From: Streptomyces noursei ATCC 11455 | Lineage (GTDB): Bacteria; Actinomycetota; Actinomycetes; Streptomycetales; Streptomycetaceae | Assembly (NCBI RefSeq): GCF_001704275.1 | Contig: NZ_CP011533.1 | Coordinates: forward strand, 5,332,001 to 5,396,000 | DNA length: 64,000 nucleotides | Direction of reading: 5' to 3' | Part shown: in pieces, positions 1-64,000 of the stretch | Position numbering within the stretch: the stretch's first letter is position 1 | How the letters are laid out: every line of letters begins with the position of its first letter | Made by a program: the position numbers and the translations under genes | The notes under the pieces: model-generated | What the model was told of the DNA's origin: nothing | Databases searched by the model: none | Seen by the model: the letters and a program-made list of their open reading frames with translations, nothing else

Positions 1-1928
1 ATCTCGACGCCCCGTTCGATCATCTGGCAGACGAGTACGCCGTCCAGCGGCAGATCCTCGTAGCGCGCGATCTCGGTCAGCTCCCGATAGGCGTCGCGGA
101 CCTGGCTGGCCGAGGTCAGTCCGACCTTGACGAGGCCGAGTTCGGTCTTGTGGGCCAGCTCGGGGCCGGAGCCCTTCAGCACCACCGGATAGCCGACCAG
201 GCTCGCCGCTCGGACGGCCGCCGCCGCGCTGGTCACCAGCTGTTCCCGCGGTACGCGGATGCCGTAGGCGCGCAGCAGCTGCTTCGCCGCGTGCTCGCTG
301 AGCTGCCGGCCGGGGCGCAGCAGGGCCTGGGCCTTGCGGGCGGAGGGCGAGAGCGTGCGGGGGGCGTCGTCGAAGGGGGAGCGGTAGTGGGCGGTGAAGC
401 GGTGGTGGTCCAGGTAGGCGCGGACGGCGGTGATGCAGTTGGCGAAGGTGCGGAAGGTCGCCACCCGGGAGGAGCCGAGGAGGGTGTGGCGATAGGCGTC
501 CTCGGTGCCGACCGGCGAGCCCCAGACGACGCACACCAGTTTGTCCGACTGCTCCGCCGCGTCCACGAGGTCCTGTGCCAGTTTGTCGCTCATGGGCGGG
601 AAGGGGCCGGTGATCGGGCAGATCAGGACGCCGACGGACGGGTCGGCGAGGAGCGCGTCGATGATCTTGCGGCCGCGCCAGTCGCCGACCGGGTGCCCGC
701 CGTTGTCGATCGGGTTGGCGACGTTGAGGTAGCCCGGTATCCACTGGTGGAGCTCGGTCTGTTTGGCGTCGGACAGGGTGGGCAGGGTCAGGCCCGCGGC
801 GGTCGCCAGGTCGGCGAAGTGCGCGCCGGTGCCGCCGGAGATCGAATAGACCGCGACACCCTCGGCGGTGGGTTTCCTGGCCCGTGCCAGCAGTGCCGCG
901 GTGTCCTGGAGCTCGTCGAGGCCGTCCACCCGGATCACGCCGTACTGCCGCATCGCGGCGTCCACCACCTCGTCCGCGCCGGTGAGCTTGCCGGTGTGCG
1001 AGGCGGCGGTCCGGGCGCCGGTCTCGGTGCGGCCGACCTTGACGATGACCACCGGCACCTTGTTGCGGGCGGCGCGGTCGGCGGCGAGCAGGAAGCTGCG
1101 GCCGTCCTTGAGCCCTTCCACATAGGCGGCGATCGCGCCGACCTCGGGACGGGAGGCGAAGTAGGAGAGGAAGTCGGCGGTCTCCAGGTCGGCCTCGTTG
1201 CCGGTCGGGGCCCAGTGCGACAGGCGGATGCCCAGCTCCTGGAGGGTGAAGACCGGCCGGCCCTGGTGGCCCGACTGGGTGATCAGGGCGATGGCCGGGC
1301 CGTCGAGGTCGTCGCGGAAGTTCTCGAAGGCGTTGAGGTTGGTGTTGGGCCCGAGCAGCCGCAGGCCGGAGCGGGCGACGGCGTCGGCCAGCCGGGCCTG
1401 GGCGGCGGCGCCGTCCTCGCCGGTCTCGGCGAAGCCGGAGGCGAAGGCCACCGCGAACTTCACCTTGGCCTCGGCCAGTTGCCCGATGACCGGCAGCGGG
1501 TCGCCGACCAGCAGCACCGCGAGGTCGACGGTCTCCGGCAGCTCGCCGACACCGGCGTGACACGGCAGGCCGAAGACCCGCTCGCGTCCGGGGTTGACCG
1601 GGTGGAGCCGGGCGCCGACCCGTTCCGCCCAGGCGATCAGCTGCCGGGTGATGCCGGTGTTGGGCCGGCCCTCGCTGTCCGAGGCGCCGATCACCGCCAC
1701 CGACTCGGGCCGGAAGAAACGATCCAGGTCCGGTACGGGCGCGTGCAGCGGGCGACCGCTGACGTCCTGGTCGGCGACGACCGGGCCGGCCGCGGTGCCC
1801 GGGCCGCCGGCACCGTCGGCGCCGGGGTCGCTGATGCCGTGGACGGTGTGGGGTGGGTGCTCCCCGCAGGCCACGACGCGGGCCGGCCGGGAGTGCGTGG
1901 TGAGGGTGCCGTGAGTCGATCCAAGCAT
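1..1928 (-). CDS. NDP-forming acyl-CoA synthetase (acetate-CoA ligase, ADP-forming type), 3' end outside window
   Basis: Makes (or uses) acyl-CoA with ADP/GDP-forming chemistry. Reading the minus strand from ATG at 1928 gives an open frame to the window edge (about 642 codons). Order: an N-terminal CoA-binding Rossmann domain with VAVIGASDSEGRPNTG near residue 75; succinyl-CoA-ligase-like flavodoxin domains with SHTGKLTG near residue 310, whose His is the phosphohistidine position of this family; then the start of an ATP-grasp domain (VVLKGSGPELAHKTELGLVKVG). The C-terminus lies before base 1. The start is uncertain because the first ~65 residues are low-complexity. Two palindromic operators sit 64-103 bp upstream, so it probably belongs to the regulon described in the findings. 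The long plus-strand ORF over this region is an antisense artefact. Substrate unknown. Confidence 0.85.
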   Translation of the reverse strand, partial: MLGSTHGTLTTHSRPARVVACGEHPPHTVHGISDPGADGAGGPGTAAGPVVADQDVSGRPLHAPVPDLDRFFRPESVAVIGASDSEGRPNTGITRQLIAWAERVGARLHPVNPGRERVFGLPCHAGVGELPETVDLAVLLVGDPLPVIGQLAEAKVKFAVAFASGFAETGEDGAAAQARLADAVARSGLRLLGPNTNLNAFENFRDDLDGPAIALITQSGHQGRPVFTLQELGIRLSHWAPTGNEADLETADFLSYFASRPEVGAIAAYVEGLKDGRSFLLAADRAARNKVPVVIVKVGRTETGARTAASHTGKLTGADEVVDAAMRQYGVIRVDGLDELQDTAALLARARKPTAEGVAVYSISGGTGAHFADLATAAGLTLPTLSDAKQTELHQWIPGYLNVANPIDNGGHPVGDWRGRKIIDALLADPSVGVLICPITGPFPPMSDKLAQDLVDAAEQSDKLVCVVWGSPVGTEDAYRHTLLGSSRVATFRTFANCITAVRAYLDHHRFTAHYRSPFDDAPRTLSPSARKAQALLRPGRQLSEHAAKQLLRAYGIRVPREQLVTSAAAAVRAASLVGYPVVLKGSGPELAHKTELGLVKVGLTSASQVRDAYRELTEIARYEDLPLDGVLVCQMIERGVE

Positions 1929-1992
1929 CGCAGACGCCCGCTCCTGTGTGACGGCTCTCGTGGACTGCGCGCCCTACCGCGCTCAGCAGTAG

Positions 1993-2007
1993 CTGACGCA
2001 TAGTCAG
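1993..2007. promoter_or_regulatory. Palindromic operator site 1
   Basis: CTGACGCATAGTCAG matches CTGAC-N5-GTCAG exactly. It is 64 bp upstream of the acyl-CoA synthetase start (minus strand). A second copy lies 24 bp further upstream (centre to centre), so two regulator dimers could bind side by side. Confidence 0.75.
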
Positions 2008-2016
2008 ATTACTGAA

Positions 2017-2031
2017 CTGACGTCATGTCAG
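2017..2031. promoter_or_regulatory. Palindromic operator site 2
   Basis: CTGACGTCATGTCAG, an exact CTGAC-N5-GTCAG palindrome in the divergent region between the acyl-CoA synthetase (minus) and the DUF35 gene (plus). Confidence 0.75.
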
Positions 2032-2059
2032 GAATGGGTGTGCGCGGTAAAGCTTCGCG

Positions 2060-2102
2060 GCGGCGGACGGCGGACGGCGGACGGCGGGTGGCGGGTGGCG
2101 GG
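2060..2102. repeat. Short 7-bp tandem repeat
   Basis: About six copies of a CGGCGGA/TGGCGGG heptamer lie in the 275-bp divergent intergenic region. A similar GGCCGGT heptamer run (four copies) occurs at 3213-3242. Probably slippage-generated; no function evident. Confidence 0.6.
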
Positions 2103-2154
2103 CCGTAGGGGCGGAGCGCCCGCCCTCTTGCGCCCGCATCGCCGATGAGTTGAA

Positions 2155-2169
2155 CTGACGTACCGTCAG
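2155..2169. promoter_or_regulatory. Palindromic operator site 3
   Basis: CTGACGTACCGTCAG, exact consensus, ending 34 bp before the start codon of the DUF35 gene on the plus strand. Confidence 0.8.
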
Positions 2170-2203
2170 GACATGTCGGGGCGTCGATGGGGGTGCTGTA
2201 CGC

Positions 2204-2656
2204 ATGGGGGTGCGGTTCGATCTGCCGGAGGTGGACGCCTTCACCCGGCCGTACTGGGCGGCGGCGGCCGAAGGGCGGCTGCTGCTGCGCCGGTGCCGGG
2301 CCGAGGGGTGCGGCGCGGCGCACCACTATCCGCGCGAGTTCTGCCCGCGCTGCTGGAGCGAGGACGTCGTCTGGGAGCCGGCCGGCGGCCGCGCCACCCT
2401 CTACACCTGGTCCGTCGTGCACCGCAACGACCTCCCGCCCTTCGGCGACCGCGTCCCCTACGTCGCGGCGGTCGTCGAACTCGCCGAAGGGCCCCGGATG
2501 ATGACCGAGGTGACGGACTGCGCGGAGGCGGACCTGCGGATCGGAATGCCGCTCGCGGTGCACTTCCGCACCGCGCCGGCGCAGCGGTCCGGCGGCGGTC
2601 CGGCGGTGGACGGCGAGGGCGCCGGGTTCGCGACAGCGGTGTTCCGGCCGGCCTGA
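2204..2656 (+). CDS. Zn-ribbon OB-fold protein, DUF35 family (ChsH2/acyl-CoA-binding type)
   Basis: A 150-residue protein with the DUF35 architecture: an N-terminal helix (FTRPYWAAAAEGRLLLRRC), a zinc-ribbon (cysteines around residues 31-51, ending FCPRCW), then an OB-fold (TLYTWSVVHRNDLPPF). DUF35 proteins pair with thiolase-like Ltp proteins or MaoC hydratases; in cholesterol side-chain degradation the ChsH2 DUF35 domain activates the Ltp2 aldolase. The nearest such partner is the thiolase-like gene at 4278-5468, two genes away on the other strand. The start is the ATG 34 bp after operator 3. No strong Shine-Dalgarno is visible, so the leader may be very short. Confidence 0.82.
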   Translation: MGVRFDLPEVDAFTRPYWAAAAEGRLLLRRCRAEGCGAAHHYPREFCPRCWSEDVVWEPAGGRATLYTWSVVHRNDLPPFGDRVPYVAAVVELAEGPRMMTEVTDCAEADLRIGMPLAVHFRTAPAQRSGGGPAVDGEGAGFATAVFRPA

Positions 2657-2720
2657 AGGCCCCGGGTGCCGCTGACAAATAGAGTGGCGGCCCGGGTCAT
2701 GCGCACGGGAGGCTTTCCCG

Positions 2721-3209
2721 GTGCTGATCCGAGACGCGAACGCGGCCGACTGGCCCGCTGTCTGGCCCTTCTTCCGGTCCGTCGTGCGGGCCGGCGAGAC
2801 CTACTCCTATCCCCCGGACATCGACGAGCCGGCGGCCCGCGCGCTCTGGATGCTCCCGCCGCCCGGCCGTACGGTCGTCGCCGTCGACGACTCCGGGACG
2901 GTGCTCGGCTCGGCCAAGATGAACCCCAACCAGATGGGCAACGCCGCCCACATCGCCAGTGCCAGCTTCATGGTGGACCCGCGGCACCGCCGGCGCGGCA
3001 CCGGACGGGCCCTGGGCGAGCACGCGCTGGCCTGGGCGCGCGCCGAGGGCTATCGCGGGATGCAGTTCAACGCCGTGGTGGAGAGCAACACCGGCGCGGT
3101 CGCCCTCTGGCGGTCCCTCGGCTTCCAGATCATGACCACCATCCCCGAGGGCTTCCACCACCCCACCCGGGGATACGTGGGGCTGCACATCATGTACCAG
3201 CGGCTGTAG
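2721..3209 (+). CDS. GNAT-family N-acetyltransferase
   Basis: A 162-residue single-domain GNAT protein. The acetyl-CoA pyrophosphate-binding loop is VDPRHRRRGTGRALGEHAL (around residues 84-102), followed by the typical ESNTGAVALWRSLGF signature. It starts at GTG 2721 with a GGGAGG ribosome-binding site 8-10 bp upstream. It stands alone between the DUF35 gene and pdxH-like gene and has no operator. Substrate unknown. Confidence 0.85.
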   Translation: MLIRDANAADWPAVWPFFRSVVRAGETYSYPPDIDEPAARALWMLPPPGRTVVAVDDSGTVLGSAKMNPNQMGNAAHIASASFMVDPRHRRRGTGRALGEHALAWARAEGYRGMQFNAVVESNTGAVALWRSLGFQIMTTIPEGFHHPTRGYVGLHIMYQRL

Positions 3210-3267
3210 ACATGGCCGGTGGCCGGTGGCCGGTGGCCGGTGGTCGTCCGGCCGTGTGCCTTCCGCC

Positions 3268-4044
3268 TCACGGCCAGAGCAGTTCCCGCTCCCAACCACC
3301 CTCCGTGCGACGGTAGTTGAGACGTACATGCTGGCGTCGGTGCGGGTCGCCCTGGAAGAACTCGACCTCCTCGGCGCGCAGCACGTACAGCGTCCAGCTC
3401 GGGACCGGCGCGTCCGGTTCGCGCCGGGCGTGCTCCCAGGCGGCGTCCGCGGCGCGCGCCAGTTCGGCGGTCGAGCCGAGCACCTCGCTCTGGTGGCCCA
3501 CCAGGGCGGCGGCCAGCGCGCCCGTGGAGCGGTGGTGCAGATCGGCCGCGCTCTCCTCCGGGCCCGCGGCGGTCACCGTGCCCCGGACCCGTACCTGACG
3601 GCCGACCGCCGCCCAGTAGAAGGCCAGCGCCGCCCGCGGGCGGGCGGCCAGCTCGCGGCCCTTGCGGCTGCCGCGGTGCGTGCCGAAGTGCCAGCCGCGT
3701 TCGTCCGCGTCGTGCAGCATCACGATGCGCACGGACGGGTCGCCGGCCGCGTCCGCGGTGGCCAGGGACATGGTGTGCGGCTCGGGAACGCCGGCCTCGG
3801 CGGCCTGGCGCAGCCACTGCCGGAAGAGCGGCAGCGGCTCGGCGGGTGCCTGCTCCGGGGCGAAGGACGGCAGTTCGCCCGGCCAGACCCGCAGGCCGCG
3901 CAGCACCTCGCGGAAGGCGCGGGCCTCGGCGTCGGCGCGCCCGGCGGCCCCGGTGCTGCCCGCGGCCTCGGCTTCGGTGTCGGCGGCCCCGGTGCCGGGC
4001 TCCGGGGTGGTTCCGGCGTTGCGGTGATCCGTGTGATCGGGCAT
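3268..4044 (-). CDS. pdxH: Pyridoxamine 5'-phosphate oxidase family protein
   Basis: A 258-residue flavin enzyme expected to oxidise pyridoxamine/pyridoxine 5'-phosphate to PLP using FMN. The core shows the family features SVRIVMLHDADERGWHFGTHRGSRKGRELAARP (FMN-binding split barrel) and a C-terminal dimerisation segment with the HRRQHVRLNYRR-type RxH/R-x-Y pattern. The Ala/Glu-rich N-terminal ~60 residues are not part of the family core. The start at ATG 4044 is one of several possible. The 3' end converges on the GNAT gene. The C-terminal RLNYR differs somewhat from classical PdxH (RLSDR-type), so another PNPOx-like activity is possible. Confidence 0.75.
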   Translation of the reverse strand: MPDHTDHRNAGTTPEPGTGAADTEAEAAGSTGAAGRADAEARAFREVLRGLRVWPGELPSFAPEQAPAEPLPLFRQWLRQAAEAGVPEPHTMSLATADAAGDPSVRIVMLHDADERGWHFGTHRGSRKGRELAARPRAALAFYWAAVGRQVRVRGTVTAAGPEESAADLHHRSTGALAAALVGHQSEVLGSTAELARAADAAWEHARREPDAPVPSWTLYVLRAEEVEFFQGDPHRRQHVRLNYRRTEGGWERELLWP

Positions 4045-4277
4045 GTCAGGCAGCGTACGCGCGGTGTCCGGGGCGCGGACCGGAGGCCGCGGCGGGACGG
4101 CCGGCGGCACCGCGCGCCGGCGGCGCCGGGTACTCCTTGAGCGTGATCGCCATGCCCGTGCCCTGCCCCGAGGCGGGCATGACCTCGTCGTCCCGGCCGG
4201 TGCGGTCGCCGAGGATCTAGGCCGAACTGCCGGCGGTGGTCACCCGTGCCGCGTGCGCAAGCGGATGCGGGCCCGCG
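4045..4277. other. Gap containing a possible gene-end remnant
   Basis: No gene with a start is visible. On the minus strand, 4111-4216 reads as a coding-like stretch (…DDEVMPASGQGTGMAITLKEY…) preceded by an in-frame TAG and without an RBS. It could be the decayed 3' end of a lost gene or chance. I do not recognise the family. Confidence 0.3.
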
Positions 4278-5468
4278 CTACCCCGCCCCCAGCACCACCG
4301 TCCCCGACGAGCAGAACCAGCCGCCGGTGCCGGAGGCGACGGCCAGTTGCGGCAGGGCGCCGCCCGGCTTGCGGACCTGGCGGTCCGGGCCGGCCTCGCC
4401 GCGGAGTTGGCGGACCGCCTCGACCAGCAGGAACAGTCCCCGCATACCGGGGTGGCAGGCGGCCAGCCCGCCGCCATCGGTGTTGACCGGGAGTTCGCCG
4501 TCCCGCAGCAGCCGCCCCTTCTCGACGAAGGCGCCGCCCTCCCCCTTGGCGCAGAAGCCCAGGTCCTCCAGCGTCACCAGGGTCATGTAGGTGAAGGCGT
4601 CGTAGATCTCGGCGAGGTCGATCTCGGCGGGGCGGACGCCGGCGCGCTGGAAGGCGAGCCGGCCGGAGACGGCGGCGGGGGAGACGGTGAAGTCGTCCCA
4701 CTCCGACATCGTGGTGTGCGAGACGGCGGTGCCCGAGCCGAGCACCCAGACCGGGCGTTTGGCGAGGTCGGGCACGCGGTCCTCGGCGACGAGCAGCACC
4801 GCGCAGCCGCCGTCGGAGCGGATGCAGCAGTGCAGTTTGGTGAACGGGTCGGCGATCATCGGCCCGGACAGCACCTCGTCCACGGTGATCGGCTCGCGGT
4901 ACATGGCGTCCGGGTTGCCGGCCGCGTTGGCGCGCGCCTGGACGGCTACCTGGGCCAGCTGTTCCAGGGTGGTCCCGTACTGGTGCTGATGGCGGCGCGC
5001 GGCCATGGCGTACTTGGCGATCAGGCTGTGCCCGTAGGGGACTTCGAACTGGAGCGGGCCGCGGGCGCCGAAGGAGAGGTTGGCGGTGCGGCGCCCGGCC
5101 TTGATGTCGGCGCGGGCGGTGGAGCCGTAGACCAGGAGGACGGCGTTCGCGTGCCCGGCCGCGATCGCGTCGGCGGCGTGCGCGGCCATCACCTCCCAGG
5201 TGGCCCCGCCGACCGCGGTGGAGTCCACCCAGGTGGGGCGCAGCCCCAGGTATTCCGCGACCTCGACGGGGGCGAGGGTGCCGAGGCCGGCCGAGGCGAA
5301 GCCGTCGATCACCGACCGGTCGAGCCCGGAGTCGACGAGGGCCCGGCGGGCGGCCTGGGCGTGCAGGGCGTACGGGGTGGCCTCGTCCACCCGCCCGCAG
5401 TCGGAGAGTGCGACTCCGGCGACGGCGACCTTGCGTTGTCCGGCGGGGGTCCCTGACGTCAGCGACAT
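4278..5468 (-). CDS. Thiolase-like lipid-transfer protein (Ltp/SCP-x thiolase family)
   Basis: A 396-residue thiolase-fold protein of the acetyl-CoA acetyltransferase/lipid-transfer group. It has the family's pattern: VAVAGVALSDCGR near the N-terminus, a substrate loop STAVGGATWEVMAAHAADAI, EIYDAFTYMTLVTLEDLGFCAKGEGG, and a NTDGGGLAACHPGM C-terminal motif. The usual nucleophilic Cys position in the N-terminal loop appears to be Gly/Ala (AVGGATW), so it may be an Ltp2-like retro-aldolase rather than a true thiolase. Start: ATG 5468, with operator 4 only 4 bp upstream. The gene is divergent from the acyl-CoA dehydrogenase. Confidence 0.82.
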   Translation of the reverse strand: MSLTSGTPAGQRKVAVAGVALSDCGRVDEATPYALHAQAARRALVDSGLDRSVIDGFASAGLGTLAPVEVAEYLGLRPTWVDSTAVGGATWEVMAAHAADAIAAGHANAVLLVYGSTARADIKAGRRTANLSFGARGPLQFEVPYGHSLIAKYAMAARRHQHQYGTTLEQLAQVAVQARANAAGNPDAMYREPITVDEVLSGPMIADPFTKLHCCIRSDGGCAVLLVAEDRVPDLAKRPVWVLGSGTAVSHTTMSEWDDFTVSPAAVSGRLAFQRAGVRPAEIDLAEIYDAFTYMTLVTLEDLGFCAKGEGGAFVEKGRLLRDGELPVNTDGGGLAACHPGMRGLFLLVEAVRQLRGEAGPDRQVRKPGGALPQLAVASGTGGWFCSSGTVVLGAG

Positions 5469-5472
5469 GAAT

Positions 5473-5487
5473 CTGACGGTACATCAG
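5473..5487. promoter_or_regulatory. Palindromic operator site 4
   Basis: CTGACGGTACATCAG, one mismatch from CTGAC-N5-GTCAG. It directly abuts the ATG of the thiolase-like gene (minus), where a bound repressor would cover the initiation region. Confidence 0.7.
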
Positions 5488-5555
5488 ATCCGTTGGGGTG
5501 GGCAGGGGGAGTCTCCGGCGCTTCGCCCTAGGAAAGTTCGCCCCTCCTCCCTACT

Positions 5556-5570
5556 ATGACGGGCCGTCAG
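5556..5570. promoter_or_regulatory. Palindromic operator site 5
   Basis: ATGACGGGCCGTCAG; the inner 13 bases TGACGGGCCGTCA are a perfect palindrome around one central base. It lies 56 bp before the acyl-CoA dehydrogenase start. Confidence 0.75.
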
Positions 5571-5626
5571 ATTCGGACCCCGTCCGGGCGGACGGGTGTC
5601 GCCGCACGGCCGGGAGGAGCCCGCCG

Positions 5627-6964
5627 ATGGATGCCGCGTTCACCGAGGAGCAGGACGAGATCCGCCGCACCCTGCGCACACTGCTGGACAAGCGCTGCGG
5701 CCCGGACGAGGTCAGGGCGGCGGTCCGCACCCCGGCGGGCTACGACGAGGCGCTGTGGCGGCGGCTCGCCGAACAGCTCGGACTGCCCGGCCTGGCCCTG
5801 CCCGCGGCGTACGGCGGGGCCGGCTGCGGCCCCACCGAACTCGCCCTGGCCTGCGAGGAGACCGGCCGCACCGTCCTCCCGGCGCCGCTGATCGGCACCG
5901 CGGTGCTCGCCGCCCCGCTGATCCTGGCGCTGGGCGGGGAGCGCCGGCGCGCCGAGCTGCTGCCCGCCCTCGCGGCCGGGGAGTCGACCGCCGCGCTCGT
6001 CGTGCCGGGCGGGCGACTGGGCACCGCGCTGGCGCTGACCGGGCCCAACGAAGGCGACTGGGCCGGCGGCGGCCGGGCCGGCGGGATCCAGGCACGGTGG
6101 TCACAGGAGCACGGGGCGCTGCCGCCGAAGGGCGGGGGCGAGCCACGGGCCGGCGGCGGCTGGCGCCTCTACGGGGAGGCCGAGCAGGTCCTGGGCGGGC
6201 ACACCGCGGACGTGCTGGTGGTCGCCGCGCACGCCGGCGGCTTCGCGCGCAGCCGCACCCTGCTCTTCACCGTGCGGGCCAAGGGGCCGGACGGCGCCGA
6301 GACGCCCGGACTGCTGCGCACCCGGCAGACCGCGATGGACGAGACCCGGCCGCAGGCCCGCATCGAACTCCGGGACGTGGCGGCCGAGTTGCTGGGCGAG
6401 GACCCCTCGGGGGGTGACGGTGCGACGGACGCGGTGGCCGCGGCGCTGGCCGCCACCGGGGCGACGGCCGCCGCGTGCCTGGCGGCCGAGGCGGTCGGCG
6501 CGGCCGACGCGGCGCTGTCCCGTACGGTCGGCCACGTCAAGGAGCGCACCCAGTTCGGCCGGCCGATCGGCTCTTTCCAGGCAGTGCAGCACCGGCTCGC
6601 CGACCTGTACGTGGCGGTGCAGGCGGCGCGTTCGGCGGCGTACTACGCGGCCTGGGCGGCGGGCGGCGGGCGCGCCGTCACCGAGCCCGGGGTGGGCGCG
6701 CTGGCGCTGGCGCAGGCGCTGGAGGCGCTGCGCGCGGTGGCCGCCGAGGCGGTGCAGCTGCACGGCGGCATCGGCTTCACTTGGGAGCACGCGGCGCACC
6801 TCTACTTCAAGCGGGCGGCCTGTGACGAGTTGCTGCTGGGGCCGGTGCACCGGCTGCGGGCCCGGGCGGCCGAGCAGGCCGGGCTGTTCGCGTCCGGGGA
6901 CGGGGACGGGGCGGATGCGGGCGCCCTCGTCGGCCCGGCGGTGCGCGCGGCGGTCGGCGCCTGA
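5627..6964 (+). CDS. Acyl-CoA dehydrogenase
   Basis: A 445-residue FAD enzyme that introduces a double bond into an acyl-CoA. It shows the ACAD N-terminal helical domain (FTEEQDEIRRTLRTLL), the C-terminal RTQFGRPIGSFQAVQHRLADL motif (around residue 306) and LHGGIGFTWEH (around 377). The start ATG 5627 follows GGGAGGAG at the right spacing. The middle β-domain carries a 29-codon in-frame insertion flanked by 13-bp direct repeats (see 6061-6160), giving a Gly-rich loop. Its stop codon overlaps the ATG of the next gene (TGATG), implying translational coupling to an F420-type protein. Operator 5 lies upstream. Confidence 0.88.
   Translation: MDAAFTEEQDEIRRTLRTLLDKRCGPDEVRAAVRTPAGYDEALWRRLAEQLGLPGLALPAAYGGAGCGPTELALACEETGRTVLPAPLIGTAVLAAPLILALGGERRRAELLPALAAGESTAALVVPGGRLGTALALTGPNEGDWAGGGRAGGIQARWSQEHGALPPKGGGEPRAGGGWRLYGEAEQVLGGHTADVLVVAAHAGGFARSRTLLFTVRAKGPDGAETPGLLRTRQTAMDETRPQARIELRDVAAELLGEDPSGGDGATDAVAAALAATGATAAACLAAEAVGAADAALSRTVGHVKERTQFGRPIGSFQAVQHRLADLYVAVQAARSAAYYAAWAAGGGRAVTEPGVGALALAQALEALRAVAAEAVQLHGGIGFTWEHAAHLYFKRAACDELLLGPVHRLRARAAEQAGLFASGDGDGADAGALVGPAVRAAVGA
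6061..6160 (+). repeat. 13-bp direct repeats flanking an 87-bp in-frame insertion
   Basis: GGCCGGCGGCGGC occurs at 6061-6073 and again at 6148-6160. The DNA between encodes residues with no counterpart expected in acyl-CoA dehydrogenases; removing one repeat unit plus the interior restores GDW…AGGGWRLYGEAEQVL, a normal β-domain reading. The distance, 87 bp, is exactly 29 codons. Confidence 0.6.
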
Positions 6965-7452
6965 TGGCCGGTCGCGCACGGCTGGTGCAGAAGATCTCCT
7001 CGACCCGGGCGTTCGCACGGGTCGCGCCGCACGTCGTCCCCGCGCTGGACCGCGCCGTGCACCGGCTGTCCGGCGGAAGGACACTGCTCAGCACCCGGCT
7101 GCTGCCCGGTGTCGTGCTGACCGCGACCGGTGCCCGCACCGGGCGGCCGCGGCGCACCCCGCTGGCCTGCATGCCGCAGGACGACGGCGGCTGGCTGCTG
7201 ATCGGCAGCAACTTCGGCCGGCCCGGGCATCCGGCCTGGACCGGGAACCTGATGAAGAACCCGGAGGCGGAGGTGAGTTGGCGGGGCCGGGACATTCCGG
7301 TGCGGGCCCGGTTGCTGACGGGGGAGGAGCGCGAACGGGCCTGGCGCGCGGCGGTCGCGTTCTGGCCGCCGTACGCGGCCTATCAGGCCCGGGTGGAACG
7401 GGAGATCCGGCTGTTCCGGCTGGACCGGAGGGATCGGTCGGACCGGCGCTGA
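6964..7452 (+). CDS. Deazaflavin (F420)-dependent nitroreductase family protein
   Basis: A 162-residue protein of the Ddn/DUF385 split-barrel family. The characteristic stretch is LTATGARTGRPRRTPLACMP followed by WLLIGSNFGRPGHPAWTGNLMKNPEAEV, which in Ddn-like proteins binds the F420 deazaflavin. The ATG overlaps the acyl-CoA dehydrogenase stop codon (TGATG), so the two are co-translated. Homologues reduce quinones or enoyl/nitro compounds with F420H2; here it may act on the dehydrogenase product or recycle electrons, which is inference. fbiC, needed for F420, lies 31 kb away. Confidence 0.85.
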   Translation: MAGRARLVQKISSTRAFARVAPHVVPALDRAVHRLSGGRTLLSTRLLPGVVLTATGARTGRPRRTPLACMPQDDGGWLLIGSNFGRPGHPAWTGNLMKNPEAEVSWRGRDIPVRARLLTGEERERAWRAAVAFWPPYAAYQARVEREIRLFRLDRRDRSDRR

Positions 7453-7759
7453 CGGTGCGGTGGCCGGCGGTTGCGCACGCGCAGCGGGTGCCGTCACGGC
7501 CCCTGGGGGCGGTCGGCACCCGCTGTGTGTGCGGTACAGCTATGGCAGGACGGACACCGGACGGAGGGCGAACTGTCCCGGAGACAGCGGGACATGGGGG
7601 AAGCTCCGGCTTCCCCGGCGGCAGAGTGGAGGCCGAGGCGCGACGCTGCGGCTCAGCGCTCCCGGCTCGGCGGCACCGGCGATGCGGCCGTAGGCGTACG
7701 GCGTTCCCGGTGGCGCGGCGGCCCGACGCGGACTCGTGGGCCGGACGCGGGGAGGCCCG
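7453..7759. other. Non-coding gap between convergent genes
   Basis: 307 bp between the nitroreductase-like gene (+) and the TetR gene (-). No ORF with an RBS, no operator copy and no clear terminator hairpin seen. Confidence 0.5.
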
Positions 7760-8407
7760 CTACTTGGTGGGCTTCTTGCCGGTGATGCCGAAGTGCACCA
7801 GCAGTGCCAGGTTGGGCTTGAGCTCGGCCTGCTTGACGCCCCAGCTCTGGAAGCCCTTCTGGTGGCCGGCGACCGCCGCCAGCATCGCGACGATGGAGCC
7901 GGCCATGGCCGCCGCGCTCACGTCCTTGTCGACCTTGTTCTTGGCCTGGAGCTCCTGGATCGACTCCGTAAGGGAGTTGGTGACCGCGTTGAGGATCTTC
8001 ATGCGGAGCTTGTAGAACCGCTTGTCGCCCTCGGCGGCGCCCAGGTCGACGACGCGCAGGATCGCGTCGTGCTTGCGCCAGAAGGAGAGGAAGCCGTCGA
8101 CCAGTTCCTCGGCGGCCTGCCATCCGGACTTGCCCACCCAGGAACGCTCGGCGACCAGATCGGTCAGGCTTGCGCCCTCTTTCGCCATCTCTTCGGCGAT
8201 TTCGAGGACCGCGCCTTCCACATCCGGGAAGTACTGATAGAACGTCGCGGGTGAAGTGCCCGCTTTTCGGGCCACATCGATGACTTTGACGTCCCGATAG
8301 GGGGACGAACTGAGCATTTCACTGAGGCAGTCGAGAAGCTTTTGCCGCGTCGCCTGTCCGCGGCGGCCGGCAACTCTGCCGTCGACGGTTCGAACTTGTC
8401 CTGTCAT
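7760..8407 (-). CDS. TetR-family transcriptional regulator; candidate regulator of the CTGAC-N5-GTCAG regulon
   Basis: A 215-residue regulator. The N-terminal helix-turn-helix reads TRQKLLDCLSEMLSSSPYRDVKVIDVARKAGTSPATFYQYF (roughly residues 20-62), the canonical TetR DNA-binding domain; the rest is a helical ligand-binding/dimer domain. It sits next to the regulon's genes and upstream of afsK. A one-mismatch copy of the operator (8401-8415) overlaps its start codon, consistent with weak autoregulation. TetR proteins of this size often respond to acyl-CoA or other pathway intermediates. The link to the operators is positional inference only; in related genomes a TetR gene also neighbours afsK, so it might serve another role. 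Confidence 0.85.
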   Translation of the reverse strand: MTGQVRTVDGRVAGRRGQATRQKLLDCLSEMLSSSPYRDVKVIDVARKAGTSPATFYQYFPDVEGAVLEIAEEMAKEGASLTDLVAERSWVGKSGWQAAEELVDGFLSFWRKHDAILRVVDLGAAEGDKRFYKLRMKILNAVTNSLTESIQELQAKNKVDKDVSAAAMAGSIVAMLAAVAGHQKGFQSWGVKQAELKPNLALLVHFGITGKKPTK

Positions 8408-8415
8408 GCCGTCAG
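8401..8415. promoter_or_regulatory. Degenerate operator at the TetR start codon
   Basis: CTGTCATGCCGTCAG differs from CTGAC-N5-GTCAG at one base and includes the CAT that is the TetR start codon on the other strand. Possible autoregulatory site, or chance. Confidence 0.35.
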
Positions 8416-9208
8416 CTTACCGAGGGGTGATCGGAGCGCGATTTGGCTGCCTGCAAATGGGGACCGGGGAGTTCGGGCCGTCGGGCGCCCGTTGTCGCCC
8501 TGGTGGCGGGTCGGATCGTGGCCGGAGCCGGGTGCGCGGTCATTGGTCCGATCCAGTGAATGTTGTTATCAACAGCCTGTGGACAACTTTGGTGGACAAC
8601 GGGTGGCGGCGGGGGTCGCGGGCGCCCGTCGGGGACGAGACGGGAATCCGCCCGCCACGCGTGGTGTCCTGGCCGCGAAATGGCCGTGGGCGGCGCAGAA
8701 TTGATCCATTGACGCACGGCGGGCCGCGGGGGAAGGCATGCGTACGGATATGGGCGGGGAAATGGAACGATTTCGGCCACGGCGGACCGGTCGTGGGTCC
8801 GGGTGTCCACCGGGTGTCGACGGGCCGGCGGAGGCCCTGTCGTCGACCCGCGCTCGCGGAATCCGTCCGTCCGGATGGGGCGATGGGCGGCGGAAATTCC
8901 GCGCAGGCTGCTCTTAGACGGCCCGCAACCGGCCGGTAACCCGTCGGCAATCGCCCGTCCCCGGACGTATCGACGCACGTCAGGGCGGGGTGGAATACGC
9001 CGGGTAATGGCCTTGTTGCGTATCGCAGGGGGTGAGTCGTGACACGGCCGACAGGCCCCGGGTTCGCAACCGCCGGCCCGGCCAGGAAGAATCAGGGTGC
9101 GTACGGCCGTTTCGGCCAGGCGGTGAGACGCTGCCCGGGGCAGTGGCTCTCGGCGGCTCGTGGCTATTGAGAGTCTCGTTTTATGCCCCACGGGGAGGTG
9201 GCAGGCAA
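8408..9208. other. 800-bp non-coding region upstream of afsK
   Basis: No convincing gene. It contains the tetR promoter (minus), the afsK promoter (plus) and two DnaA-box-like nonamers at 8578-8599. The rest is GC-rich with no strong hairpin that I can see. Confidence 0.5.
8578..8599. promoter_or_regulatory. Pair of DnaA-box-like nonamers
   Basis: TGTGGACAA (8578-8586) is the exact reverse complement of the Streptomyces DnaA box TTGTCCACA; GGTGGACAA (8591-8599) matches 8 of 9. A single exact TGTGGATAA (the TTATCCACA form) occurs upstream of the LLM gene at 36927-36935 and upstream of recQ at 63114-63122. Confidence 0.45.
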
Positions 9209-11728
9209 GTGGTGGAGCAGCTGACGCAGCACGATCCCCGGCGGATCGGCCCGTTCGAGGTGCTCGGCCGTCTCGGGGCCGGCGGCATGGGCCTGGTCTA
9301 TCTGGCGCGGTCGGCGTCCGGCCGGCGCGTGGCGATCAAGACGGTCCGTTCCGAACTCGCCGAGGACCAGCTGTTCCGGGTCCGGTTCACCCGCGAGGTA
9401 GAGGCGGCCCGCGCGGTCAGCGGCTTCTACACCGCGGCCGTGGTCGACGCCGACCCGAGGGCCGCGGTGCCCTGGCTGGCGACGGCGTACGTCCCCGCGC
9501 CCTCCCTGGAGGAGATAGTCAATGAGTGCGGTCCGCTGCCGGTCCAGGCGGTGCGCTGGCTGGCCGCCGGGATCGCCGAGGCGCTGCAGTCCATCCACGG
9601 CGCCGGGCTCGTCCACCGCGACCTGAAGCCGTCGAACGTCCTGGTGGTCGAGGACGGCCCCCGGGTGATCGACTTCGGCATCGCCTCCGGGGTGTCCAAC
9701 ACCCGGCTGACGATGACCAACGTGGCGGTCGGCACCCCGGCCTACATGTCGCCGGAGCAGGCCCGCGACTCCCGCAGCGTCACCGGCGCCAGCGACATCT
9801 TCTCGCTCGGCTCCACCCTGGTCTTCGCCGCCACCGGGCACGCGCCGTTCCACGGTGCCAACCCCGTCGAGACGGTCTTCATGCTGCTCCGGGAGGGCCC
9901 CGACCTGGCCGGGCTGCCGGACGACCTCCGGCCGCTGATGGATTCCTGTATGCAGATGGAGGCGGCCCACCGGCCGTCCCCGGCCGACCTGCAGTCCCAG
10001 TTGGCGCCGCACCTGTTCAGCTCCGGCAGCGACGACAGCGGCACGGCCTCGGCCTGGCTGCCGCCCGGTGCCGTGGCGCTCATCGAGCGGCGGCGCGGCG
10101 GCGGCCGGGGCGCCGTCGCCCAGAGCACCCCGAGGCCGGCCGCCGCGCCCCGCGACGCCGGCCGTCAGGAACCCGTGGCCGCGCCGCCGATGCCGCAGGC
10201 CCCGCCGCAGCCCGTGCCGCAGCGGGCTGAGAGCGGCCGGCCGGCCGCCGAGGGCTGGCCCGGCCGGATCGGCGCCGGCCCCGGTGCGCACCGCGCCGAC
10301 CCGCGCGGCGCCCCGGCCCCGGTGGCCGCCGCCGCCCCGCCGTCCGCTCCGCCGGCTCCCGAGGGCGCCGGCGGTCCCGTGCGGCTCGGTGGTTCGCACG
10401 CCCCGATAGGGCCCGGGCCGCGCGCCGCCGACGCCCCCCAGCAGCGCGCCGCGGCCGCCGCGACGAACTGGGTCCGGCCGCCGGCCGGCGCCCCGGCGGC
10501 CGGTGTGCCGCAGCAGGGCGCGCCCACCGGCAGCGGCCAGGGCGAGGCCGCACCGGCCGCCCCGGTCGCCCCGGTGGAGGCCCCGTCCGCCGACCCGGGC
10601 CGTTGGCGCCCCTGGCGGTTCCGGATGTCGAACGACGTCTGGGGCACCCCGGTGGTCTCCGGCGAGCTGCTCTACGTCACGTCGTTCGAGGTGCACGCCC
10701 TCGATGTGGCCAGCGGGCGGCGGAAGTTCAAGACCCGCGACGTCGCCTGGGCGATGGCGGTCGCCGACGGCCGGATCCACGCCTCCGACGGGCCCACCCT
10801 CTACGCACTGGACGCCGACGACGGCAGCGAGCGCTGGCGGTTGAGCAGCGAGGGCTGGGTCTATGCGCTGACCGCCGACCGCGGCACCGTCGTCACCAGC
10901 ACCCGGGGCGGCGGCGTCCAGGCACGGGACGCCACCACCGGCGAGCTGCTGTGGGACCTCACCGGCGCCCAGACCGACTTCGAGAACCCCGACGCGGCGC
11001 CCGTGCAGCAGGACGGCACGGTCTACGTCTGGGCCGAGGCCCGGCTGAAGGCGCTGGACGCGCGCACCGGCGCCGAGCGTTGGTCGTACCCGGTGGGCGA
11101 CGCGGCGTCCTGCGGCGGTGTCCCGGTCCGGCTGCTGCCCGCGCCGGACGGCGTGGTGTACGTGGTCGCCGGCACCCGGGTGCTGGCGCTGGACGCCGCC
11201 CGCGGCGACGTGCGCTGGCACTTCGAGGCGCCCGCGGCCTTCCTGAGCCCGCCCGCCTTCGCGCCCGGCCCCGCGGTCACCGGCGGCGGCCTCTACCTCG
11301 CCGACTACCTCGGCACGGTCTACGCCCTCGACGCGGCGGACGGCCGGGACCGCTGGCGGATCGCCACCGAGGCCCGCCAGTCCTCCGAGCCGGTGCTGGT
11401 CGCGCACGGCGCGGTCCATCTGGGCAGCGGCAAGGCGCTCTACACCCTCGACGCGGTCACCGGCACCCCGCGCTGGCGCTTCCAGGCGGGCGCCGAGGTC
11501 GTGGGCTCCCCGGTCGTCGCCGAGGGGCGGGTGCACTTCGGGTCGGCCGACCACTGCCTGTACACCCTCGACGCGATGGGCGGTCAGCTGCGCTGGAAGC
11601 TGGCCACCGGCGGGGAGATCACCGGTTCGCCGGTGGCGGTCGGCGGCGTGGTCTACGCCTGCAGCAAGGACCGCTGCGTGTACGCGCTGGACGCCGCCAA
11701 GGGGACGGGCCTGGCCCGGCGCCCGTAG
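9209..11728 (+). CDS. afsK: Serine/threonine protein kinase AfsK
   Basis: An 839-residue kinase known in S. coelicolor to phosphorylate AfsR and so control secondary metabolism. The N-terminus reads [20 protein letters not shown] (Gly-loop), VAIK (Lys), HRDLKPSN (catalytic loop, near residue 140), IDFGIA and [12 protein letters not shown] long Pro/Ala/Gly linker follows (about residues 290-460), then a C-terminal PQQ-type β-propeller with repeated [18 protein letters not shown] blades. The start GTG 9209 (or the next GTG, 9212) follows GGGGAGG; an in-frame GTG at 9032 is less likely. No transmembrane segment seen. Unlike the compact S. coelicolor arrangement, afsS and afsR here lie about 10 kb away, separated by catabolic genes. 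Confidence 0.93.
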
Positions 11729-11747
11729 GCCGGGCCGTCGGACGACT

Positions 11748-12482
11748 CTAGGGCCGGCCCGGTCCGGTCGGCCCGTGGTCGTTCGGCGGCGGTTGCGGTC
11801 CGCCCGGCCAGGTCGGGCGGTCGTCCTCGCCGTGCTCCGGGCCCGGCTGCGGCTGGTCCCGGCCCCACTCCACGGGCGGCGTCGGCCTGTGCGGCCCGGT
11901 CGGGCCGGGGGCGCCGGGCGCGGGTCCGTACGGTTCCGGGTGCCGCTCCTGGGTGGGCGGGGGGCCCGGGTCCCAGGGGGCGGGCGGCGGCCGGTGCGGG
12001 GTGTACGAGGACGGGTGCCCGTCGTCGTACGCGTCGCGGTACTCGTCGTATTCGTCCTCGTGCGCGGGGACCCGGCGGGTGCGCCCGCGCATCACCAGGG
12101 CGCCCAGGATCAGCAGGGCGCCGCCGCCCAGGGCGTTGGCGACGCCGACGCCCAGCCCGTGCGTGCCGGCGGTGAGTTCGCCCGCGTGCTGGCCCTGGCG
12201 GACCATCCACAGGACGGTGAAGCCCAGGACCACCAGCCCGGCGAGGGTGACGAGCAGGCGGGAGCGCAGCGCCACGCCGACCAGCGTCAGCAGCCCGGCG
12301 AAGACCATCGGCAGCACCAGGGAGCCGAAGAGCGTGGCGCCGTTGTCCGTGAGGCCGTTGAAGAGGTCCTCGATCCGGACGTCGCTGCCGTGACGGCCGT
12401 CGTACCAGGGACGGAAGGGGCTCCAGACGGCGGCCGTCGCTCCGACGAGGGCGATCAGGGAGCCGAGAACGTTGCGCACCAC
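11748..12482 (-). CDS. Small multi-pass membrane protein with Pro-rich tail
   Basis: A 244-residue protein of unknown function. About four hydrophobic helices fill the first 130 residues (NVLGSLIALVGATAAVW; LVLPMVFAGLLTLVGVAL; LLVTLAGLVVLGFTVLWMV; ANALGGGALLILGALVM). A cytoplasmic tail of about 110 residues follows, very rich in Pro, Gly, Glu and Tyr (EDEYDEYRDAYDDG), likely disordered. It starts at GTG 12482 and converges on afsK. No enzymatic motif. Confidence 0.75.
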   Translation of the reverse strand: MVRNVLGSLIALVGATAAVWSPFRPWYDGRHGSDVRIEDLFNGLTDNGATLFGSLVLPMVFAGLLTLVGVALRSRLLVTLAGLVVLGFTVLWMVRQGQHAGELTAGTHGLGVGVANALGGGALLILGALVMRGRTRRVPAHEDEYDEYRDAYDDGHPSSYTPHRPPPAPWDPGPPPTQERHPEPYGPAPGAPGPTGPHRPTPPVEWGRDQPQPGPEHGEDDRPTWPGGPQPPPNDHGPTGPGRP

Positions 12483-12692
12483 CGGCGTCGCCTCGCTTCG
12501 ACTCGTCCTGTCGGCCTCGTGACCGACGCTACGCCTGCCCGTCTGCCCCCGCTAGACAAGCTCGGCCGGATGCGGCCCGACTCCGCCGAGGGCCCCGTAC
12601 GGACCGTCCCCGGCCCTTGCTAGGGTGCCGTGCACGCGTCAACCCTGGGGGTGGCGCGTCTAGGACGCAGCAACGGGGGATGGTCGAAGGAC

Positions 12693-13265
12693 ATGGAGCA
12701 GCGCACGCGCACGGGCAGGCCCGCCGGAGGCACCGGGGACCGCGTCCGGAAGGGGATCAGGGCGGGCGTCGCGACCGGGCTGGCGGCGGTCTCGCTCGCC
12801 GCGCTCGCCGGCTGCGCGTTCGGCCGGCCCAAGATCAATGTGCCGCCGCCGGACTGGGCGACGGCGTCGCCCTCCGCCAGTTACGACCCGTACCACCCGA
12901 CGCCGTCGTACACGCCCAGCTACGACACCTACTCGCCGTCCCCGACGCAGGAGACCTACAACCCCGACGGGCGGTCCGACGTCCGGGGCAGCGGCTGCGA
13001 CTTCTCCTCCTCGCTGCGCCAGTTCACCTACACGGTCTCCATCACCAACCCGTCGACGACCAGCACGTTCTCCTACGACATGCGCATCGACTGGATGAAG
13101 GACAAGCCGGCCGACGGCTCCACCTACGGGGAGCACCAGCGCAGCGTCGTGGTGGCGCCCGGCGCCACCGAGACCTACACCGCCAAGTACACGCTGAACC
13201 AGTCCTCCTGGCAGGCGTTCTGGTACACCTGCCAGATCACCCGGGCCACCAAGTCCAAGATGTGA
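12693..13265 (+). CDS. Secreted lipoprotein, unknown function
   Basis: A 190-residue protein with an Arg-rich n-region, hydrophobic VATGLAAVSLAALAGC with the lipobox LAGC (Cys near residue 41), a Pro/Ser/Thr/Tyr-rich linker and a β-rich C-terminal domain (FTYTVSITNPSTTSTFSYDMR) containing two cysteines that could form a disulphide. Likely anchored to the outer face of the membrane. The start ATG 12693 follows GGGGGA at 12 bp; an in-frame ATG at 12630 is an alternative. It converges on the enoyl-CoA hydratase operon. Confidence 0.72.
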   Translation: MEQRTRTGRPAGGTGDRVRKGIRAGVATGLAAVSLAALAGCAFGRPKINVPPPDWATASPSASYDPYHPTPSYTPSYDTYSPSPTQETYNPDGRSDVRGSGCDFSSSLRQFTYTVSITNPSTTSTFSYDMRIDWMKDKPADGSTYGEHQRSVVVAPGATETYTAKYTLNQSSWQAFWYTCQITRATKSKM

Positions 13266-13301
13266 CCCGGGCCCGGCGGTGCCGCGCCCGGTGGGCGGCG
13301 G

Positions 13302-14090
13302 TCACCTGACGGGCGGCGGGGCGGCCCCGGTGCCCCGGGGGCGGGTGGTGAACAGCGCGGCCTGGCGGTCCGGCGGCAGGTTGCCGAGCGAGATCAGCTG
13401 CGGGGCGTGCGCCAGCGCCTGCGCCCGGGTCGCCTCCTTGGCGGCCCACAGGGCGCGGACGGTGCCCTGGACGGCCTCGGTGGGCTGCGCGGCCAGGACC
13501 GCGGCGCGGCGCACCGCGGTCTCGGCCGCGGCGCCGGGCGGGGTCAGCTCGGAGACCAGTCCGATGTCGTGGGCGCGCCGGGCGCCGAGCCGCTCCGCGG
13601 TGCCCATCAGGGCGAGCCGGGCGATCTCCCCGTAGGGCATCCGCTGGGCCATGAGGATGGACTCGTAGGCGCTGACCATCCCGTAGGTGGTGTGCGGGTC
13701 GAAGAAGGTGGCGTCGTCGGCGGCGATGATGAACTCCGCCTCGCCCAGCAGGTAGAAGGCGCCGCCGCAGGCCATCCCCTCGACCGCGGCGAGCACCGGT
13801 TTCCACAGGTCGTTGGCCTTCGGGCCGATCCGGAGCAGCGGGTCGTCGAGGGAGTACGGGGAGGACGGCTGGGGCACGTCGGCCGAGCGGTCGAGGCCGG
13901 TGCAGAAGGCGCGACCGCCGGCGCCGGTGAGCACCGCCGCCCGCACGGTGTCGTCGAAGCGGAACTCCCGCCACAGGCCGGCAAGTTCGGCGGCGGTGGC
14001 CAGGTCGAGGGCGTTGTGGCGGTCGGGGCGGTCCAGGGTGACCAGGGCGACCCCGTCGTCGGTCTCGGTGCGGACCCCGGGGGACGTCAC
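13302..14090 (-). CDS. Enoyl-CoA hydratase/isomerase family protein
   Basis: A 262-residue crotonase-fold protein. Visible family motifs: ALVTLDRPDRHNALD at the N-terminus; AAVLTGAGGRAFCTGLDRSAD (oxyanion hole); and AAVEGMACGGAFYLLGEAEFIIAADDATFFDPHTTYGMV (second oxyanion-hole region and catalytic acid area). It hydrates an enoyl-CoA or opens a ring in related pathways. It is last in a three-gene minus-strand operon: thiolase, DUF35, hydratase. Its GTG start overlaps the DUF35 stop by four bases (GTGA), implying translational coupling. The operon is headed by operator 6. Confidence 0.87.
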   Translation of the reverse strand: MTSPGVRTETDDGVALVTLDRPDRHNALDLATAAELAGLWREFRFDDTVRAAVLTGAGGRAFCTGLDRSADVPQPSSPYSLDDPLLRIGPKANDLWKPVLAAVEGMACGGAFYLLGEAEFIIAADDATFFDPHTTYGMVSAYESILMAQRMPYGEIARLALMGTAERLGARRAHDIGLVSELTPPGAAAETAVRRAAVLAAQPTEAVQGTVRALWAAKEATRAQALAHAPQLISLGNLPPDRQAALFTTRPRGTGAAPPPVR

Positions 14091-14635
14091 GGCCGCTCCA
14101 GGACCCAGCGGGGGACGGTCGGCCCGCCGGGCAGGGCGTGGAAGACCGCCTTCACCGGGGCGCCGATGCGCAGCCGGGCCGGGTCCACGGAGTTCAGGGC
14201 GGCGTCGGGGGCGGCGACGAGGTTGCCGACCAGCCGGATCCGCGGGGCCTCGGTGAGCTCCACGATGATCGCGTTGTAGGGGGCCTGGGCGGCGTAGGCG
14301 GGCAGCAGCGGCGGGTGCGGCAGGACGTAGGACCAGATCCGGCCGCGGCCGCTCATCCGCTGCCAGTGGGCGGCGAACGACTGGCAGTGCGGGCAGCAGG
14401 GGCGGGGCGGGAAGCGCGGTTCGTCGCAGTCGGAGCAGGTCTGCACGCGGAGTTCGCCGCGGGCCGCGTACTCCCAGAACGGGGCCCCGTCGTCGTCGGG
14501 GACGGGCAGCAGCAGGTCGGCGCTGGGGTCGGGGGGAGTGTCGGTGGCGGGTGGCAGGCTTGTGTTCATGGCATCACGGACGGTCATGGATTCGGTCCCG
14601 GCGGTGGTTCCGCGCGGGGAGCGCTCTGCGCGCAT
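14087..14635 (-). CDS. Zn-ribbon OB-fold protein, DUF35 family
   Basis: A DUF35 protein of up to 182 residues. The zinc ribbon is C-x2-C … C-x2-C (VQTCSDCDEPRFPPRPCCPHC), followed by an OB-fold (GRIWSYVLPHPPLLPAYAAQAPYNAIIVEL). Directly downstream of a thiolase-like gene, the classical Ltp-DUF35 pairing, in which the DUF35 protein is required for the thiolase-fold partner's retro-aldol or thiolytic activity. Start uncertain: ATG 14635 has GAGGAG 10 bp upstream, inside the thiolase stop region; ATG 14587 or 14572 would remove a poorly conserved leader. Confidence 0.83.
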   Translation of the reverse strand: MRAERSPRGTTAGTESMTVRDAMNTSLPPATDTPPDPSADLLLPVPDDDGAPFWEYAARGELRVQTCSDCDEPRFPPRPCCPHCQSFAAHWQRMSGRGRIWSYVLPHPPLLPAYAAQAPYNAIIVELTEAPRIRLVGNLVAAPDAALNSVDPARLRIGAPVKAVFHALPGGPTVPRWVLERP

Positions 14636-14641
14636 CGCGTA

Positions 14642-15793
14642 TCAACTCCTCAGCAGCAGTGCGGAGGTGGGCACGCCCTCGCCCGCGGTGACGAGGCAGG
14701 TGGCGGCGTCCGGGACCTGTGCGGTGCTGGTGCCGCGCAGCTGCCGGACGCCTTCGGTGATGAGGTTGAAGCCGTGCACATACGCCTCGGAGAGGCCGCC
14801 GCCACCGGTGTTGAGGGGCAGTCGGCCGCCGATCTCCAGGGCGCCGCCCTCGGTGAAGGCCGCGCCCTCGCCGCGTCCGCAGAAGCCGTAGCCCTCCAGG
14901 GAGAGCGGTATCAGCGGGGTGAAGGCGTCGTAGATCTGCGCCACGTCGATGTCCTGCGGGCCCAGGTCGGCGCCCTTCCAGAGGTGGCGGGCGGCGGTCC
15001 AGGCCGGGCCGGTGAGCGGGTCGTCGTTCCAGTAGTTGACCATGCCGTGGTGCTGGGCGGGCAGGCCCTGCGCGGCGGCGTGGACGTAGACGGGGCGCCG
15101 GCGGCAGTCGCGGGCGCGCCCGGCTGCGACCACGACGCAGGCCAGTGCGCCGTCGGTCTCCAGGCAGTTGTCGAAGAGGCAGAGCGGTTCGCTGATCCAG
15201 CGGGCGGTCATGTACATCTCGCGGGTCAGCGGGCGGTCGTACATCATCGCGGCCGGGTTCTGGTTGGCGCGGTTGCGGCAGGCGAGGGCGACGTTGAAGA
15301 AGTGGTCGCGGGTGGCGCCGTACTCGTGCATGTAGCGCCGGGCCAGCATGCCGATCTCGTCGGCGGGGCGGAGCAGGCCGAAGGGCCGGGTCCACTGTGC
15401 CGGGGTGGGCAGTTGGACGCGGGTGTTGGTCCACGGCCGTGGTCCGGAGCCGCGCTTGCGGGACCGCCAGGCGACGCCGACGCTCGCCTGCCCGGTGGCG
15501 ATCGCGGCGGCCAGGTGTGCCACCGTCGCGCAGGAACCGCCGCCGCCGTAGCCGACCTTGGAGAAGTGCGTGACGTCCCCGGCGCCGATGGACTTGGCGA
15601 TCTCGACCTCGTCGGTCTCCTCCATCGTGTACGAGGCGAAGGCGTCCACCTCGGAGGGGGCGATGCCGGCGTCGTCCAGGGCCGCGACGATCGCCCGGCA
15701 CGCCAAGCGCTTCTCGGATTCCGGAAGGCGTTTGGCAAAGGAGGTCTGTCCGATGCCGACGATCGCCGTAGCGTCCTTGAGGGTCGCCCCCAT
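14642..15793 (-). CDS. Thiolase-like lipid-transfer protein (Ltp family)
   Basis: A 383-residue thiolase-fold protein, second of its kind in the window. Motifs: TAIVGIGQTSFAKRL at the N-terminus; KVGYGGGGSCATVAHLAAAIATG with a Cys at the family's active-site region; IYDAFTPLIPLSLEGYGFCGRGEGAAF; and LPLNTGGGGLSEAYVHGFN. The start ATG 15793 is preceded by GGAGG at 5 bp; a GTG six bases earlier is possible. It heads the operon with DUF35 and enoyl-CoA hydratase, and is divergent from an acyl-CoA ligase with one operator between them. Confidence 0.85.
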   Translation of the reverse strand: MGATLKDATAIVGIGQTSFAKRLPESEKRLACRAIVAALDDAGIAPSEVDAFASYTMEETDEVEIAKSIGAGDVTHFSKVGYGGGGSCATVAHLAAAIATGQASVGVAWRSRKRGSGPRPWTNTRVQLPTPAQWTRPFGLLRPADEIGMLARRYMHEYGATRDHFFNVALACRNRANQNPAAMMYDRPLTREMYMTARWISEPLCLFDNCLETDGALACVVVAAGRARDCRRRPVYVHAAAQGLPAQHHGMVNYWNDDPLTGPAWTAARHLWKGADLGPQDIDVAQIYDAFTPLIPLSLEGYGFCGRGEGAAFTEGGALEIGGRLPLNTGGGGLSEAYVHGFNLITEGVRQLRGTSTAQVPDAATCLVTAGEGVPTSALLLRS

Positions 15794-15847
15794 CGCCACC
15801 TCCGTGGTCGGTCGTCACTGCTGACAGCGGAGGAGGGTACCGCTAAT

Positions 15848-15862
15848 CTGACGGACAGTCAG
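15848..15862. promoter_or_regulatory. Palindromic operator site 6
   Basis: CTGACGGACAGTCAG, exact consensus, placed centrally in the 112-bp divergent region between the thiolase (54 bp away) and the acyl-CoA ligase (43 bp away). One site could control both directions. Confidence 0.82.
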
Positions 15863-15905
15863 CTAGTGCGGAGCGGGGTATTTGCCAGGAGCGGGAGGCA
15901 GTGCG

Positions 15906-17552
15906 ATGGGCGAACGGCTCGATGCGCGGGCGGACTTGGCGTACGGCTCACTGGGCCACCTGGTGCGTGCGGCCGCCGCACGGTACGGCCCCCGGGAGGC
16001 CGTCGTCGAGGGCCGCACCCGGGTGTCCTACGCCGAGCTGGGCGCACGGGTGGAGCGGGCCGCCGCGGCCTGCATCGCCGCCGGGGTCGCCCCTGGCGAC
16101 CGGGTCGCGGTCTGGGCGCCCAACACCCTCGACTGGATCGTCTCCGCCCTCGGCGCGGTGACCTCCGGCGCGATTCTCGTCCCGGTCAACACCCGCTTCA
16201 AGGGCGCCGAGGCGGCCGGCATCCTGCGCCGCACCCGCACCAAGATCCTCTTCGTCACCGGCACCTTCCTCGGCACGTCCTACGTCGCCTCGCTGCGCCG
16301 CGCCGCCGAGCGGGGCGACGGCCGCGGCCCGCTGCCCGGACTGCCGCACCTGGAACAGGTCGTGGTGCTCGCCGACGACGCCCCCGCCGACTTCACCACC
16401 TGGCGCGCCTTCCTCGCCGGCGGCGCGGCGGTGCCGCCCGCCACGGTCCGCGCCCGGACCGACGCCCTCGGCCCCGACGACCCCTCGGACCTCATCTTCA
16501 CCTCCGGCACCACCGGCCACCCCAAGGGCGCCGTGATCACCCACGGCCAGACCCTGCGGGCCTACGCCGTCTGGAGCGCACTGGCCGGCCTGGAGGAGGG
16601 CGACCGCTACCTCATCGTCAACCCCTTCTTCCACACCTTCGGCTACAAGGCCGGCGTCGTCGCCTGCCTGCTGCGCGGCGCCACGATGGTCCCGCAGCCG
16701 GTCTTCAGCGTGGAGACCGCGCTCGCCAACATCGCCGCCGAGGCGATCTCCGTCCTGCCCGGCCCGCCCACCCTGCACCAGCAGCTCCTGGACCACCCCG
16801 ACCGCGCCGCGCACGACCTCTCGGCGCTGCGCCTGGTCGTCACCGGCGCCGCGGTCGTCCCGCTGGAGCTGGTGGAGCGGCTGCGCGGCGAGCTGAAGGT
16901 GGCCACCGTCCTGACGGCCTACGGCCTGTCGGAGAGCACCGGCGTGGTCACCATGTGCCGCCGCGGCGACCCGCCCGAGGTGATCGCGGCGACCTCCGGC
17001 CGCGCCCTGCCGGACACCGAGGTCCGGGTCGTGGACCCCGCCGGCCGCCCGCAGCCGCCCGGCGAGCCCGGTGAGGTCCTGGTCCGCGGCTACCACGTGA
17101 TGTCCGGCTACTTCGAGGACCCGGCCGCCACCGCCCGCGCGATCACCCCCGACGGCTGGCTGCGCACCGGTGACGTCGGCGTCCTCGACCGGGCCGGCAA
17201 CCTCCGCATCACCGACCGCATCAAGGACATGTACATCGTCGGCGGCTTCAACGCCTATCCCGCCGAGATAGAGCAACTCCTCGTGCGCCACCCGGACATC
17301 ACCGAGGTCGCGGTCATCGGCATCCCCGACCGCCGCCTCGGCGAGGTCGGCAAGGCGTACGCGGTCCGCCGCCCCGGCTCCCGGGTCACCGCCGACGACC
17401 TGATCGCCTGGTCCCGCCGCGAGATGGCGAACTACAAGGTGCCCCGGGAGGTGGAGTTCGTCGCGGGACTGCCGCGCAACGCGAGCGGCAAGGTGGTCAA
17501 GGGGCAGCTGCGGCACGGCAGTCCGTGCGCCGAGCGGGACGGGGCGCACTGA
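15906..17552 (+). CDS. AMP-forming acyl-CoA synthetase (FadD3/FadD17-like ANL family)
   Basis: A 548-residue adenylate-forming ligase that activates a carboxylic acid as acyl-CoA. P-loop LIFTSGTTGHPKGAVITH (around residue 198), YGLSESTG, the hinge GWLRTGDVG and catalytic Lys in NASGKVVKGQLR (around residue 528) are all present. The start ATG 15906 follows GGGAGG. It is divergent from the thiolase operon and shares operator 6. Its stop codon is directly followed by the remains of an unrelated DUF4232 gene, marking a recombination junction. Confidence 0.9.
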   Translation: MGERLDARADLAYGSLGHLVRAAAARYGPREAVVEGRTRVSYAELGARVERAAAACIAAGVAPGDRVAVWAPNTLDWIVSALGAVTSGAILVPVNTRFKGAEAAGILRRTRTKILFVTGTFLGTSYVASLRRAAERGDGRGPLPGLPHLEQVVVLADDAPADFTTWRAFLAGGAAVPPATVRARTDALGPDDPSDLIFTSGTTGHPKGAVITHGQTLRAYAVWSALAGLEEGDRYLIVNPFFHTFGYKAGVVACLLRGATMVPQPVFSVETALANIAAEAISVLPGPPTLHQQLLDHPDRAAHDLSALRLVVTGAAVVPLELVERLRGELKVATVLTAYGLSESTGVVTMCRRGDPPEVIAATSGRALPDTEVRVVDPAGRPQPPGEPGEVLVRGYHVMSGYFEDPAATARAITPDGWLRTGDVGVLDRAGNLRITDRIKDMYIVGGFNAYPAEIEQLLVRHPDITEVAVIGIPDRRLGEVGKAYAVRRPGSRVTADDLIAWSRREMANYKVPREVEFVAGLPRNASGKVVKGQLRHGSPCAERDGAH

Positions 17553-17890
17553 CGACCACCAGCATCAACCTGGTCAACAAGGGCAGCCACGCCTGCGAGA
17601 TCGGCGGCTTCCCGGGCGTGGACCTCACCTCCGTCAACGGTGGCGAGCGGTGGTCGCTGGTCCGCTCGTCGGCCAAGTTCGGCTCGATCACCCTGGCGCC
17701 CGGGGACAGCACCGACTTCACGCTCAACATCGCCCTGACCAAGGAGAACGAGGGCTTCTACCAGCCCGCCTGGGTGGAGGTCACCCCGCCCAACGAGACC
17801 AAGGCGCTGAAGATCGAGTGGCCCTGGGGCACGCTCGTCGACCAGCGCAGCGCCACCCACCCGGCCACCTTCGTCAACCCCATCGGCTGA
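17552..17890 (+). pseudogene. 5'-deleted DUF4232-domain (secreted lipoprotein type) gene remnant
   Basis: The frame encodes about 112 residues typical of the C-terminal two-thirds of a DUF4232 domain: INLVNKGSHACEIGGFPGVDL, then ITLAPGDSTDFTLNI and AWVEVTPPNETKALKIEW. These domains normally sit behind a signal peptide and Thr/Ser-rich linker, both absent; the homology begins within one codon of the acyl-CoA ligase stop. A GTG at 17525 could in principle start a 121-residue ORF overlapping the ligase, but it would make a secretion-less domain. I call it a pseudogene created when the ligase-side DNA replaced the 5' half. Confidence 0.65.
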
Positions 17891-17986
17891 CGCCCCCGTC
17901 CGGAGGGCCGTTCCGCGGCCGGGCGTCCGACGACGCACCCGCCCGCAACGGCCGACCGCCGTCCCGGCGCGACGGGATCGCCACCG

Positions 17987-18020
17987 GCGCGGCGCCTCAC
18001 CGTGCGCGGCGCCTCACCGT
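17987..18020. repeat. Perfect 17-bp tandem duplication at the LLM stop codon
   Basis: GCGCGGCGCCTCACCGT occurs twice in direct succession. Each copy contains TCA, the minus-strand TGA stop; the second copy (18014-18016) is the functional stop of the LLM gene. A recent slippage duplication is likely. Confidence 0.75.
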
Positions 18021-18949
18021 GCGACGTGGCCGCCGGCGACCCCGGTCCGCTCCGCCAGCGCCCGCATCCGGTCCGCGAACCCGCCGTCCGCCGACCCGAA
18101 CCACACCCCGAGGTCCGCCGCGCCCGCCGCCTCCCACTCCGCGACCTCGGCGGCCACGTCCGCCACCGTGCGGTCCGGGCCGTCCCAGCCGATCCGGGTG
18201 CCGGCCGTCACCCGGGTCCCCCGCTCCGCGGCCCGCCGGGCCAACTCCGCCGCCCGCGGCGCGAACTGCCCGGGGGTGAGCCCCACCCCCTGCCAGTGGC
18301 CGCCGAACTCCGCGGCGCGCCGCAGCGCCGCGTCCGAGTTCCCGCCGATCAGGAACGGCACCGGCTCCCGCGGCACCGGTTCGAACACCGCCCGGCCGTC
18401 GAAGGCCACCTGCCCGTCCTCGTAGGGCCCGCCCGCTCCCGTGTGCAGATGCCGCACCAGCCGCAGCGTCCGGTCCGTCCGCGCACCCCGGTCGCCGAAG
18501 CCGACGCCGGCCGCCGCGAACTCGTACGGATGCCAGCCCACGCCGACGCCCAGCACGAACCGGCCGCCGCTCAGCCGCGCCAGCGTCGCCGACTGCCGGG
18601 CCAGCAGCAGCGGTTCGCGCAGCGGCGCGATCAGCACCGACGTCCCCAGCGTGATCCGTTCGGTCGCGGCGGCCAGGTAGGCGAGCGTGGTCAACGCCTC
18701 GTACACCCCGCCGTAGCCCTCCGGCGGACGCCCGTACGGGCCCGGCGGCAGCAGGTGGTCCGGCAGCCAGACCCCCGCGTACCCCAGTTCCTCGGCCTCC
18801 CGGGCCAGCCGCACCAGCTCCTGGGCGGGCATCGTGCCCGCTTCGGACGGCAGGACGACGTGCAGCCGCATCCGGTCCGGCCGCCCGGCGGCCGTGCCGG
18901 GGACGGCGGGGTGGGCGGTGGGGTGCTGCGTGGTGACGGCGTCGCTCAT
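18014..18949 (-). CDS. LLM-class flavin/F420-dependent oxidoreductase
   Basis: A 311-residue TIM-barrel protein of the luciferase-like monooxygenase family. Diagnostic stretches: LAREAEELGYAGVWLPDHLLPP, LAAATERITLGTSVLIAPLREPLLLARQSATLARLSGGRFVLGVGVGWHPYEF and VPFLIGGNSDAALRRAAEFGGHW. TIGR-type actinobacterial members use F420 rather than FMN, not decidable here. The start ATG 18949 follows GGAGG. No operator copy lies upstream, unlike the neighbouring ligase, so it may be controlled separately. Confidence 0.85.
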   Translation of the reverse strand: MSDAVTTQHPTAHPAVPGTAAGRPDRMRLHVVLPSEAGTMPAQELVRLAREAEELGYAGVWLPDHLLPPGPYGRPPEGYGGVYEALTTLAYLAAATERITLGTSVLIAPLREPLLLARQSATLARLSGGRFVLGVGVGWHPYEFAAAGVGFGDRGARTDRTLRLVRHLHTGAGGPYEDGQVAFDGRAVFEPVPREPVPFLIGGNSDAALRRAAEFGGHWQGVGLTPGQFAPRAAELARRAAERGTRVTAGTRIGWDGPDRTVADVAAEVAEWEAAGAADLGVWFGSADGGFADRMRALAERTGVAGGHVAR

Positions 18950-19116
18950 GGGGGCCTCCGCTCCCGAAACGGGTGACTCGGTCGGACACCCCCGTTCCTA
19001 AGCCCTGACACGGGTGTGAGGGTCAAGGGGCGCGTACGCCTGGCCGGTGGCGCGCGCCAGGTCCCGGCCGCGCAGCACCCGTTCCCCCACCGGACCGGCC
19101 ACCGTGGCCGGTCTGC

Positions 19117-20733
19117 TCAGTGAGGACTCCCGGGCGCCCCGGAACCCGTCGGTGCGCCCGGCGCGCGTCCGTAGCGCTCCCGCAGCGCCGTCTTGCGCAC
19201 CTTGTTCAGGGGGCCGCCGCGCGGCAGCACCTCGACGATCTCCAGCTGCTCCGGCAGCTTCTGCGTCATCAGCCCGGCGGCCCGCAGATGCGCGGTGAGG
19301 TCGGCCAGGGTGAGCCGGGGGGCCTCCGCCCCGTCCGCCGACCCGGCGAGCGCGACCACCGCGCAGACCCGCTCCCCCCGCTCCCGGTCCGGCAGCCCGA
19401 TCACCGCCGCCTCCGCAACCGCCGGATGGGTGTGCACCAGGTCCTCGATCTCCTGGGCGGAGATGTTCTCGCCCTTCCTGATGATGATGTCCTTCAGCCG
19501 CCCGGTCAGCACCAGATGCCCGTCGGCGCGCAGGTGCCCCAGATCGCCGGTCCGGAACCAGCCGTCCGCGGTGAACGCCTCGGCCGTCAGCGCCGGATCG
19601 GTGTACCGCCGGAACACCATCGGCCCCGAGACCGTCACCTCGCCGGTCCCACCGGTCGCCACCGCGCTCCCGTCCGCCCGGACGATCCGCACCCGCGCGC
19701 CCGCCACCGGCCTGCCGACCGTGTGCGCCAGCTGCTCGTCCGTGTCGTACGGCGTCCCCATCGCGATCATCGGAGACTCGGTCATGCCGTAGCCGTGCAC
19801 GATCGCGCAGCCCAACTCCCGCCCGGCCGCCCGGTACAGCTCGGGCGGCAGCGGCGCGCCGCCGCCGGACAGCAGCCGCAGCGAGGGGATCAGGGGGCCG
19901 GCGTCCGGCGCGGCCGCCCGGCGGCGCCGCGATGCGTCGTGGAACGCCTGGTAGAAGGCGGTGCTGCCGCCCGCCATGGTCACCCCGTGGCGGCGGTAGA
20001 CCTCGGCCGCCCGGTCCGCGTCGAACGCCTCCAGCACGACCGCCGGAAACCCGCTGACCAGCATGGCGATGACGTAGTCCGGCCCGGCGACGTGCGCGTA
20101 CGGGAAGGCGATCGAGCCGATGTCGTCGGCCGACATGCCCAGCGCGGTGGCCAGCCCCACCCCGCCCGCGATGAGCGAGGCGTCGGTGTGCTCGACGCCC
20201 TTGGGTGCGGAGGTCGTCCCGGACGTGTAGTAGACCCAGCGCGTGCGCTCGTCGTCCCCTTCCGGGGCGGTCGGCAACCCGCCCGGATCCCCGTCCGGCA
20301 GCCCGTCCGCCAACGGGACCACCCGCACGTCGGTGCGCTCCCCGACCGCGTCGCGCACCATCGCCGTGAAGTCGAACCCCCGCCACACCCCGGGCACGAG
20401 GACGAACTCCGCCGCCGACTCCGCCAGCACGAACCCGACCTCCCGGGCCCGGTGCAGCGGGATCACCGGGGTCTGCACGGCCCCGAGCCGGGCCAGCGCC
20501 AGCGACGCGATCACCGTGTCGATGCGCGTCGGCAGCTGCCACATCACCCGCGTCCCGGCCCCGATCCCCAACTCCCGGAATCCGGCCGCCGCGCGCAGCG
20601 CCGCGTCCCGCACCTCGCCGAAGGTCACGGCCCGCCCGCCGTCCCCGTCGTAGAACATCGGCGCGCCCCCGGAGGCCCGCGCCCGGTACTCGACCAGTTC
20701 CCACAACGTGTGTATACGAGCGTCTTCGAACAC
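19117..20733 (-). CDS. AMP-forming acyl-CoA synthetase / feruloyl-CoA-synthetase-like
   Basis: A 538-residue ANL ligase. P-loop YYTSGTTSAPKGVEHT (near residue 168), HGYGMTESP, GWFRTGDLGHLRADGHLVLTGRLKDIIIRKGENIS (hinge and A8 region) and PLNKVRKTALRER with the catalytic Lys at the end. I place the start at GTG 20733 behind AGGAGG; the open frame continues upstream but without coding character. Operator 7 is 53 bp upstream. The third acyl-activating enzyme of the window; substrate unknown. Confidence 0.88.
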   Translation of the reverse strand: MFEDARIHTLWELVEYRARASGGAPMFYDGDGGRAVTFGEVRDAALRAAAGFRELGIGAGTRVMWQLPTRIDTVIASLALARLGAVQTPVIPLHRAREVGFVLAESAAEFVLVPGVWRGFDFTAMVRDAVGERTDVRVVPLADGLPDGDPGGLPTAPEGDDERTRWVYYTSGTTSAPKGVEHTDASLIAGGVGLATALGMSADDIGSIAFPYAHVAGPDYVIAMLVSGFPAVVLEAFDADRAAEVYRRHGVTMAGGSTAFYQAFHDASRRRRAAAPDAGPLIPSLRLLSGGGAPLPPELYRAAGRELGCAIVHGYGMTESPMIAMGTPYDTDEQLAHTVGRPVAGARVRIVRADGSAVATGGTGEVTVSGPMVFRRYTDPALTAEAFTADGWFRTGDLGHLRADGHLVLTGRLKDIIIRKGENISAQEIEDLVHTHPAVAEAAVIGLPDRERGERVCAVVALAGSADGAEAPRLTLADLTAHLRAAGLMTQKLPEQLEIVEVLPRGGPLNKVRKTALRERYGRAPGAPTGSGAPGSPH

Positions 20734-20786
20734 GGCGCGCCTCCTGGGGTGGATGGGCGGGGTGCGGCGTGACTGTAGCAGCAGAA

Positions 20787-20801
20787 CTGACGTAGCGTCA
20801 G
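20787..20801. promoter_or_regulatory. Palindromic operator site 7
   Basis: CTGACGTAGCGTCAG, exact CTGACGnnnCGTCAG, 53 bp upstream of the acyl-CoA ligase GTG start (minus strand). Confidence 0.82.
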
Positions 20802-20900
20802 GTATGCGATGTCCGCTGCTCACATGAAGCGGCAGTGCGGGCCGTATCTGCGCATGGCCCGCACTGCCGTCGCGTTGCAGGGTGTGGGTGCCACGCGGGA

Positions 20901-21065
20901 TCAGGGCTGGTGGTGGTCCGCCGGTGCCAGGGGCAGGTGGTGATCGAGGGGTGCGAAGTCGGACTGGGTCGGTTGGCGGTCGTCGGCTATGGCGGGGGCG
21001 GAGGCGCCGGCGGCGATGGCCGCCGCGAGGGCGAGGCCGGTGAGGAATGTCTTGGCGCGGGTCAC
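20901..21065 (-). CDS. Tiny secreted peptide with His/Pro repeats, next to afsS
   Basis: A 54-codon gene. GTG 21065 follows AAAGGAG with good spacing. The peptide starts MTRAKTFLTGLALAAAIAAG, a textbook signal peptide, with a likely signal-peptidase site after SAPAIA (about residue 27). The predicted mature part is about 27 residues, acidic and His-rich, ending LDHHLPLAPADHHQP. The repeated D-H-H-x-P resembles the D-N-H-T-P repeats of AfsS encoded 210 bp upstream. A 10-bp stem-loop (21079-21107) lies just before the RBS. I do not recognise a named family. No cysteines, so not a lantibiotic- or chaplin-type product. Confidence 0.7.
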   Translation of the reverse strand: MTRAKTFLTGLALAAAIAAGASAPAIADDRQPTQSDFAPLDHHLPLAPADHHQP

Positions 21066-21078
21066 GTCTACTCCTTTG

Positions 21079-21107
21079 ACTTGATGCGGGGTGCTGGCGC
21101 ATCAAGT
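21079..21107 (-). promoter_or_regulatory. Stem-loop in the 5' leader of the secreted peptide gene
   Basis: Perfect 10-bp inverted repeat ACTTGATGCG / CGCATCAAGT with a 9-nt loop, ending 3 nt before the AAAGGAG ribosome-binding site. In mRNA it would form a stable hairpin close to the Shine-Dalgarno, suggesting post-transcriptional control or 5'-end protection. Confidence 0.6.
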
Positions 21108-21193
21108 GACGCTAGTGTTCATTGAGTCGAATGTTCGACCGAACGGCGAGTATTTGTCATAGTCTGGCTGGATCGGCGGGAAATCTGGAAATG

Positions 21194-21247
21194 CCGCAGG
21201 GGCCGTCATCGATGGCTCCCCTCCAGCCATCGAAACGGCCCCTGCGG
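21194..21247 (-). terminator. Two-tier hairpin terminator after afsS
   Basis: Outer arms CCGCAGGGGCCGT / ACGGCCCCTGCGG (13 bp) enclose inner arms TCGATGGCT / AGCCATCGA (9 bp) around a 7-nt loop. It begins about 30 bp beyond the afsS stop codon. Very stable; a rho-independent-type end without a long T-run, as usual in Streptomyces. Confidence 0.8.
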
Positions 21248-21276
21248 TCCCCCGGTGACATAGGTCCGCTTCGGCG

Positions 21277-21444
21277 TTACCTCGGATTGATGATGGGCGT
21301 GTGGTTGTCCGCGGGCAGCATCTCGCCGGGCTTCCTGGGTGCCTTCTTCTTGCCGAGGCCGGGAGCGGCGATGGGCGTGTGGTTGTCCATCGGTTTGACG
21401 ATGTCTCGTTCGTTTGCTTCCGGAGCCTTGTTCTCGGTGGCCAC
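21277..21444 (-). CDS. afsS: AfsS-like small regulatory protein of antibiotic production
   Basis: A 55-codon gene directly downstream of afsR. GTG 21444 follows CAGGAG. The protein contains two copies of a D-N-H-T-P-I motif (VKPMDNHTPIAAPG near residue 20 and LPADNHTPIINPR at the end), the hallmark repeat of AfsS, the sigma-like small protein whose transcription is switched on by AfsR in S. coelicolor and which stimulates actinorhodin and related pathways. About 8 residues shorter than the S. coelicolor protein as I recall it. The promoter upstream carries AfsR-type direct repeats. Its position and order (afsR then afsS) match the known locus. Confidence 0.85.
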   Translation of the reverse strand: MATENKAPEANERDIVKPMDNHTPIAAPGLGKKKAPRKPGEMLPADNHTPIINPR

Positions 21445-21589
21445 GTCGATCAACTCCTGTGTATGGGCGCTTGGAGGCCACGCCCGGCCGGCAACTCCCC
21501 CGTTGGTTGCCGGACGGGCATGCCTGGGCCGAACACCTTACGGTGGGGCCGCGTCACCGAGCCGCTTGCCCCCCGAGGCGGCGGTTCGA

Positions 21590-21631
21590 TGTATAGAAGA
21601 GTGGCCCGCCGCGATGAACGATCGATAAACG
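21590..21631 (-). promoter_or_regulatory. afsS promoter with AfsR-binding direct repeats
   Basis: Reading the minus strand: CGTTTATCGAT then CGTTCATCGCG, two 11-bp direct repeats in tandem, then 17 nt and TATACA as a -10 hexamer. TTCATC of the second repeat falls at the -35 position. SARP proteins such as AfsR bind direct repeats at 11-bp spacing overlapping -35 elements. The leader to the GTG is about 140 nt. Confidence 0.7.
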
Positions 21632-21656
21632 CCCTTTGCAATGTCTCCGGCGGTGC

Positions 21657-24587
21657 TCAGGCCACCGGCGCGTGCCGCAGGAGATCCTGCACTTCGGCGG
21701 TCTCCGAAACACCTAGTCTTTCGTAGATGGCGAGGGCTTCCTCCCAGCAGGCCCGCGCCCGCCTGAGGTGTCCCAGTTCGTGGAGCGTGCGGCCGAGCAA
21801 CAGCAGGACGTTGGCTCGCCACCACCCGCCGCCCAGGCCGCGCAGCGCGGTGAGGGCCTGCTCCGCGCTGGCGGCGGCCTGGGCGGGGCGGTGGTCGGCG
21901 AGGGAGATCTCCGCAAGTCGGAAGTGCGTCATCCCCACCCAGAACCGCTGCCTGCTCTCCTGGAATATCGTCAGGGCATCGGTGAGTTGCGTGGTCGCCT
22001 CGTCCATGCGCTTGGCGCGGGCGAACGCGAGCCCCAGCGCGTACATGCCGTTCGCCAGCCGCCGTTGTGCCCCGAGCTCACGGTAGATCGCGATACCGGT
22101 CTGGGCGAGCCGGATCGCGCTGTCCAGCCGTCCGGTGTCCATGTGGAGGCGGGAGAGGTTGCACAGCGCGCTCGCTTCGGACTGCTTGTTGCCGTCGTCA
22201 CGGAAGGCGGAGAGCGCCTGCGTGAGGTATGCCTCGGCGTCGTCGTAACGATGCTTGGTGGTCGCGATGATGCCCCGGTCGTTCGGCGCGTAGGAAGAGG
22301 AGAACGGGTCCTCCGAGGCCACCCCCAGGAGCATCGCCGACTTGGCGTGTTCCTCGGCCTCGTCGAAGCGGCCGGCCAGGGTGTGGACGTTGGTGAGTGC
22401 CGTGTGGATGCGTGCCTCGGCGCGCTGGTCACCGGCGTCGCGGGCGGCTGCGAGGAGGGCGATGTTGGTCTGCTCGTACTGCAGCGCGTCGGCACCCGAT
22501 TCGGCGAGGTCCCGGGTCAGCAGCAGCAGGTCCACCGCACGCCGCACGGCACGGGGGCCCGTCGATTGCTGTGCGCAGGCCAAGATGCATCCCGCCTCGC
22601 TGAACAGCCACTCCAATGCCGAGGCGCGGTCCGGGAATTCCAGTCCTGGATGGGTGACGCGCTCCATGTGCGCGATGAGGCGGTCGCCCGGGCGTTCCAG
22701 CTCGTACATCCGCGAGGCCGTCACGAGGTAGAAATCCAACAGCCTTGACAGTGCCGCCTCGTGCTCCGTCGGGGGGTGCTCGTCCCGCTCGGCGCAGGCA
22801 CGTGCGTAGAGCCGGACCAGGTCGTGGAAGCGGTAGCGGCCGGGCGCCGCCGACTCCAGGAGGGAGGCGTCGACGAGGGACTCGACCAGGTCCTCGGTGG
22901 AGACGGGGTCCAGGTCGAGGAGCGCCGCCGCGGCGGTCAGCGAGATGTCCGGGCCGTCGGCCAGGCCCAGCAGCCGGAAGGCGCGGGCCTGCGCCGGCTC
23001 CAGCTGCTTGTAGCCCAGTTCGAAGGTGGCCTTCACGGCCAGGTCGCCGGCGCGCAGCTCGTCCAGCCGGCGGCGCTCGTCGGCGAGCTTGCTGGCGAGG
23101 GTGGAGACCGTCCAGGTGCGGCGGGCGGCCAGCCGGGACGCGGCGATCCGGATGGCCAGCGGCAGGAACCCGCAGGCGCCGACGACCGCCATGGCGGCCT
23201 GCCGCTCGGAGGTGACGCGCTCCTCGCCGACGATGCGGGTGAAGAGGGTCAGGGCCTCCTCGGGGCTCATCACATCGAGGTCGACCAGGTGCGCCGAGGC
23301 CAGGTCGATCATCCGCGACCGGCTGGTGATCAAGGCGGCGCACCCCGCCGTACCGGGCAGCAGGGGGCGGACCTGGGCGGCGTCCCGGGCGTTGTCCAGC
23401 AGGGCCAGGACGCGCCGTCCGGCGAGCGCGGAGCGGTACAGGGCCGCCCGCTCCTCCAACCCGTCCGGGATGGCCGAGTCCGCGGTGCCCAGGGCGCGCA
23501 GGAAGGCGCCGAGCACCGCTTCCGGCTCGGCCGGGTTGTGTCCCGCGCCCTGGAGGTCGACGTAGAGCTGGCCGTCCGGGAAGTGCTCCCGGGCGGTGTG
23601 CGCGACGTGCACCGCCAGGGTGGTCTTGCCGACCCCGCCGATGCCGGCCACCGCGGAGACCGCCATCACGCTGCCCTCGGCCGTGGCCAGCTGGTCGCTG
23701 AGCTCGGTGACGAAGGCCGCCCGGCCGGTGAAGTCGGCGACCGTGGCGGGAAGCTGACGGGGCCGGACGAAGGTGGCCTCAGGCGAGCCGGGGTCGGCGG
23801 TGGCCGGGGCGTCCAGTTCGGCGTCGGCCCGCAGGATCCGCTGGTGGAGTTCGGAGAGCGAGGCGCAGGGGTCCACGCCCAGCTCGTCGGCGAGCAGCCG
23901 GCGGGTGTCCGCGTACACGGCGAGCGCCTCGGCCTGTCGGCCGCTGCGGTAGAGGGCCAGCATCAGCAGCTCCCGCAGCCGCTCGCGCAGCGGGTGCGCG
24001 GCGGTCAGCGCGGTGAGCTCGGAGACCGCCTCGGCGTGGCAGCCGGTCTCCAGGTCGAGGTGGGCCTCGGTCAACGACAGTTGCCACTCCTGGAGGCGGG
24101 CCCGCTGGTTCTCGGCGTACGGGCCGGGGATCCCGGCCAGCGGCTCGCCGTCCCACAGGTGCAGGGCGGCGTCGAGGAGTTCGCGGGCCCGGCCGCGGTC
24201 GCCGGCGGCCTTCGCCTTCTCGGCCTCGGCGGCGAACTGCTCCGCGGCGTCGTGGTCGAGGTCCAGCGGGTGGCCGTCCACGGGCCGGAGGGCGTACCCG
24301 CCGGACTCGCTGACCAGGGCCTCCGCGTCGGCGCCGAGCGCCTTGCGGAGCCGGGAGGCGTATGTCCGCAGTGCGGCCAACGCGGCGTGCGGCGGTTCGT
24401 CGCCCCACAGGGCGTCGACGAGCTCGGGCGCGGTGGCGGTCCGACCGCCGCGCAGCAGCAGCGCCGCGAGCAGGGCGCGCTGCTGCGGGGAACCCGCCGC
24501 CAGCGGCGTCTCGCCGCGCCAGGCCCGCACGGGACCGAGCACGGTGAAGCGGAGCCGCTCCCGCACCTGTCCCGGACCGTCGTCCAT
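21657..24587 (-). CDS. afsR: AfsR, SARP-family global regulator with NB-ARC ATPase and TPR domains
   Basis: A 976-residue pathway-independent activator of secondary metabolism. The N-terminal winged-helix DNA-binding domain begins LRFTVLGPVRAWRGETPLAAGSPQQRALLAALLL; the bacterial transcriptional activator domain follows (to about residue 260); the NB-ARC ATPase has Walker A GIGGVGKTTLA near residue 315 and LLDNARDA downstream; the C-terminal third is TPR-like helices. It is the substrate of AfsK, whose phosphorylation increases its binding to the afsS promoter. The start ATG 24587 has AGGGGG at 6 bp; an upstream in-frame ATG (24626) lacks an RBS and would extend the protein by 13 residues. 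Confidence 0.95.
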   Translation of the reverse strand: MDDGPGQVRERLRFTVLGPVRAWRGETPLAAGSPQQRALLAALLLRGGRTATAPELVDALWGDEPPHAALAALRTYASRLRKALGADAEALVSESGGYALRPVDGHPLDLDHDAAEQFAAEAEKAKAAGDRGRARELLDAALHLWDGEPLAGIPGPYAENQRARLQEWQLSLTEAHLDLETGCHAEAVSELTALTAAHPLRERLRELLMLALYRSGRQAEALAVYADTRRLLADELGVDPCASLSELHQRILRADAELDAPATADPGSPEATFVRPRQLPATVADFTGRAAFVTELSDQLATAEGSVMAVSAVAGIGGVGKTTLAVHVAHTAREHFPDGQLYVDLQGAGHNPAEPEAVLGAFLRALGTADSAIPDGLEERAALYRSALAGRRVLALLDNARDAAQVRPLLPGTAGCAALITSRSRMIDLASAHLVDLDVMSPEEALTLFTRIVGEERVTSERQAAMAVVGACGFLPLAIRIAASRLAARRTWTVSTLASKLADERRRLDELRAGDLAVKATFELGYKQLEPAQARAFRLLGLADGPDISLTAAAALLDLDPVSTEDLVESLVDASLLESAAPGRYRFHDLVRLYARACAERDEHPPTEHEAALSRLLDFYLVTASRMYELERPGDRLIAHMERVTHPGLEFPDRASALEWLFSEAGCILACAQQSTGPRAVRRAVDLLLLTRDLAESGADALQYEQTNIALLAAARDAGDQRAEARIHTALTNVHTLAGRFDEAEEHAKSAMLLGVASEDPFSSSYAPNDRGIIATTKHRYDDAEAYLTQALSAFRDDGNKQSEASALCNLSRLHMDTGRLDSAIRLAQTGIAIYRELGAQRRLANGMYALGLAFARAKRMDEATTQLTDALTIFQESRQRFWVGMTHFRLAEISLADHRPAQAAASAEQALTALRGLGGGWWRANVLLLLGRTLHELGHLRRARACWEEALAIYERLGVSETAEVQDLLRHAPVA

Positions 24588-25242
24588 GGTGTCCCCCTGC
24601 CGTGTCCCGTCCGTCCGCGCTGTCATGGTCGTCCGTGCGTTTGCGCTGTGCGCAACGGTCAGTCTGCCTTGTCGCGGCCCTCTACGTCAGTAGGGGTCCG
24701 GAGCGTGCACAAAGCCTCCCCGTGCGGTGCGGCGGGGGTGTTGCGGCGCCCTGCGGGCCCCGTGGAGGGGAGCCCTCCGTTCCTTCCCGTCGACCGTGTC
24801 CGGGGGCCGGCCGGCATATTCGCCCTGCTCCACGCGGTGTTCCGGCCCGCTCGCCACCCGTTCCCGCGCTCTGCCGGTCCGCTCGTCCGCCGCCCTTCCC
24901 GTGCGCCGGCCACACACCGTGGCCCCTCTGCCCGGCTCTTCGGGCAACATCTCCGGCTGGCTGGTTTGTTTCTGCCGGTGGACCGGTACCGGCCGTCCGA
25001 CCCGCCTGCCTGCACGCACCGGGGGACCGGCGGTTCTCCTCTTTCCCTCCCGTCCTCTCCTTCTCCCGCCGTCTCTCCCACCTCTCCTACCGCTCCTCTT
25101 CTCTCCTCCACCGTCCTTTTCGTCGCCCTCTTCGCCCTCGTCTTCACCGTCCTTCCCTCGCCCGGACGGCAGGCCGGTCCGTTCCCCGCCCCTCCTCCCC
25201 CTCCCCCACGTCCAGTCGGCCCGTCACCTCCCGTCCGCATTA
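24588..25242. other. Non-coding region between afsR and the amidohydrolase, with polypyrimidine tract
   Basis: 655 bp with no gene that has an RBS or coding bias. It holds the afsR promoter. TTGCG-CTGTG-CGCAA (24641-24655) is a small inverted repeat 54 bp upstream of afsR. From about 25020 to 25225 the plus strand is almost pure C and T, an unusual strand-asymmetric tract (see findings). Confidence 0.55.
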
Positions 25243-25257
25243 CTGACGGACCGTCAG
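25243..25257. promoter_or_regulatory. Palindromic operator site 8
   Basis: CTGACGGACCGTCAG, exact consensus, 21 bp before the amidohydrolase ATG. The short gap leaves little room for a leader, so the site would overlap the promoter or the transcript start. Confidence 0.82.
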
Positions 25258-25278
25258 ATCGGCGCTACCGTAACGCCC

Positions 25279-26574
25279 ATGGAGACCAAGCGGCTTACGG
25301 AACCCAGGCAGGACGAGGAACCCGAGGAGTCCAAGGGGCCCGCGGGAGCGTTCCCCCGGATCATCTCGGTCGACGACCACACCGTGGAGCCCCCCACCGT
25401 CTGGCGGGACCGCCTCCCGTCGAAGTACCACGACACCGGGCCCCGCATCGTCCGCGCCCCGCTGAAGGAAATGACCTTCGTCGGCGGCAAGTTCGCCCCC
25501 ACCATGGGCGCCCCCGGTGACGACGGCCCGATAGCCGACTGGTGGGTCTACGAGGACCTGCGGCGCCCGCTGACCCGTCTCGACACCGCCGTCGGCTACT
25601 CCCGCGACGAGATCAGGCTGGAGGGCATCACCTACGAGCAGATGCGCCCCGGCTCCTACAGCGTCCCCGAACGCCTGGCCGACATGGACGTCAACCACGT
25701 CCAGTCCGCCCTCTGCTTCCCCACCTTCCCCCGCTTCTGCGGTCAGACCTTCACCGAGGCCAAGGACCGCGAACTGGGGCTGCTCGGGGTGCGCGCCTAC
25801 AACGACTGGATGGTCGAGGAGTGGTGCGGCCCGCGGGCCGGCGGCCGGCTGATCCCGCTGACCCTCGTGCCCCTGTGGGACGCGGAACTGGCCGCCGAGG
25901 AGGTGCGCCGCAACGCGGCCCGCGGCGTCCGCGCCGTCTGCTTCAGCGAGATCCCGCCCCACCTGGGGCTGCCCAGCATCCACACCGACTACTGGGACCC
26001 CTTCCTGCGGGCCTGCGACGAGACCGGCACGGTCATCGCCATGCACATCGGCTCGTCCTCGAGGATGCCGTCCACCTCGGCCGACGCGCCGCCCGCCGTC
26101 GGCTCCACGATCACCTTCGCCAACTGCTGCTTCTCGATGACCGACTGGCTGATGAGCGGCAAGTTCGACCGCTTCCCGCACCTGAAGATCATGTACGCCG
26201 AGGGGCAGATCGGTTGGATCCCCTACATCCTGGAGCGCGCGGACGTCGTCTGGGAGGAGAACCGCGCCTGGGGCGGTGTCGCCGACAAGGTGCTCCGTCC
26301 GCCGTCCGAGCTCTTCGCCGACCATGTCCACGGCTGCTTCTTCGATGACGCCTTCGGGCTGAAGAACCTCGACGCCATCGGCGTGGGCAACGTCCTCTAC
26401 GAGACCGACTACCCGCACTCGGACTCCACCTGGCCCAGGTCGCGGCAGGTCGCCGAGGTCCAGATGTCCCACCTCGCCCCCGGCGTCGTCGAGCGCATCG
26501 TCCGCGGCAACGCGATCGAGCTGCTGGGGCTGACGGGGGAGGGGCTCTGGGGGCCGTCGGCGCCGACGCGCTGA
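25279..26574 (+). CDS. Amidohydrolase-2 family metal-dependent hydrolase (ACMSD-like TIM barrel)
   Basis: A 431-residue TIM-barrel protein. It starts with the family's metal site (ISVDDHTVEPPTVWRDRLP), then HLGLPSIHTDYWDPFLRACDETGTVIAMHIGSSS (second metal-ligand region), MYAEGQIGWIPYILERADVVWEEN and ETDYPHSDSTWP with the conserved Asp/His pair. Members act as decarboxylases or C-C/C-N hydrolases on acyl or aromatic substrates; many lie in actinobacterial CoA-degradation clusters. The start ATG 25279 has no Shine-Dalgarno, so it is probably leaderless. Operator 8 precedes it. First of a plus-strand run continuing to the aldehyde dehydrogenase. Confidence 0.85.
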   Translation: METKRLTEPRQDEEPEESKGPAGAFPRIISVDDHTVEPPTVWRDRLPSKYHDTGPRIVRAPLKEMTFVGGKFAPTMGAPGDDGPIADWWVYEDLRRPLTRLDTAVGYSRDEIRLEGITYEQMRPGSYSVPERLADMDVNHVQSALCFPTFPRFCGQTFTEAKDRELGLLGVRAYNDWMVEEWCGPRAGGRLIPLTLVPLWDAELAAEEVRRNAARGVRAVCFSEIPPHLGLPSIHTDYWDPFLRACDETGTVIAMHIGSSSRMPSTSADAPPAVGSTITFANCCFSMTDWLMSGKFDRFPHLKIMYAEGQIGWIPYILERADVVWEENRAWGGVADKVLRPPSELFADHVHGCFFDDAFGLKNLDAIGVGNVLYETDYPHSDSTWPRSRQVAEVQMSHLAPGVVERIVRGNAIELLGLTGEGLWGPSAPTR

Positions 26575-26575
26575 T

Positions 26576-26670
26576 CCCCGGCGGTGTGGCGCCCCGTGTC
26601 CCCGGTGGTGTGGCGCCTCGTGCCCCCGGCGGCGCGGCGCCCCGCGTCCCGGGCCGCGTGGCGCCCGGTG
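26576..26670. repeat. 24-bp tandem repeat, four imperfect copies
   Basis: A 24-bp unit beginning CCCCGGCGGTGTGGCGCC is repeated at 26576, 26600, 26624 and 26648 with 2-5 substitutions per copy, directly after the amidohydrolase stop codon. GGCGCC cores could pair into hairpins, so it may serve as a terminator or be a slippage array. Confidence 0.7.
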
Positions 26671-26731
26671 GGCGCTGCCGGCCCTTGTGTGATGGGGCGT
26701 CAGCCCTCACCATGACCGCACCGATCCATAG

Positions 26732-26746
26732 ATGACGATCCGTCAG
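26732..26746. promoter_or_regulatory. Palindromic operator site 9
   Basis: ATGACGATCCGTCAG, one mismatch from CTGAC-N5-GTCAG, ending 17 bp before the LLM start codon. Confidence 0.72.
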
Positions 26747-26763
26747 ATGAGTGGGGTGCGGTC

Positions 26764-27714
26764 ATGGTGCAGGTGCTGCCGCAGGGGCGGTTGGCGTACG
26801 GGATGCAGCTTCCGGTGCAGGCGCGGAGCACGCTCTTCGCGGAGGGGTGGGAGGCGTCGGCCGGGCCGGAGGACCTGGTGGCGGTGGCGCGGTCGGCGGA
26901 CCGGGCCGGGTTCGCGTACGTCGCCTGCTGTGAGCACGTGGCGATCCCGCGGCGGCTGGCCGGGGCGATGGGGACCGCGTGGTACGACCCGGTGGCCACC
27001 CTCTCCTACCTGGCCGCCGCCACGGAACGGGTGCGGCTGCTGAGCCATGTGGCGGTGGTCGGTCTGCGGCATCCGCTGCTCGGCGCCAAGCAGTACGCGA
27101 CGCTGGACCACCTGTCCGGGGGGCGGCTGATCCTCGGGGTCGGCGCCGGGCACGTGCGGGAGGAGTTCGAGGCGGTCGGGGTGGACTTCGCGCGCCGGGG
27201 GGCGGTGCTGGACGAGACGATCGACGCGTTGAAGGCGGCGTTGGGGGAGGAGGAGTTCCTGGAGTTCAAAGGGGAGCACTTCGCGTTCGAGGGGCTGGGG
27301 CAGGCGCCGCGGCCGGTGCAGACGCCGCGCCCGCCGGTGTGGGTGGGGGGCTCGTCCCCGGCGGCGGTACGGCGGGCCGCGGTGCGGGGGGACGGCTGGC
27401 TGCCGCAGGGGGACCGGCGGGACCGGCTGCCGCGGCAGATCGCGACGCTGCACAGGCTCCGGGCGGAGGCCGGGGTGGTCGAGCCGATCGAGATCGGGGC
27501 GATCGCGGAGCCGGTGTATGTGGGCGAGCCCGGGTGGGACGTGGGGCGGCGGACGCTGGCCGGGACGCCGGAGCGGATCGCCGGGTCGCTGCGCGAGTAC
27601 GCGGCGATGGGGGTGCGGCAGATCCAGGTGCGGTTCCGCAGCCGCAGCCGCGCGGAACTGGTCGCGCAGATCGCGGCCTTCGGGGCCGAGGTCGGACCGT
27701 TGCTGAACGACTGA
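26764..27714 (+). CDS. LLM-class flavin/F420-dependent oxidoreductase
   Basis: A 316-residue luciferase-like TIM barrel: [85 protein letters not shown] and [25 protein letters not shown], the F420/FMN phosphate-binding and active-site segments of the family. The start ATG 26764 is close to operator 9 and has only a weak upstream purine stretch. It lies 113 bp before an SDR with the same orientation and no promoter hallmark or operator between them, so they probably form one transcript. Confidence 0.86.
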
Positions 27715-27827
27715 GCGGCTGGGCGAGTGGGCGCCTGAACGGCTGGGCGGCTGACCGGTCGGGCGGCCGGGCGCGCGGGTGTGCGCGCGGGGGCCGCCCT
27801 TCGTACCGACACCACGGGAGCGCAGGC

Positions 27828-28613
27828 ATGGGCAAGCTCGACGGCAGGGTCATCGTCATCACCGGGGCGGCGCGCGGGCAGGGGGAGCAGGAGGCGCGGC
27901 TCTTCGCGGCGGAGGGGGCGCGGGTGGTGCTCGGGGACGTGCTGGAGGAACAGGGGAAGGTGCTGGCCGCGGAACTGGGCGCGGAGCGGGCCCGGTTCGT
28001 GCCGCTCGACGTGGCGGAGGAGGGGGACTGGGCGGCGCTCGTCGAGGCCGCCGAGGAGGCGTTCGGGAAGATCGACGGGCTGGTGAACAACGCGGGGATC
28101 CTGCGGTTCAACGCGCTGGTGGACACCCCGCTGGAGGAGTTCCAGCAGGTGCTGTCGGTCAACCAGACCGGGTGTTTCCTGGGGATCCGGGCGGTGGCGC
28201 CCCGGATCGCGGCCGCCGGCGGCGGGACGATCGTCAACACCGCCTCGTACGCGGGGCTGACCGGGATGGCGTTCGTCGGGGCGTACGCCGCCACCAAGCA
28301 CGCGGTGGTGGGGCTGACCCGGGTGGCGGCGCTGGAGCTGGCGGCCCAGGGGATACGGGTGAACGCGGTGTGCCCGGGGGCGGTGGACACGCCGATGACC
28401 AATCCGGCCGCGCTGGATCCGTCGGCGGACCCGCGGGAGGCCGCGCGGGCGGTGGACGAGCTGTACCGGAAGCTGGTGCCGCTGGGGCGGATCGGACGGC
28501 CGGAGGAGGTGGCCCGGCTGGCGCTGTTCCTGTCGGGGGAGGACTCGTCGTACATCACGGGGCAGCCGTTCGTGATCGACGGGGGGTGGCTGGCGGGGGT
28601 GAGCCCGTTCTGA
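27828..28613 (+). CDS. Short-chain dehydrogenase/reductase (hydroxysteroid-dehydrogenase-like)
   Basis: A 261-residue classical SDR. Cofactor motif [28 protein letters not shown] with Asp after the second strand (NAD preference), NNAG, catalytic Ser in [19 protein letters not shown] with Tyr-x3-Lys near residue 153, and PG for the cofactor loop. The closest recognisable subgroup is the 3α/20β-hydroxysteroid dehydrogenase type, but substrate cannot be fixed from sequence. The start ATG 27828 follows GGGAG. Downstream genes begin with their own operators 10 and 11. Confidence 0.88.
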
Positions 28614-28652
28614 GCGTGCCGGAGCGCCGGACGGTGCCCGTCGGCGCCGTAA

Positions 28653-28667
28653 CTGATGATGCGTCAG
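28653..28667. promoter_or_regulatory. Palindromic operator site 10
   Basis: CTGATGATGCGTCAG, one mismatch from CTGAC-N5-GTCAG. It is 75 bp upstream of the stronger site 11 (start to start) in front of the LLM gene. Confidence 0.62.
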
Positions 28668-28727
28668 GTTTGCCGGTTGCGGGTATTGACGGGCCCTGGT
28701 GCCGCTGGAACAGTCGGGACAGTCAAT

Positions 28728-28742
28728 CTGACGGTACGTCAG
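28728..28742. promoter_or_regulatory. Palindromic operator site 11
   Basis: CTGACGGTACGTCAG, exact CTGACGnnnCGTCAG, 38 bp before the TTG start of the LLM gene. Confidence 0.82.
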
Positions 28743-28780
28743 AAACAGCCGCAGCAGCGGATAAGGGACGGTGAACCCCC

Positions 28781-29917
28781 TTGGAATTCGGGCTCTTTGT
28801 GCAGGGCTACGTGCCCGCCGCGCGTGCGCAGGCCGACCCGGAGGCCGAGCACCACGCACTCATGGAGGAGACCCAGTACGTCATCCAGGCGGACAAGTCC
28901 GGCTTCAAATACGCCTGGGCCTCCGAGCACCACTTCCTGGAGGAGTACTCCCACCTCTCCGCCAACGACGTCTACCTCGGCTACCTCGCGCACGCGACCG
29001 AACGGATCCACCTCGGCTCGGGCATCTTCAACCCGCTCGCCCCGGTCAACCACCCGGTGAAGGTCGCCGAGAAGGTCGCCATGCTCGACCACCTCTCCGC
29101 CGGGCGGTTCGAGTTCGGCTCCGGCCGGGGCGCCGGCAGCCACGAGATCCTGGGGTTCCTGCCGGGCATCACCGACATGAACCACACCAAGGAGATCTGG
29201 GAAGAGACCATCGCGGAATTCCCCAAGATGTGGCTCCAGGACGAGTACCAGGGGTTCCGGGGCAAGCACTGGCAGCTGCCGCCCCGCAAGGTCCTGCCCA
29301 AGCCGTACGGGAGGTCGCACCCGGCGATGTGGTACGCGGCCGGGTCGCCGTCCTCGTACGCCATGGCCGGCAAGAAGGGGCTGGGCGTCCTCGGCTTCAG
29401 CGTCCAGAAGGTCGCCGACATGGAGTGGGTCGTCGACTCCTACAAGAACGCGGTCAAGGACGCCGAACCGGTCGGCGACTTCGTCAACGACAACGTCATG
29501 GTGACCTCCACCGCCATCTGCGCCGAGACGCACCAGAAGGCCGTCCGGATCGCGGTCGGCGGCGGACTGAACTACCTCCAGTCGCTGCTCTTCCGCTACC
29601 ACGACACCTTCCCGCGCCCCGACGGCATCCCGCAGTGGCCCGAACTGCTCCCGGAGTACACCGAGGAGATCATCGAGCTGCTGATCGCCGAGGAGCTGAT
29701 GATCTGCGGCGACCCCGACGAGGTGCTGCGGCAGTGCAAGCGCTGGGAACAGGCCGGCGCCGACCAGCTCTCCTTCGGACTGCCGATCGGGGTGTCCTAC
29801 GAGGACACCGTCAACACCATCAAGCTCATCGGCGAGCACGTCATCCCGAAGATCGACACCGACCCGGTGCACCGGACCACCCGCTTCCGGCAGGCGGCGG
29901 GAACCACAGCCGGCTGA
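28781..29917 (+). CDS. LLM-class monooxygenase, bacterial luciferase-like
   Basis: A 378-residue alkanal-monooxygenase-like protein, larger than the other LLM proteins here. Motifs: MEFGLFVQGYVP at the start; KYAWASEHHFLEEYSHLSANDVYLGYLAHATERIHLGSGIFNPLAPVNHPVKVAEKVAMLDHLSAGRFEFGSGRGAGSHEI, typical of FMN-dependent LLM enzymes that attack hydrocarbon or aldehyde-like substrates. I take TTG 28781 as the start because MEFGLF matches the family N-terminus; GGTGA lies 6 bp upstream. It heads a probable operon with the amidohydrolase-3 and aldehyde dehydrogenase genes. Confidence 0.85.
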   Translation: MEFGLFVQGYVPAARAQADPEAEHHALMEETQYVIQADKSGFKYAWASEHHFLEEYSHLSANDVYLGYLAHATERIHLGSGIFNPLAPVNHPVKVAEKVAMLDHLSAGRFEFGSGRGAGSHEILGFLPGITDMNHTKEIWEETIAEFPKMWLQDEYQGFRGKHWQLPPRKVLPKPYGRSHPAMWYAAGSPSSYAMAGKKGLGVLGFSVQKVADMEWVVDSYKNAVKDAEPVGDFVNDNVMVTSTAICAETHQKAVRIAVGGGLNYLQSLLFRYHDTFPRPDGIPQWPELLPEYTEEIIELLIAEELMICGDPDEVLRQCKRWEQAGADQLSFGLPIGVSYEDTVNTIKLIGEHVIPKIDTDPVHRTTRFRQAAGTTAG

Positions 29918-29985
29918 ACCCGACCCGCCCCGCGCGCCACCCGCCCGTCCCGCGCGCGCCCCGCACCCGAGAAAGGACGCACGCC

Positions 29986-31725
29986 ATGCTCGACCACCTC
30001 ATCCAGGCCGCGACCGTCGTGGACGGCACGGGCGCGCCCGCCTTCGCGGCCGACGTCGGCATCCGGGACGGGCGGATCGCCGTGATCGCCGAACCCGGCA
30101 CCGTCACCGAGGAGGCCGGCACGAGCGAGGACGCACACGGGCTGGTCCTCGCCCCCGGCTTCATCGACCCGCACACCCACTACGACGCCCAACTCTTCTG
30201 GGACCCCTACGCCACCCCGTCCCTCAACCACGGCGTCACCACCGTCGCCGGCGGCAACTGCGGCTTCACCCTCGCCCCCCTCCACCCCGACCGGCCCGAG
30301 GACGCCGACTACACCCGGCGGATGATGAGCAAGGTCGAGGGCATGTCGCTGGTCGCGCTCGAACAGGGCGCACCCTGGAACTGGCACACCTTCGGCGAAT
30401 ACCTCGACGCCCTGGAGGGCCGCATCGCGGTCAACGCCGGCTTCATGGTGGGGCACTGCGCACTCCGCCGCCACGCGATGGGCCCGGACGCGATCGGCGG
30501 AACGCCCACCGACGCCCAACTCGACGCGATGCTGCGGCTGTTCCACGACGCGATGGACGCCGGGGCCTGGGGACTGTCCACCACCCAGTCCGCCACCCAC
30601 TCCGACGGCGACGGCAGACCCGTCGCCTCCCGGCACGCCCGCCCCGACGAACTGCTCGCGCTCTCCCGCGCCGTCGCCGAACACGAGGGAACCCAACTGG
30701 AGGCGATCGTCGCCGGCTGCCTGGACCGGTTCGACGACGACGAGATCGACCTGCTCGTCGAGATGTCCGCGGCGGCCGGCCGCCCACTGAACTGGAACGT
30801 GCTCACCATCGACGCCGCGGTCCCCGAACGCGTGCCCCGCCAACTCGTCGCCAGCGAACGGGCCCGCCGCGCCGGCGGCCGCATCGTGGCACTGACCATG
30901 CCGATCCTCACCCCGATGAACATGTCGCTGGGCACCTTCTGCGCCCTCAACCTCATCCCCGGCTGGGGCGAGATCCTCGGCCTCCCGGTGCCCGAGCGGA
31001 TCGCCCGGCTGCGCGACGCCGACGTCCGCGCCGAGATGCTGCGCCGCGCGCACAGCAAGGAAGCCGGCGTCTTCCGGCGGCTCACCGACTTCGCCCGGTA
31101 CGTCATCGGGGACACCTACTCCGCCGCCAACAAGGGCCTGACCGGACGGGTGGTGCGGGACATCGCCGCCGAGCGCGGCCAGGACCCCTTCCATTGCCTG
31201 GTCGAGATCTGCGCCGACGACCAGCTCCGCACCGTGCTCTGGCCGATGCCGACCGACAACGACCCGGACAGCTGGGACCTGCGCCGGCAGACCTGGCAGC
31301 ACGAGGACGTCCTGCTCGGCGGCTCGGACGCCGGCGCGCACCTGGACCGGATGTGCGGCGCCCCGTACACCACCCGCTTCCTCGGCGACTGCCTGCGCGG
31401 ACGCAGGCTCGTCGGACTGGAACAGGCGGTGCGGATGCTGACCGACGACCCGGCCCGGCTGTTCGGACTGCGCGAACGGGGCCGGATCACCGAGGGCCAC
31501 CACGCCGACCTGGTGCTCTTCGACCCCGAGCGGATCGACGCGGGGGCCGCGACCCTGGTGCACGACCTGCCCGGGGACAGCCCGCGGCTGGACTCCCGCG
31601 CGATCGGAGTGGTCAGCGTACGGGTCAACGGGGTGGAGACCATCCGGGACGACGTGGTGACCGGCGCGGTGCCCGGGACCGTACTGCGGTCGGGGCGGGA
31701 CACGAGGACGGTGAGCACCAGGTGA
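29986..31725 (+). CDS. Amidohydrolase family 3 (N-acyl-D-amino-acid deacylase-like)
   Basis: A 579-residue amidohydrolase with the N-terminal β-sandwich half, then PGFIDPHTHYDAQLFWDPYATPSLNHGVTTVAGGNCGFTLAP (HxH metal site, around residues 57-90), SGGSDAGAHLD-like LLGGSDAGAHLDRMCG with the late catalytic Asp, and a C-terminal β-sandwich return (ITEGHHADLVLFDPERI). Members hydrolyse N-acyl amino acids or other amides, and several appear in actinobacterial lipid clusters. The start ATG 29986 has AAAGGA upstream. Its stop overlaps the next gene's GTG start by four bases (GTGA), so the two are coupled. Confidence 0.86.
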   Translation: MLDHLIQAATVVDGTGAPAFAADVGIRDGRIAVIAEPGTVTEEAGTSEDAHGLVLAPGFIDPHTHYDAQLFWDPYATPSLNHGVTTVAGGNCGFTLAPLHPDRPEDADYTRRMMSKVEGMSLVALEQGAPWNWHTFGEYLDALEGRIAVNAGFMVGHCALRRHAMGPDAIGGTPTDAQLDAMLRLFHDAMDAGAWGLSTTQSATHSDGDGRPVASRHARPDELLALSRAVAEHEGTQLEAIVAGCLDRFDDDEIDLLVEMSAAAGRPLNWNVLTIDAAVPERVPRQLVASERARRAGGRIVALTMPILTPMNMSLGTFCALNLIPGWGEILGLPVPERIARLRDADVRAEMLRRAHSKEAGVFRRLTDFARYVIGDTYSAANKGLTGRVVRDIAAERGQDPFHCLVEICADDQLRTVLWPMPTDNDPDSWDLRRQTWQHEDVLLGGSDAGAHLDRMCGAPYTTRFLGDCLRGRRLVGLEQAVRMLTDDPARLFGLRERGRITEGHHADLVLFDPERIDAGAATLVHDLPGDSPRLDSRAIGVVSVRVNGVETIRDDVVTGAVPGTVLRSGRDTRTVSTR

Positions 31726-33236
31726 GCACGGACGCGCGCACGACCGGGGCGGCGGAACAGCGGCTGTTCATCGGCGGGGAGTGGGTGGAACCCGAGGGCG
31801 GGTACTACGACGTGGTCGACCCGGCCACCGAGGAGGTCGTCGCGCCCGCCCCGGAGGCGAGCCCGGCGCAGGTGGCGGCGGCCGTGGACGCGGCCCGGGA
31901 CGCCTTCGACGGCTGGTCGCGGACCGCACCCGAGGAGCGCGCGGCCGTCCTGGACCGCGCGGCGCGGGTGATCCGCCGGGAGTTCGCCGGCTACGCGGAG
32001 CTGGCGCAGGCCGAGAGCGGCGCGACGACCGGGACGGCGCGCGCCCTCCAGGTCGGGGTGTCCGCGGCCCGGTTCGAGCGGTATGCCCGCGGCGCACTGG
32101 AGCCGGTGGAGAGCGCGGTGCCGCCGCAGATCAACGCGGCCGGGCATGGGGGCACCTCCCATGCCGCCAAGGCTATGGGGGCGGGGGGCGCCGGCGTCTT
32201 CGGGGCGGTCGCGGTGCGCCGCCCGGTGGGCGTCGTCACCTGCATCACCTCGTACAACAACCCGTGGGCCAACCCGGCGGGCAAGGTCGCGCCGGCGCTG
32301 GCGATGGGCAACACGGTGGTGGTCAAGCCGGCCCCGCAGGACCCGCTGTCGGTGTACCGGATGGCCGAGGCGCTGGCCGAGGCCGGGGTTCCGCCCGGGG
32401 TGGTCAACGTCGTCAGCGGGGCGCGGCCGGAGGTCGGCGAGGCGGCGGTGGCCGCCGAAGGCGTGGACATGGTCAGCTTCACCGGCTCCACCGCGGTCGG
32501 CCGACGGATCGCTGAGGAGTGCGGCCGCGGGATGAAGCGACAGCTGATGGAGCTGGGCGGCAAGGGCGCGGCACTGGTCTTCGACGACGCCGACCTGGCG
32601 TCCGCGGTGTCCGGGATCGGCACCACCTTCTCCTTCTACAGTGGCCAGATCTGCACCGCGCCGACCCGCGTACTGGCACAGCGCGGGATCTACGAGCGCC
32701 TGGTGGCCGGTCTGGCGCGGTACGCGGAACAGCTGACCGTCGGCGACCCGCGGGATCCGGCCACGGTCGTCGGCCCGGTGATCTCCGCCGCGCACCGGGA
32801 CCGCATCGAGGCGTACACGGCGTTGGCGGTGAAGGAGGGGGCGCGGCTGGTCACCGGGGGCGAGCGGCCGGGGCCGGAGCGCGGCTTCTATGTGGCGCCG
32901 ACGCTCTTCGCGGACTGCACCAACGCGATGCGGGCGGTCCGCGAGGAGATCTTCGGGCCGGTGGTGACGGTGGTCCCCTTCGACGACGAGGAGGAGGGCA
33001 TCGCGCTGGCCAACGACAGCGACTACGGGCTGCTGGACTACGTCTGGTCCGGCGACGTGGCCCGCGCCTTCCGGGTGGCGGGCCGGCTGCGGGCCGGCGG
33101 GGTCGGCGTCAACACCGTCGGGCGGAACATGGAGGCGCCGTTCGGCGGCTTCAAGCGCAGCGGCGTCGGGCGCGACGTCGGCTCGTACGCGCTGCACGCG
33201 TACAGCGAACTCCAGGCGATCGTCTGGCCGGGGTGA
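31722..33236 (+). CDS. Aldehyde dehydrogenase
   Basis: A 504-residue NAD(P)-dependent aldehyde dehydrogenase. Conserved: VTCITSYNNPWANPAGKVAPALAMGNTVVVKPA (cofactor), FTGSTAVGRRI, catalytic Glu in MELGGKGAALV (around residue 276), catalytic Cys in SGQICTAPTR (around residue 310), and EEIFGPVVTVVPF. It has an atypical Gly/Ala/His-rich insert, AGHGGTSHAAKAMGAGGAGV, near residue 143, caused by a short palindromic DNA element (32143-32165). Start GTG 31722, coupled to the amidohydrolase upstream. It likely oxidises an aldehyde released by the upstream LLM/retro-aldol enzymes (inference). Confidence 0.9.
   Translation: MSTDARTTGAAEQRLFIGGEWVEPEGGYYDVVDPATEEVVAPAPEASPAQVAAAVDAARDAFDGWSRTAPEERAAVLDRAARVIRREFAGYAELAQAESGATTGTARALQVGVSAARFERYARGALEPVESAVPPQINAAGHGGTSHAAKAMGAGGAGVFGAVAVRRPVGVVTCITSYNNPWANPAGKVAPALAMGNTVVVKPAPQDPLSVYRMAEALAEAGVPPGVVNVVSGARPEVGEAAVAAEGVDMVSFTGSTAVGRRIAEECGRGMKRQLMELGGKGAALVFDDADLASAVSGIGTTFSFYSGQICTAPTRVLAQRGIYERLVAGLARYAEQLTVGDPRDPATVVGPVISAAHRDRIEAYTALAVKEGARLVTGGERPGPERGFYVAPTLFADCTNAMRAVREEIFGPVVTVVPFDDEEEGIALANDSDYGLLDYVWSGDVARAFRVAGRLRAGGVGVNTVGRNMEAPFGGFKRSGVGRDVGSYALHAYSELQAIVWPG
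32143..32165 (+). repeat. Short hairpin element inside the aldehyde dehydrogenase gene
   Basis: GGCATGGG-GGCACCT-CCCATGCC, an 8-bp stem with a 7-nt loop, followed by CATAGCCTT-like inverse GGCTATGGGGG at 32171-32181. It resembles the GGGGGCACCTCCC-core short repeats seen widely in Streptomyces genomes. It falls in frame and adds about a dozen residues. Confidence 0.6.
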
Positions 33237-33545
33237 GGGTTCCTTCCGGGGCGCGGCCGGGGGAGGCGACGCCATGCGGACGGTGGCGGGGCTCGGATGA
33301 CAGTCCGGTGGCTGGAATGTGACGTTCGAAATTCGGACGGGAAAATTTAGAACCGGGACAAAACGGGCGGTGCTGCGGTTCTCGCAATGCGGAAGGCTTC
33401 AGTCGCGCCCGTGAAGTCCAAGGTTCAACTCAAATTCTTCTTGCGAATGGATGTCTGGGACGGCAAATCTTCCTGTGTAGCGAAGCCGAGTGGACCGGAG
33501 GGTGATCTTCCGGATGCGGAAACAGCAGCACTTAACGTCCTGTTC
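33237..33545. other. AT-richer leader region before the permease gene
   Basis: 309 bp that include markedly lower GC than the surroundings (for instance GAAAATTTAGAACC at 33340-33353). No operator copy. Probably the promoter/leader of the permease; an in-frame ATG at 33387 makes a 53-residue N-terminal extension without membrane-protein character that I do not accept. Confidence 0.5.
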
Positions 33546-35132
33546 ATGGTTCAGGTAGACCCCCGGCCCCAGACCGGAGACACGGCAACGAGCGTCGCCG
33601 CTACCGCCAGTAGCCCCCACGGCGGCTCCGGCGACACCCGGAGCAAGGGCCTCAGCGGCAACTCCGTCGGCCTGCTCGGCAGCGCGGTCATCGGCATCTC
33701 CACCGTCGCGCCCGTCTACTGCCTCACCTCCACGCTCGGCCCCACCGTCGGCGAGGTCGGCGTGCAGATGCCCGCCGTCTTCCTGGCCGGGTTCCTGCCG
33801 ATGCTGCTGGTCGCCTTCGCCTACCGCGAGCTGAACAAGGCCGTCCCCGACTGCGGCACCTCCTTCACCTGGACCGTCAAGGCATTCGGGCCGCGGGTCG
33901 GCTGGATGTGCGGCTGGGGCCTGGTGATCGCCACGATCATCGTGCTCTCCAACCTCGCCGGCGTCGCCACCTCGTTCTTCTACCTCCTGCTCGGCGAACT
34001 CACCGGCTCGCCCACCGTCGCGGCCCTGGACCACGACCGGATCGCCCACGTCCTGACCTGCCTGGCCTTCATCGCCGTCGCCACCGCCATCAGCTACCGC
34101 GGAATGACCGCCACCAAGGGCGTCCAGTACACCCTCGTCGGACTCCAACTCGCCGTCCTCGCCGTCTTCGTGGCGATGGCCGTGATCAAGGCACGCTCCG
34201 GGGACCTCACCGGCTCCCTGCGCTTCTCCTGGAGCTGGCTCGACCCCTTCGCGGTCAAGTCGTTCTCCTCCTTCACCGCCGGACTCTCCCTCTCGATCTT
34301 CATGTTCTGGGGCTGGGACACCTGCCTGACGGTGAACGAGGAGACCGCCGGCAGCGAGAAGACGCCCGGCCGCGCCGCCCTGCTCGCGATGCTCGTACTG
34401 ATCGGCTCCTACCTGCTCACCGCCGTGGGCTCCCAGATGTTCGCCGGCGTCGGCGGCAAGGGCCTCGGCCTCGGCAACCCGCACACCGCCGACAACGTCT
34501 TCGCCGCCCTCGCCAACCCCGTCATGGGCACCGTGCTCGGCGTCCTGCTCTTCGTCGCGGTCCTCGCCTCGGCCGCGGCCAGCCTGCAGACCACCTTCAT
34601 CCCCGTCGCCCGGACCGTCCTGGCGATGAGCACCTACGAGGCGCTGCCGGCCTCCTTCGCCAAGATCCACCCGCGCTTCCGCTCCCCGGGCCGGGCCACC
34701 ATCGCCGCCGGCGCCGCCACCGGCGTCTTCTACGCCGTGATGAGCCTCATCAGCGAGAACGTGCTGATCGACACCATCTACGCGCTGGGCCTCATGATCT
34801 GCTTCTACTACTCGATCACGGCCTTCGCCTGCGCCTGGTTCTTCCGCCGCGAGCTGCGCAACTCCGTCCGCGACCTCTTCCTCAAGGGCGTCTTCCCGCT
34901 GCTGGGCGGACTGCTGCTCGCGTCGGTCTTCGCCAAGACGCTGCTCGACATGTGGAACCCCGCATACGGATCGGGCAGTTCGGTCTTCGGCATCGGCTCG
35001 GTGTTCCTCATCGGCGTCGGCCTGCTCCTCCTCGGCGTCGTGCTCATGCTGGCCATGCAACGCCGCAACCCGGCCTTCTTCCGCGGCGAGATCCTCACCC
35101 GGTCCACACCGGCACTGGTGGTCGAGGACTAG
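33546..35132 (+). CDS. APC-superfamily amino acid permease
   Basis: A 528-residue transporter with about 12 hydrophobic helices. The first segments read LLGSAVIGISTVAPVYCLTSTLGPTVGEVGVQMPAVFLAGFLPMLLVAFAYRELNKAVPDCGTSFTWTVKAFG, the typical APC helix 1-3 region with the G-rich unwound helix and the conserved PDCG(T/S). Ligand not determinable; amino acids, amines or other cations are usual for the family. I start it at ATG 33546 (MVQVDPRPQTG), giving a ~40-residue cytoplasmic N-terminus. It converges on the PHP-domain gene; a run of C/G bases (35149-35178) lies between them. Confidence 0.85.
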   Translation: MVQVDPRPQTGDTATSVAATASSPHGGSGDTRSKGLSGNSVGLLGSAVIGISTVAPVYCLTSTLGPTVGEVGVQMPAVFLAGFLPMLLVAFAYRELNKAVPDCGTSFTWTVKAFGPRVGWMCGWGLVIATIIVLSNLAGVATSFFYLLLGELTGSPTVAALDHDRIAHVLTCLAFIAVATAISYRGMTATKGVQYTLVGLQLAVLAVFVAMAVIKARSGDLTGSLRFSWSWLDPFAVKSFSSFTAGLSLSIFMFWGWDTCLTVNEETAGSEKTPGRAALLAMLVLIGSYLLTAVGSQMFAGVGGKGLGLGNPHTADNVFAALANPVMGTVLGVLLFVAVLASAAASLQTTFIPVARTVLAMSTYEALPASFAKIHPRFRSPGRATIAAGAATGVFYAVMSLISENVLIDTIYALGLMICFYYSITAFACAWFFRRELRNSVRDLFLKGVFPLLGGLLLASVFAKTLLDMWNPAYGSGSSVFGIGSVFLIGVGLLLLGVVLMLAMQRRNPAFFRGEILTRSTPALVVED

Positions 35133-35238
35133 GCGCCGGGGGGCCGCCCCCGCCCCCCCGCCCCCCCCGCCCCCCACCTCCGGCCGTTGCCCCGGCCTCC
35201 GGCCCGTGCCCAACGTCAGTTCATTGACGGCCGTTCGC

Positions 35239-36756
35239 TCACCTCCGTCCCAGGAAGATCGGGTTCGTGAGTGCCGCCATCGGGCCCGGGAGGTCCGCCG
35301 TCGAGGACGGGTGGCGGATTTCGGCGCGTAGATAGGCGGCGTTGTCGGGGGTGGTCCGCCAGGTGATCGTGCCCGCTCCGGAGGGTGGCAGCGGGGCGGA
35401 GTGCCGGCGGCCCTGGTCGGTGACGAAGGAGGCCGTGCAGCCGGGCACGCCGGAGACCGTCAGCCGGGCGGTGACCGCGGCCGTCCCGGGCACCGCCAGG
35501 CGCTCGCCGATCCCGGCGTGTTCGCCGCGCTCTCCCGTGACGGTGAGCGCAAGGTCGATCCCGGAGGATTCGGCGATCCAGACCCGGCCCGCCCGGATGC
35601 CGTCCTGGAGGGCGCGGCGCGAGAGGTCGTCGGCCAGCACGACCGTCTGCGGGAGGCCGACCACGTCCGGATCGCGGTGCGCGTCGCTGTGCCCGACCGC
35701 GGGCAGCCAGGCGCCGCCGCCACGGGCGTGGGCGACCAGGGTGTTGTCCCACTCGGCGAGGGTGATCTCGTCGTCCGGGCCGTAGGGGCCGTTCCACACC
35801 TCGACCGCGTCGGCGTCGTTCAGCCCGAACTTCCAGCTGCAGCCGACACAGGTGGCGTGCGGATGCGCCGGGATGACCAGGCCGCCGGCCCGACGGATGG
35901 CGCGGGCGTAGCGGCCGAAGGCGTTGTCCCGCGCGCGGTAGCGCCAGTCGATGAGGACTTCGGGGTCGGTGCCCATCGCCACCACGTGCCCATTGCGGGT
36001 GGTGACCTCCTCGCCGGTCAGGATCAGCAGGTCGTCGCCCCACAGCCCCTCCCAGGCGCGGTGGGCGGCGGTGGTGTTGTGCTCGGTGGTGGTGATGAAG
36101 TCCAGCCCGGCGGCCCGGGCCAGCGCCGCGATCCGGGCCGGGGTGCGCTTGCCGTCCGAGTAGACGGAGTGCAGGTGGTTGTCCCCGCGGTACCAGGCCC
36201 GGCCGCGGCCCCGGGCCCGCTCCGGCGGGTGGACGGGTGTCGGGGTCGTCCCTGCGGGGCCGTGCCGCAGGGTGACGGTGACCTCGTAGTCCAGGCCCTG
36301 TGGGGCGATGGTGTACGGGCCGAGGGCGATGTGCCACGTGCCGGCGTCGACGGGGCCCGGGAGGTAGCCCGGGGTGGCGTCGTCGGCGCGCAGGAAGAAC
36401 TCCGTCCGTGCCCCGCCGGACCAGCCGCGGAAGCCCGCGCCGCCCAACTCCGTGCCGCGCTCGTCGAAGATGCCGATGTCGCAGGCGTTCCCCGCGGTGC
36501 CCTCGGGCACGGTCGGCTTGTCGTAGCGGTAGGCGACCGCGATCTCCCGTACGCCGTGCGGGACGTCCACCGGCAGATAGACGAAGTCCGGTGCGCCGAC
36601 GGGGAGATGGCCGGTGACCGTGCGGGTCTGCTCGGCCGACCCGCCGCCGGCGGGCCCGGCGGCGGGCGCCGCCTCGGCGAAGCTGACCCGGCCGAGCGTC
36701 AGTGCGCCCGCCGCGCCGGCCGCCGCCGACAGTTTCAGCACCTCGCGTCGTTCCAT
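35239..36756 (-). CDS. Tat-exported PHP-domain metallophosphoesterase-like protein
   Basis: A 505-residue protein. The N-terminus MERREVLKLSAAAGAAGALT has the twin-Arg motif (R-R-x-V-L-K), predicting folded export by Tat. A β-sandwich region (residues about 40-180) precedes a PHP domain beginning NHLHSVYSDGKRTPARIAALARAAGLDFITTTEHNT, with HxH and further metal ligands in GLVIPAHPHAT and AVGHSDAHRD. PHP domains hydrolyse phosphoesters; here the secreted location suggests scavenging. The start ATG 36756 follows GGGGGA. Confidence 0.85.
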   Translation of the reverse strand: MERREVLKLSAAAGAAGALTLGRVSFAEAAPAAGPAGGGSAEQTRTVTGHLPVGAPDFVYLPVDVPHGVREIAVAYRYDKPTVPEGTAGNACDIGIFDERGTELGGAGFRGWSGGARTEFFLRADDATPGYLPGPVDAGTWHIALGPYTIAPQGLDYEVTVTLRHGPAGTTPTPVHPPERARGRGRAWYRGDNHLHSVYSDGKRTPARIAALARAAGLDFITTTEHNTTAAHRAWEGLWGDDLLILTGEEVTTRNGHVVAMGTDPEVLIDWRYRARDNAFGRYARAIRRAGGLVIPAHPHATCVGCSWKFGLNDADAVEVWNGPYGPDDEITLAEWDNTLVAHARGGGAWLPAVGHSDAHRDPDVVGLPQTVVLADDLSRRALQDGIRAGRVWIAESSGIDLALTVTGERGEHAGIGERLAVPGTAAVTARLTVSGVPGCTASFVTDQGRRHSAPLPPSGAGTITWRTTPDNAAYLRAEIRHPSSTADLPGPMAALTNPIFLGRR

Positions 36757-37012
36757 TTCCGTCCCCCTGTCGTCGTCGAGCTTCCTTCCCGCCGCGGCCG
36801 GTCCGCCGCGGAGCGCGGTGCGTGCGCGCGCCGGCCGTCCGCCGCGTGCCGCCCTCGTGTCCTCACCCCGCGTCGTTCCGCGGTGTGAAAACTGTTCTAC
36901 GCGCGTGTGACACGCGGCAAAAGCCCTGTGGATAACTCGTCGACGGTGCGGCAACATGCGGTCACTCCAACCGCCCGACCGCCCCCAACGCCCGACGCGG
37001 AGGTACGCCAGC

Positions 37013-37837
37013 ATGCGGATCGCGACCACGATCTTCCTGACCGACGAGACGATCCGGCCGGTCCGACTGGCCCACGAGCTGGAACAGCGCGGATTCGACG
37101 GGCTGTATCTGCCCGAGCACACCCACATCCCCGTCTCCCGGGACACCCCGGCCCCCATGGGCGAGCCGCTGCCCCGTGAATACGGCCGAACCCTCGACCC
37201 GTTCGTGGCCCTCGGCCAGGCCGCCGCGGTCACCGAGCGGCTCCGCCTGGGTACCGGCATCACCCTCGTCGCCCAGCACGACCCGATCGACCTCGCCAAG
37301 CAGGTCGCGACCCTGGACCACCTCTCCGACGGTCGTCTCACCCTCGGCGTCGGCTACGGCTGGAACGTCGAGGAGGCCGCCGACCACGGGGTGCACTGGT
37401 CGACCCGGCGGGAGCTGGTCCGCGACCGGCTGGCGCTGATGCGCGCCCTGTGGGCCGACGAACCCACGGCCTACGAGGGCGCGTTCGGCTCCGTGCGGGC
37501 CTCCTTCGCCCACCCCAAGCCGGCCGGTGGCGCGCCGCGCATCCTGCTGGGCGGCACGGCCGGCCCCAAGCTCCTGGCGGAGATCGCGGCCACCGCGGAC
37601 GGCTGGCTGCCCGTCGGCGGCCGCGGCCTGTCGGAGGCCCTCCCGGCCCTGCGGCGCGCCTGGCAGGACGCCGGGCGCGCGGGCGAGCCGGAGGTGGTGC
37701 CGTACGCGGTCCGCCCCACGCCCGGCAAGCTGGCGCACTACCAGGAACTGGGGCTGCCGGAGGTGGTCCTCCAGTTGCCGTCGGCCGGTGAGGCGGAGAT
37801 CCTGCGCACCCTGGACGACTTCGCGCAGTATCTGTGA
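37013..37837 (+). CDS. LLM-class F420-dependent oxidoreductase
   Basis: A 274-residue TIM-barrel protein: LAHELEQRGFDGLYLPEHTHIPVSRDTP, AAAVTERLRLGTGITLVAQHDPIDLAKQVATLDHLSDGRLTLGVGYGWNVEEAADHGV and PRILLGGTAGPKLLAEIAATADGWLPVGGRG, typical of the short F420-dependent LLM subfamily (about 270-290 residues). The start ATG 37013 follows GGAGG. No operator copy; a DnaA-box-like TGTGGATAA lies 78 bp upstream. Physically one kilobase before the VOC gene and fbiC. Confidence 0.85.
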   Translation: MRIATTIFLTDETIRPVRLAHELEQRGFDGLYLPEHTHIPVSRDTPAPMGEPLPREYGRTLDPFVALGQAAAVTERLRLGTGITLVAQHDPIDLAKQVATLDHLSDGRLTLGVGYGWNVEEAADHGVHWSTRRELVRDRLALMRALWADEPTAYEGAFGSVRASFAHPKPAGGAPRILLGGTAGPKLLAEIAATADGWLPVGGRGLSEALPALRRAWQDAGRAGEPEVVPYAVRPTPGKLAHYQELGLPEVVLQLPSAGEAEILRTLDDFAQYL

Positions 37838-38176
37838 GGGGCCCCGCCCGGTGCCCGTGGGCAGGGCCTCTGCCGCAGCCCCGACCACAGTCCCACCGGC
37901 CCGGACCGGCCCGCCGCACACCGCCCACTCCCCGTGAGCCGCGGCCACTCGGGGTGAGCGCGGCACGGAGCCGTCCCGATGGGCCCCGACCCCGGCCCCG
38001 ACCCGGCCCCGATCCATCGGACCGCCCTAGGACCATCGGCGTACGGCGCACCCCGCAAGGGCGGTACCGCAGACCGATCCGCCCCGGTGCCGCCGGGCGT
38101 AACGTCGTTGGTGAAGGCACTACGGACCGCTTCCCCGAGGGAGTTCCGTCGAGCTCTCGGAGACCTAGGAGACGCC
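37838..38176. other. Non-coding gap before the VOC gene
   Basis: 339 bp; no gene or operator copy found. It contains the promoter of the VOC gene; no confident -35/-10 pair recognised. Confidence 0.45.
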
Positions 38177-38578
38177 ATGCCCAGCCTCGACCACACGATC
38201 GTGCACAGCAAGGACCGTTTCGCCTCTGCCCGTTTCCTCGCGGACCTGATGGACGCCCCCGAACCCAAGGCGTTCGGCCCGTTCGCGGCGCTCAAACTGG
38301 ACAACGGCGTGACCCTCGATTTCGCGGAGCACGTCGCCGGCGGCCGGGAGTTCGTCGCCACGCACTACGCGTTCCTGGTGACGGAGGAGGAGTTCGACGG
38401 GATCTTCTCCCGCATACAGCAGCGCGATCTGCCCTACTGGGCCGACCCGCGGCATTCAAAGCCGCAGCAGATCAACCACCACGACGGCGGGCGGGGCCTC
38501 TACGTGGACGACCCCGACGGCCACAGCATGGAGTTCCTGACCCGGACCTACTCCGAGGAACTGCTGTCCTCCCTCTGA
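38177..38578 (+). CDS. VOC/glyoxalase-bleomycin resistance superfamily protein
   Basis: A 133-residue VOC fold: [49 protein letters not shown] then [18 protein letters not shown] and [22 protein letters not shown], with metal-ligand positions His (near the start) and Glu in the MEFLT strand. The start ATG 38177 follows CTAGGAGACGCC. Members are glyoxalases, dioxygenases or drug-binding proteins; the metal ligands argue for an enzyme, but no substrate can be assigned. Confidence 0.82.
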
Positions 38579-38798
38579 CCGCGCCGCCGACAGCCGCGCA
38601 CACCGACCGGTCCGGCTCGCCCGGACCGGTTCGCGGGCATGCCCACCGGCCAGGTGGTGCCCGCGGGCAGCCACCGGGTGGTGCCCCGGAGGCGCCGCGA
38701 ACCCTCCGGAGGAAACCTCCGTTTCACGTGACCAGCAGCACATCACCGGCTCCGTGGCCGGCGGCCGAGTTGTCGGTGGGCGCTCGTATGCTCGGGGC

Positions 38799-41462
38799 AT
38801 GACTTCCAGCGCGCAGGGATCCGACCAGGGGCCCCACCGGGGATCTGACCAGGCATCGGGCCGGGACGCCCAGAGCGGGGCGGCCCCGCGGCCGACCGCC
38901 AACGCGATGCGCCGGGCGCTCAAGCGGGCCCGGGACGGCGTGGCGCTGGACGTGACCGAGGCCGCGGTGCTCCTCCAGGCACGCGGCGAGGACCTCACGG
39001 ACCTGTGCGCCTCGGCGGCCCGGGTGCGCGACGCGGGCCTGGAGGCCGCCGGCCGCCCCGGCGTCATCACGTATTCCAAGAGCGTCTTCATCCCGCTGAC
39101 GCGCCTGTGCCGCGACAAGTGCCACTACTGCACCTTCGCCACCGTCCCCGGCAAGCTCCGCCGGGCCGGCCACGGGATGTTCATGTCGCCGGACGAGGTG
39201 CTGGCCATCGCCCGCCGCGGTGCCGAACTCGGCTGCAAGGAAGCCCTGATCACCCTCGGCGACAAGCCCGAGGAGCGTTGGCCCGAGGCGCGCGAGTGGC
39301 TGGAGGCCGAAGGGTACGACGACACCATCGCCTACGTCCGCGCCATCGCGATCCGCATCCTGGAGGAGACCGGGCTGCTGCCCCACCTCAATCCCGGCGT
39401 GATGTCGTGGACGGACTTCCAGCGGCTCAAGCCGGTCGCCCCGTCGATGGGCATGATGCTGGAGACCACCGCCGAGCGCCTGTGGAGCGAGCCCGGCGCC
39501 CCGCACTACGGCTCGCCCGACAAGGAGCCCGCCGTCCGACTGCGCGTCCTGGAGGACGCCGGGCGCAGCTCCGTGCCGTTCACCAGCGGCCTGTTGATCG
39601 GCATCGGGGAGACCTACGAGGAGCGCGCCGCATCGCTGTTCGCGCTGCGCCGGATCTCCCGCGCCTACCACGGCATCCAGGAACTGATCCTGCAGAACTT
39701 CCGCGCCAAGCCGGACACCGCGATGCGCGGGATGCCCGACGCCGAGTTGGACGAGCTGGTCGCCACCGTGGCCGTCGCCCGGCACATCATGGGCCCGTCC
39801 GCCTGCCTCCAGGCGCCGCCCAACCTGGTGGACGGGGAGTACGGCCGGCTGATCCGGGCCGGCATCGACGACTGGGGCGGCGTCTCCCCGCTCACCCCGG
39901 ACCACGTCAACCCCGAGCGCCCCTGGCCCCAGATCGACGCGCTCGCCGAGAAGTCCACCGCCGAGGGCTTCCGCCTGCGCGAACGCCTCGCGGTCTACCC
40001 GGAGTTCGTCCAGCGCGGCGAGCCCTGGCTGGACCCGCGGCTGCGGCCGCACGTCACCGCCCTCGCCGACCCGGAGACCGGGCTGGCCCGGGAGGACGCC
40101 GTGGTGGCGGGCCTCCCCTGGCAGGAGCCCGACGCGGGCTTCGTCTCCTCCGGGCGCACGGACCTGCACCGCACCATCGACACCGAGGGCCGCACGGCCG
40201 ACCGCCGGGACGACTTCGACGAGGTCTACGGCGACTGGGAGGCGCTGCGCGAGGCCGCCGCGCCCGGCATGGTGCCCTCCCGGCTCGACGCCGACGTCCG
40301 CCAGGCCCTCTCGCAGGCCGCCGACGACCCGACCAGGCTCACCGACGACGAGGCGCTCGCCCTGCTGCACGCCGACGGTCCGGCGCTGGACGCGCTCTGC
40401 CGGATCGCCGACGACCTGCGCCGCGCCACGGTCGGCGACGACGTCACCTACATCGTCACCAGGAACATCAACTTCACCAACGTCTGCTACACCGGCTGCC
40501 GCTTCTGCGCCTTCGCCCAGCGCCGCACGGACGCCGACGCCTACACCCTCTCCCTCTCCCAGGTCGCCGACCGCGCCCAACAGGCGTGGGACGTGGGCGC
40601 GGTGGAGGTCTGCATGCAGGGCGGCATCCACCCCGACCTGCCCGGCACGGCGTACTTCGACATCGCCCGCGCCGTGAAGGAGCGGGTCCCGGGCATGCAC
40701 GTGCACGCCTTCTCGCCGATGGAGGTGGTCAACGGGGCGACCCGCACCGGCCTGTCCATCCGGGAGTGGCTGTCCGAGGCCAAGGCCGCCGGTCTGGACA
40801 GCATCCCCGGCACCGCCGCCGAGATCCTCGACGACGAGGTCCGCTGGGTCCTCACCAAGGGCAAACTCCCCACCGCCACCTGGGTCGAGGTCATCAAGAC
40901 CGCCCACGAGCTGGGCATCCGCTCCTCGTCGACGATGATGTACGGCCATGTGGACCAGCCCCGCCACTGGCTCGGCCACCTCCGGCTGCTGGCGCGGATC
41001 CAGCAGTCCGCGGAGTCCAAGGGCGTGGAGGGCTTCACCGAGTTCGTCACCCTGCCCTTCATCCACACCAACGCCCCCGTCTACCTCGCCGGCATCGCCC
41101 GCCCCGGTCCCACCACCCGCGACAACCGCGCGGTGACGGCGATGGCCCGGATCCTGCTCCACCCGCACATCACCAACATCCAGACCAGTTGGGTGAAGCT
41201 GGGCACCGAGGGCGCCGCGGAGATGCTGCGCTCCGGGGCCAACGACCTCGGCGGCACCCTGATGGAGGAGACCATCTCCCGTATGGCCGGTTCGAGTTAC
41301 GGCTCCTACCGCTCCATCCAGGACCTGATCGGCATCGCCGAGCTCGCCGGCCGCCCGGCCCGCCCCCGGACGACGACCTACGCCGACGTCCCCGAGGAGC
41401 GCCAGGCCGCCGCACTGGCCTCGGACGGCCACCTGCCGGAGCTGCTGCCCGTCGTGGAGTGA
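38799..41462 (+). CDS. fbiC: FO synthase (7,8-didemethyl-8-hydroxy-5-deazariboflavin synthase)
   Basis: An 887-residue fusion of the two radical-SAM enzymes CofG and CofH that make the deazaflavin chromophore of coenzyme F420 from a tyrosine-derived and a ribityl-uracil precursor. The N-terminal CofG half has the [4Fe-4S] motif CRDKCHYC near residue 104; the C-terminal CofH half has CYTGCRFC near residue 562. Both C-x3-C-x2-C clusters are intact. The N-terminus is longer than usual by a Ser/Gln-rich stretch. Start ATG 38799. It supplies F420 to the LLM and Ddn-like proteins in this window. A terminator hairpin follows. Confidence 0.95.
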
Positions 41463-41481
41463 GCGGCGGCGGGCCCGGGTC

Positions 41482-41515
41482 CGGCCGGGCGGGGGAGTCG
41501 CACCCCGCCCGGCCG
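41482..41515. terminator. Bidirectional hairpin terminator between fbiC and the convergent small gene
   Basis: Perfect 13-bp arms CGGCCGGGCGGGG / CCCCGCCCGGCCG with an 8-nt loop. Confidence 0.8.
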
Positions 41516-41523
41516 CCCACGGC

Positions 41524-41778
41524 TCATTCCCCGCTGTGCTCCGCCTCGTGCTGGAGGATGCACTGCTGCCACTGCGACAGTGCCTCCGCGCGGTCCCCAC
41601 CGGCGTCCTGGGCGGCGACGATCAGGGCATCCGCGGCCATCGCGGCCAGTCGTACCGCGACATGGCACACATCGCGCTGGGGGAGCGGCCGAAGGAGTTC
41701 CACCGCGCCGTCGCTGTCGCCGGACAGGGCCGAGGCGACGACGGCCATGGTGGTGCGATCCCACTCGTACTCGGACAT
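41524..41778 (-). CDS. Small conserved hypothetical protein
   Basis: 84 residues: MSEYEWDRTTMAVVASALS, then a helical body with several Cys and His (RDVCHVAVRLAAMAADALIVAAQDAGGDRAEALSQWQQCILQHEAE). It looks like a soluble helical bundle. Start at ATG 41778; a longer reading (41868) adds non-conserved residues. Convergent with fbiC. No functional assignment. Confidence 0.6.
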   Translation of the reverse strand: MSEYEWDRTTMAVVASALSGDSDGAVELLRPLPQRDVCHVAVRLAAMAADALIVAAQDAGGDRAEALSQWQQCILQHEAEHSGE

Positions 41779-42056
41779 GGTGAGAGCATGCCCAGCGGAC
41801 GGCACGGCCATCATCGAACGCCCGGTCGGAGAGGAAACCCGCCAGCGGAAGCCCCCGGCCGGCCCCACCCGGGTCGGGCCCGGGATGCGCGCCCGGGTCG
41901 GTTCGACGGGCGGCGCGCCGTCCCATGTGTCACATCACGATACGGACCTGAAGCAAACCCGGCCCAGTTTCGATCATTCTCGGTCGATACAGTGCTGCGC
42001 CAGGGGCGTCCGCCAGGCCCCGGGACCGTCGAGGCCGAGCGGAGCGAGGTGTGGAC

Positions 42057-43178
42057 ATGAGCGCAGCGGCAGGCGGCGCCGCCATCTGGGGCCGCGCCGA
42101 ACAGCAGGACTACCGCAGCCGGGTGCGCGGCTGTCTGCTGGGCGGCGCGATCGGCGACGCGCTCGGCGCGGCCGTCGAGTTCGACTCGCTGGACGCGATC
42201 CGCGAGGCGCACGGCCAGGACGGCGTGACCACCCTGGTGCCCGCCTTCGGGCGCCGCGGCGCGGTCACCGACGACACCCAGATGACGCTCTTCACCGTGG
42301 ACGGCCTGATCCGCGCCCAGGTCCGCCGCGACACCGGCGCCTGGCACCCGCCCACCGACCTGCACCGCGCCTACCTCCGCTGGGCCGCCACCCAGCGCGA
42401 CTGGGGCCCCGACGAGCGCAAGGAGGAGGACGGCTGGCTCGCCCGCGAGGAGTGGCTCTACGCCCGCCGGGCCCCCGGCCGGGCCTGCCTGAGCGGCCTC
42501 GGCGACGAGGTGATGGGCACCCTCGACCAGCCGAAGAACCCGGACTCCAAGGGCTGCGGCGCGGTGATGCGCTCCGCGCCGTTCGGCCTGCTCGTCGGCT
42601 GGGAGCCGCAACTGGTCTTCCAGCTCGCCGTCGAATGCGCCGCGCAGACCCACGGCCACCCCACCGGCTACCTCGCGGCCGGCGCGTTCGCCGTGATCAG
42701 CCATGCCCTGGCGCGCGGCGAGGACCTCGACGGCGCCGTGCAGAAGTCCCTGGCCCACCTGGCCACCCGCCCCGACCACGAGGAGACCACCGACGCCCTC
42801 AAGCGCGCGCTGGGCGCCGTCCGGCAGGGCATGCCGACGGCCGCCCGGGTCGAGTCGCTGGGCGAGGGCTGGACCGCCGAGGAGGCCCTGTCCATCGGCG
42901 TGTACTGCGCCCTGGTCGCCGAGGACGTCCGGCACGGCCTGCTGCTCGCCGTCAACCACGGTGGCGACAGCGACTCCACCGGCTCCATCTGCGGCAACCT
43001 CCTGGGCACCCTGCACGGCGAGACCGCGCTCCCCCCGGACTGGCTGGTGGAAGTGGAGGGCCGCCCCACCATCCTCCAACTCGCCGACGACTTCGCCATG
43101 GAGATGACCCAGGGTCCCACTCTCCACGGGCCCGCGGGCTCCGCCCCCGGTTGGCTGGCCCGCTACCCGCGCGCCTGA
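42057..43178 (+). CDS. ADP-ribosylglycohydrolase family protein
   Basis: A 373-residue DraG-like hydrolase that would remove ADP-ribose from proteins or free ADP-ribosyl compounds using two Mg/Mn ions. Metal and substrate motifs are intact: RGCLLGGAIGDALGAAVEF (near residue 24), AVTDDTQMTLF (near 71), CAAQTHGHPTGYLAAG, and NHGGDSDSTGSICGNLLG near 300. The start ATG 42057 has GAGG at 7 bp; a GTG two codons earlier is in frame. Stands alone between fbiC and the symporter. Confidence 0.88.
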   Translation: MSAAAGGAAIWGRAEQQDYRSRVRGCLLGGAIGDALGAAVEFDSLDAIREAHGQDGVTTLVPAFGRRGAVTDDTQMTLFTVDGLIRAQVRRDTGAWHPPTDLHRAYLRWAATQRDWGPDERKEEDGWLAREEWLYARRAPGRACLSGLGDEVMGTLDQPKNPDSKGCGAVMRSAPFGLLVGWEPQLVFQLAVECAAQTHGHPTGYLAAGAFAVISHALARGEDLDGAVQKSLAHLATRPDHEETTDALKRALGAVRQGMPTAARVESLGEGWTAEEALSIGVYCALVAEDVRHGLLLAVNHGGDSDSTGSICGNLLGTLHGETALPPDWLVEVEGRPTILQLADDFAMEMTQGPTLHGPAGSAPGWLARYPRA

Positions 43179-43194
43179 GGGGCGGCCCCGCCCG

Positions 43195-44718
43195 TCACCG
43201 CCCGCCCGGCACCGCCGTCTCCCGGGCCGCCCCCGCCCCCTCGTCCCCGCCGTTGATCCGGGCCAGCAGCGCGTCCCGCTCGGCGCTCGGCTCCGGCCGC
43301 ACCAGACCGAGTACGCAGAACAGCACCAGCGAGGTCGCCACCGGCGCGACGATCTGGATCTGCAGCGGGACGTCGGCCAGCCCGTAGTCGGTCAGCCAGA
43401 AGGCGAACAGGCCGGCCGCCCAGGACACCAGCGCCGCCACCGGCCCCGACCTGCGGAACGCCGGCACCATCCCCAGCAGGAACGGGATGGACACCGGTCC
43501 GACCAGCCCGGCCACCCACGTGATGACGACGGTGATGATGCCCTTGAACGCCGGCGAGTCCACCTGCGTGGCGAGCGCCATCGACAGCGCCAGGAAACAC
43601 ACCGTCGACAGCCGCGCCGCCAGCAACCCGGCCCGATGCGACCACCCCCGGGCCCGGGCCGACACGGCCGGCGCGATGTCCCGGGTGAAGACCGCGGCGA
43701 CGGCATTGGCGTCCGAGGAGCACATGGCCATCGTGTGCGAGAAGAACCCGACCACGACGAGCCCCAACAGGCCGTGCGGCAACAGTCGTCCGGCCAGCAG
43801 CGCATAGGCGTCCGAGGCGTCCGGCCGCCCGCTCGTCACCAGGAGCGGCGCCGCCCACATCGGGAAGAAGAGGACGGCCGGCCAGACCAGCCACAGCCCC
43901 GCCGACAGCAGCGCCGACCGGCGCGCCGACCGGGCGTCGCGGGTGGCCATGTAGCGCTGGGCCTGGTTCCACATCCCGCCGCTGTACTCGAAGGTCTTGA
44001 TGAAGAGGTAGGCCAGCAGGAAGGTCAGGGTGTACGGGCCGGCGGTCGGCTGGGCGTGCCCGTCCGGCAGGCGGTCCCAGACCGTCCACAGCCCGCTGGC
44101 GCCGCCCAGCGCACGCACCACCGTCACCAGCATGGCGACCCCGGCCAGCAGCTGGATGACGAACTGCCCGAGCTCGGTCAGGGCGTCCGCCCACAGCCCG
44201 CCGACCGTGCAGTAGACACCGGTGATCGCCCCCGTGACGAGGATGCCCCGGTCGAGCGGGATTCCGGTGAACACCGACAACAGGGTCGCGATCGCCGCCC
44301 ACTTGGCCCCCACGTCCACGATCTTCAGCAGCACGCCCGACCAGGCCAGCGCCTGCTGCGTGCGCAGGTCGTAGCGGCTCTTGAGGTACTCCAGCGGCGA
44401 GGCGACCCCGAGCCGGGACCGCAGGCGGTTGAGCCGGCCGGCGAACAGGCGGGCCCCGATGGCGATCCCGACGGCGATCGGGAAGGACCAGGTGACGTAG
44501 GAGGTGACGCCGTACTGGTAGGCGATGCCCGCGTAACCGGTGAACATCACCGCGCTGTAGCCGGACATGTGGTGCGAGATGCCGGACAGCCACCACGGCA
44601 TCCGGCCCCCGGCGGTGAAGAAGTCGCCGACGTCCGCGACCCGCCGGTGCGACCACACCCCGATCGCGACCATCACACCGAAGTAGCCGATGAGCACGCC
44701 CCAGTCGAGACTGTTCAT
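43195..44718 (-). CDS. Sodium:solute symporter family (SSS) transporter
   Basis: A 507-residue integral membrane protein with about 13 hydrophobic helices. The early sequence VADVGDFFTAGGRMPWWLSGISHHMSGYSAVMFTGYAGIAYQYGVTSY is the SSS-family helix 1-2 region, and AMCSSDANAVAAVFTRDIAPAV the conserved helix-8 DAN(A/S) Na+-binding stretch. Substrates of the family are solutes such as sugars, amino acids or acetate; this one most resembles unassigned permeases. Start ATG 44718, RBS GGAGGGG. Convergent with the ADP-ribosylglycohydrolase gene. Confidence 0.87.
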   Translation of the reverse strand: MNSLDWGVLIGYFGVMVAIGVWSHRRVADVGDFFTAGGRMPWWLSGISHHMSGYSAVMFTGYAGIAYQYGVTSYVTWSFPIAVGIAIGARLFAGRLNRLRSRLGVASPLEYLKSRYDLRTQQALAWSGVLLKIVDVGAKWAAIATLLSVFTGIPLDRGILVTGAITGVYCTVGGLWADALTELGQFVIQLLAGVAMLVTVVRALGGASGLWTVWDRLPDGHAQPTAGPYTLTFLLAYLFIKTFEYSGGMWNQAQRYMATRDARSARRSALLSAGLWLVWPAVLFFPMWAAPLLVTSGRPDASDAYALLAGRLLPHGLLGLVVVGFFSHTMAMCSSDANAVAAVFTRDIAPAVSARARGWSHRAGLLAARLSTVCFLALSMALATQVDSPAFKGIITVVITWVAGLVGPVSIPFLLGMVPAFRRSGPVAALVSWAAGLFAFWLTDYGLADVPLQIQIVAPVATSLVLFCVLGLVRPEPSAERDALLARINGGDEGAGAARETAVPGGR

Positions 44719-45021
44719 GCCCCCTCCAGGGGTCCGCCTTGTGAACGCTCCGGATGTGGAATCACTTCGCCGTGATGCGGTCCTGCGGTGCCAAGTACCC
44801 GCTCGGCAACGGGAAACTCCCGGGATTGAACCGTCCGGCGCGCACACCGGTCAAGAGTCATGACGGTCATGCATATGAACGCAGGTCAGTGGGAGGAACT
44901 TCGACCCGAGCTCTTCCCGTTCCCGCGGAGGGTGTGGGGCGGCGCGGCGGACAAGCGGAAACGGCCGTACGGGTACGGGACCCGTACGGCCGGTGCGGCG
45001 GACCGTGCTGCCGCTCGCCCG
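44719..45021. other. Intergenic region upstream of the symporter
   Basis: 303 bp. Holds the symporter promoter (minus) and the SDR terminator hairpin (44962-44992). A plus-strand ATG at 44860 opens a frame without family match or RBS; rejected. Confidence 0.5.
44962..44992 (-). terminator. Hairpin terminator after the SDR gene
   Basis: Perfect 13-bp arms CGGCCGTACGGGT / ACCCGTACGGCCG around a 5-nt loop, 30 bp beyond the SDR stop. Confidence 0.8.
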
Positions 45022-45807
45022 CTACCGCATCAGCTCGCCCGCGTTCACCAGCAGCGACTGCCCCGTGATGGCCCGCGCCCGGTCCGAGGCGAGGAAGACC
45101 GCCGCCTCCGCCACGTCCGCGTCCGTCGCCAGCTCCGGCAGCGCCATCCGCCCGGTGAGCCGCCCCAGCACCTCGGCCTCCGGCACCCCCTCGGTCCGCG
45201 CCGTGTGCCGGACGTACCCGGCCACCGGCGGGCCCCACATCCAGCCCGGCTGCACGGTGTTGACCCGGATCCGGTCCGGTCCCAGCTCCCGCGCCAGCGA
45301 GTACATCGCCGACACCAGCCCGCCCTTGGACGCCGCGTACGCCGCCTGCCGCACCTGCGAGGGCGCGGCCACCGACGACTGGGTGCCGATCATCACCACC
45401 GAGCCGCCGCCGCGCGCCGTCATCGCCGGCAGACAGGCACGGGTCATCCGCAGCGTGCCGAAGAGATTGACGTCCACCACCCGCTGCCAGGCGTCGAAGT
45501 CCGCGTCCCGCAGGCCGCCGAAGTGGCCGTCCAGCGCGGCGACATGGATCACCGCGTCGATCCCGCCGAACCGCTCCACGGCCAGCCCGGCCAGCGCCGC
45601 GCACTGCGCCTCGTCGGCGATGTCGGTCACCCGCCAGGCCGTCCGGTCGCCCGAGGTGTCGATCCGGCCCGCCGTCGCCGCGAGGTTCGCCTCGGTGCGC
45701 GCACCGAGCACCACCCGCGCGCCGTCCCGTACGCAGGCCGCCGCGACCTGGTGCCCCAGCCCGGCGCCGACGCCGGAGACGATGACGGTCTTGTCGCGCA
45801 GCAGCAT
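45022..45807 (-). CDS. Short-chain dehydrogenase/reductase
   Basis: A 261-residue classical SDR. Cofactor motif VIVSGVGAGLGHQVAAACVRDGARVVLGART (NADP-type Arg after β2); DAVIHVAALDG at the NNAG position; catalytic Ser in MIGTQSSVA; YAASKGGLVSAM with Tyr-x3-Lys near residue 157; and VQPGWMWGP. Operator 12 lies 34 bp upstream, so it is a distant member of the same regulon, 12 kb from the main run. It likely reduces a ketone or oxidises an alcohol in the same pathway (inference). Confidence 0.88.
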   Translation of the reverse strand: MLLRDKTVIVSGVGAGLGHQVAAACVRDGARVVLGARTEANLAATAGRIDTSGDRTAWRVTDIADEAQCAALAGLAVERFGGIDAVIHVAALDGHFGGLRDADFDAWQRVVDVNLFGTLRMTRACLPAMTARGGGSVVMIGTQSSVAAPSQVRQAAYAASKGGLVSAMYSLARELGPDRIRVNTVQPGWMWGPPVAGYVRHTARTEGVPEAEVLGRLTGRMALPELATDADVAEAAVFLASDRARAITGQSLLVNAGELMR

Positions 45808-45841
45808 GCGGCACCCTCCTGCCGTCCGGACCGACCGACAT

Positions 45842-45856
45842 CTGACGCAACGTCAG
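45842..45856. promoter_or_regulatory. Palindromic operator site 12
   Basis: CTGACGCAACGTCAG, exact consensus, 34 bp upstream of the SDR start (minus strand). The identical 15-mer occurs at 48056-48070. Confidence 0.83.
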
Positions 45857-45936
45857 ATCGGTGGTGGGTGGTCAGGGTAGGCGCGGCCGACGAGGAGGGG
45901 AAGGCCGGCGCACACAGGGGTGGCCGGCCCCGCGCC

Positions 45937-46542
45937 TCACTCCCAGGGCGACGCCTCGGTCGCCTCGAAGCAGTACTTGACCCACGAGCGCGAGCGGTTG
46001 GGGCTGGTCGTGGGCACCGCGCAGAACCGCACCCGGAAGGCGTCGCCCACCGACGCCATCGGCGTGAACACGTCGTGGTGGGAGGCGATGAAGGCGCTGT
46101 GGGACGCACCGCCCGTCACGCTCACCGTCACCGAGTCCCCGACCGTCCCCGCCACGATCCGCGCCCAGACGGCACCGCACCGCCTGCTGTACCGCAGGTG
46201 CAGGCGGACCGGGTTGCCCACCGCCGGCTCGAAGGTCGCCGCCTCCACCCCGCACCCGGTGGACTGCGGGTCCTTGCCCTCGCAGCCCGCTCCCGGGCAA
46301 CGGGGCGGCGGGTCCTGGTAGAGCTTGGGCAGCTGGTCGACGGCGAACGTGGCGAGCGCGCCCACGACGGAGGTCGCCACGCCCACCACCAGGGCGTGCC
46401 GGGCGTGCGCGCGCAGCCAGCGCCCGGCGCCGCGCAGCCGCCAGCCGACGTCGCGCAGCCGGGCCCGCAGCCGCCGGGGGAGAGAGGGGGACGGGGGAGT
46501 CGGGGGATCCGCCGGATCCCGCACATCGGGGCCACTGGTCAT
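45937..46542 (-). CDS. DUF2690-domain membrane-anchored protein
   Basis: A 201-residue protein: basic cytoplasmic N-terminus (RRLRARLRDVGWRLRGAGRWLRAH), one membrane helix (ALVVGVATSVVGALATFAV), then an extracytoplasmic DUF2690 domain with the conserved cysteine pattern CPGAGCEGKDPQSTGC and NPVRLHLRYSRRCGAVWARI. The start ATG 46542 follows CCCAGGAGG. Function unknown. Confidence 0.8.
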   Translation of the reverse strand: MTSGPDVRDPADPPTPPSPSLPRRLRARLRDVGWRLRGAGRWLRAHARHALVVGVATSVVGALATFAVDQLPKLYQDPPPRCPGAGCEGKDPQSTGCGVEAATFEPAVGNPVRLHLRYSRRCGAVWARIVAGTVGDSVTVSVTGGASHSAFIASHHDVFTPMASVGDAFRVRFCAVPTTSPNRSRSWVKYCFEATEASPWE

Positions 46543-46567
46543 CCGGCCTCCTGGGAGGTCCTTGGTC

Positions 46568-46601
46568 CATATGCCCGCGGGGCGCGCCCCGCGGGCATAT
46601 G
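46568..46601. terminator. 34-bp perfect palindrome (terminator of the aminotransferase gene)
   Basis: A perfect dyad with arms CATATGCCCGCGGGGCG / CGCCCCGCGGGCATATG and no loop spacer, flanked by GGTC and GTGGACC half-arms. It lies between the aminotransferase stop (46688) and the DUF2690 RBS, suggesting an unusually stable terminator hairpin. Confidence 0.75.
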
Positions 46602-46687
46602 CCGTGGACCTTCCAGTGTCCGGCAGCGCCGGGCCCGAGGGAAGCGGAATTTCCGCCGCCGACAGGCCCGTTGGGCAGCCGCCCGGC

Positions 46688-47911
46688 TTACGCGGCCCGC
46701 CGCGCCGCCGCGATCCCCGCACGCAGCCGCTGCAGCCCCTCGCCGATCTCCGCCGGCCCGTGGGTCACGAACGACAGTCGGATCGCCGCCGGGTCCGGCC
46801 GCCCGGCGAAGAACGGCGCCCCCGGCACGTACGCCACGTCATGCCGCACCACCTCCGCCAGCAGCGCGGTCGCGTCGTACCCCGCCGGCAGCGTCGCCCA
46901 CACGAACATCCCGCCCGCCGGGCGGTTCCAGCGCGAGCCCTCGGGGAGCGCCGCGGGCAGCCCGGCCAGCAGGGCGTCCCGCCGCTCCCGATAGGCGCCG
47001 CGGACCCGCGCCAGGTGCGCGTCCAGGTCCGAGGCCGCCAGGTACCGCGCGGCGGCGGCCTGATCGACGGTCGAGGTGTGCAGATCGGCGGCCTGCTTGG
47101 CGACGACACAGGCCCGCCGCAACCCGGCCGGCGCCCGCAGCGTGCCCAGCCGCAGCCCCGGCGCCATCACCTTGGAGAACGAGCCCAGCAGCACCGTCCG
47201 GTCCTCGGCCCCCGGGAACGACGCGACCCAGCGCTGCGGCTCCCCCTCGAAGCGCAGCTCGCCGTACGGGTCGTCCTCGGCGATCCACAGCCCGCGCCGG
47301 GCGGCGACCTCTGCGACCGCGGCCCGCCGCTCCGCGCTCAGCGTGCGCCCGGTGGGGTTCTGGAACGTCGGGATGACGTAGAGCAGTTTGGGGTTCTCGC
47401 GGGCGGCGACCTCGTCCAGCGCCGCCGGGTCCAGCCCCTCGTCGTCGGTCGGCACCGCCACCACCCGGGCGCCCGCGAGGGAGAAGATCTGCAGCGCCGC
47501 CAGATAGCAGGGGTCCTCGACCAGCACCACGTCGCCCGGCTCCAACAGCGCCGTGGCCAGCAGCGTCAGCCCCTGCTGGGAGCCGGTGGTGATCAGCAGG
47601 TCGTCGGCGTCGGTGGCCAGCCCGCGGGCCGTGGTGCGCGCCGCGACGGCCGCCCGCAGCGCCGGATCGCCCTCGCTGGTGGAGTACTGCAGGACCCGCT
47701 GCGGCGCCTGCGCCAGCACGTCCCGGAAGGCCGCGGATATCCCCTCGGCGTCGAAGAGTTCGGGCGCCGGCAGCCCACCGGCGAACGAGATCACCTCGGG
47801 CCGGGCGGTCAGCGCCAGGATGTCGCGTACGGGCGAGCTGCCGGTCCGGGCCGCCCGCGCGGCGAGCTCGGGGACGGGTGCGGAGACAAGGGGCGGGGCC
47901 TGGTCCGACAT
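46688..47911 (-). CDS. PLP-dependent aminotransferase, class I/II (LysN/2-aminoadipate-like)
   Basis: A 407-residue fold-type-I aminotransferase. N-terminal PVRDILALTARPEVISFAGGLPAPELFD, LITTGSQQGLTLLATALLEPGDVVLVEDPCYLAALQIF, YVIPTFQNPTGRTLS, and catalytic Lys in LGSFSKVMAPGLRLG near residue 245. This subgroup (MocR-like aminotransferase domain without its HTH) includes 2-aminoadipate, valine-pyruvate and multisubstrate aminotransferases. GGAG RBS; start ATG 47911. A TAAC-CATC-GTTA inverted repeat (47940-47951) lies upstream and might be an operator. Confidence 0.87.
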   Translation of the reverse strand: MSDQAPPLVSAPVPELAARAARTGSSPVRDILALTARPEVISFAGGLPAPELFDAEGISAAFRDVLAQAPQRVLQYSTSEGDPALRAAVAARTTARGLATDADDLLITTGSQQGLTLLATALLEPGDVVLVEDPCYLAALQIFSLAGARVVAVPTDDEGLDPAALDEVAARENPKLLYVIPTFQNPTGRTLSAERRAAVAEVAARRGLWIAEDDPYGELRFEGEPQRWVASFPGAEDRTVLLGSFSKVMAPGLRLGTLRAPAGLRRACVVAKQAADLHTSTVDQAAAARYLAASDLDAHLARVRGAYRERRDALLAGLPAALPEGSRWNRPAGGMFVWATLPAGYDATALLAEVVRHDVAYVPGAPFFAGRPDPAAIRLSFVTHGPAEIGEGLQRLRAGIAAARRAA

Positions 47912-48055
47912 GGCAGCTCCAATCGCTCGTACGCTGCGTTAACCATCGTTAGCTGCAGACGCCAGGCAGCTTAGACACTTTTCGGCCAACCGTGCAGGGG
48001 TGTTCGCATACTGGTCCGCCCTTCCGGGATCCGCCCCGTCCCCACCCCTCCACAT

Positions 48056-48070
48056 CTGACGCAACGTCAG
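48056..48070. promoter_or_regulatory. Palindromic operator site 13
   Basis: CTGACGCAACGTCAG, exact consensus, 15 bp before the ATG at 48086. Confidence 0.83.
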
Positions 48071-48085
48071 CTAGAGCTGTCCGTC

Positions 48086-49000
48086 ATGACGACCGACGCG
48101 CCCCACCCCGAGCGGGAGGCCGCACCCCCGCACGCCACCGCCGCCACCCCCACCGCCGCCACCCCCACCGCCGACGAACTCGCCGCCTACGCCGCCCTGC
48201 CCGCCACCGGCCCCTACGGCGTCCGCCCCGGCCACGCGCTGATCACCATGGTCGAGCCGCATCCCGGCCACGAGCACGCCTACAACCGCTGGTACGAGGA
48301 CGACCACTTCATCGCCGGCGCGATGGCCATGCCCTGGATCTTCGCCGGCCGCCGCTGGGTCGCCACCCGGGACCTGCAACTCCTGCGCTACCCCGAGCAC
48401 TCCGCGGTGGCCAGGCCGGTCACCGCCGGCTGCTACCTCTCCACCTATTGGCTCACCGAAGGTCGTTACGACGTCCACATGAGGTGGACCGTCGCCATCA
48501 ACCGGCGCCTGAACCGCGACGGCCGGGTCCACCAGGACCGCACGCACGTCTTCACCGCCTTCCAGGACCACGCGGCGACCGTCTACCGCGACGGCGCGGC
48601 CGGCCCCCGGGACTTCCACGCGCTCGACCACCCCTACGCCGGGCTGGTCCTGGAGGTGATCGACACGGACGGCCCGGAGGCGCGCACCGCCCTGCTGGAG
48701 TGGCTGCGCTCCCACCATCTGCCGCGGCGCCTGGCCGGCTCCCCCGCGGCGCTGGTCACCGTCTTCCGCCCGACGCCGCTGCCCGGCGACCGGATGTCCT
48801 ACGTCCAGCAGGTCGAGGGCGTCGACACCCGGCTGACCCTGCTGTGGTTCCTGGAGGAGGACCCGCGCCGCGCCTGGGCGGCGCATTTCACCGACCTGAC
48901 GGCCGAGGTCGCCGCCGCCGGCCTGGGCCGCGTCGAGCTGGTGGCCCCCTTCATCCCGACCATCCCCGGTACGGATCGCTACGTAGCCGAACTCCGCTGA
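48086..49000 (+). CDS. EthD/DUF-type dimeric α-β barrel protein, unknown function
   Basis: A 304-residue protein. After a Thr/Ala/Pro repeat leader (TPTAATPTA) it has two related halves: PGHALITMVEPHPGHEHAYNRWYEDDHFIAGAMAMPWIFAGRRW and, later, VEVID-type strands plus SYVQQVEGVDTRLTLLWFLEEDPRRAWAAHF. N-R-W-Y-E-D-D-H is the EthD-like signature of stress-response and polyketide- or ether-degradation dimeric barrels. The second half lacks this motif. Start ATG 48086 with no Shine-Dalgarno, 15 bp from operator 13, so probably leaderless and tightly regulated. Its placement in the regulon is the main clue to its role. Confidence 0.72.
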   Translation: MTTDAPHPEREAAPPHATAATPTAATPTADELAAYAALPATGPYGVRPGHALITMVEPHPGHEHAYNRWYEDDHFIAGAMAMPWIFAGRRWVATRDLQLLRYPEHSAVARPVTAGCYLSTYWLTEGRYDVHMRWTVAINRRLNRDGRVHQDRTHVFTAFQDHAATVYRDGAAGPRDFHALDHPYAGLVLEVIDTDGPEARTALLEWLRSHHLPRRLAGSPAALVTVFRPTPLPGDRMSYVQQVEGVDTRLTLLWFLEEDPRRAWAAHFTDLTAEVAAAGLGRVELVAPFIPTIPGTDRYVAELR

Positions 49001-49057
49001 GCGGCGCAGCCGATGACCGCCCGCGGCGGTCCCCGGCATCCGTCGTCGCGCGGACAT

Positions 49058-49075
49058 GGCCGAGCCCCCTCGGCC
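49058..49075. terminator. Small hairpin between the EthD-like and DUF397 genes
   Basis: GGCCGAG-CCCC-CTCGGCC, 7-bp perfect stem with a 4-nt loop between convergent genes. Confidence 0.6.
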
Positions 49076-49148
49076 GGGACGGCGATCCAGTCGAGAGGGC
49101 TCGTATCCGCGCTGGTGTCACACGGACGGTAGTCGGTGACGCCTCAGG

Positions 49149-49355
49149 TCAGGCAAGGTCGAACGCGCCCGTGGCGATGTCCGACACGAAGCTGCTCCAG
49201 GAGGAGTTGTCGAAGGTCAGGCGCGCGCCCTCGGGGTCCTTGGAGTCGCGCACAGCGATGGCCGCGGTGGTCGGCGCGGCGATCTCCACGCAGGCGTTGG
49301 CGCCGGAGTACGAGGACTTGGTCCAGGAGAACGCGGAATTGGGCTTAACGGCCAT
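49149..49355 (-). CDS. DUF397-domain protein
   Basis: 68 residues: SAFSWTKSSYSGANACVEIA … AIAVRDSKDPEGARLTFDNSSWSSFV, the classic DUF397 signature (W-x-K-S-S-x-S). Such proteins are encoded next to XRE/DUF5753 regulators in Streptomyces, as here (49564-50430), and at least some pairs interact and influence development or antibiotic production. Start ATG 49355. Confidence 0.92.
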   Translation of the reverse strand: MAVKPNSAFSWTKSSYSGANACVEIAAPTTAAIAVRDSKDPEGARLTFDNSSWSSFVSDIATGAFDLA

Positions 49356-49563
49356 TGTGACTTCACCTTACTCTGAGTTACCGCGGATTCGGTGAGAACG
49401 ACGCTACGCGCCAACATCACTGGCCGCAGAGGGTCGTTCACTCGTCCGAATGGCGTATTCCGCGATCTCTTTTCAGGCGCGGTGGCCCAGGTGTACCGTG
49501 CGGCCCCGTTCACCGGAATTCAACATTCCGCACCGTCCGCACCGGCATCCCGAGCTCTCGCCC

Positions 49564-50430
49564 TCAACTCACGGCGTCCGCATGCCGTTTCGCGGCCTCG
49601 GCGATGAACTCCCGGCTCGCTTCCGCGCTCAGTGCCTGCGCCCGCAGATGCTCGTACATGATGGTGTATTTGTGCACATCGTTGGTTTTCTCCAGATAGA
49701 GATCGCTGGTGACCCCCTCGATGTAGACCACGCTGGAATCCGCGGCGTCGTCGAATTCCAGGATCGAGAACGTCCCCGACATCCCGGCGTGCGCACCGGC
49801 GCCATAGGGCAACACCTGCACCGTCACATGCGGCAGCTTGCTCAGCTCGGCGAGGTGCTCCAACTGCTCGCGCATGATCAGGTGGCTGCCGACCACCCGG
49901 CGCAGTGCGCTCTCGTCCAGCACGACCCACAGACGCAGCGGGCGCTCCCCGTCCTGGACCCGCTCCTGGCGCCGCATCCGCACCTGGATGCGCTTGTCCA
50001 GGTCCTCCGACGCCAGCTCCGGGATCGTGCCGGGAATCACCGCCTCGGCGTAGCCGGGCGTCTGGAGCAGACCGGGCACCAGCAGGGATTCGTACGTCCG
50101 CAGCGACGCGGCCTCGGTCTCCAGACCGATGTAGACGCTGTACGGAATGTCACCGAAGGCGTGCCACCAGCCTTGCTGGCGCGAATCCTTGGCCATCTGC
50201 ATCAGCGAATCCACTATCCGGCGGTCCTCGACCTCGTAGACCCCGCACAGGTCGCGGACGTCGCGCTGGCTGATGCTGCGGCGGCCGTTCTCCAGTCGGC
50301 TGATCTTCGACTGGGAGACCAGCAGCCGCTCGGCCACCTGCTCCGCCGTCAGGCCCTTGTCCTCCCGGAGCCTGCGCAGCTCCTGGCCCAATCGACGGCG
50401 CCTGACGGTCGGGTTGACGTTGGACGCCAC
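49564..50430 (-). CDS. XRE-family transcriptional regulator with DUF5753 domain
   Basis: 288 residues. N-terminal helix-turn-helix (LGQELRRLREDKGLTAEQVAERLLVSQSKISRLENGRRSISQRDVRDL) and the C-terminal DUF5753 domain, recognisable by the Tyr/Glu-rich LVPGLLQTPGYAEAVI and LRLWVVLDESALRRVVGSHLIMREQLEHL. Paired with the DUF397 gene downstream. Starts at GTG 50430. Confidence 0.92.
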   Translation of the reverse strand: MASNVNPTVRRRRLGQELRRLREDKGLTAEQVAERLLVSQSKISRLENGRRSISQRDVRDLCGVYEVEDRRIVDSLMQMAKDSRQQGWWHAFGDIPYSVYIGLETEAASLRTYESLLVPGLLQTPGYAEAVIPGTIPELASEDLDKRIQVRMRRQERVQDGERPLRLWVVLDESALRRVVGSHLIMREQLEHLAELSKLPHVTVQVLPYGAGAHAGMSGTFSILEFDDAADSSVVYIEGVTSDLYLEKTNDVHKYTIMYEHLRAQALSAEASREFIAEAAKRHADAVS

Positions 50431-50540
50431 GGTACGCGCACCTCCGGCTCCGCACTGCTGTCATTTCTTCTTGAGCAGACTGCCACTTTCCGTGGACACC
50501 GCGCAGTCAAATGAACACAGAAGGCGAGCGCACATGCGCA

Positions 50541-50589
50541 CGGGGTGGCGGGCCGCGCCGTCGTCCGAACGGCTCGGCCCGCCACCCCG
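50541..50589. terminator. Long inverted repeat between XRE and GPP34 genes
   Basis: Perfect 14-bp arms CGGGGTGGCGGGCC / GGCCCGCCACCCCG with a 21-nt spacer. It sits in the 302-bp intergenic region 50431-50732, between the GPP34 stop and the XRE promoter; likely the GPP34 terminator. No gene with an RBS lies in this gap. Confidence 0.7.
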
Positions 50590-50732
50590 CGCCTCTTACT
50601 GCGGCTCCCGAACGGGTCCGGGAAGGGGTGGTGCGTGGCGCCGGCGGGTGCACCCGGATGTTGCGGGGCGCGGCCCTGGTGGTGCGGTGGTGCGCGACGG
50701 CATCCGGTCCGCGTGTCGCGGCGCCGGTGGCC

Positions 50733-51497
50733 TCAGTGGGCGCCGACCCTGGCCATGCTGCCGTGCCCGTGTCGCCGCGACTGGCCGGGTACGCCGGCCG
50801 CGTCGGTCGTCGAACGGGCCGTCTTGCGGGCGCCCGGGCCGTTGCCCGGTGCCGAGCCCCGCCGCGGCTGCGCCGCGACGCCGTTCTGCACATCCATGAC
50901 GGCGTGTGCGACCAGCCCGCCCATCGGGTCGTGGCGGATCAGATCCCGGAGCCGGGAGCGCGATGAACGCCCCTCGTTCCCGGGGTAGAGGTGCTTGCCG
51001 AGGCCGACCGCGTGGGCCAGCGCGGCGAGCGCCGCGGTCCGCGGGTCCGGTGGGACGCCGGTGCGGATCGCGTTGTCGAGCCGGGCCCTGATCTCCCGGC
51101 TGATCGCCGTCTCCGTCGCCTGGTAGCGCGTCGTCGGCAGTACCCCGCACATCTGGCCGGCCACGGCATGCACCATGCCGCACCGTTCGAGATGGGTGAG
51201 ATACGTCTGGCGCAGCCCCAGTCGGGGCCCGCCGATCCAGTGGACCGCGCGCACCGGACTGCCGCGACGGCGCAGCAGTTCGAGCGCGGAGTCCAGAGTC
51301 GGATCTCCTGTCGGCCGTGCCATCACCACGGCGATACGATCCCCGTCTGGGGCTATCCGTCCTGCCAGGGCCAGCTCTACTAGCTGGGCCCCGGCCAGGC
51401 CGAGGTCGAGCGACTGCGGCTGCGCTGTGGTGCCCGTGGCCGGGTCCAAAGCCAGCAGCAGAAGCTCCTCCGGAATTGTTCTGCGGCTCCTGCCCAT
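50733..51497 (-). CDS. GPP34 (GOLPH3-fold) family protein
   Basis: 254 residues with the GOLPH3-like fold: IPEELLLLALDPATGTTAQPQSLDLGLAGAQLVELALAGRI, then LERCGMVHAV and VLPTTRYQATETAISREIRARLDNAIRTGVPPDPRTAALAALAHAVGLG. The bacterial role is unsettled; eukaryotic members bind phosphoinositides. The C-terminal ~45 residues are Gly/Arg-rich and disordered. Start ATG 51497. Divergent from the carboxypeptidase gene. Confidence 0.87.
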   Translation of the reverse strand: MGRSRRTIPEELLLLALDPATGTTAQPQSLDLGLAGAQLVELALAGRIAPDGDRIAVVMARPTGDPTLDSALELLRRRGSPVRAVHWIGGPRLGLRQTYLTHLERCGMVHAVAGQMCGVLPTTRYQATETAISREIRARLDNAIRTGVPPDPRTAALAALAHAVGLGKHLYPGNEGRSSRSRLRDLIRHDPMGGLVAHAVMDVQNGVAAQPRRGSAPGNGPGARKTARSTTDAAGVPGQSRRHGHGSMARVGAH

Positions 51498-51759
51498 CCA
51501 AGCCTCCCCGCGTGGATGAATGACAGGGTGACCCCTCTCACATTCATCTGTCGAGGGTGCCTGGGGGGTTCGGTAGGGAACCGGTAGGTATGTCGTTCTC
51601 GTCTAGCGGGTCGGCGACGTCTTCCGAGAGGCGCGGCCGGGACCGGTTCGCGTGGCAGTGGGAAGCGGCAGTTCGGACACAGGACACTTGGGAACACTGG
51701 TTCCGTTCGGTACCAGCTGGCACCAGGCAGGGCAGTGCGACGTAGTGAAGGAGACATCG

Positions 51760-54510
51760 GTGGCGGGCGAGTCCCCCGACAAGTCGGACAAGAAGTCGGG
51801 CAAGGAGCAGTCGTCGGGGGAGACGGCGCGCACCGAACGGGACCCGCGGCTGGCGGTCCTCCGCGAGGAGCGGGGGGAACGGGACGGCGCGGGGGAGTCC
51901 GGTAAGAACTCCGGCGAGGACTCCGGGAAGAGTTCGGTGAAGAGCTCCGGGAAGGGCTCCGAGAAGGCTTCCGAGGAGAGTTCCGCGGAGGGTTCCGAGA
52001 AGGACTCCGCGGAGGATGCCGGGAAGGGTTCCGAGAAGGGTGCCCAGGGGGCGTCGAAGGAGGCTTCCGGCGAGCAGGTGCCCGGTGAGGCCGACGGGGC
52101 CAAGGTCGCGAAGGAGCCCGTGAAGGCGCCTGAGGCGGCCCAGGAGGCCACGAAGGGCATTGCCGAGGGTCAAGGGCAGGCCAAGGACGGTGAAGGCCGT
52201 CTGCGGGCCGGTGCGCCGGCGGACGCGAAGGCCGGGGCGGCCGACGAGGCGAAGACCGCGGTGAAGGAGTCCGGGAAGGGCTCCGAGGAGGGTTCCGGGA
52301 AGGACTCGTCGACTGCGGGCGCCTCCGACGTCGACGGCGCTTCCGGTGTCGACGCCGCCTCCGACGCTGACGGCGCCTCCGACGACAAGGCCGTCGATCA
52401 GGCGACTGCCGTCTTCAAGACGGTCACGCCGAAGACGGCCGAGGCGAAGAAGGCCGACACGAAGAAGGGCGAGGCGAAGAAGGCCGAGGCCGCGAAGGAC
52501 GACGCGGAGAAGGGCGCGGGCGCCGAGGAGGCGCCGGCCGATGACGCGACGCGGGTGTTTGCCGTAGCGAAGGCCAAGAAGCCGGCGGAGTCCGGCAAGG
52601 GGTCCGCGGAGGGTCCCGTCGACCAGGCCACCGCCGTCTTCAAGCTCGGCAAGGACGCCGGCAAGGGCGCCGCTGCCAAGGGGGCCGACGCCGAGGCGAA
52701 GGACGTTGCCAAGGGCAAGGACGCGGCGAAGGACGCCGCCGAGGGCGTTGCCGACGCCGATGAGCGGGACGCCGAGCGGACCAGCCAGTTCGTGGCGCTG
52801 AAGTCGGCGGACGACGGCTCGGCGGGGCGGTCGATCGGCAAGACCGCTCCCAAGGCCCCGCTGGGCAAGCCCGGCAGCACCCCGGGCACGGACCCGAAGG
52901 ACCAGGACCAGAAGAAGGGGCCGGCGAAGGACGGGGGAGCGGCGGACGGCGCCGCCAAGGGCGAGGCGCCGGGCGGTGCGCCGACGAAGGCCCCCGGGAA
53001 GGCCCCGGGGAAGGCTTCCGAAAAGGCCGTTGAGAAGGCTCCCGAGAAGGCCGCCGAGAAGGCCGCGGGCAAGGCGCCCGGTGCGATGCCGGCCGCCGCG
53101 CCGGCCGCGTCCGACCGGAAGCCCGACGCCGGTGCCCCCGACGCGCCCGGCACGTCCGCGGCCGAGGTCGAATCCGAGCGGACCCGTCAGCAGCCGCTGC
53201 CGCCGCTCGACCTGCTGGCGAAGCTCACCAACACCCCGCCGCCGCCCGAGACCACGCTGCGCGCCGTCGTCCGGCGGTTCAAGATCTGGACGCCGCTGGC
53301 GGTGCTGCTGGTGATCGTCTTCGCGGTCGTCCAGGCGGTGCGGCCGCTGCCCGGCCCGACGCTGACCGTGGGCGACGCCAAGTCGTCGTACACCTTCGAG
53401 GGCGGCCAGCTCTCCATCCCGTGGCCCGCGAAGGGGCAGGCGGCGGTGAAGGTCGTCGGTTCCGGCTCCCTGGGGACGTTCGGCGAGGAGAAGCCCGTTC
53501 CGACCGCGAGCGTCGCCAAGATCATGACGGCCTATGTGATCCTCCGGGACCATCCCCTGAAGGACAAGAACGACAAGGGCCCGCAGATCGAGGTCGACGC
53601 CAAGACGGTGGAGCAGGGCACCTCCGAGAGCGAGTCGCGCATCAAGGGGCTCACGGCGGGTCAGAAGTTCAGCGAGCAGGACATGCTCAAGATGCTGATG
53701 ATCCCGTCCGGCAACAACATCGCCCGGTTGCTGGCCCGTTGGGACAGCCAGTCCGGCTCCGAGGCGGCGTTCGTCAAGAAGATGAACGACGCCGCCAAGG
53801 AACTCGGCATGACGAACACGACCTACACCGACCCCAGCGGCCTGGACCCCAAGACCGTCAGCACCGCGGTCGACCAGCTCAAGCTGGCCGAGGCGGTCAT
53901 GAAGTTCGACGCCTTCCGGCCGATAGTCGCCCTGCCCAACGCCGACATCCCGGGTCTGCCGGAGCGGATCAACAACAACAACGACCGTCTGATCGTGGCC
54001 GGGCTGAGCGTCAAGGGCATCAAGACCGGTTCCAGCTCGGCGGCCGGCGGCACGCTGTCGTGGGCGGCGTACAAGACGGTGGACGGCAAGGACCGGCTGA
54101 TCCTGGGCACGATGATGGACCAGCACTTCAACGGTCTGGACCCCAACGGCTCCAACAGCCTGACGATGGTTCAGGACAACAGCAAGAAGGTGATCGAGGC
54201 GGTGCGCAACGCCCTGACCTCGGCCACCGCGGTGAAGAAGGGCCAGGTCGTCGGCTATGTGGACGACGGCCTGGGCGGTCAGACCCCGGTCGTGGCCACC
54301 AAGGACCTGACGGCGATCGGCGTCCCCGGCCAGAAGGTGGGGCTGCAGGTCGGCGCCGGCGGCAAGACCGTCCCGCACCAGGCCAAGGCCGGAACCGTGG
54401 TCGGCGAGCTGATCGTCGGCACCGGGGCGGAGGCCCAGCGGGTGCCGGTGGCCCTCCAGAAGGACCTGGTCGAACCCTCCTTCGGGGCGAAGCTGACGCG
54501 ACTGGGCTGA
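51760..54510 (+). CDS. D-alanyl-D-alanine carboxypeptidase (PBP5/DacC-like) with a 500-residue disordered N-terminal domain
   Basis: A 916-residue protein. The C-terminal S11 peptidase domain contains ASVAKIM (S-x-x-K, near residue 583), IPSGNN (S-x-N, near 650) and IKTGSSS (K-T-G, near 755), trimming cell-wall pentapeptides outside the membrane. One membrane helix (KIWTPLAVLLVIVFAVVQAV, near 510-530) separates it from an N-terminal cytoplasmic half rich in Lys/Glu/Ala/Ser. That half holds four degenerate T-x-x-F motifs (DQATAVFKT, DDATRVFA, DQATAVFKL, RTSQFVAL). Start GTG 51760 after GAAGGAG. Followed by a strong terminator. Confidence 0.9.
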   Translation: MAGESPDKSDKKSGKEQSSGETARTERDPRLAVLREERGERDGAGESGKNSGEDSGKSSVKSSGKGSEKASEESSAEGSEKDSAEDAGKGSEKGAQGASKEASGEQVPGEADGAKVAKEPVKAPEAAQEATKGIAEGQGQAKDGEGRLRAGAPADAKAGAADEAKTAVKESGKGSEEGSGKDSSTAGASDVDGASGVDAASDADGASDDKAVDQATAVFKTVTPKTAEAKKADTKKGEAKKAEAAKDDAEKGAGAEEAPADDATRVFAVAKAKKPAESGKGSAEGPVDQATAVFKLGKDAGKGAAAKGADAEAKDVAKGKDAAKDAAEGVADADERDAERTSQFVALKSADDGSAGRSIGKTAPKAPLGKPGSTPGTDPKDQDQKKGPAKDGGAADGAAKGEAPGGAPTKAPGKAPGKASEKAVEKAPEKAAEKAAGKAPGAMPAAAPAASDRKPDAGAPDAPGTSAAEVESERTRQQPLPPLDLLAKLTNTPPPPETTLRAVVRRFKIWTPLAVLLVIVFAVVQAVRPLPGPTLTVGDAKSSYTFEGGQLSIPWPAKGQAAVKVVGSGSLGTFGEEKPVPTASVAKIMTAYVILRDHPLKDKNDKGPQIEVDAKTVEQGTSESESRIKGLTAGQKFSEQDMLKMLMIPSGNNIARLLARWDSQSGSEAAFVKKMNDAAKELGMTNTTYTDPSGLDPKTVSTAVDQLKLAEAVMKFDAFRPIVALPNADIPGLPERINNNNDRLIVAGLSVKGIKTGSSSAAGGTLSWAAYKTVDGKDRLILGTMMDQHFNGLDPNGSNSLTMVQDNSKKVIEAVRNALTSATAVKKGQVVGYVDDGLGGQTPVVATKDLTAIGVPGQKVGLQVGAGGKTVPHQAKAGTVVGELIVGTGAEAQRVPVALQKDLVEPSFGAKLTRLG

Positions 54511-54522
54511 GATGACGGCATG

Positions 54523-54573
54523 ACGGCCGGACCGCCGGGAGGATGGCTAGCATCCCTCCGGCGGTCCGGCCGT
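54523..54573 (+). terminator. Rho-independent terminator after the carboxypeptidase
   Basis: About 20-bp near-perfect stem (outer arms ACGGCCGGACCGCCGG and its complement) with an 11-nt loop, followed by TTT. Confidence 0.85.
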
Positions 54574-54804
54574 TTCGCCTGTTCGCCCGGCGGCCGTCCG
54601 GCCGCGCTGCCCCCGAGGTGACCGGAGCCCGCCATCGACGCGTCGCAAGCGCCGCAGCCGCACCAGCCGTCGCAGCCGCACCCGGCAACCCGGGCACTAC
54701 CGTCCTCCGCCGGAGCCGGGGCGGCCCTCGCGTTCCCGCCGCACCCCTCCGCTGCCGCCGGGTTCCTCGCCGCCGCCCGCCCGGCACGGGCCGCGCGGAG
54801 CGCG

Positions 54805-56253
54805 GTGGTGCTGGGGCCCGCGGGGCTGATGCTGTTCCTGGGCGCGTGGGGGATCCGCCGCCAGGACGCCGTCTGGCGGGACGAGGCGGTCACCTACGAC
54901 ATGGCGCACCGCAGCCTGCCCGACCTGGGGGCGACGCTGCTGCACGTCGACTGCGTGCACGGCCTGTACTACGCGCTGATGCACTGCTGGTTCGCCGTCT
55001 ACGACGTCGCCCTCGGCGACGCCCTCGGCGCGGTGATCGGCCTGCGACTGCCGTCCGTCGTGGCCATGACCGCAGCCGCGGCCGGGGTGGCCCTGCTGGG
55101 GCAGCGCCTGGTCGGCCGGCGCGCCGGGCTGTGCGCGGGGCTGACCTTCGCGCTGATCCCGGTCGTCCAGCAGTACGCGCAGGAGGGCCGCTCGTACGCG
55201 GCGGTCTGCGCGCTGGTCGTCTGGGCGTCGTACCTGCTGGTCCTGGCCGTGTCCCGGCCGTGCCGCGCGCGGTGGCTGGGCTACACCGGGCTGATGCTGT
55301 GCGCCTGTCTGCTGCACGAGTTCGCGGCACTGGCACTGCCCGCGCACGGCGCCGCCGTGGTCCTGGCCCGGCTGCCCCGCCGCGACCGGCGGTCCTGGAC
55401 GTGTGCGGCCGGCGCCGTCCTCGTGCTGCTCGCCCCCGTCGCCGTCTTCAGCACCCGCCAGTCGGCGCAGATCAGCTGGCTCATGTGGCCGGACCCGGTG
55501 CAACTCCTCACCTTCGCCCTGCTCGCCGCGCTCGGCGCGCTCTGCGCCCGCGTCCCGGTGCGCGCCCGCGGCCCGATCGGCCTGCGTGCCCTCGGCCTCC
55601 CGCTGCTGCTCCTCCCCACGGCCCTGCTGCTGCTCCTGTCGAACGTCGAGCCCGCCTACGTGGACCGCTACGTCCTCTACTACGTCGTCGGCTTCGCGCT
55701 GCTCGCCGGCGCCGCGCTGGCCCGACTGCTGCGGCCGGCCGGCGCGGCGGGCGGGACCCGCGGCCGGCGGCTGCGGTGGCCGGCCGCGGTGGCGCTGGCG
55801 CTGGTCGCGCTGCTGCCCGTGGACGTCCACCTGCGCAGCCCGGACAGCCGGGACGACGACGTGACCGCGATCGCGCAGGCCGTCCGCCGGATGTCCGAGC
55901 CGGGCGACGGGCTGCTCTTCACGCCGTCCCGCCGCCGGATCTGGCGCGCGACCCGGCCGCACGACTTCCGGGGACTGCGCGATCTGGCCCTGGAGCGGAG
56001 TCCGGTGGCGTCCCACAGCCTCTACGGGACGGAGGTGTCGGGCGACGAGATCCGCGACCGGATGCTGACCAGTCGTCGGATCGTGGTCGCCGGCGATCCG
56101 CCCGGGCAGCCGCTCGACACCAGCGACCAGGAGCTGGCCAAACGGGCCACGCTGCGCTCGGCGTTCGCGGTCTGCCGCAGCGCGGCGGTGCCCGGGGCGC
56201 GGATCACCCTGTACGCGCGGGTGAGCCACCCCGGGGGCGGGGACCGCTGCTGA
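54805..56253 (+). CDS. Multi-pass membrane glycosyltransferase (PMT/ArnT-like, GT-C fold)
   Basis: A 482-residue (or longer) membrane protein with about 9-10 hydrophobic segments. The WRDEAVTYDMAHRSL stretch after helix 1 is the conserved DE-type catalytic Asp site of GT-C enzymes that use polyprenyl-phosphate sugars. I give GTG 54805 as the first standard start. However, the frame is open to a TGA just before 54629, and codons from ATC at 54634 keep good coding bias behind a CGGAG Shine-Dalgarno; a start at that ATC would add 57 Gln/Pro-rich residues. Confidence 0.78.
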   Translation: MVLGPAGLMLFLGAWGIRRQDAVWRDEAVTYDMAHRSLPDLGATLLHVDCVHGLYYALMHCWFAVYDVALGDALGAVIGLRLPSVVAMTAAAAGVALLGQRLVGRRAGLCAGLTFALIPVVQQYAQEGRSYAAVCALVVWASYLLVLAVSRPCRARWLGYTGLMLCACLLHEFAALALPAHGAAVVLARLPRRDRRSWTCAAGAVLVLLAPVAVFSTRQSAQISWLMWPDPVQLLTFALLAALGALCARVPVRARGPIGLRALGLPLLLLPTALLLLLSNVEPAYVDRYVLYYVVGFALLAGAALARLLRPAGAAGGTRGRRLRWPAAVALALVALLPVDVHLRSPDSRDDDVTAIAQAVRRMSEPGDGLLFTPSRRRIWRATRPHDFRGLRDLALERSPVASHSLYGTEVSGDEIRDRMLTSRRIVVAGDPPGQPLDTSDQELAKRATLRSAFAVCRSAAVPGARITLYARVSHPGGGDRC

Positions 56254-56313
56254 GCCCGCGGGCCCGACAGCGCCGCCGGGCCCCGGCCGGCTCGGCCGCG
56301 GGAGCTGCCGCCG

Positions 56314-57156
56314 TCACACCAGCCCCGCCGCCTCCTCGTCGAGCCCCAGCAGCTCCCGCAGCGCGGTCGTGCCCTCCGGGGTGAGGCGGACCGCCCGCCC
56401 GGTCCCGATCCGGCGGATCCAGCGCCGCTCCAGCAGTCGTTCGCACAGCCGCGCGCCGGCCGTGCCGGCGAGGTGCGCACGGCGCTCGGTCCAGTCCAGG
56501 CAGCCCCGGGCCTGCGGGCGACGGCCGGCGCGCAGTGCGTCGGCCGGGATCCCCAGCGCGCCCTCGAACCACTCCCGGCCGGTGTCGGTGAGTACGAAAC
56601 CGCCGTCCTGGTCCAGCAGGCCGCGCACGGTCATGGCGTCGGTGAGGGCGACGCCGAGCCGCCCGGCCAGGTGGTCGTAACAGGTGCGGCCGCGGGCCAG
56701 CGCCGCGGACGCGGTGGCCGCCCGCAGCCCGCGCGGTGCCGTTGCCGGCGGGTCGAGGTGGGCGGTCACCGATTCCAGCAGTTCGGCGACGCGCGGCCCG
56801 GCGAGCTGGACGTAGCGGTGCCGGCCCTGCCGCCGCTCGACGAGCAGCCCGCCGTCGATCAGCCGGGACAGGTGCTCGCTGGCCGTCGAGGGCGCCACCC
56901 GCGCGTAGGCGGCGAGTTCGCCGGCCGTCCAGGCCCGCCCGTCGAGCAGCGCCAGGCAGAACGCGGCCCGGGTGCGGTCCGCCAGCAGCGCGGCCAACCG
57001 GGACAGCTCATGGCTGTGGTCGGGGGCCGCCGGGGGGCCCGGCCGCGCCGACGCCGTCCCGGCTGCCGCCCGCCGCCCGGGGGCCCACCCCCGGGGCTCC
57101 GCCCGTTCCGGTGCGGCGGCCGGTGTCCGTTCCGATGTCCGCTTCGGCGACGTCAT
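56314..57156 (-). CDS. ArsR-type winged-helix transcriptional regulator
   Basis: 280 residues. Winged-helix domain: LAALLADRTRAAFCLALLDGRAWTAGELAAYARVAPSTASEHLSRLIDGGLLVERRQGRHRYVQLAG (about residues 52-118), typical of ArsR/HTH_20 regulators. The helical C-terminus contains a second winged-helix-like segment. No Cys metal sensor motif. Start ATG 57156, divergent from the ICL/PEPM gene with only 63 bp between, so it probably controls that gene. Confidence 0.85.
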   Translation of the reverse strand: MTSPKRTSERTPAAAPERAEPRGWAPGRRAAAGTASARPGPPAAPDHSHELSRLAALLADRTRAAFCLALLDGRAWTAGELAAYARVAPSTASEHLSRLIDGGLLVERRQGRHRYVQLAGPRVAELLESVTAHLDPPATAPRGLRAATASAALARGRTCYDHLAGRLGVALTDAMTVRGLLDQDGGFVLTDTGREWFEGALGIPADALRAGRRPQARGCLDWTERRAHLAGTAGARLCERLLERRWIRRIGTGRAVRLTPEGTTALRELLGLDEEAAGLV

Positions 57157-57219
57157 GGTTCCATTGTCCGCCGCGACACTTCGGCCACCACCGATACGTC
57201 ATCGCCCTACGGTGCCCGC

Positions 57220-58242
57220 ATGACCAGTGACCCGCGCCAGCACGGGGACGGCACGCCGCGGCCGACCCCGCACCCCGCCGCCTCCCGCACCCCGGACGAC
57301 GGCGCCCGCGCCGCCTCTGCCGCCTGCCAGGCATTCCGGGCCCTGCACCACGCCCCCGGCCGTCCGCTGCTGCTCCCCAACGCCTGGGACAGCGCCTCGG
57401 CCGTCGCCCTCGCCAACGCCGGACACCCCGCGATCGGCACCACGAGCCTGGGCGTCGCCGCCGCGCACGGCTACCCGGACGGCGAGGGCCGCCCCGAGGT
57501 CCGGGCCGCCACCCTCGCCCTGGCGCGCCGGCTCGCGGGCCGGCTGCCCTGCCCGTACACCGTCGACATCGAGGGCGGATTCGGCGGCGGGCCCGGCCAG
57601 GTCGCCGACCTGGCGGCCGAGTTGGCGCGCCACGGCGCGGCGGGGATCAACCTGGAGGACGGGCGGCCCGGCGGCGGAGGGCTGCAGGACCCCGCCCGCC
57701 AGGCCGAGTTGATCGCGGCGGTGAAGGAGCGCACCCCGGACCTCTTCGTCAACGCCCGGATCGACACCCACTGGCTGGTGGACAGCCCGCCGCCGCTGTC
57801 GGAGGCGCTCGCCCGCGCGGAGGTCTATGCCGCCGCAGGGGCGGACGGCGTCTTCGTCCCGGGCGTCACCGCCGACGCGGACATCGCGGTGCTCGTCCGC
57901 GCCGTCGCCGCACCGCTCAACGTCCTCTTCGCGCCCGGCCGGCACACCGTCCGCCAACTGGCCGACCTCGGTGTGCGCCGCATCAGCACCGGCTCGCTGC
58001 TATTCCGTACGGCCCTGGGGGCGGCCTGCGCGGCGGCGGACGCGATCCGGGCCGGCGCGGCGTCAGGGGGTGGCGCGGCGTCAGGGGGTGGCGCGGCGGA
58101 GTCGCCGGCGGACGGCGGCGGTGCGTCGCCCGGTTACGGCGTCGACGGGGGGCCGGTGTACGGGGAGGTCCCGGCCTACGGGGAGGTGCAGCACCTGGCC
58201 GGGGGAGGAGGCGACCGGTCCGTCGGCGACGACGGGGCCTAG
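57220..58242 (+). CDS. Isocitrate lyase/phosphoenolpyruvate mutase superfamily protein
   Basis: 340 residues. The family TIM barrel: RPLLLPNAWDSASAVALANAGHPAIGTTSLGVAAAHGYPDGEG, YTVDIEGGFGGGPGQVADLAAELARHGAAGINLEDGRPGGGGL, VNARIDTHWL and FVPGV. The usual KKCGH loop of isocitrate lyase is absent, so it is a PEPM/2-methylisocitrate-lyase-like C-C or P-C bond enzyme of unknown substrate. The last ~80 residues are a Gly/Ala/Tyr-rich tail created in part by an 18-bp tandem DNA repeat (58055-58098). Start ATG 57220. Confidence 0.82.
   Translation: MTSDPRQHGDGTPRPTPHPAASRTPDDGARAASAACQAFRALHHAPGRPLLLPNAWDSASAVALANAGHPAIGTTSLGVAAAHGYPDGEGRPEVRAATLALARRLAGRLPCPYTVDIEGGFGGGPGQVADLAAELARHGAAGINLEDGRPGGGGLQDPARQAELIAAVKERTPDLFVNARIDTHWLVDSPPPLSEALARAEVYAAAGADGVFVPGVTADADIAVLVRAVAAPLNVLFAPGRHTVRQLADLGVRRISTGSLLFRTALGAACAAADAIRAGAASGGGAASGGGAAESPADGGGASPGYGVDGGPVYGEVPAYGEVQHLAGGGGDRSVGDDGA
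58055..58098. repeat. 18-bp tandem repeat in the ICL/PEPM gene tail
   Basis: Two full copies and a partial copy of GCGCGGCGTCAGGGGGTG (58055, 58073, 58091), in frame, adding Gly-Ala-Ala-Ser-Gly-Gly units. Confidence 0.75.
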
Positions 58243-58361
58243 GCGGCCGGGGCCGGGCGCCGGGGCTCGGGCCGGTACCGGCGCCGGCGTCGTGCCGACG
58301 GCCGGTGCGCGGTCAGTGCGGCCGGTGTGGCCGATGCGGGGTCAGTGCGCCCAGTGCGGGG

Positions 58362-58646
58362 TCAGTGCGCCCGCTCCGCCGACACCTGCCGGCGGCGCTG
58401 CAGCGCGACGCCCACGCCGACCGCGCCCAGCGCGGCGGCGCCACCGATGAGGTCCGCCTTCGGCAGGTGCCCGGCCTTCTCCGCGAGTCCGGCCAGCCCC
58501 TCGTCGGGGAGGATGATCGACGTCCGGCTCTCCGTCGGGGCCTTGATGTCGGCGGCGAACGCGGCGCCCGAGGGGAGCAGCATGACGGCCAGCGCACCGG
58601 TCGCGACGGTGGCGGAACGGATCACGGAGCGGTGCTGACCACGCAT
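58362..58646 (-). CDS. Small exported membrane-associated protein
   Basis: 94 residues. Signal peptide (RSVIRSATVATGALAVMLLPSGAAFAADI; cleavage after AFA), a short extracellular stretch, then a C-terminal hydrophobic segment and RRR (IGGAAALGAVGVGVALQRRRQ). The order (LPKAD, hydrophobic, basic tail) looks like a sortase sorting signal, but the motif is not LPxTG. Start ATG 58646, RBS GGAG. Role unknown. Confidence 0.65.
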   Translation of the reverse strand: MRGQHRSVIRSATVATGALAVMLLPSGAAFAADIKAPTESRTSIILPDEGLAGLAEKAGHLPKADLIGGAAALGAVGVGVALQRRRQVSAERAH

Positions 58647-58984
58647 GGGGACTCCTCGACGGGGGCAGCCGGCGGCTGCCCGGGGATGCGGTACGTGAGA
58701 GCACGCTACGGAGGGTCGATAACGGTGATCCGTAGGTTGTGTAACAGCCAGCCCCACCTCTCCGGACAGTCGTGTGACGGAGCCGCCGGATCGGCCGCAC
58801 GGACCGGCCGCACGGACCGGCCGCACGGGTGTGTCGCTCCCGCCCGCCGCCCGGGTCACCGTCCCGGCCGGGCCCGCTCCGGCCACCGTCCGGCCCGCCA
58901 CCCGGCCCAACCGTCCGTGCGCACCGCCGGAACGGCCGTCCCGAAGATTCCCGGGCCCTTCACCTTGGGTAGCTTGGTCAGGCT
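58647..58984. other. Divergent promoter region with 13-bp tandem repeat
   Basis: 338 bp between the small membrane protein (minus) and the lipoprotein (plus). Three copies of CGGACCGGCCGCA-type 13-mers lie at 58787-58825. TAGCTT is a possible -10 before the lipoprotein. No gene seen. Confidence 0.5.
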
Positions 58985-59758
58985 ATGTCCCTATTTCGCC
59001 TCGACGTTCGCCCCGTCGTTCGCCCCGCTTCGCGTCCCGCGCTCCGCCCCGCGGGACGCGCGCCGGCCGCCCGCCCCCGCACCCCGGCGCCCGTCCCGCG
59101 CGCCCTCGCCGCGCCGCTCGCGCTGACCCTCGCGCTCCTCCCCTCGGCCCTCCTCGCCGGATGCGCCAGCCCCGAGGGCCTCAAGGACGAGGGCCGGGCC
59201 CGCCGGGTGAACGCGCCGCTGGCCCTCTGGCCGCGGTACTCGCCCGCCCCGCTGCGCGAGAACGAGAACCCGGCTGTCCTCAAGCCGCTCCCCACCCTCC
59301 CCCGCATCCCCAGCGGCACCATGGCCGACGCCGACCCGCTGGCCGTCCTCGATGCGGACTTCACCTCCTCCGGCGGCACCCCGCCCCGCCCCGCCTCGGT
59401 GCGCCGCCCGGAGCTGCACGACCTCACCGACGACGGCAAGCCCGACCTGATCGCCGTCGTCGACCTCGACCGCCGCACCAGCGAGCTGCGCGTCTACACC
59501 GTCCGGCACGCCGTGGTCACCCGGATCCTCGCCCTGCGCGGCGTACTGGCCGGCGTCGCGCTCGCGGCCGGTCACCTCGCGATCCGCGAACCGACCAAGG
59601 ACCCGCGCTACGTCAGCGTCACCGACTACGTCTGGGACGGCCGCTCCATGGGCCTGTGGGACCTCACCCTCGACGTGGCCCGCAAGAGCCGGCCCTCCTC
59701 GCCGGCCCCCGCGCCGCCCCCCGCCCCCGCCGTCGGCCTCACCGGGAATCCCCCGTGA
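58985..59758 (+). CDS. Lipoprotein encoded upstream of a histidine kinase
   Basis: 257 residues. N-terminal Arg-rich region, hydrophobic segment and lipobox LLAGC near residue 59. The mature part contains LHDLTDDGKPDLIAVVDLDRRTSELRVYTVRHAVVTRIL, with a D-x-D-x-D-like calcium-type loop (DLTDDGKPD) as in VCBS/FG-GAP repeats. Its stop (TGA) overlaps the kinase GTG (GTGA), so the two are translated together. The pairing resembles CseA (lipoprotein) with CseC (kinase) in Streptomyces, where the lipoprotein moderates signalling; no direct homology claimed. Confidence 0.75.
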   Translation: MSLFRLDVRPVVRPASRPALRPAGRAPAARPRTPAPVPRALAAPLALTLALLPSALLAGCASPEGLKDEGRARRVNAPLALWPRYSPAPLRENENPAVLKPLPTLPRIPSGTMADADPLAVLDADFTSSGGTPPRPASVRRPELHDLTDDGKPDLIAVVDLDRRTSELRVYTVRHAVVTRILALRGVLAGVALAAGHLAIREPTKDPRYVSVTDYVWDGRSMGLWDLTLDVARKSRPSSPAPAPPPAPAVGLTGNPP

Positions 59759-61038
59759 GGCGCCCCCGCCCCGCCGTCTCGCTGCGCTGGAAGATCTCGC
59801 TGACCGTGACGGCGGTGTGCTGCGCGGTCGCCGCCGTCCTCGGCGTGCTCGTCCACAACGCGGTGGCCCGCCAGACCGTCGGACAGGTCCGCAAGGAGAC
59901 CCGCGCCGACCTCGACACCGCCCTGGACCTCTTCGAGTACGGCACCTCGCGCGAAGGCATCAACTCCGTCCTCGATCCGCCCGAACTCCCCGATGCGCTA
60001 CGGCAGTCGGTGCGCAAGGGGCGGCGCGGCAGCATGGTCGGCAGCTATCGCGGACGGCCCGTCATGTGGGCGGCGGCGCCCGCCGACGACCAGATCATGG
60101 CCGTCTGGTCGCCCTACGGGAACACCCGCTGGACCCTGGACAAGTTCGACACCGCGATCTGGGGCTCGGCCGTGCTCGCCGCCGCGGCCGTCGCGGCGGC
60201 CGGCCTCTTCCTGGCCCGGCACATCAGCCGCCGGCTGACCACCACAGCGGCCGTCGCCCGCCGGATCAGCGCCGGGGACCTGGACGCCCGGGTCGGCGAA
60301 ACCGCGGGTCGAAGCCCACGCGGCGGGCGCGCGGCACAGGACGAGCTGGCCGCCGTGGCGGCCGCCCTGGACTCCATGGCCGCCACCCTCCAGAGCCGCC
60401 TCCAGGCCGAGCAGCGCTTCACCGCCGACGTGGCCCACGAACTGCGCACCCCGCTCACCGGCATCCTCGCCTCCGCCGCCCTCCTCCCGGAGGGCCGCCC
60501 CAAGGAGATGATCAACGACCGGCTGCGCGCCCTGCACCGGCTCACCGAGGATCTGCTGGAGATCTCCCGACTGGATTCCGGCATCGAGCACGCCGACCTC
60601 GCCGCCTGTGAACTGGGCCCGCTGGTGCTGCGCTCCGTACGCGCCACCGGCCTCGACGCCGACGTGCGGATCCGCGCCGACACGGTCGTCGAGACCGACC
60701 GGCGCCGCCTGGACCGCATCCTCGCCAACCTCGTCCTCAACGCCCACCGGCACGGCCGGCCGCCGGTCACCGTCACCGTCGACGCCCCGCCCGGCGGCAC
60801 CCCCACCATCGAGGTCCGTGACCACGGTCCCGGCTATTCCGCCGAACTGCTCCACCACGGCCCGCAGCGCTTCCGCACCGACGCCCCCGGCCGGGGCAGG
60901 GGGCACGGCCTCGGCCTGACCATCGCCGTCGGACAGGCCGCCGTCCTCGGCGCCGACCTGCACTTCGGCAACGCCCCCGACGGCGGCGCCCGCGCCGTCC
61001 TGACCTTTCCGCCCCAGCCCCCGCCGGGCACCCCGTAG
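59755..61038 (+). CDS. Sensor histidine kinase without adjacent response regulator
   Basis: 427 residues. Two membrane helices (LTVTAVCCAVAAVLGVLV near residues 14-33; WGSAVLAAAAVAAAGLFL near 135-155) bracket a ~100-residue extracytoplasmic sensor. HAMP-like segment, then FTADVAHELRTPLTG with the phospho-acceptor His near 227, N box (LDRILANLVLNAHRHG), G1 (DHGPGYS) and G2 (GRGHGLGLTIA). All boxes intact. Starts at GTG 59755, overlapping the lipoprotein stop. Its partner regulator is not in the window. Confidence 0.9.
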   Translation: MRRPRPAVSLRWKISLTVTAVCCAVAAVLGVLVHNAVARQTVGQVRKETRADLDTALDLFEYGTSREGINSVLDPPELPDALRQSVRKGRRGSMVGSYRGRPVMWAAAPADDQIMAVWSPYGNTRWTLDKFDTAIWGSAVLAAAAVAAAGLFLARHISRRLTTTAAVARRISAGDLDARVGETAGRSPRGGRAAQDELAAVAAALDSMAATLQSRLQAEQRFTADVAHELRTPLTGILASAALLPEGRPKEMINDRLRALHRLTEDLLEISRLDSGIEHADLAACELGPLVLRSVRATGLDADVRIRADTVVETDRRRLDRILANLVLNAHRHGRPPVTVTVDAPPGGTPTIEVRDHGPGYSAELLHHGPQRFRTDAPGRGRGHGLGLTIAVGQAAVLGADLHFGNAPDGGARAVLTFPPQPPPGTP

Positions 61039-61061
61039 CCGTGGGCCGGAGGCGCCGACCC

Positions 61062-63059
61062 TCACCAGTCGATGTCGTCCGGCGGCTCCGGCAGCACCTC
61101 GTCCTCCTCGATCGCCGCCGCGCCTGCCGACGCCGCCGCGGCCGTCCCCGACGCCCGCTCGATCGTCCCCTCGTCCGTGTCCGTGCCCGCGTCCGCGGCG
61201 CCGCCTCCGGTCAGCACCTCCAGAATCGGCTCCCCGTACTTGGCGAGCTTGCTCTCGCCGACTCCGCTGATCGTGCCCAGCTCGGCGATGCTGGTCGGCC
61301 GCGTCACCGCGATCTCCCGCAGCGTCGCGTCATGGAAGATCACATACGCGGGAACGCCCTGCTCCTTGGCCGTACGGCCGCGCCAGCCGCGCAGCGTCTC
61401 GAAGACCGGCAGCGCCTCCTCCGGCAGGTCCACCGGCGCCCGCTTGCCCTTGGTCTTCGCCTTGGCCGCCCGCGCCGGCTTCTCCGGCTCCCGCCGCATC
61501 GGCACCTCGCGTTGGCCGCGCAGCACCTCACCGCTCGCCTCGGTGAGCACCAGCGTGCCGTAGTCGCCCTCCACGGCCAGCAGCCCCTGGGCGAGCAACT
61601 GCCGCACCACGCCCCGCCATTCGGCCTCGCGCAGATCCTCGCCGATGCCGAAGACGCTCAGCGCGTCATGATCGAACTGGATGACCTTGGCGGTCTTCCG
61701 CCCGAGCAGGATGTCGATGATCTGGCCCGCCCCGAACTTCTGCCCCCGCTCGCGCTTGAGCCGCACGACCGTCGACAGCAGCTTCTGCGCCGGCACCGTC
61801 CCGTCCCAAGTCTCCGGCGGCGTGAGGCACGTATCGCAGTTGCCGCACGGGGTGCTCTCCTGGCCGAAGTACGCCAGCAGCCGCACCCGCCGGCACGCCG
61901 CCGTCTCGCACAGCGCCAGCATCGCGTCCAGGTGGGCGGACAGGCGGCGCCGGTGCGCGTCGTCCCCCTCCGACCCGTCGATCATCTTCCGCTGCTGCAC
62001 CACGTCCTGCAGCCCGTACGCCAGCCAGGCCGTGGACGGCTGGCCGTCCCGCCCCGCGCGCCCGGTCTCCTGGTAGTACCCCTCCACCGACTTCGGCAGA
62101 TCCAGATGGGCCACGAACCGCACATCGGGCTTGTCGATGCCCATCCCGAACGCGATGGTGGCGACGACGACCAGGCCGTCCTCCCGCAGGAACCGCGCCT
62201 GGTTCTCCGCGCGCACCCGGGCGTCCAGCCCCGCGTGGTACGGCACCGCGTCGATCCCGTTGTCCACCAGGAACTGCGCGGTCTTCTCGACCGAGGCCCG
62301 GGACAGGCAGTACACGATCCCGGCGTCCCCGGAGTGCTCCCCGCGGAGCAGGTCCAGCAGCTGCCGCTTGGGCTCGCTCTTGGCCGCGATCCGGTACTGG
62401 ATGTTGGGCCGGTCGAAGCTGGCCACGAAGTGCCGGGCCTCGTCCAGCCGCAGTCGGGAGGTGATCTCGGTGTGCGTGGCCTGCGTCGCCGTCGCGGTCA
62501 GCGCGAGCCGCGGCACGTCCGGCCAGCGGTCGTGCAGCATCGACAGCGCCAGGTAGTCCGGCCGGAAGTCGTGGCCCCACTGCGCCACACAGTGTGCCTC
62601 GTCGATGGCGAACAGCGAGATCTTCCCGCGGTCCAGCAGCTGCACCGTCTGCTCGACCCGCAGCCGCTCCGGCGCCAGATACAGCAGATCCAGCTCCCCG
62701 GCCAGGAACTCGGCCTCGACCAGCCGCCGCTCCTCGAAATCCTGCGTCGAATTGAGGAACCCGGCCCGCACTCCCAGCGCCCGCAGCGCATCGACCTGGT
62801 CCTGCATCAACGCGATCAGCGGCGAGATCACCACCCCGACGCCCGGCCGCACCAGCGACGGGATCTGGTAGCACAGCGACTTCCCGCCGCCGGTGGGCAT
62901 CAGGACGACCGCGTCCCCGCCCCCGATCACATGCTCGATGATCTCCTGCTGATCCCCGCGGAACGCGTCGTACCCGAACACCCGGCGCAGCACCTGCACC
63001 GCCTCGCCCGCTTCCCGGGCACCTTCCGCCGCTACGTCCACGTCCACGATCACTCCCAC
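61062..63059 (-). CDS. recQ: ATP-dependent DNA helicase RecQ
   Basis: 665 residues. Motif [14 protein letters not shown] near residue 55, II DEAHC near 153, [12 protein letters not shown], the RecQ C-terminal Zn site [12 protein letters not shown]…CGNCDTC (near 395), winged helix, and an HRDC domain ([23 protein letters not shown] … [15 protein letters not shown]). It unwinds DNA in recombinational repair. I choose GTG 63059 (VGVIVDVDV); GTG 63053 is also possible. Upstream carries one DnaA-box-like TGTGGATAA. Convergent with the kinase gene. Confidence 0.92.
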
Positions 63060-63192
63060 GTCAGCCGAACCACCCCGAAAGCCTACGAGCTCCACCCCAC
63101 CCCTCGCAGACCCTGTGGATAACTCCACCCCCGCCGGTCGTCGCCGCCGTCGACATCGCGGGGGGAGAGAGGGAGGGGGACGAGGAGGGGAG

Positions 63193-63417
63193 TCAGCCGA
63201 GCCGGGGCACGATACGCAGCGCGCGGTAGTCGTACCCGTCCTGCTGGAAGCCGGGGGCTTCCCATTCGAGCTCGACCCGCTGCCCGGCCGACAGCGTGCG
63301 GAACCCGCTCATCTCGATGTCCGAGAAGTGCCCGAAGCACCCACCCGGAGTCTCAGCGGAGTCGAGCACCCCCCACCCCTCCTCCTCGTACCACTCACGC
63401 ACAGTCGCAGCCACCAT
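63193..63417 (-). CDS. Atypical cold-shock-domain protein
   Basis: 74 residues with a CSD-like pattern: [20 protein letters not shown] at the RNP1 position (usual KGFGFI reads EGWGVL) and CFGHFSDIE at RNP2 (usual VFVHFS), then [29 protein letters not shown]. The aromatic RNA-binding residues are partly replaced, so binding may differ. Start ATG 63417. It lies directly downstream of the tRNA remnant on the same strand. Confidence 0.75.
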
Positions 63418-63486
63418 GGCCAGGACCCTAGAACTCCGCCCCCCGGCCGCACAGTTCCTTTCAACCAACGCCCCTGAACACCAAAA

Positions 63487-63514
63487 GGCCACCCAGGAAC
63501 CGTCCTGGATGGCC
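63487..63514 (-). terminator. tRNA terminator hairpin with T-run
   Basis: On the minus strand GGCCATCCAGGA-CGGT-TCCTGGGTGGCC followed by TTTT, immediately 3' of the tRNA-Arg remnant; presumably the original tRNA terminator. Confidence 0.75.
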
Positions 63515-63524
63515 TCTTCACCGG

Positions 63525-63566
63525 TGCCCCCGGCAGGATTCGAACCTGCGACACCCGCTTTAGGAG
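63525..63566 (-). other. Truncated tRNA-Arg(CCU), attachment-site remnant
   Basis: The minus strand reads from the anticodon loop CTCCTAAA, through GCGGGTG, the T arm GCAGGTTCGAATCCTGC (perfect 5-bp stem and TTCGAAT loop) to the acceptor CGGGGGCACC. The 5' half is missing: no GCCCCCG, D arm or 5' anticodon arm precedes it. The 3' half of tRNA-Arg(CCU), from the anticodon loop, is the core that tyrosine-recombinase integrative elements duplicate, so this is probably one end (att) of an integrated or decayed element to the right. Confidence 0.72.
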
Positions 63567-64000
63567 TGGGATCGAATCCGTGATCGAGGGTGTTCGCTCG
63601 TGCCGGGTGGCGCTGTTCTCGCAGGTCAACGTCGTCCGGCCGGATGCTGGGTCCGGCTTTCGGCGCCTCATGTTCCGCCATCCGCTCACGCATCGCTCAC
63701 GCATGACGGGCGGCTGGCCAGGTATGTGGCGCGCCGTGTCCTATGCGTGGGCGTCACAGGTGTGGCAGCGGCGGGTGGCCACTCGGCTGGTGTCGGGCGG
63801 AGCTATCGGGGCGGGCAGGCGCATCCCGCCCCGATCACGGGTCGCAGCGTTGGCCGGTCGAGGTTGTCGTCCTTCCCGAGCCGAATGTCCGGCTTGCCGT
63901 CTGCGTCCTGTGGCATGAGGACCGTTGATGTTCGACCACCAGGGCATTCACCCTTCGCCCTGGTCTGGCGATTGACCTACGTGTCCCTGCTGTGGAGCAA
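63567..64000. other. Region beyond the tRNA remnant; no supported gene
   Basis: 434 bp. Several short ORFs occur, none with an RBS and coding bias I trust; a minus-strand one ending with CHTCDAHA (63741-63947) is the least unlikely. If the attachment-site reading is right, this is inside an integrated element. Confidence 0.4.

Follow-up and report, generated by a model that had tools for sequence, protein, structure and literature searches.

TetR-family regulators are the closest described systems to the one analyzed here. EthR of M. tuberculosis has its own operator and the target ethA. KstR (Rv3574 / MSMEG_6042), the mycobacterial lipid/cholesterol repressor, recognizes the operator TnnAACnnGTTnnA. 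It represses both its own gene and a large set of lipid genes; its promoter contains a conserved palindrome, and further copies lie in many intergenic regions, frequently those that separate divergent genes (PMC1995591). In S. coelicolor, the TetR gene SCO4421 lies close to afsK, is whiA-dependent and is active in spore chains; its function is described as unclear, and no phenotype was detected upon deletion (PMC3878966).

Here, we analyzed a 64,000-nt stretch of the S. noursei genome (the window), in which an earlier note had listed 13 copies of a palindrome and proposed that a single TetR repressor controls a scattered catabolic system. As far as sequence can tell, the locus has the same pattern as KstR, namely a TetR-family gene with a palindrome in its own promoter that recurs in many intergenic regions, frequently those between divergent genes, but the operator reads CTGACG-N3-CGTCAG here and does not match TnnAACnnGTTnnA (PMC1995591). 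The regulatory logic would probably be KstR-like with a different operator, and the regulator itself is probably unstudied apart from SCO4421. In agreement with the earlier note, which knew of no named Streptomyces regulator with this site, the motif strings in six forms had no match in the literature searched, and searches including the Pfam names revealed no named regulator with such an operator; SCO4421 was met there in one paper (PMC3878966).

A palindrome clustered upstream of lipid genes

All 13 copies were found where they had been placed, nine of them exact, with those at 5473, 5556, 26732 and 28653 each differing at a single position (Table 1). Each lies outside called genes, as claimed, and has a called start close downstream. 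The gap from site to start ranges from 4 to ~130 bp with the choice of start codon (2173 or 2204; 15882 or 15906; 28781 or 28799); the earlier note gave 4-103 bp. The exact 10-base core, CTGAC-N5-GTCAG, occurs nine times in the window compared with a mean of 0.087 in shuffled sequences (maximum two in 300 shuffles), and the strict core, CTGACG-N3-CGTCAG, occurs six times compared with 0.007 (maximum one in 300). Against the remainder of the S. noursei genome, the Poisson P is ~3e-10 for the exact core and ~3e-9 for the strict core, consistent with the view that a chance spread is very unlikely. With its AT flanks, the consensus extends to A-N-CTGACG-N3-CGTCAG-N-T. Sites with up to two mismatches are at chance level in the window (42 versus 37.3 expected), and two-mismatch sites were dropped from the counts; further one-mismatch matches at 53650, 54160 and 56065 fall within called genes and were left uncounted. 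Four more sites, one of them exact, are located in the 20 kb to the left of the window.

Pfam assigns the genes behind the sites to the gene classes read earlier, with the exception of the EthD-like label of 48086-49000, for which no Pfam or NCBIfam match was found at 1e-3. The genes afsK, afsR and fbiC, whose three names fit Pfam, have no exact or one-mismatch core within 500 bp upstream, as the earlier note had it. In Streptomyces, 155 of 414 oriented promoters also carry a −10-like TANNNT at −4 relative to the operator; we do not press this enrichment, because the element overlaps the letters of the extended operator and divergent promoters are counted in both directions.

Table 1 Operators and genes of the proposed regulon in the window.
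Feature	Coordinates	Strand	Basis
acyl-CoA synthetase-like protein (CoA_binding_2, Succ_CoA_lig, ATP-grasp_5); extends past the window's left end	3..1928	-	Pfam
operator, exact core; 24 bp from its pair at 2017	1993..2007	.	motif scan
operator, exact core	2017..2031	.	motif scan
operator, exact strict core; 5' of DUF35 gene	2155..2169	.	motif scan
DUF35 / ChsH2-like OB protein; start possibly 2173	2204..2656	+	Pfam
thiolase-like protein (Thiolase_C_1)	4278..5468	-	Pfam; NCBIfam below cut-offs
operator, 1 mismatch; between divergent thiolase / acyl-CoA dehydrogenase	5473..5487	.	motif scan
operator, 1 mismatch	5556..5570	.	motif scan
acyl-CoA dehydrogenase	5627..6964	+	Pfam
F420H2-dependent quinone reductase / nitroreductase family	6964..7452	+	Pfam; NCBIfam above cut-off
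proposed repressor of the TetR family (PF19352 + TetR_N); probably the SCO4421 ortholog	7760..8407	-	Pfam, AfsK-like neighbour, model
putative autoregulatory operator, 1 mismatch, spanning TetR start codon	8401..8415	.	motif scan
enoyl-CoA hydratase	13302..14090	-	Pfam
DUF35 / ChsH2-like protein	14087..14635	-	Pfam
lipid-transfer protein / thiolase (PRK07855, above cut-off)	14642..15799	-	Pfam, NCBIfam
operator, exact core; between divergent thiolase / ligase	15848..15862	.	motif scan
acyl-CoA ligase (AMP-binding); start possibly 15906	15882..17552	+	Pfam
F420-dependent LLM oxidoreductase (TIGR03619, above cut-off)	18014..18949	-	Pfam, NCBIfam
acyl-CoA ligase (AMP-binding)	19117..20733	-	Pfam
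operator, exact strict core	20787..20801	.	motif scan
operator, exact strict core	25243..25257	.	motif scan
amidohydrolase (Amidohydro_2)	25279..26574	+	Pfam
operator, 1 mismatch	26732..26746	.	motif scan
F420-dependent LLM oxidoreductase (TIGR03619, above cut-off)	26764..27714	+	Pfam, NCBIfam
short-chain dehydrogenase	27828..28613	+	Pfam
operator, 1 mismatch	28653..28667	.	motif scan
operator, exact strict core	28728..28742	.	motif scan
LLM oxidoreductase; start possibly 28781	28799..29917	+	Pfam, NCBIfam
amidohydrolase	29986..31725	+	after LLM gene, same strand
aldehyde dehydrogenase	31722..33236	+	after amidohydrolase, same strand
short-chain dehydrogenase	45022..45807	-	Pfam
operator, exact strict core	45842..45856	.	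motif scan
operator, exact strict core	48056..48070	.	motif scan
protein of unassigned family, 3' of last operator	48086..49000	+	unmatched in Pfam and NCBIfam at 1e-3

The genome-wide motif search had been set beforehand as the refutation, and outside the cluster its outcome goes halfway against the earlier proposal. The cluster holds, and elsewhere in the genome there are 52 exact cores, of which 14 are 5' of genes (no gene was scanned behind eight of these) and 38 are not, with 20 lying within genes. Because only 14 of these 52 cores precede genes, the 10-base core lacks specificity when taken by itself. At remote one-mismatch sites, none of the six scanned genes is a lipid gene. We rejected the total genome site count as a measure of regulon size, since in-gene, gene-end and other copies predominate outside the cluster. 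One TetR with lipid targets is supported as proposed; the description as scattered is not supported, and the regulon would largely be one ~60-kb cluster (genome 5320-5380 kb) with some remote lipid genes, including ligase, hydratase and acyl-CoA dehydrogenase genes.

The TetR protein and its putative operator

The protein encoded at 7760-8407 matches PF00440 (TetR_N helix-turn-helix; 27.3 bits, cut-off 24) and PF19352 (246 bits, cut-off 23.9), and its predicted model has an all-helical TetR fold. EthR is the best fold match of this model, yet the identity is only 17-21%; for FasR, FadR and DesT, lipid regulators of the TetR family whose structures are solved, it is 13-16%. KstR probably has a different C-terminal domain family, and no chain named KstR appears among the sequence or structure matches listed for it, which excludes nothing.

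A one-mismatch copy of the palindrome, missed by the earlier note, spans the TetR start codon. It is found at the same place in all 80 named loci. A further 8 Streptomyces were selected because few sites had been counted in them, and all 8 have it too, with the site persisting at the TetR start when other nearby operators are lost. The TetR itself was detected in every one of the 28 Streptomyces genomes that the class sample contains. AfsK matches were obtained in 79 loci, and in 78 of these an AfsK-like gene lies next to the TetR in divergent orientation; as judged from this gene neighbourhood, which resembles that of SCO4421 (PMC3878966), the protein is probably its ortholog. Among the 10 scored of 84 first-look TetR candidates in S. 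noursei, no second match was found at E <= 1e-20, a coverage that leaves room for a paralog elsewhere in the genome. One homolog, P0082, bears the source name 'division inhibitor protein', to which we give no evidential weight.

Co-occurrence of site and regulator across Actinomycetes

Among 296 Actinomycetes genomes, at least five strict cores are present in 36 of 49 genomes with a clear TetR ortholog and in 2 of 243 without, counts that take in related genomes, so that their P does not describe independent occurrences. The 36 positive genomes comprise 21 Streptomyces, 7 of family f14 (Frankiales-type MAGs), 5 Sporichthyaceae and 3 of family f18. In f14, the sites are 5' of the same gene classes as in the Streptomyces cluster, and in f18 the enrichment of lipid genes among targets is not significant (7/19 versus 4/25, P 0.11). 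Two genomes, G150 and G152 (68% and 93% complete), have 10 and 5 sites with no TetR found; G022 and G031 carry a 43% identical TetR homolog and lack the strict core.

Proposed mechanism and alternatives

The site over its own start codon, the co-occurrence of site and TetR, and the recurrence of these gene classes behind the f14 sites point to the TetR at 7760-8407 as the regulator. We consider it very probable that the palindrome is the operator of this autoregulated, EthR-fold TetR, which would repress a cluster for acyl-CoA/F420-linked lipid catabolism until it is released by an intermediate of lipid or acyl-CoA type. At its own gene, and likewise at the divergent or leading genes in the cluster, a TetR dimer would bind the palindrome across the core promoter and so repress the gene, and the intermediate would then free the operators. 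Binding and repression are here predictions from motif and gene context, and the targets and fold suggest an acyl-CoA-like lipid as the inducer. Steroid catabolism is at most a candidate role, at which the ChsH2/DUF35, lipid-transfer and flavin reductase genes hint. This reading gives a TetR found in all sampled Streptomyces genomes a probable function, along with a probable operator and set of targets. It also links F420-dependent oxidoreductases with a programme of lipid breakdown, and the targets would lead one to expect a phenotype in the use of branched or cyclic lipids more than in sporulation.

It is unlikely that the sites belong to another regulator, a TetR or other dimeric repressor of which the 7760-8407 gene is merely a target. 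An operator across a start codon equally fits a target gene, many TetR-like candidates exist in the genome, and the Streptomyces G277, G234 and G153 keep the TetR and its site with 0-1 strict cores genome-wide (none in G277). Against this, site number follows the orthologs of this TetR over the 296 genomes, the site is retained at its start where nearby operators are gone, and the scored candidates include no second match.

We hold as similarly doubtful a dual role, in which the TetR is a local repressor in Streptomyces and a chromosome-wide binder in some lineages. All five sampled Sporichthyaceae have an ortholog (43-48% identical), the aligned family members preserve the recognition helix, and the five genomes contain 109-218 exact cores, or 503-764 sites with at most one mismatch; in one of them, G012, the copies are spread over the chromosome at random spacing, often inside genes. 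In this family, the sites show no tie to lipid genes (0 of 14). SlmA-like nucleoid occlusion factors, considered for comparison, interact with FtsZ and have chromosome-wide sites that become sparser towards the terminus. In Sporichthyaceae, the SCO4421-type TetR, or another protein sharing its specificity, might bind ~100-200 perfect and hundreds of near-perfect palindromes across the whole chromosome, in and between genes, as an architectural or division-linked protein beyond lipid repression. Streptomyces would retain part of this role, to which the conserved autoregulated gene, its spore-chain activity and its persistence where neighbouring catabolic operators are lost could be tied. However, binding of the Sporichthyaceae copies by the ortholog is putative, and f14, which also has an ortholog, shows no comparable excess (34 and 38 sites with at most one mismatch in G109 and G036, compared with 10 and 12 for the control). 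The dispersed copies pose a separate question, that of the chromosome-wide use of a TetR-type site.

RNA hairpins (6-bp stem, 3-base loop) serving as terminators or attenuators would fit some copies outside the cluster that sit at gene ends with a TGA stop within the palindrome, but we rejected them as highly improbable on spacer, arms and position, as a hairpin would tolerate other arms or loops and the strict arms are found at spacer 3 only (other arms made from the same letters occur at most once), every window copy is 5' of a gene, and the 80 named loci have 195 exact copies, 188 of which precede a start. These loci also contain 32 pairs of sites spaced by 24 bp.

The palindrome and the genes behind it

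All 13 copies of the palindrome CTGAC-N5-GTCAG that the earlier note had listed are real (nine exact, four with one mismatch), and our own gene calls bear out its claim that they are intergenic, with 13 of 13 lying outside called genes and 5' of a start. The nine exact copies of this 10-base core compare with a mean of 0.087 in 300 shuffles of the window (maximum 2), and the six copies of the strict core, CTGACG-N3-CGTCAG, with a mean of 0.007 (maximum 1); the background of the genome, a single 9.8-Mb contig in which the window spans 5332001-5396000, gave the same picture. In the window and the three other sets that were read, the six-base strict arms occurred at a spacer of 3 only, and the five-base arms gave a few chance copies at spacers other than the expected one.

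Domain searches found genes for acyl-CoA ligases, acyl-CoA dehydrogenase, amidohydrolase, LLM oxidoreductases, SDRs and thiolase/lipid-transfer proteins with DUF35 partners behind the window sites; one further protein matched no known family in Pfam and NCBIfam searches. The cluster, a lipid/acyl-CoA gene region of ~60 kb (genome 5320-5380 kb), extends left beyond the window into L151, where further acyl-CoA dehydrogenases and a hydratase are interspersed, and the 20 kb flanking it on each side gave no strict-core match at zero or one mismatch. It includes an F420H2 quinone reductase gene, and three window LLM proteins scored above the cut-off for the F420-dependent group TIGR03619; the one at 28799 fell below it. 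The position of two sigma-70 family genes near one-mismatch sites makes cross-talk possible.

Features in and around the window and at remote S. noursei sites (bare positions are those of the window; L-numbers are fetched loci, L151 being the 20 kb left of the window; G000 is the S. noursei genome)
Feature	Location	Remark
Pair of exact cores	1993-2031	24 bp apart
TetR-family regulator gene	7760-8407 (-)	proposed repressor
One-mismatch copy	8401-8415	overlaps TetR start codon
LLM protein	18014-18949	above TIGR03619 cut-off; in cluster
LLM protein	26764-27714	above TIGR03619 cut-off; in cluster
LLM protein	37013-37837	above TIGR03619 cut-off; without site
fbiC-like radical-SAM protein	38907-41462	
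Site before ligase	L151	divergent acyl-CoA dehydrogenase
Site before SDR	L151	divergent cyclase
Site before flavin reductase	L151	divergent sigma factor
Sigma-70 family gene	L151:17275-18021	start 110 bp from first base of one-mismatch site
Sigma-70 family gene	L177:1634-2533	start 114 bp from first base of one-mismatch site
Remote exact 5' core	L169	ligase
Remote exact 5' core	L263	hydratase and ligase, divergent
Remote exact 5' core	L164	acyl-CoA dehydrogenase
Remote exact 5' core	L174	acyl-CoA dehydrogenase
Remote exact 5' core	L156	LLM protein
Remote exact 5' core	L157	no Pfam match
Two exact strict cores, chromosome end	G000:C1 34-73	
Two exact strict cores, chromosome end	G000:C1 9815812-9815851	

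The whole genome holds 66 exact cores, of which the four at the chromosome ends, presumably part of terminal palindromes, were left out of the classification. In the genome-wide search that the earlier note had proposed, 10 of 10 cores inside the cluster are 5' of genes, but outside it only 14 of 52 are; another 20 fall in genes and 7 at gene ends, and 11 have other positions. Because 38 of these 52 are not 5' of genes, the 10-base core alone is insufficient. In 80 named loci (79 with the label Streptomyces and one Streptosporangium, retained as the best 80 of 515 that were confirmed), exact cores number 195, of which 188 lie 5' of genes, and the functional form also has A at -2 (76%), with A/T at -3 and -4. 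Exact-core pairs in these loci are 24 bp apart 32 times, 27 bp 11 times and 25 bp twice, an arrangement suggestive of two adjacent dimers. When one mismatch was allowed, the S. noursei genome gave 211 near-matches versus 22 for the reversed control. For six of the 14 remote 5' cores, selected for flanks rich in AT and a short distance, the genes behind them were scanned; of six genes scanned behind remote one-mismatch sites (L166, L177, two in L178, L182 and L184), none is a lipid gene.

Co-occurrence of the TetR regulator and the sites

The strict core was counted and the TetR sought in 296 Actinomycetes genomes. TetR matches were present in 53, and four weak ones (32-35% identity, one to three sites each) were omitted from the test. 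At least five strict cores were found in 36 of 49 genomes with a clear ortholog versus 2 of 243 without TetR, namely G150 (68% complete) and G152 (93% complete). The 36 genomes are not independent events, since they comprise 21 Streptomyces, 7 of f14 (a family of Frankiales-type MAGs), 5 Sporichthyaceae and 3 of another family, f18. Outside Streptomyces, the remaining 21 clear-ortholog genomes still had a higher site density than the 243 TetR-less genomes (P = 3e-11). The strict core was absent despite the protein in G022 and G031, which have 43% homologs, and in Streptomyces G277.

Of 51 f14 sites with at most one mismatch, 46 stand no more than 300 bp from a called start, often with such a start on either side; in f18 the figure is 27 of 30. 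Among the 60 f14 target genes scanned, acyl-CoA dehydrogenase domains were seen in 11, SDR in 6, hydratase and LLM in 5 each, DUF35 in 4, and aldehyde dehydrogenase and ligase in 3 each. When the window and L151 proteins, plus one from L164, were used as queries, regulon proteins matched 39 of 67 f14 target genes versus 13 of 89 other genes at the same loci (P = 1e-8); the f18 values, 7 of 19 versus 4 of 25, did not differ significantly.

Dispersed copies in Sporichthyaceae

The five Sporichthyaceae genomes (G012, G035, G053, G069 and G085; loci L096-L115, L131-L150 and L207-L236) each contain 109-218 exact strict cores versus 0-1 for the reversed control, and 503-764 versus 10-22 with up to one mismatch. 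The 135 copies in G012 are randomly spaced (CV 1.00 versus 0.99 simulated); of 33 classified from 30 fetched loci, 13 sit well inside genes, 14 at gene ends and 6 between genes, and of 36 classified in G085, 15 sit well inside genes and 9 at gene ends. In both genomes, many copies are in genes or enclose a TGA stop within the palindrome. None of 14 genes 5' of Sporichthyaceae sites matched a regulon protein, versus 13 of 169 other genes. These copies do not fit the lipid-regulon picture, and may reflect the same specificity put to use across the chromosome, or an iterated palindrome that is unrelated. Because they are not tied to lipid genes, 5 of the 36 co-occurrence genomes rest on sites outside the lipid regulon.

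A site over the TetR start codon

The earlier note, which had proposed this TetR as the repressor, overlooked the copy that overlaps the start codon of its gene. This site is in the same position in all 80 named loci, and the flanking 22 bases are identical in 78. Between -55 and +13, at least 70 of the 80 loci share the same base at 63 of 69 positions, and all 80 share the codons ACA, GGA and CAA. The nearest named locus by TetR among the best 80 of 515 is that of Streptomyces noursei A-2-1 (99% identity), in a tie with Streptomyces sp. MspMP-M5. The 300 bp upstream of the TetR match also hold a core with up to one mismatch in all 6 f14 loci read, all 6 f18 loci and G011, and none in G022 and G031; of the five Sporichthyaceae TetR loci, two have a best upstream core with one mismatch and three have one with two.

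Eight further Streptomyces (L271-L278, from G277, G234, G153, G285, G089, G133, G243 and G163) were picked because their genomes hold few strict cores (0-9 each). The TetR and its start-codon site persist in all eight, and five have no second site in the 19 kb read per locus. Because both are kept in these five without other nearby operators, the TetR may also serve a purpose outside the catabolic cluster.

The divergent neighbour of the TetR is an AfsK-like gene in 78 of the 79 loci having an AfsK match. This arrangement fits SCO4421, of which the TetR is a probable ortholog; PMC3878966 describes SCO4421 as a TetR gene near afsK for which no deletion phenotype was detected, and which is reduced in a whiA mutant and active in spore chains.
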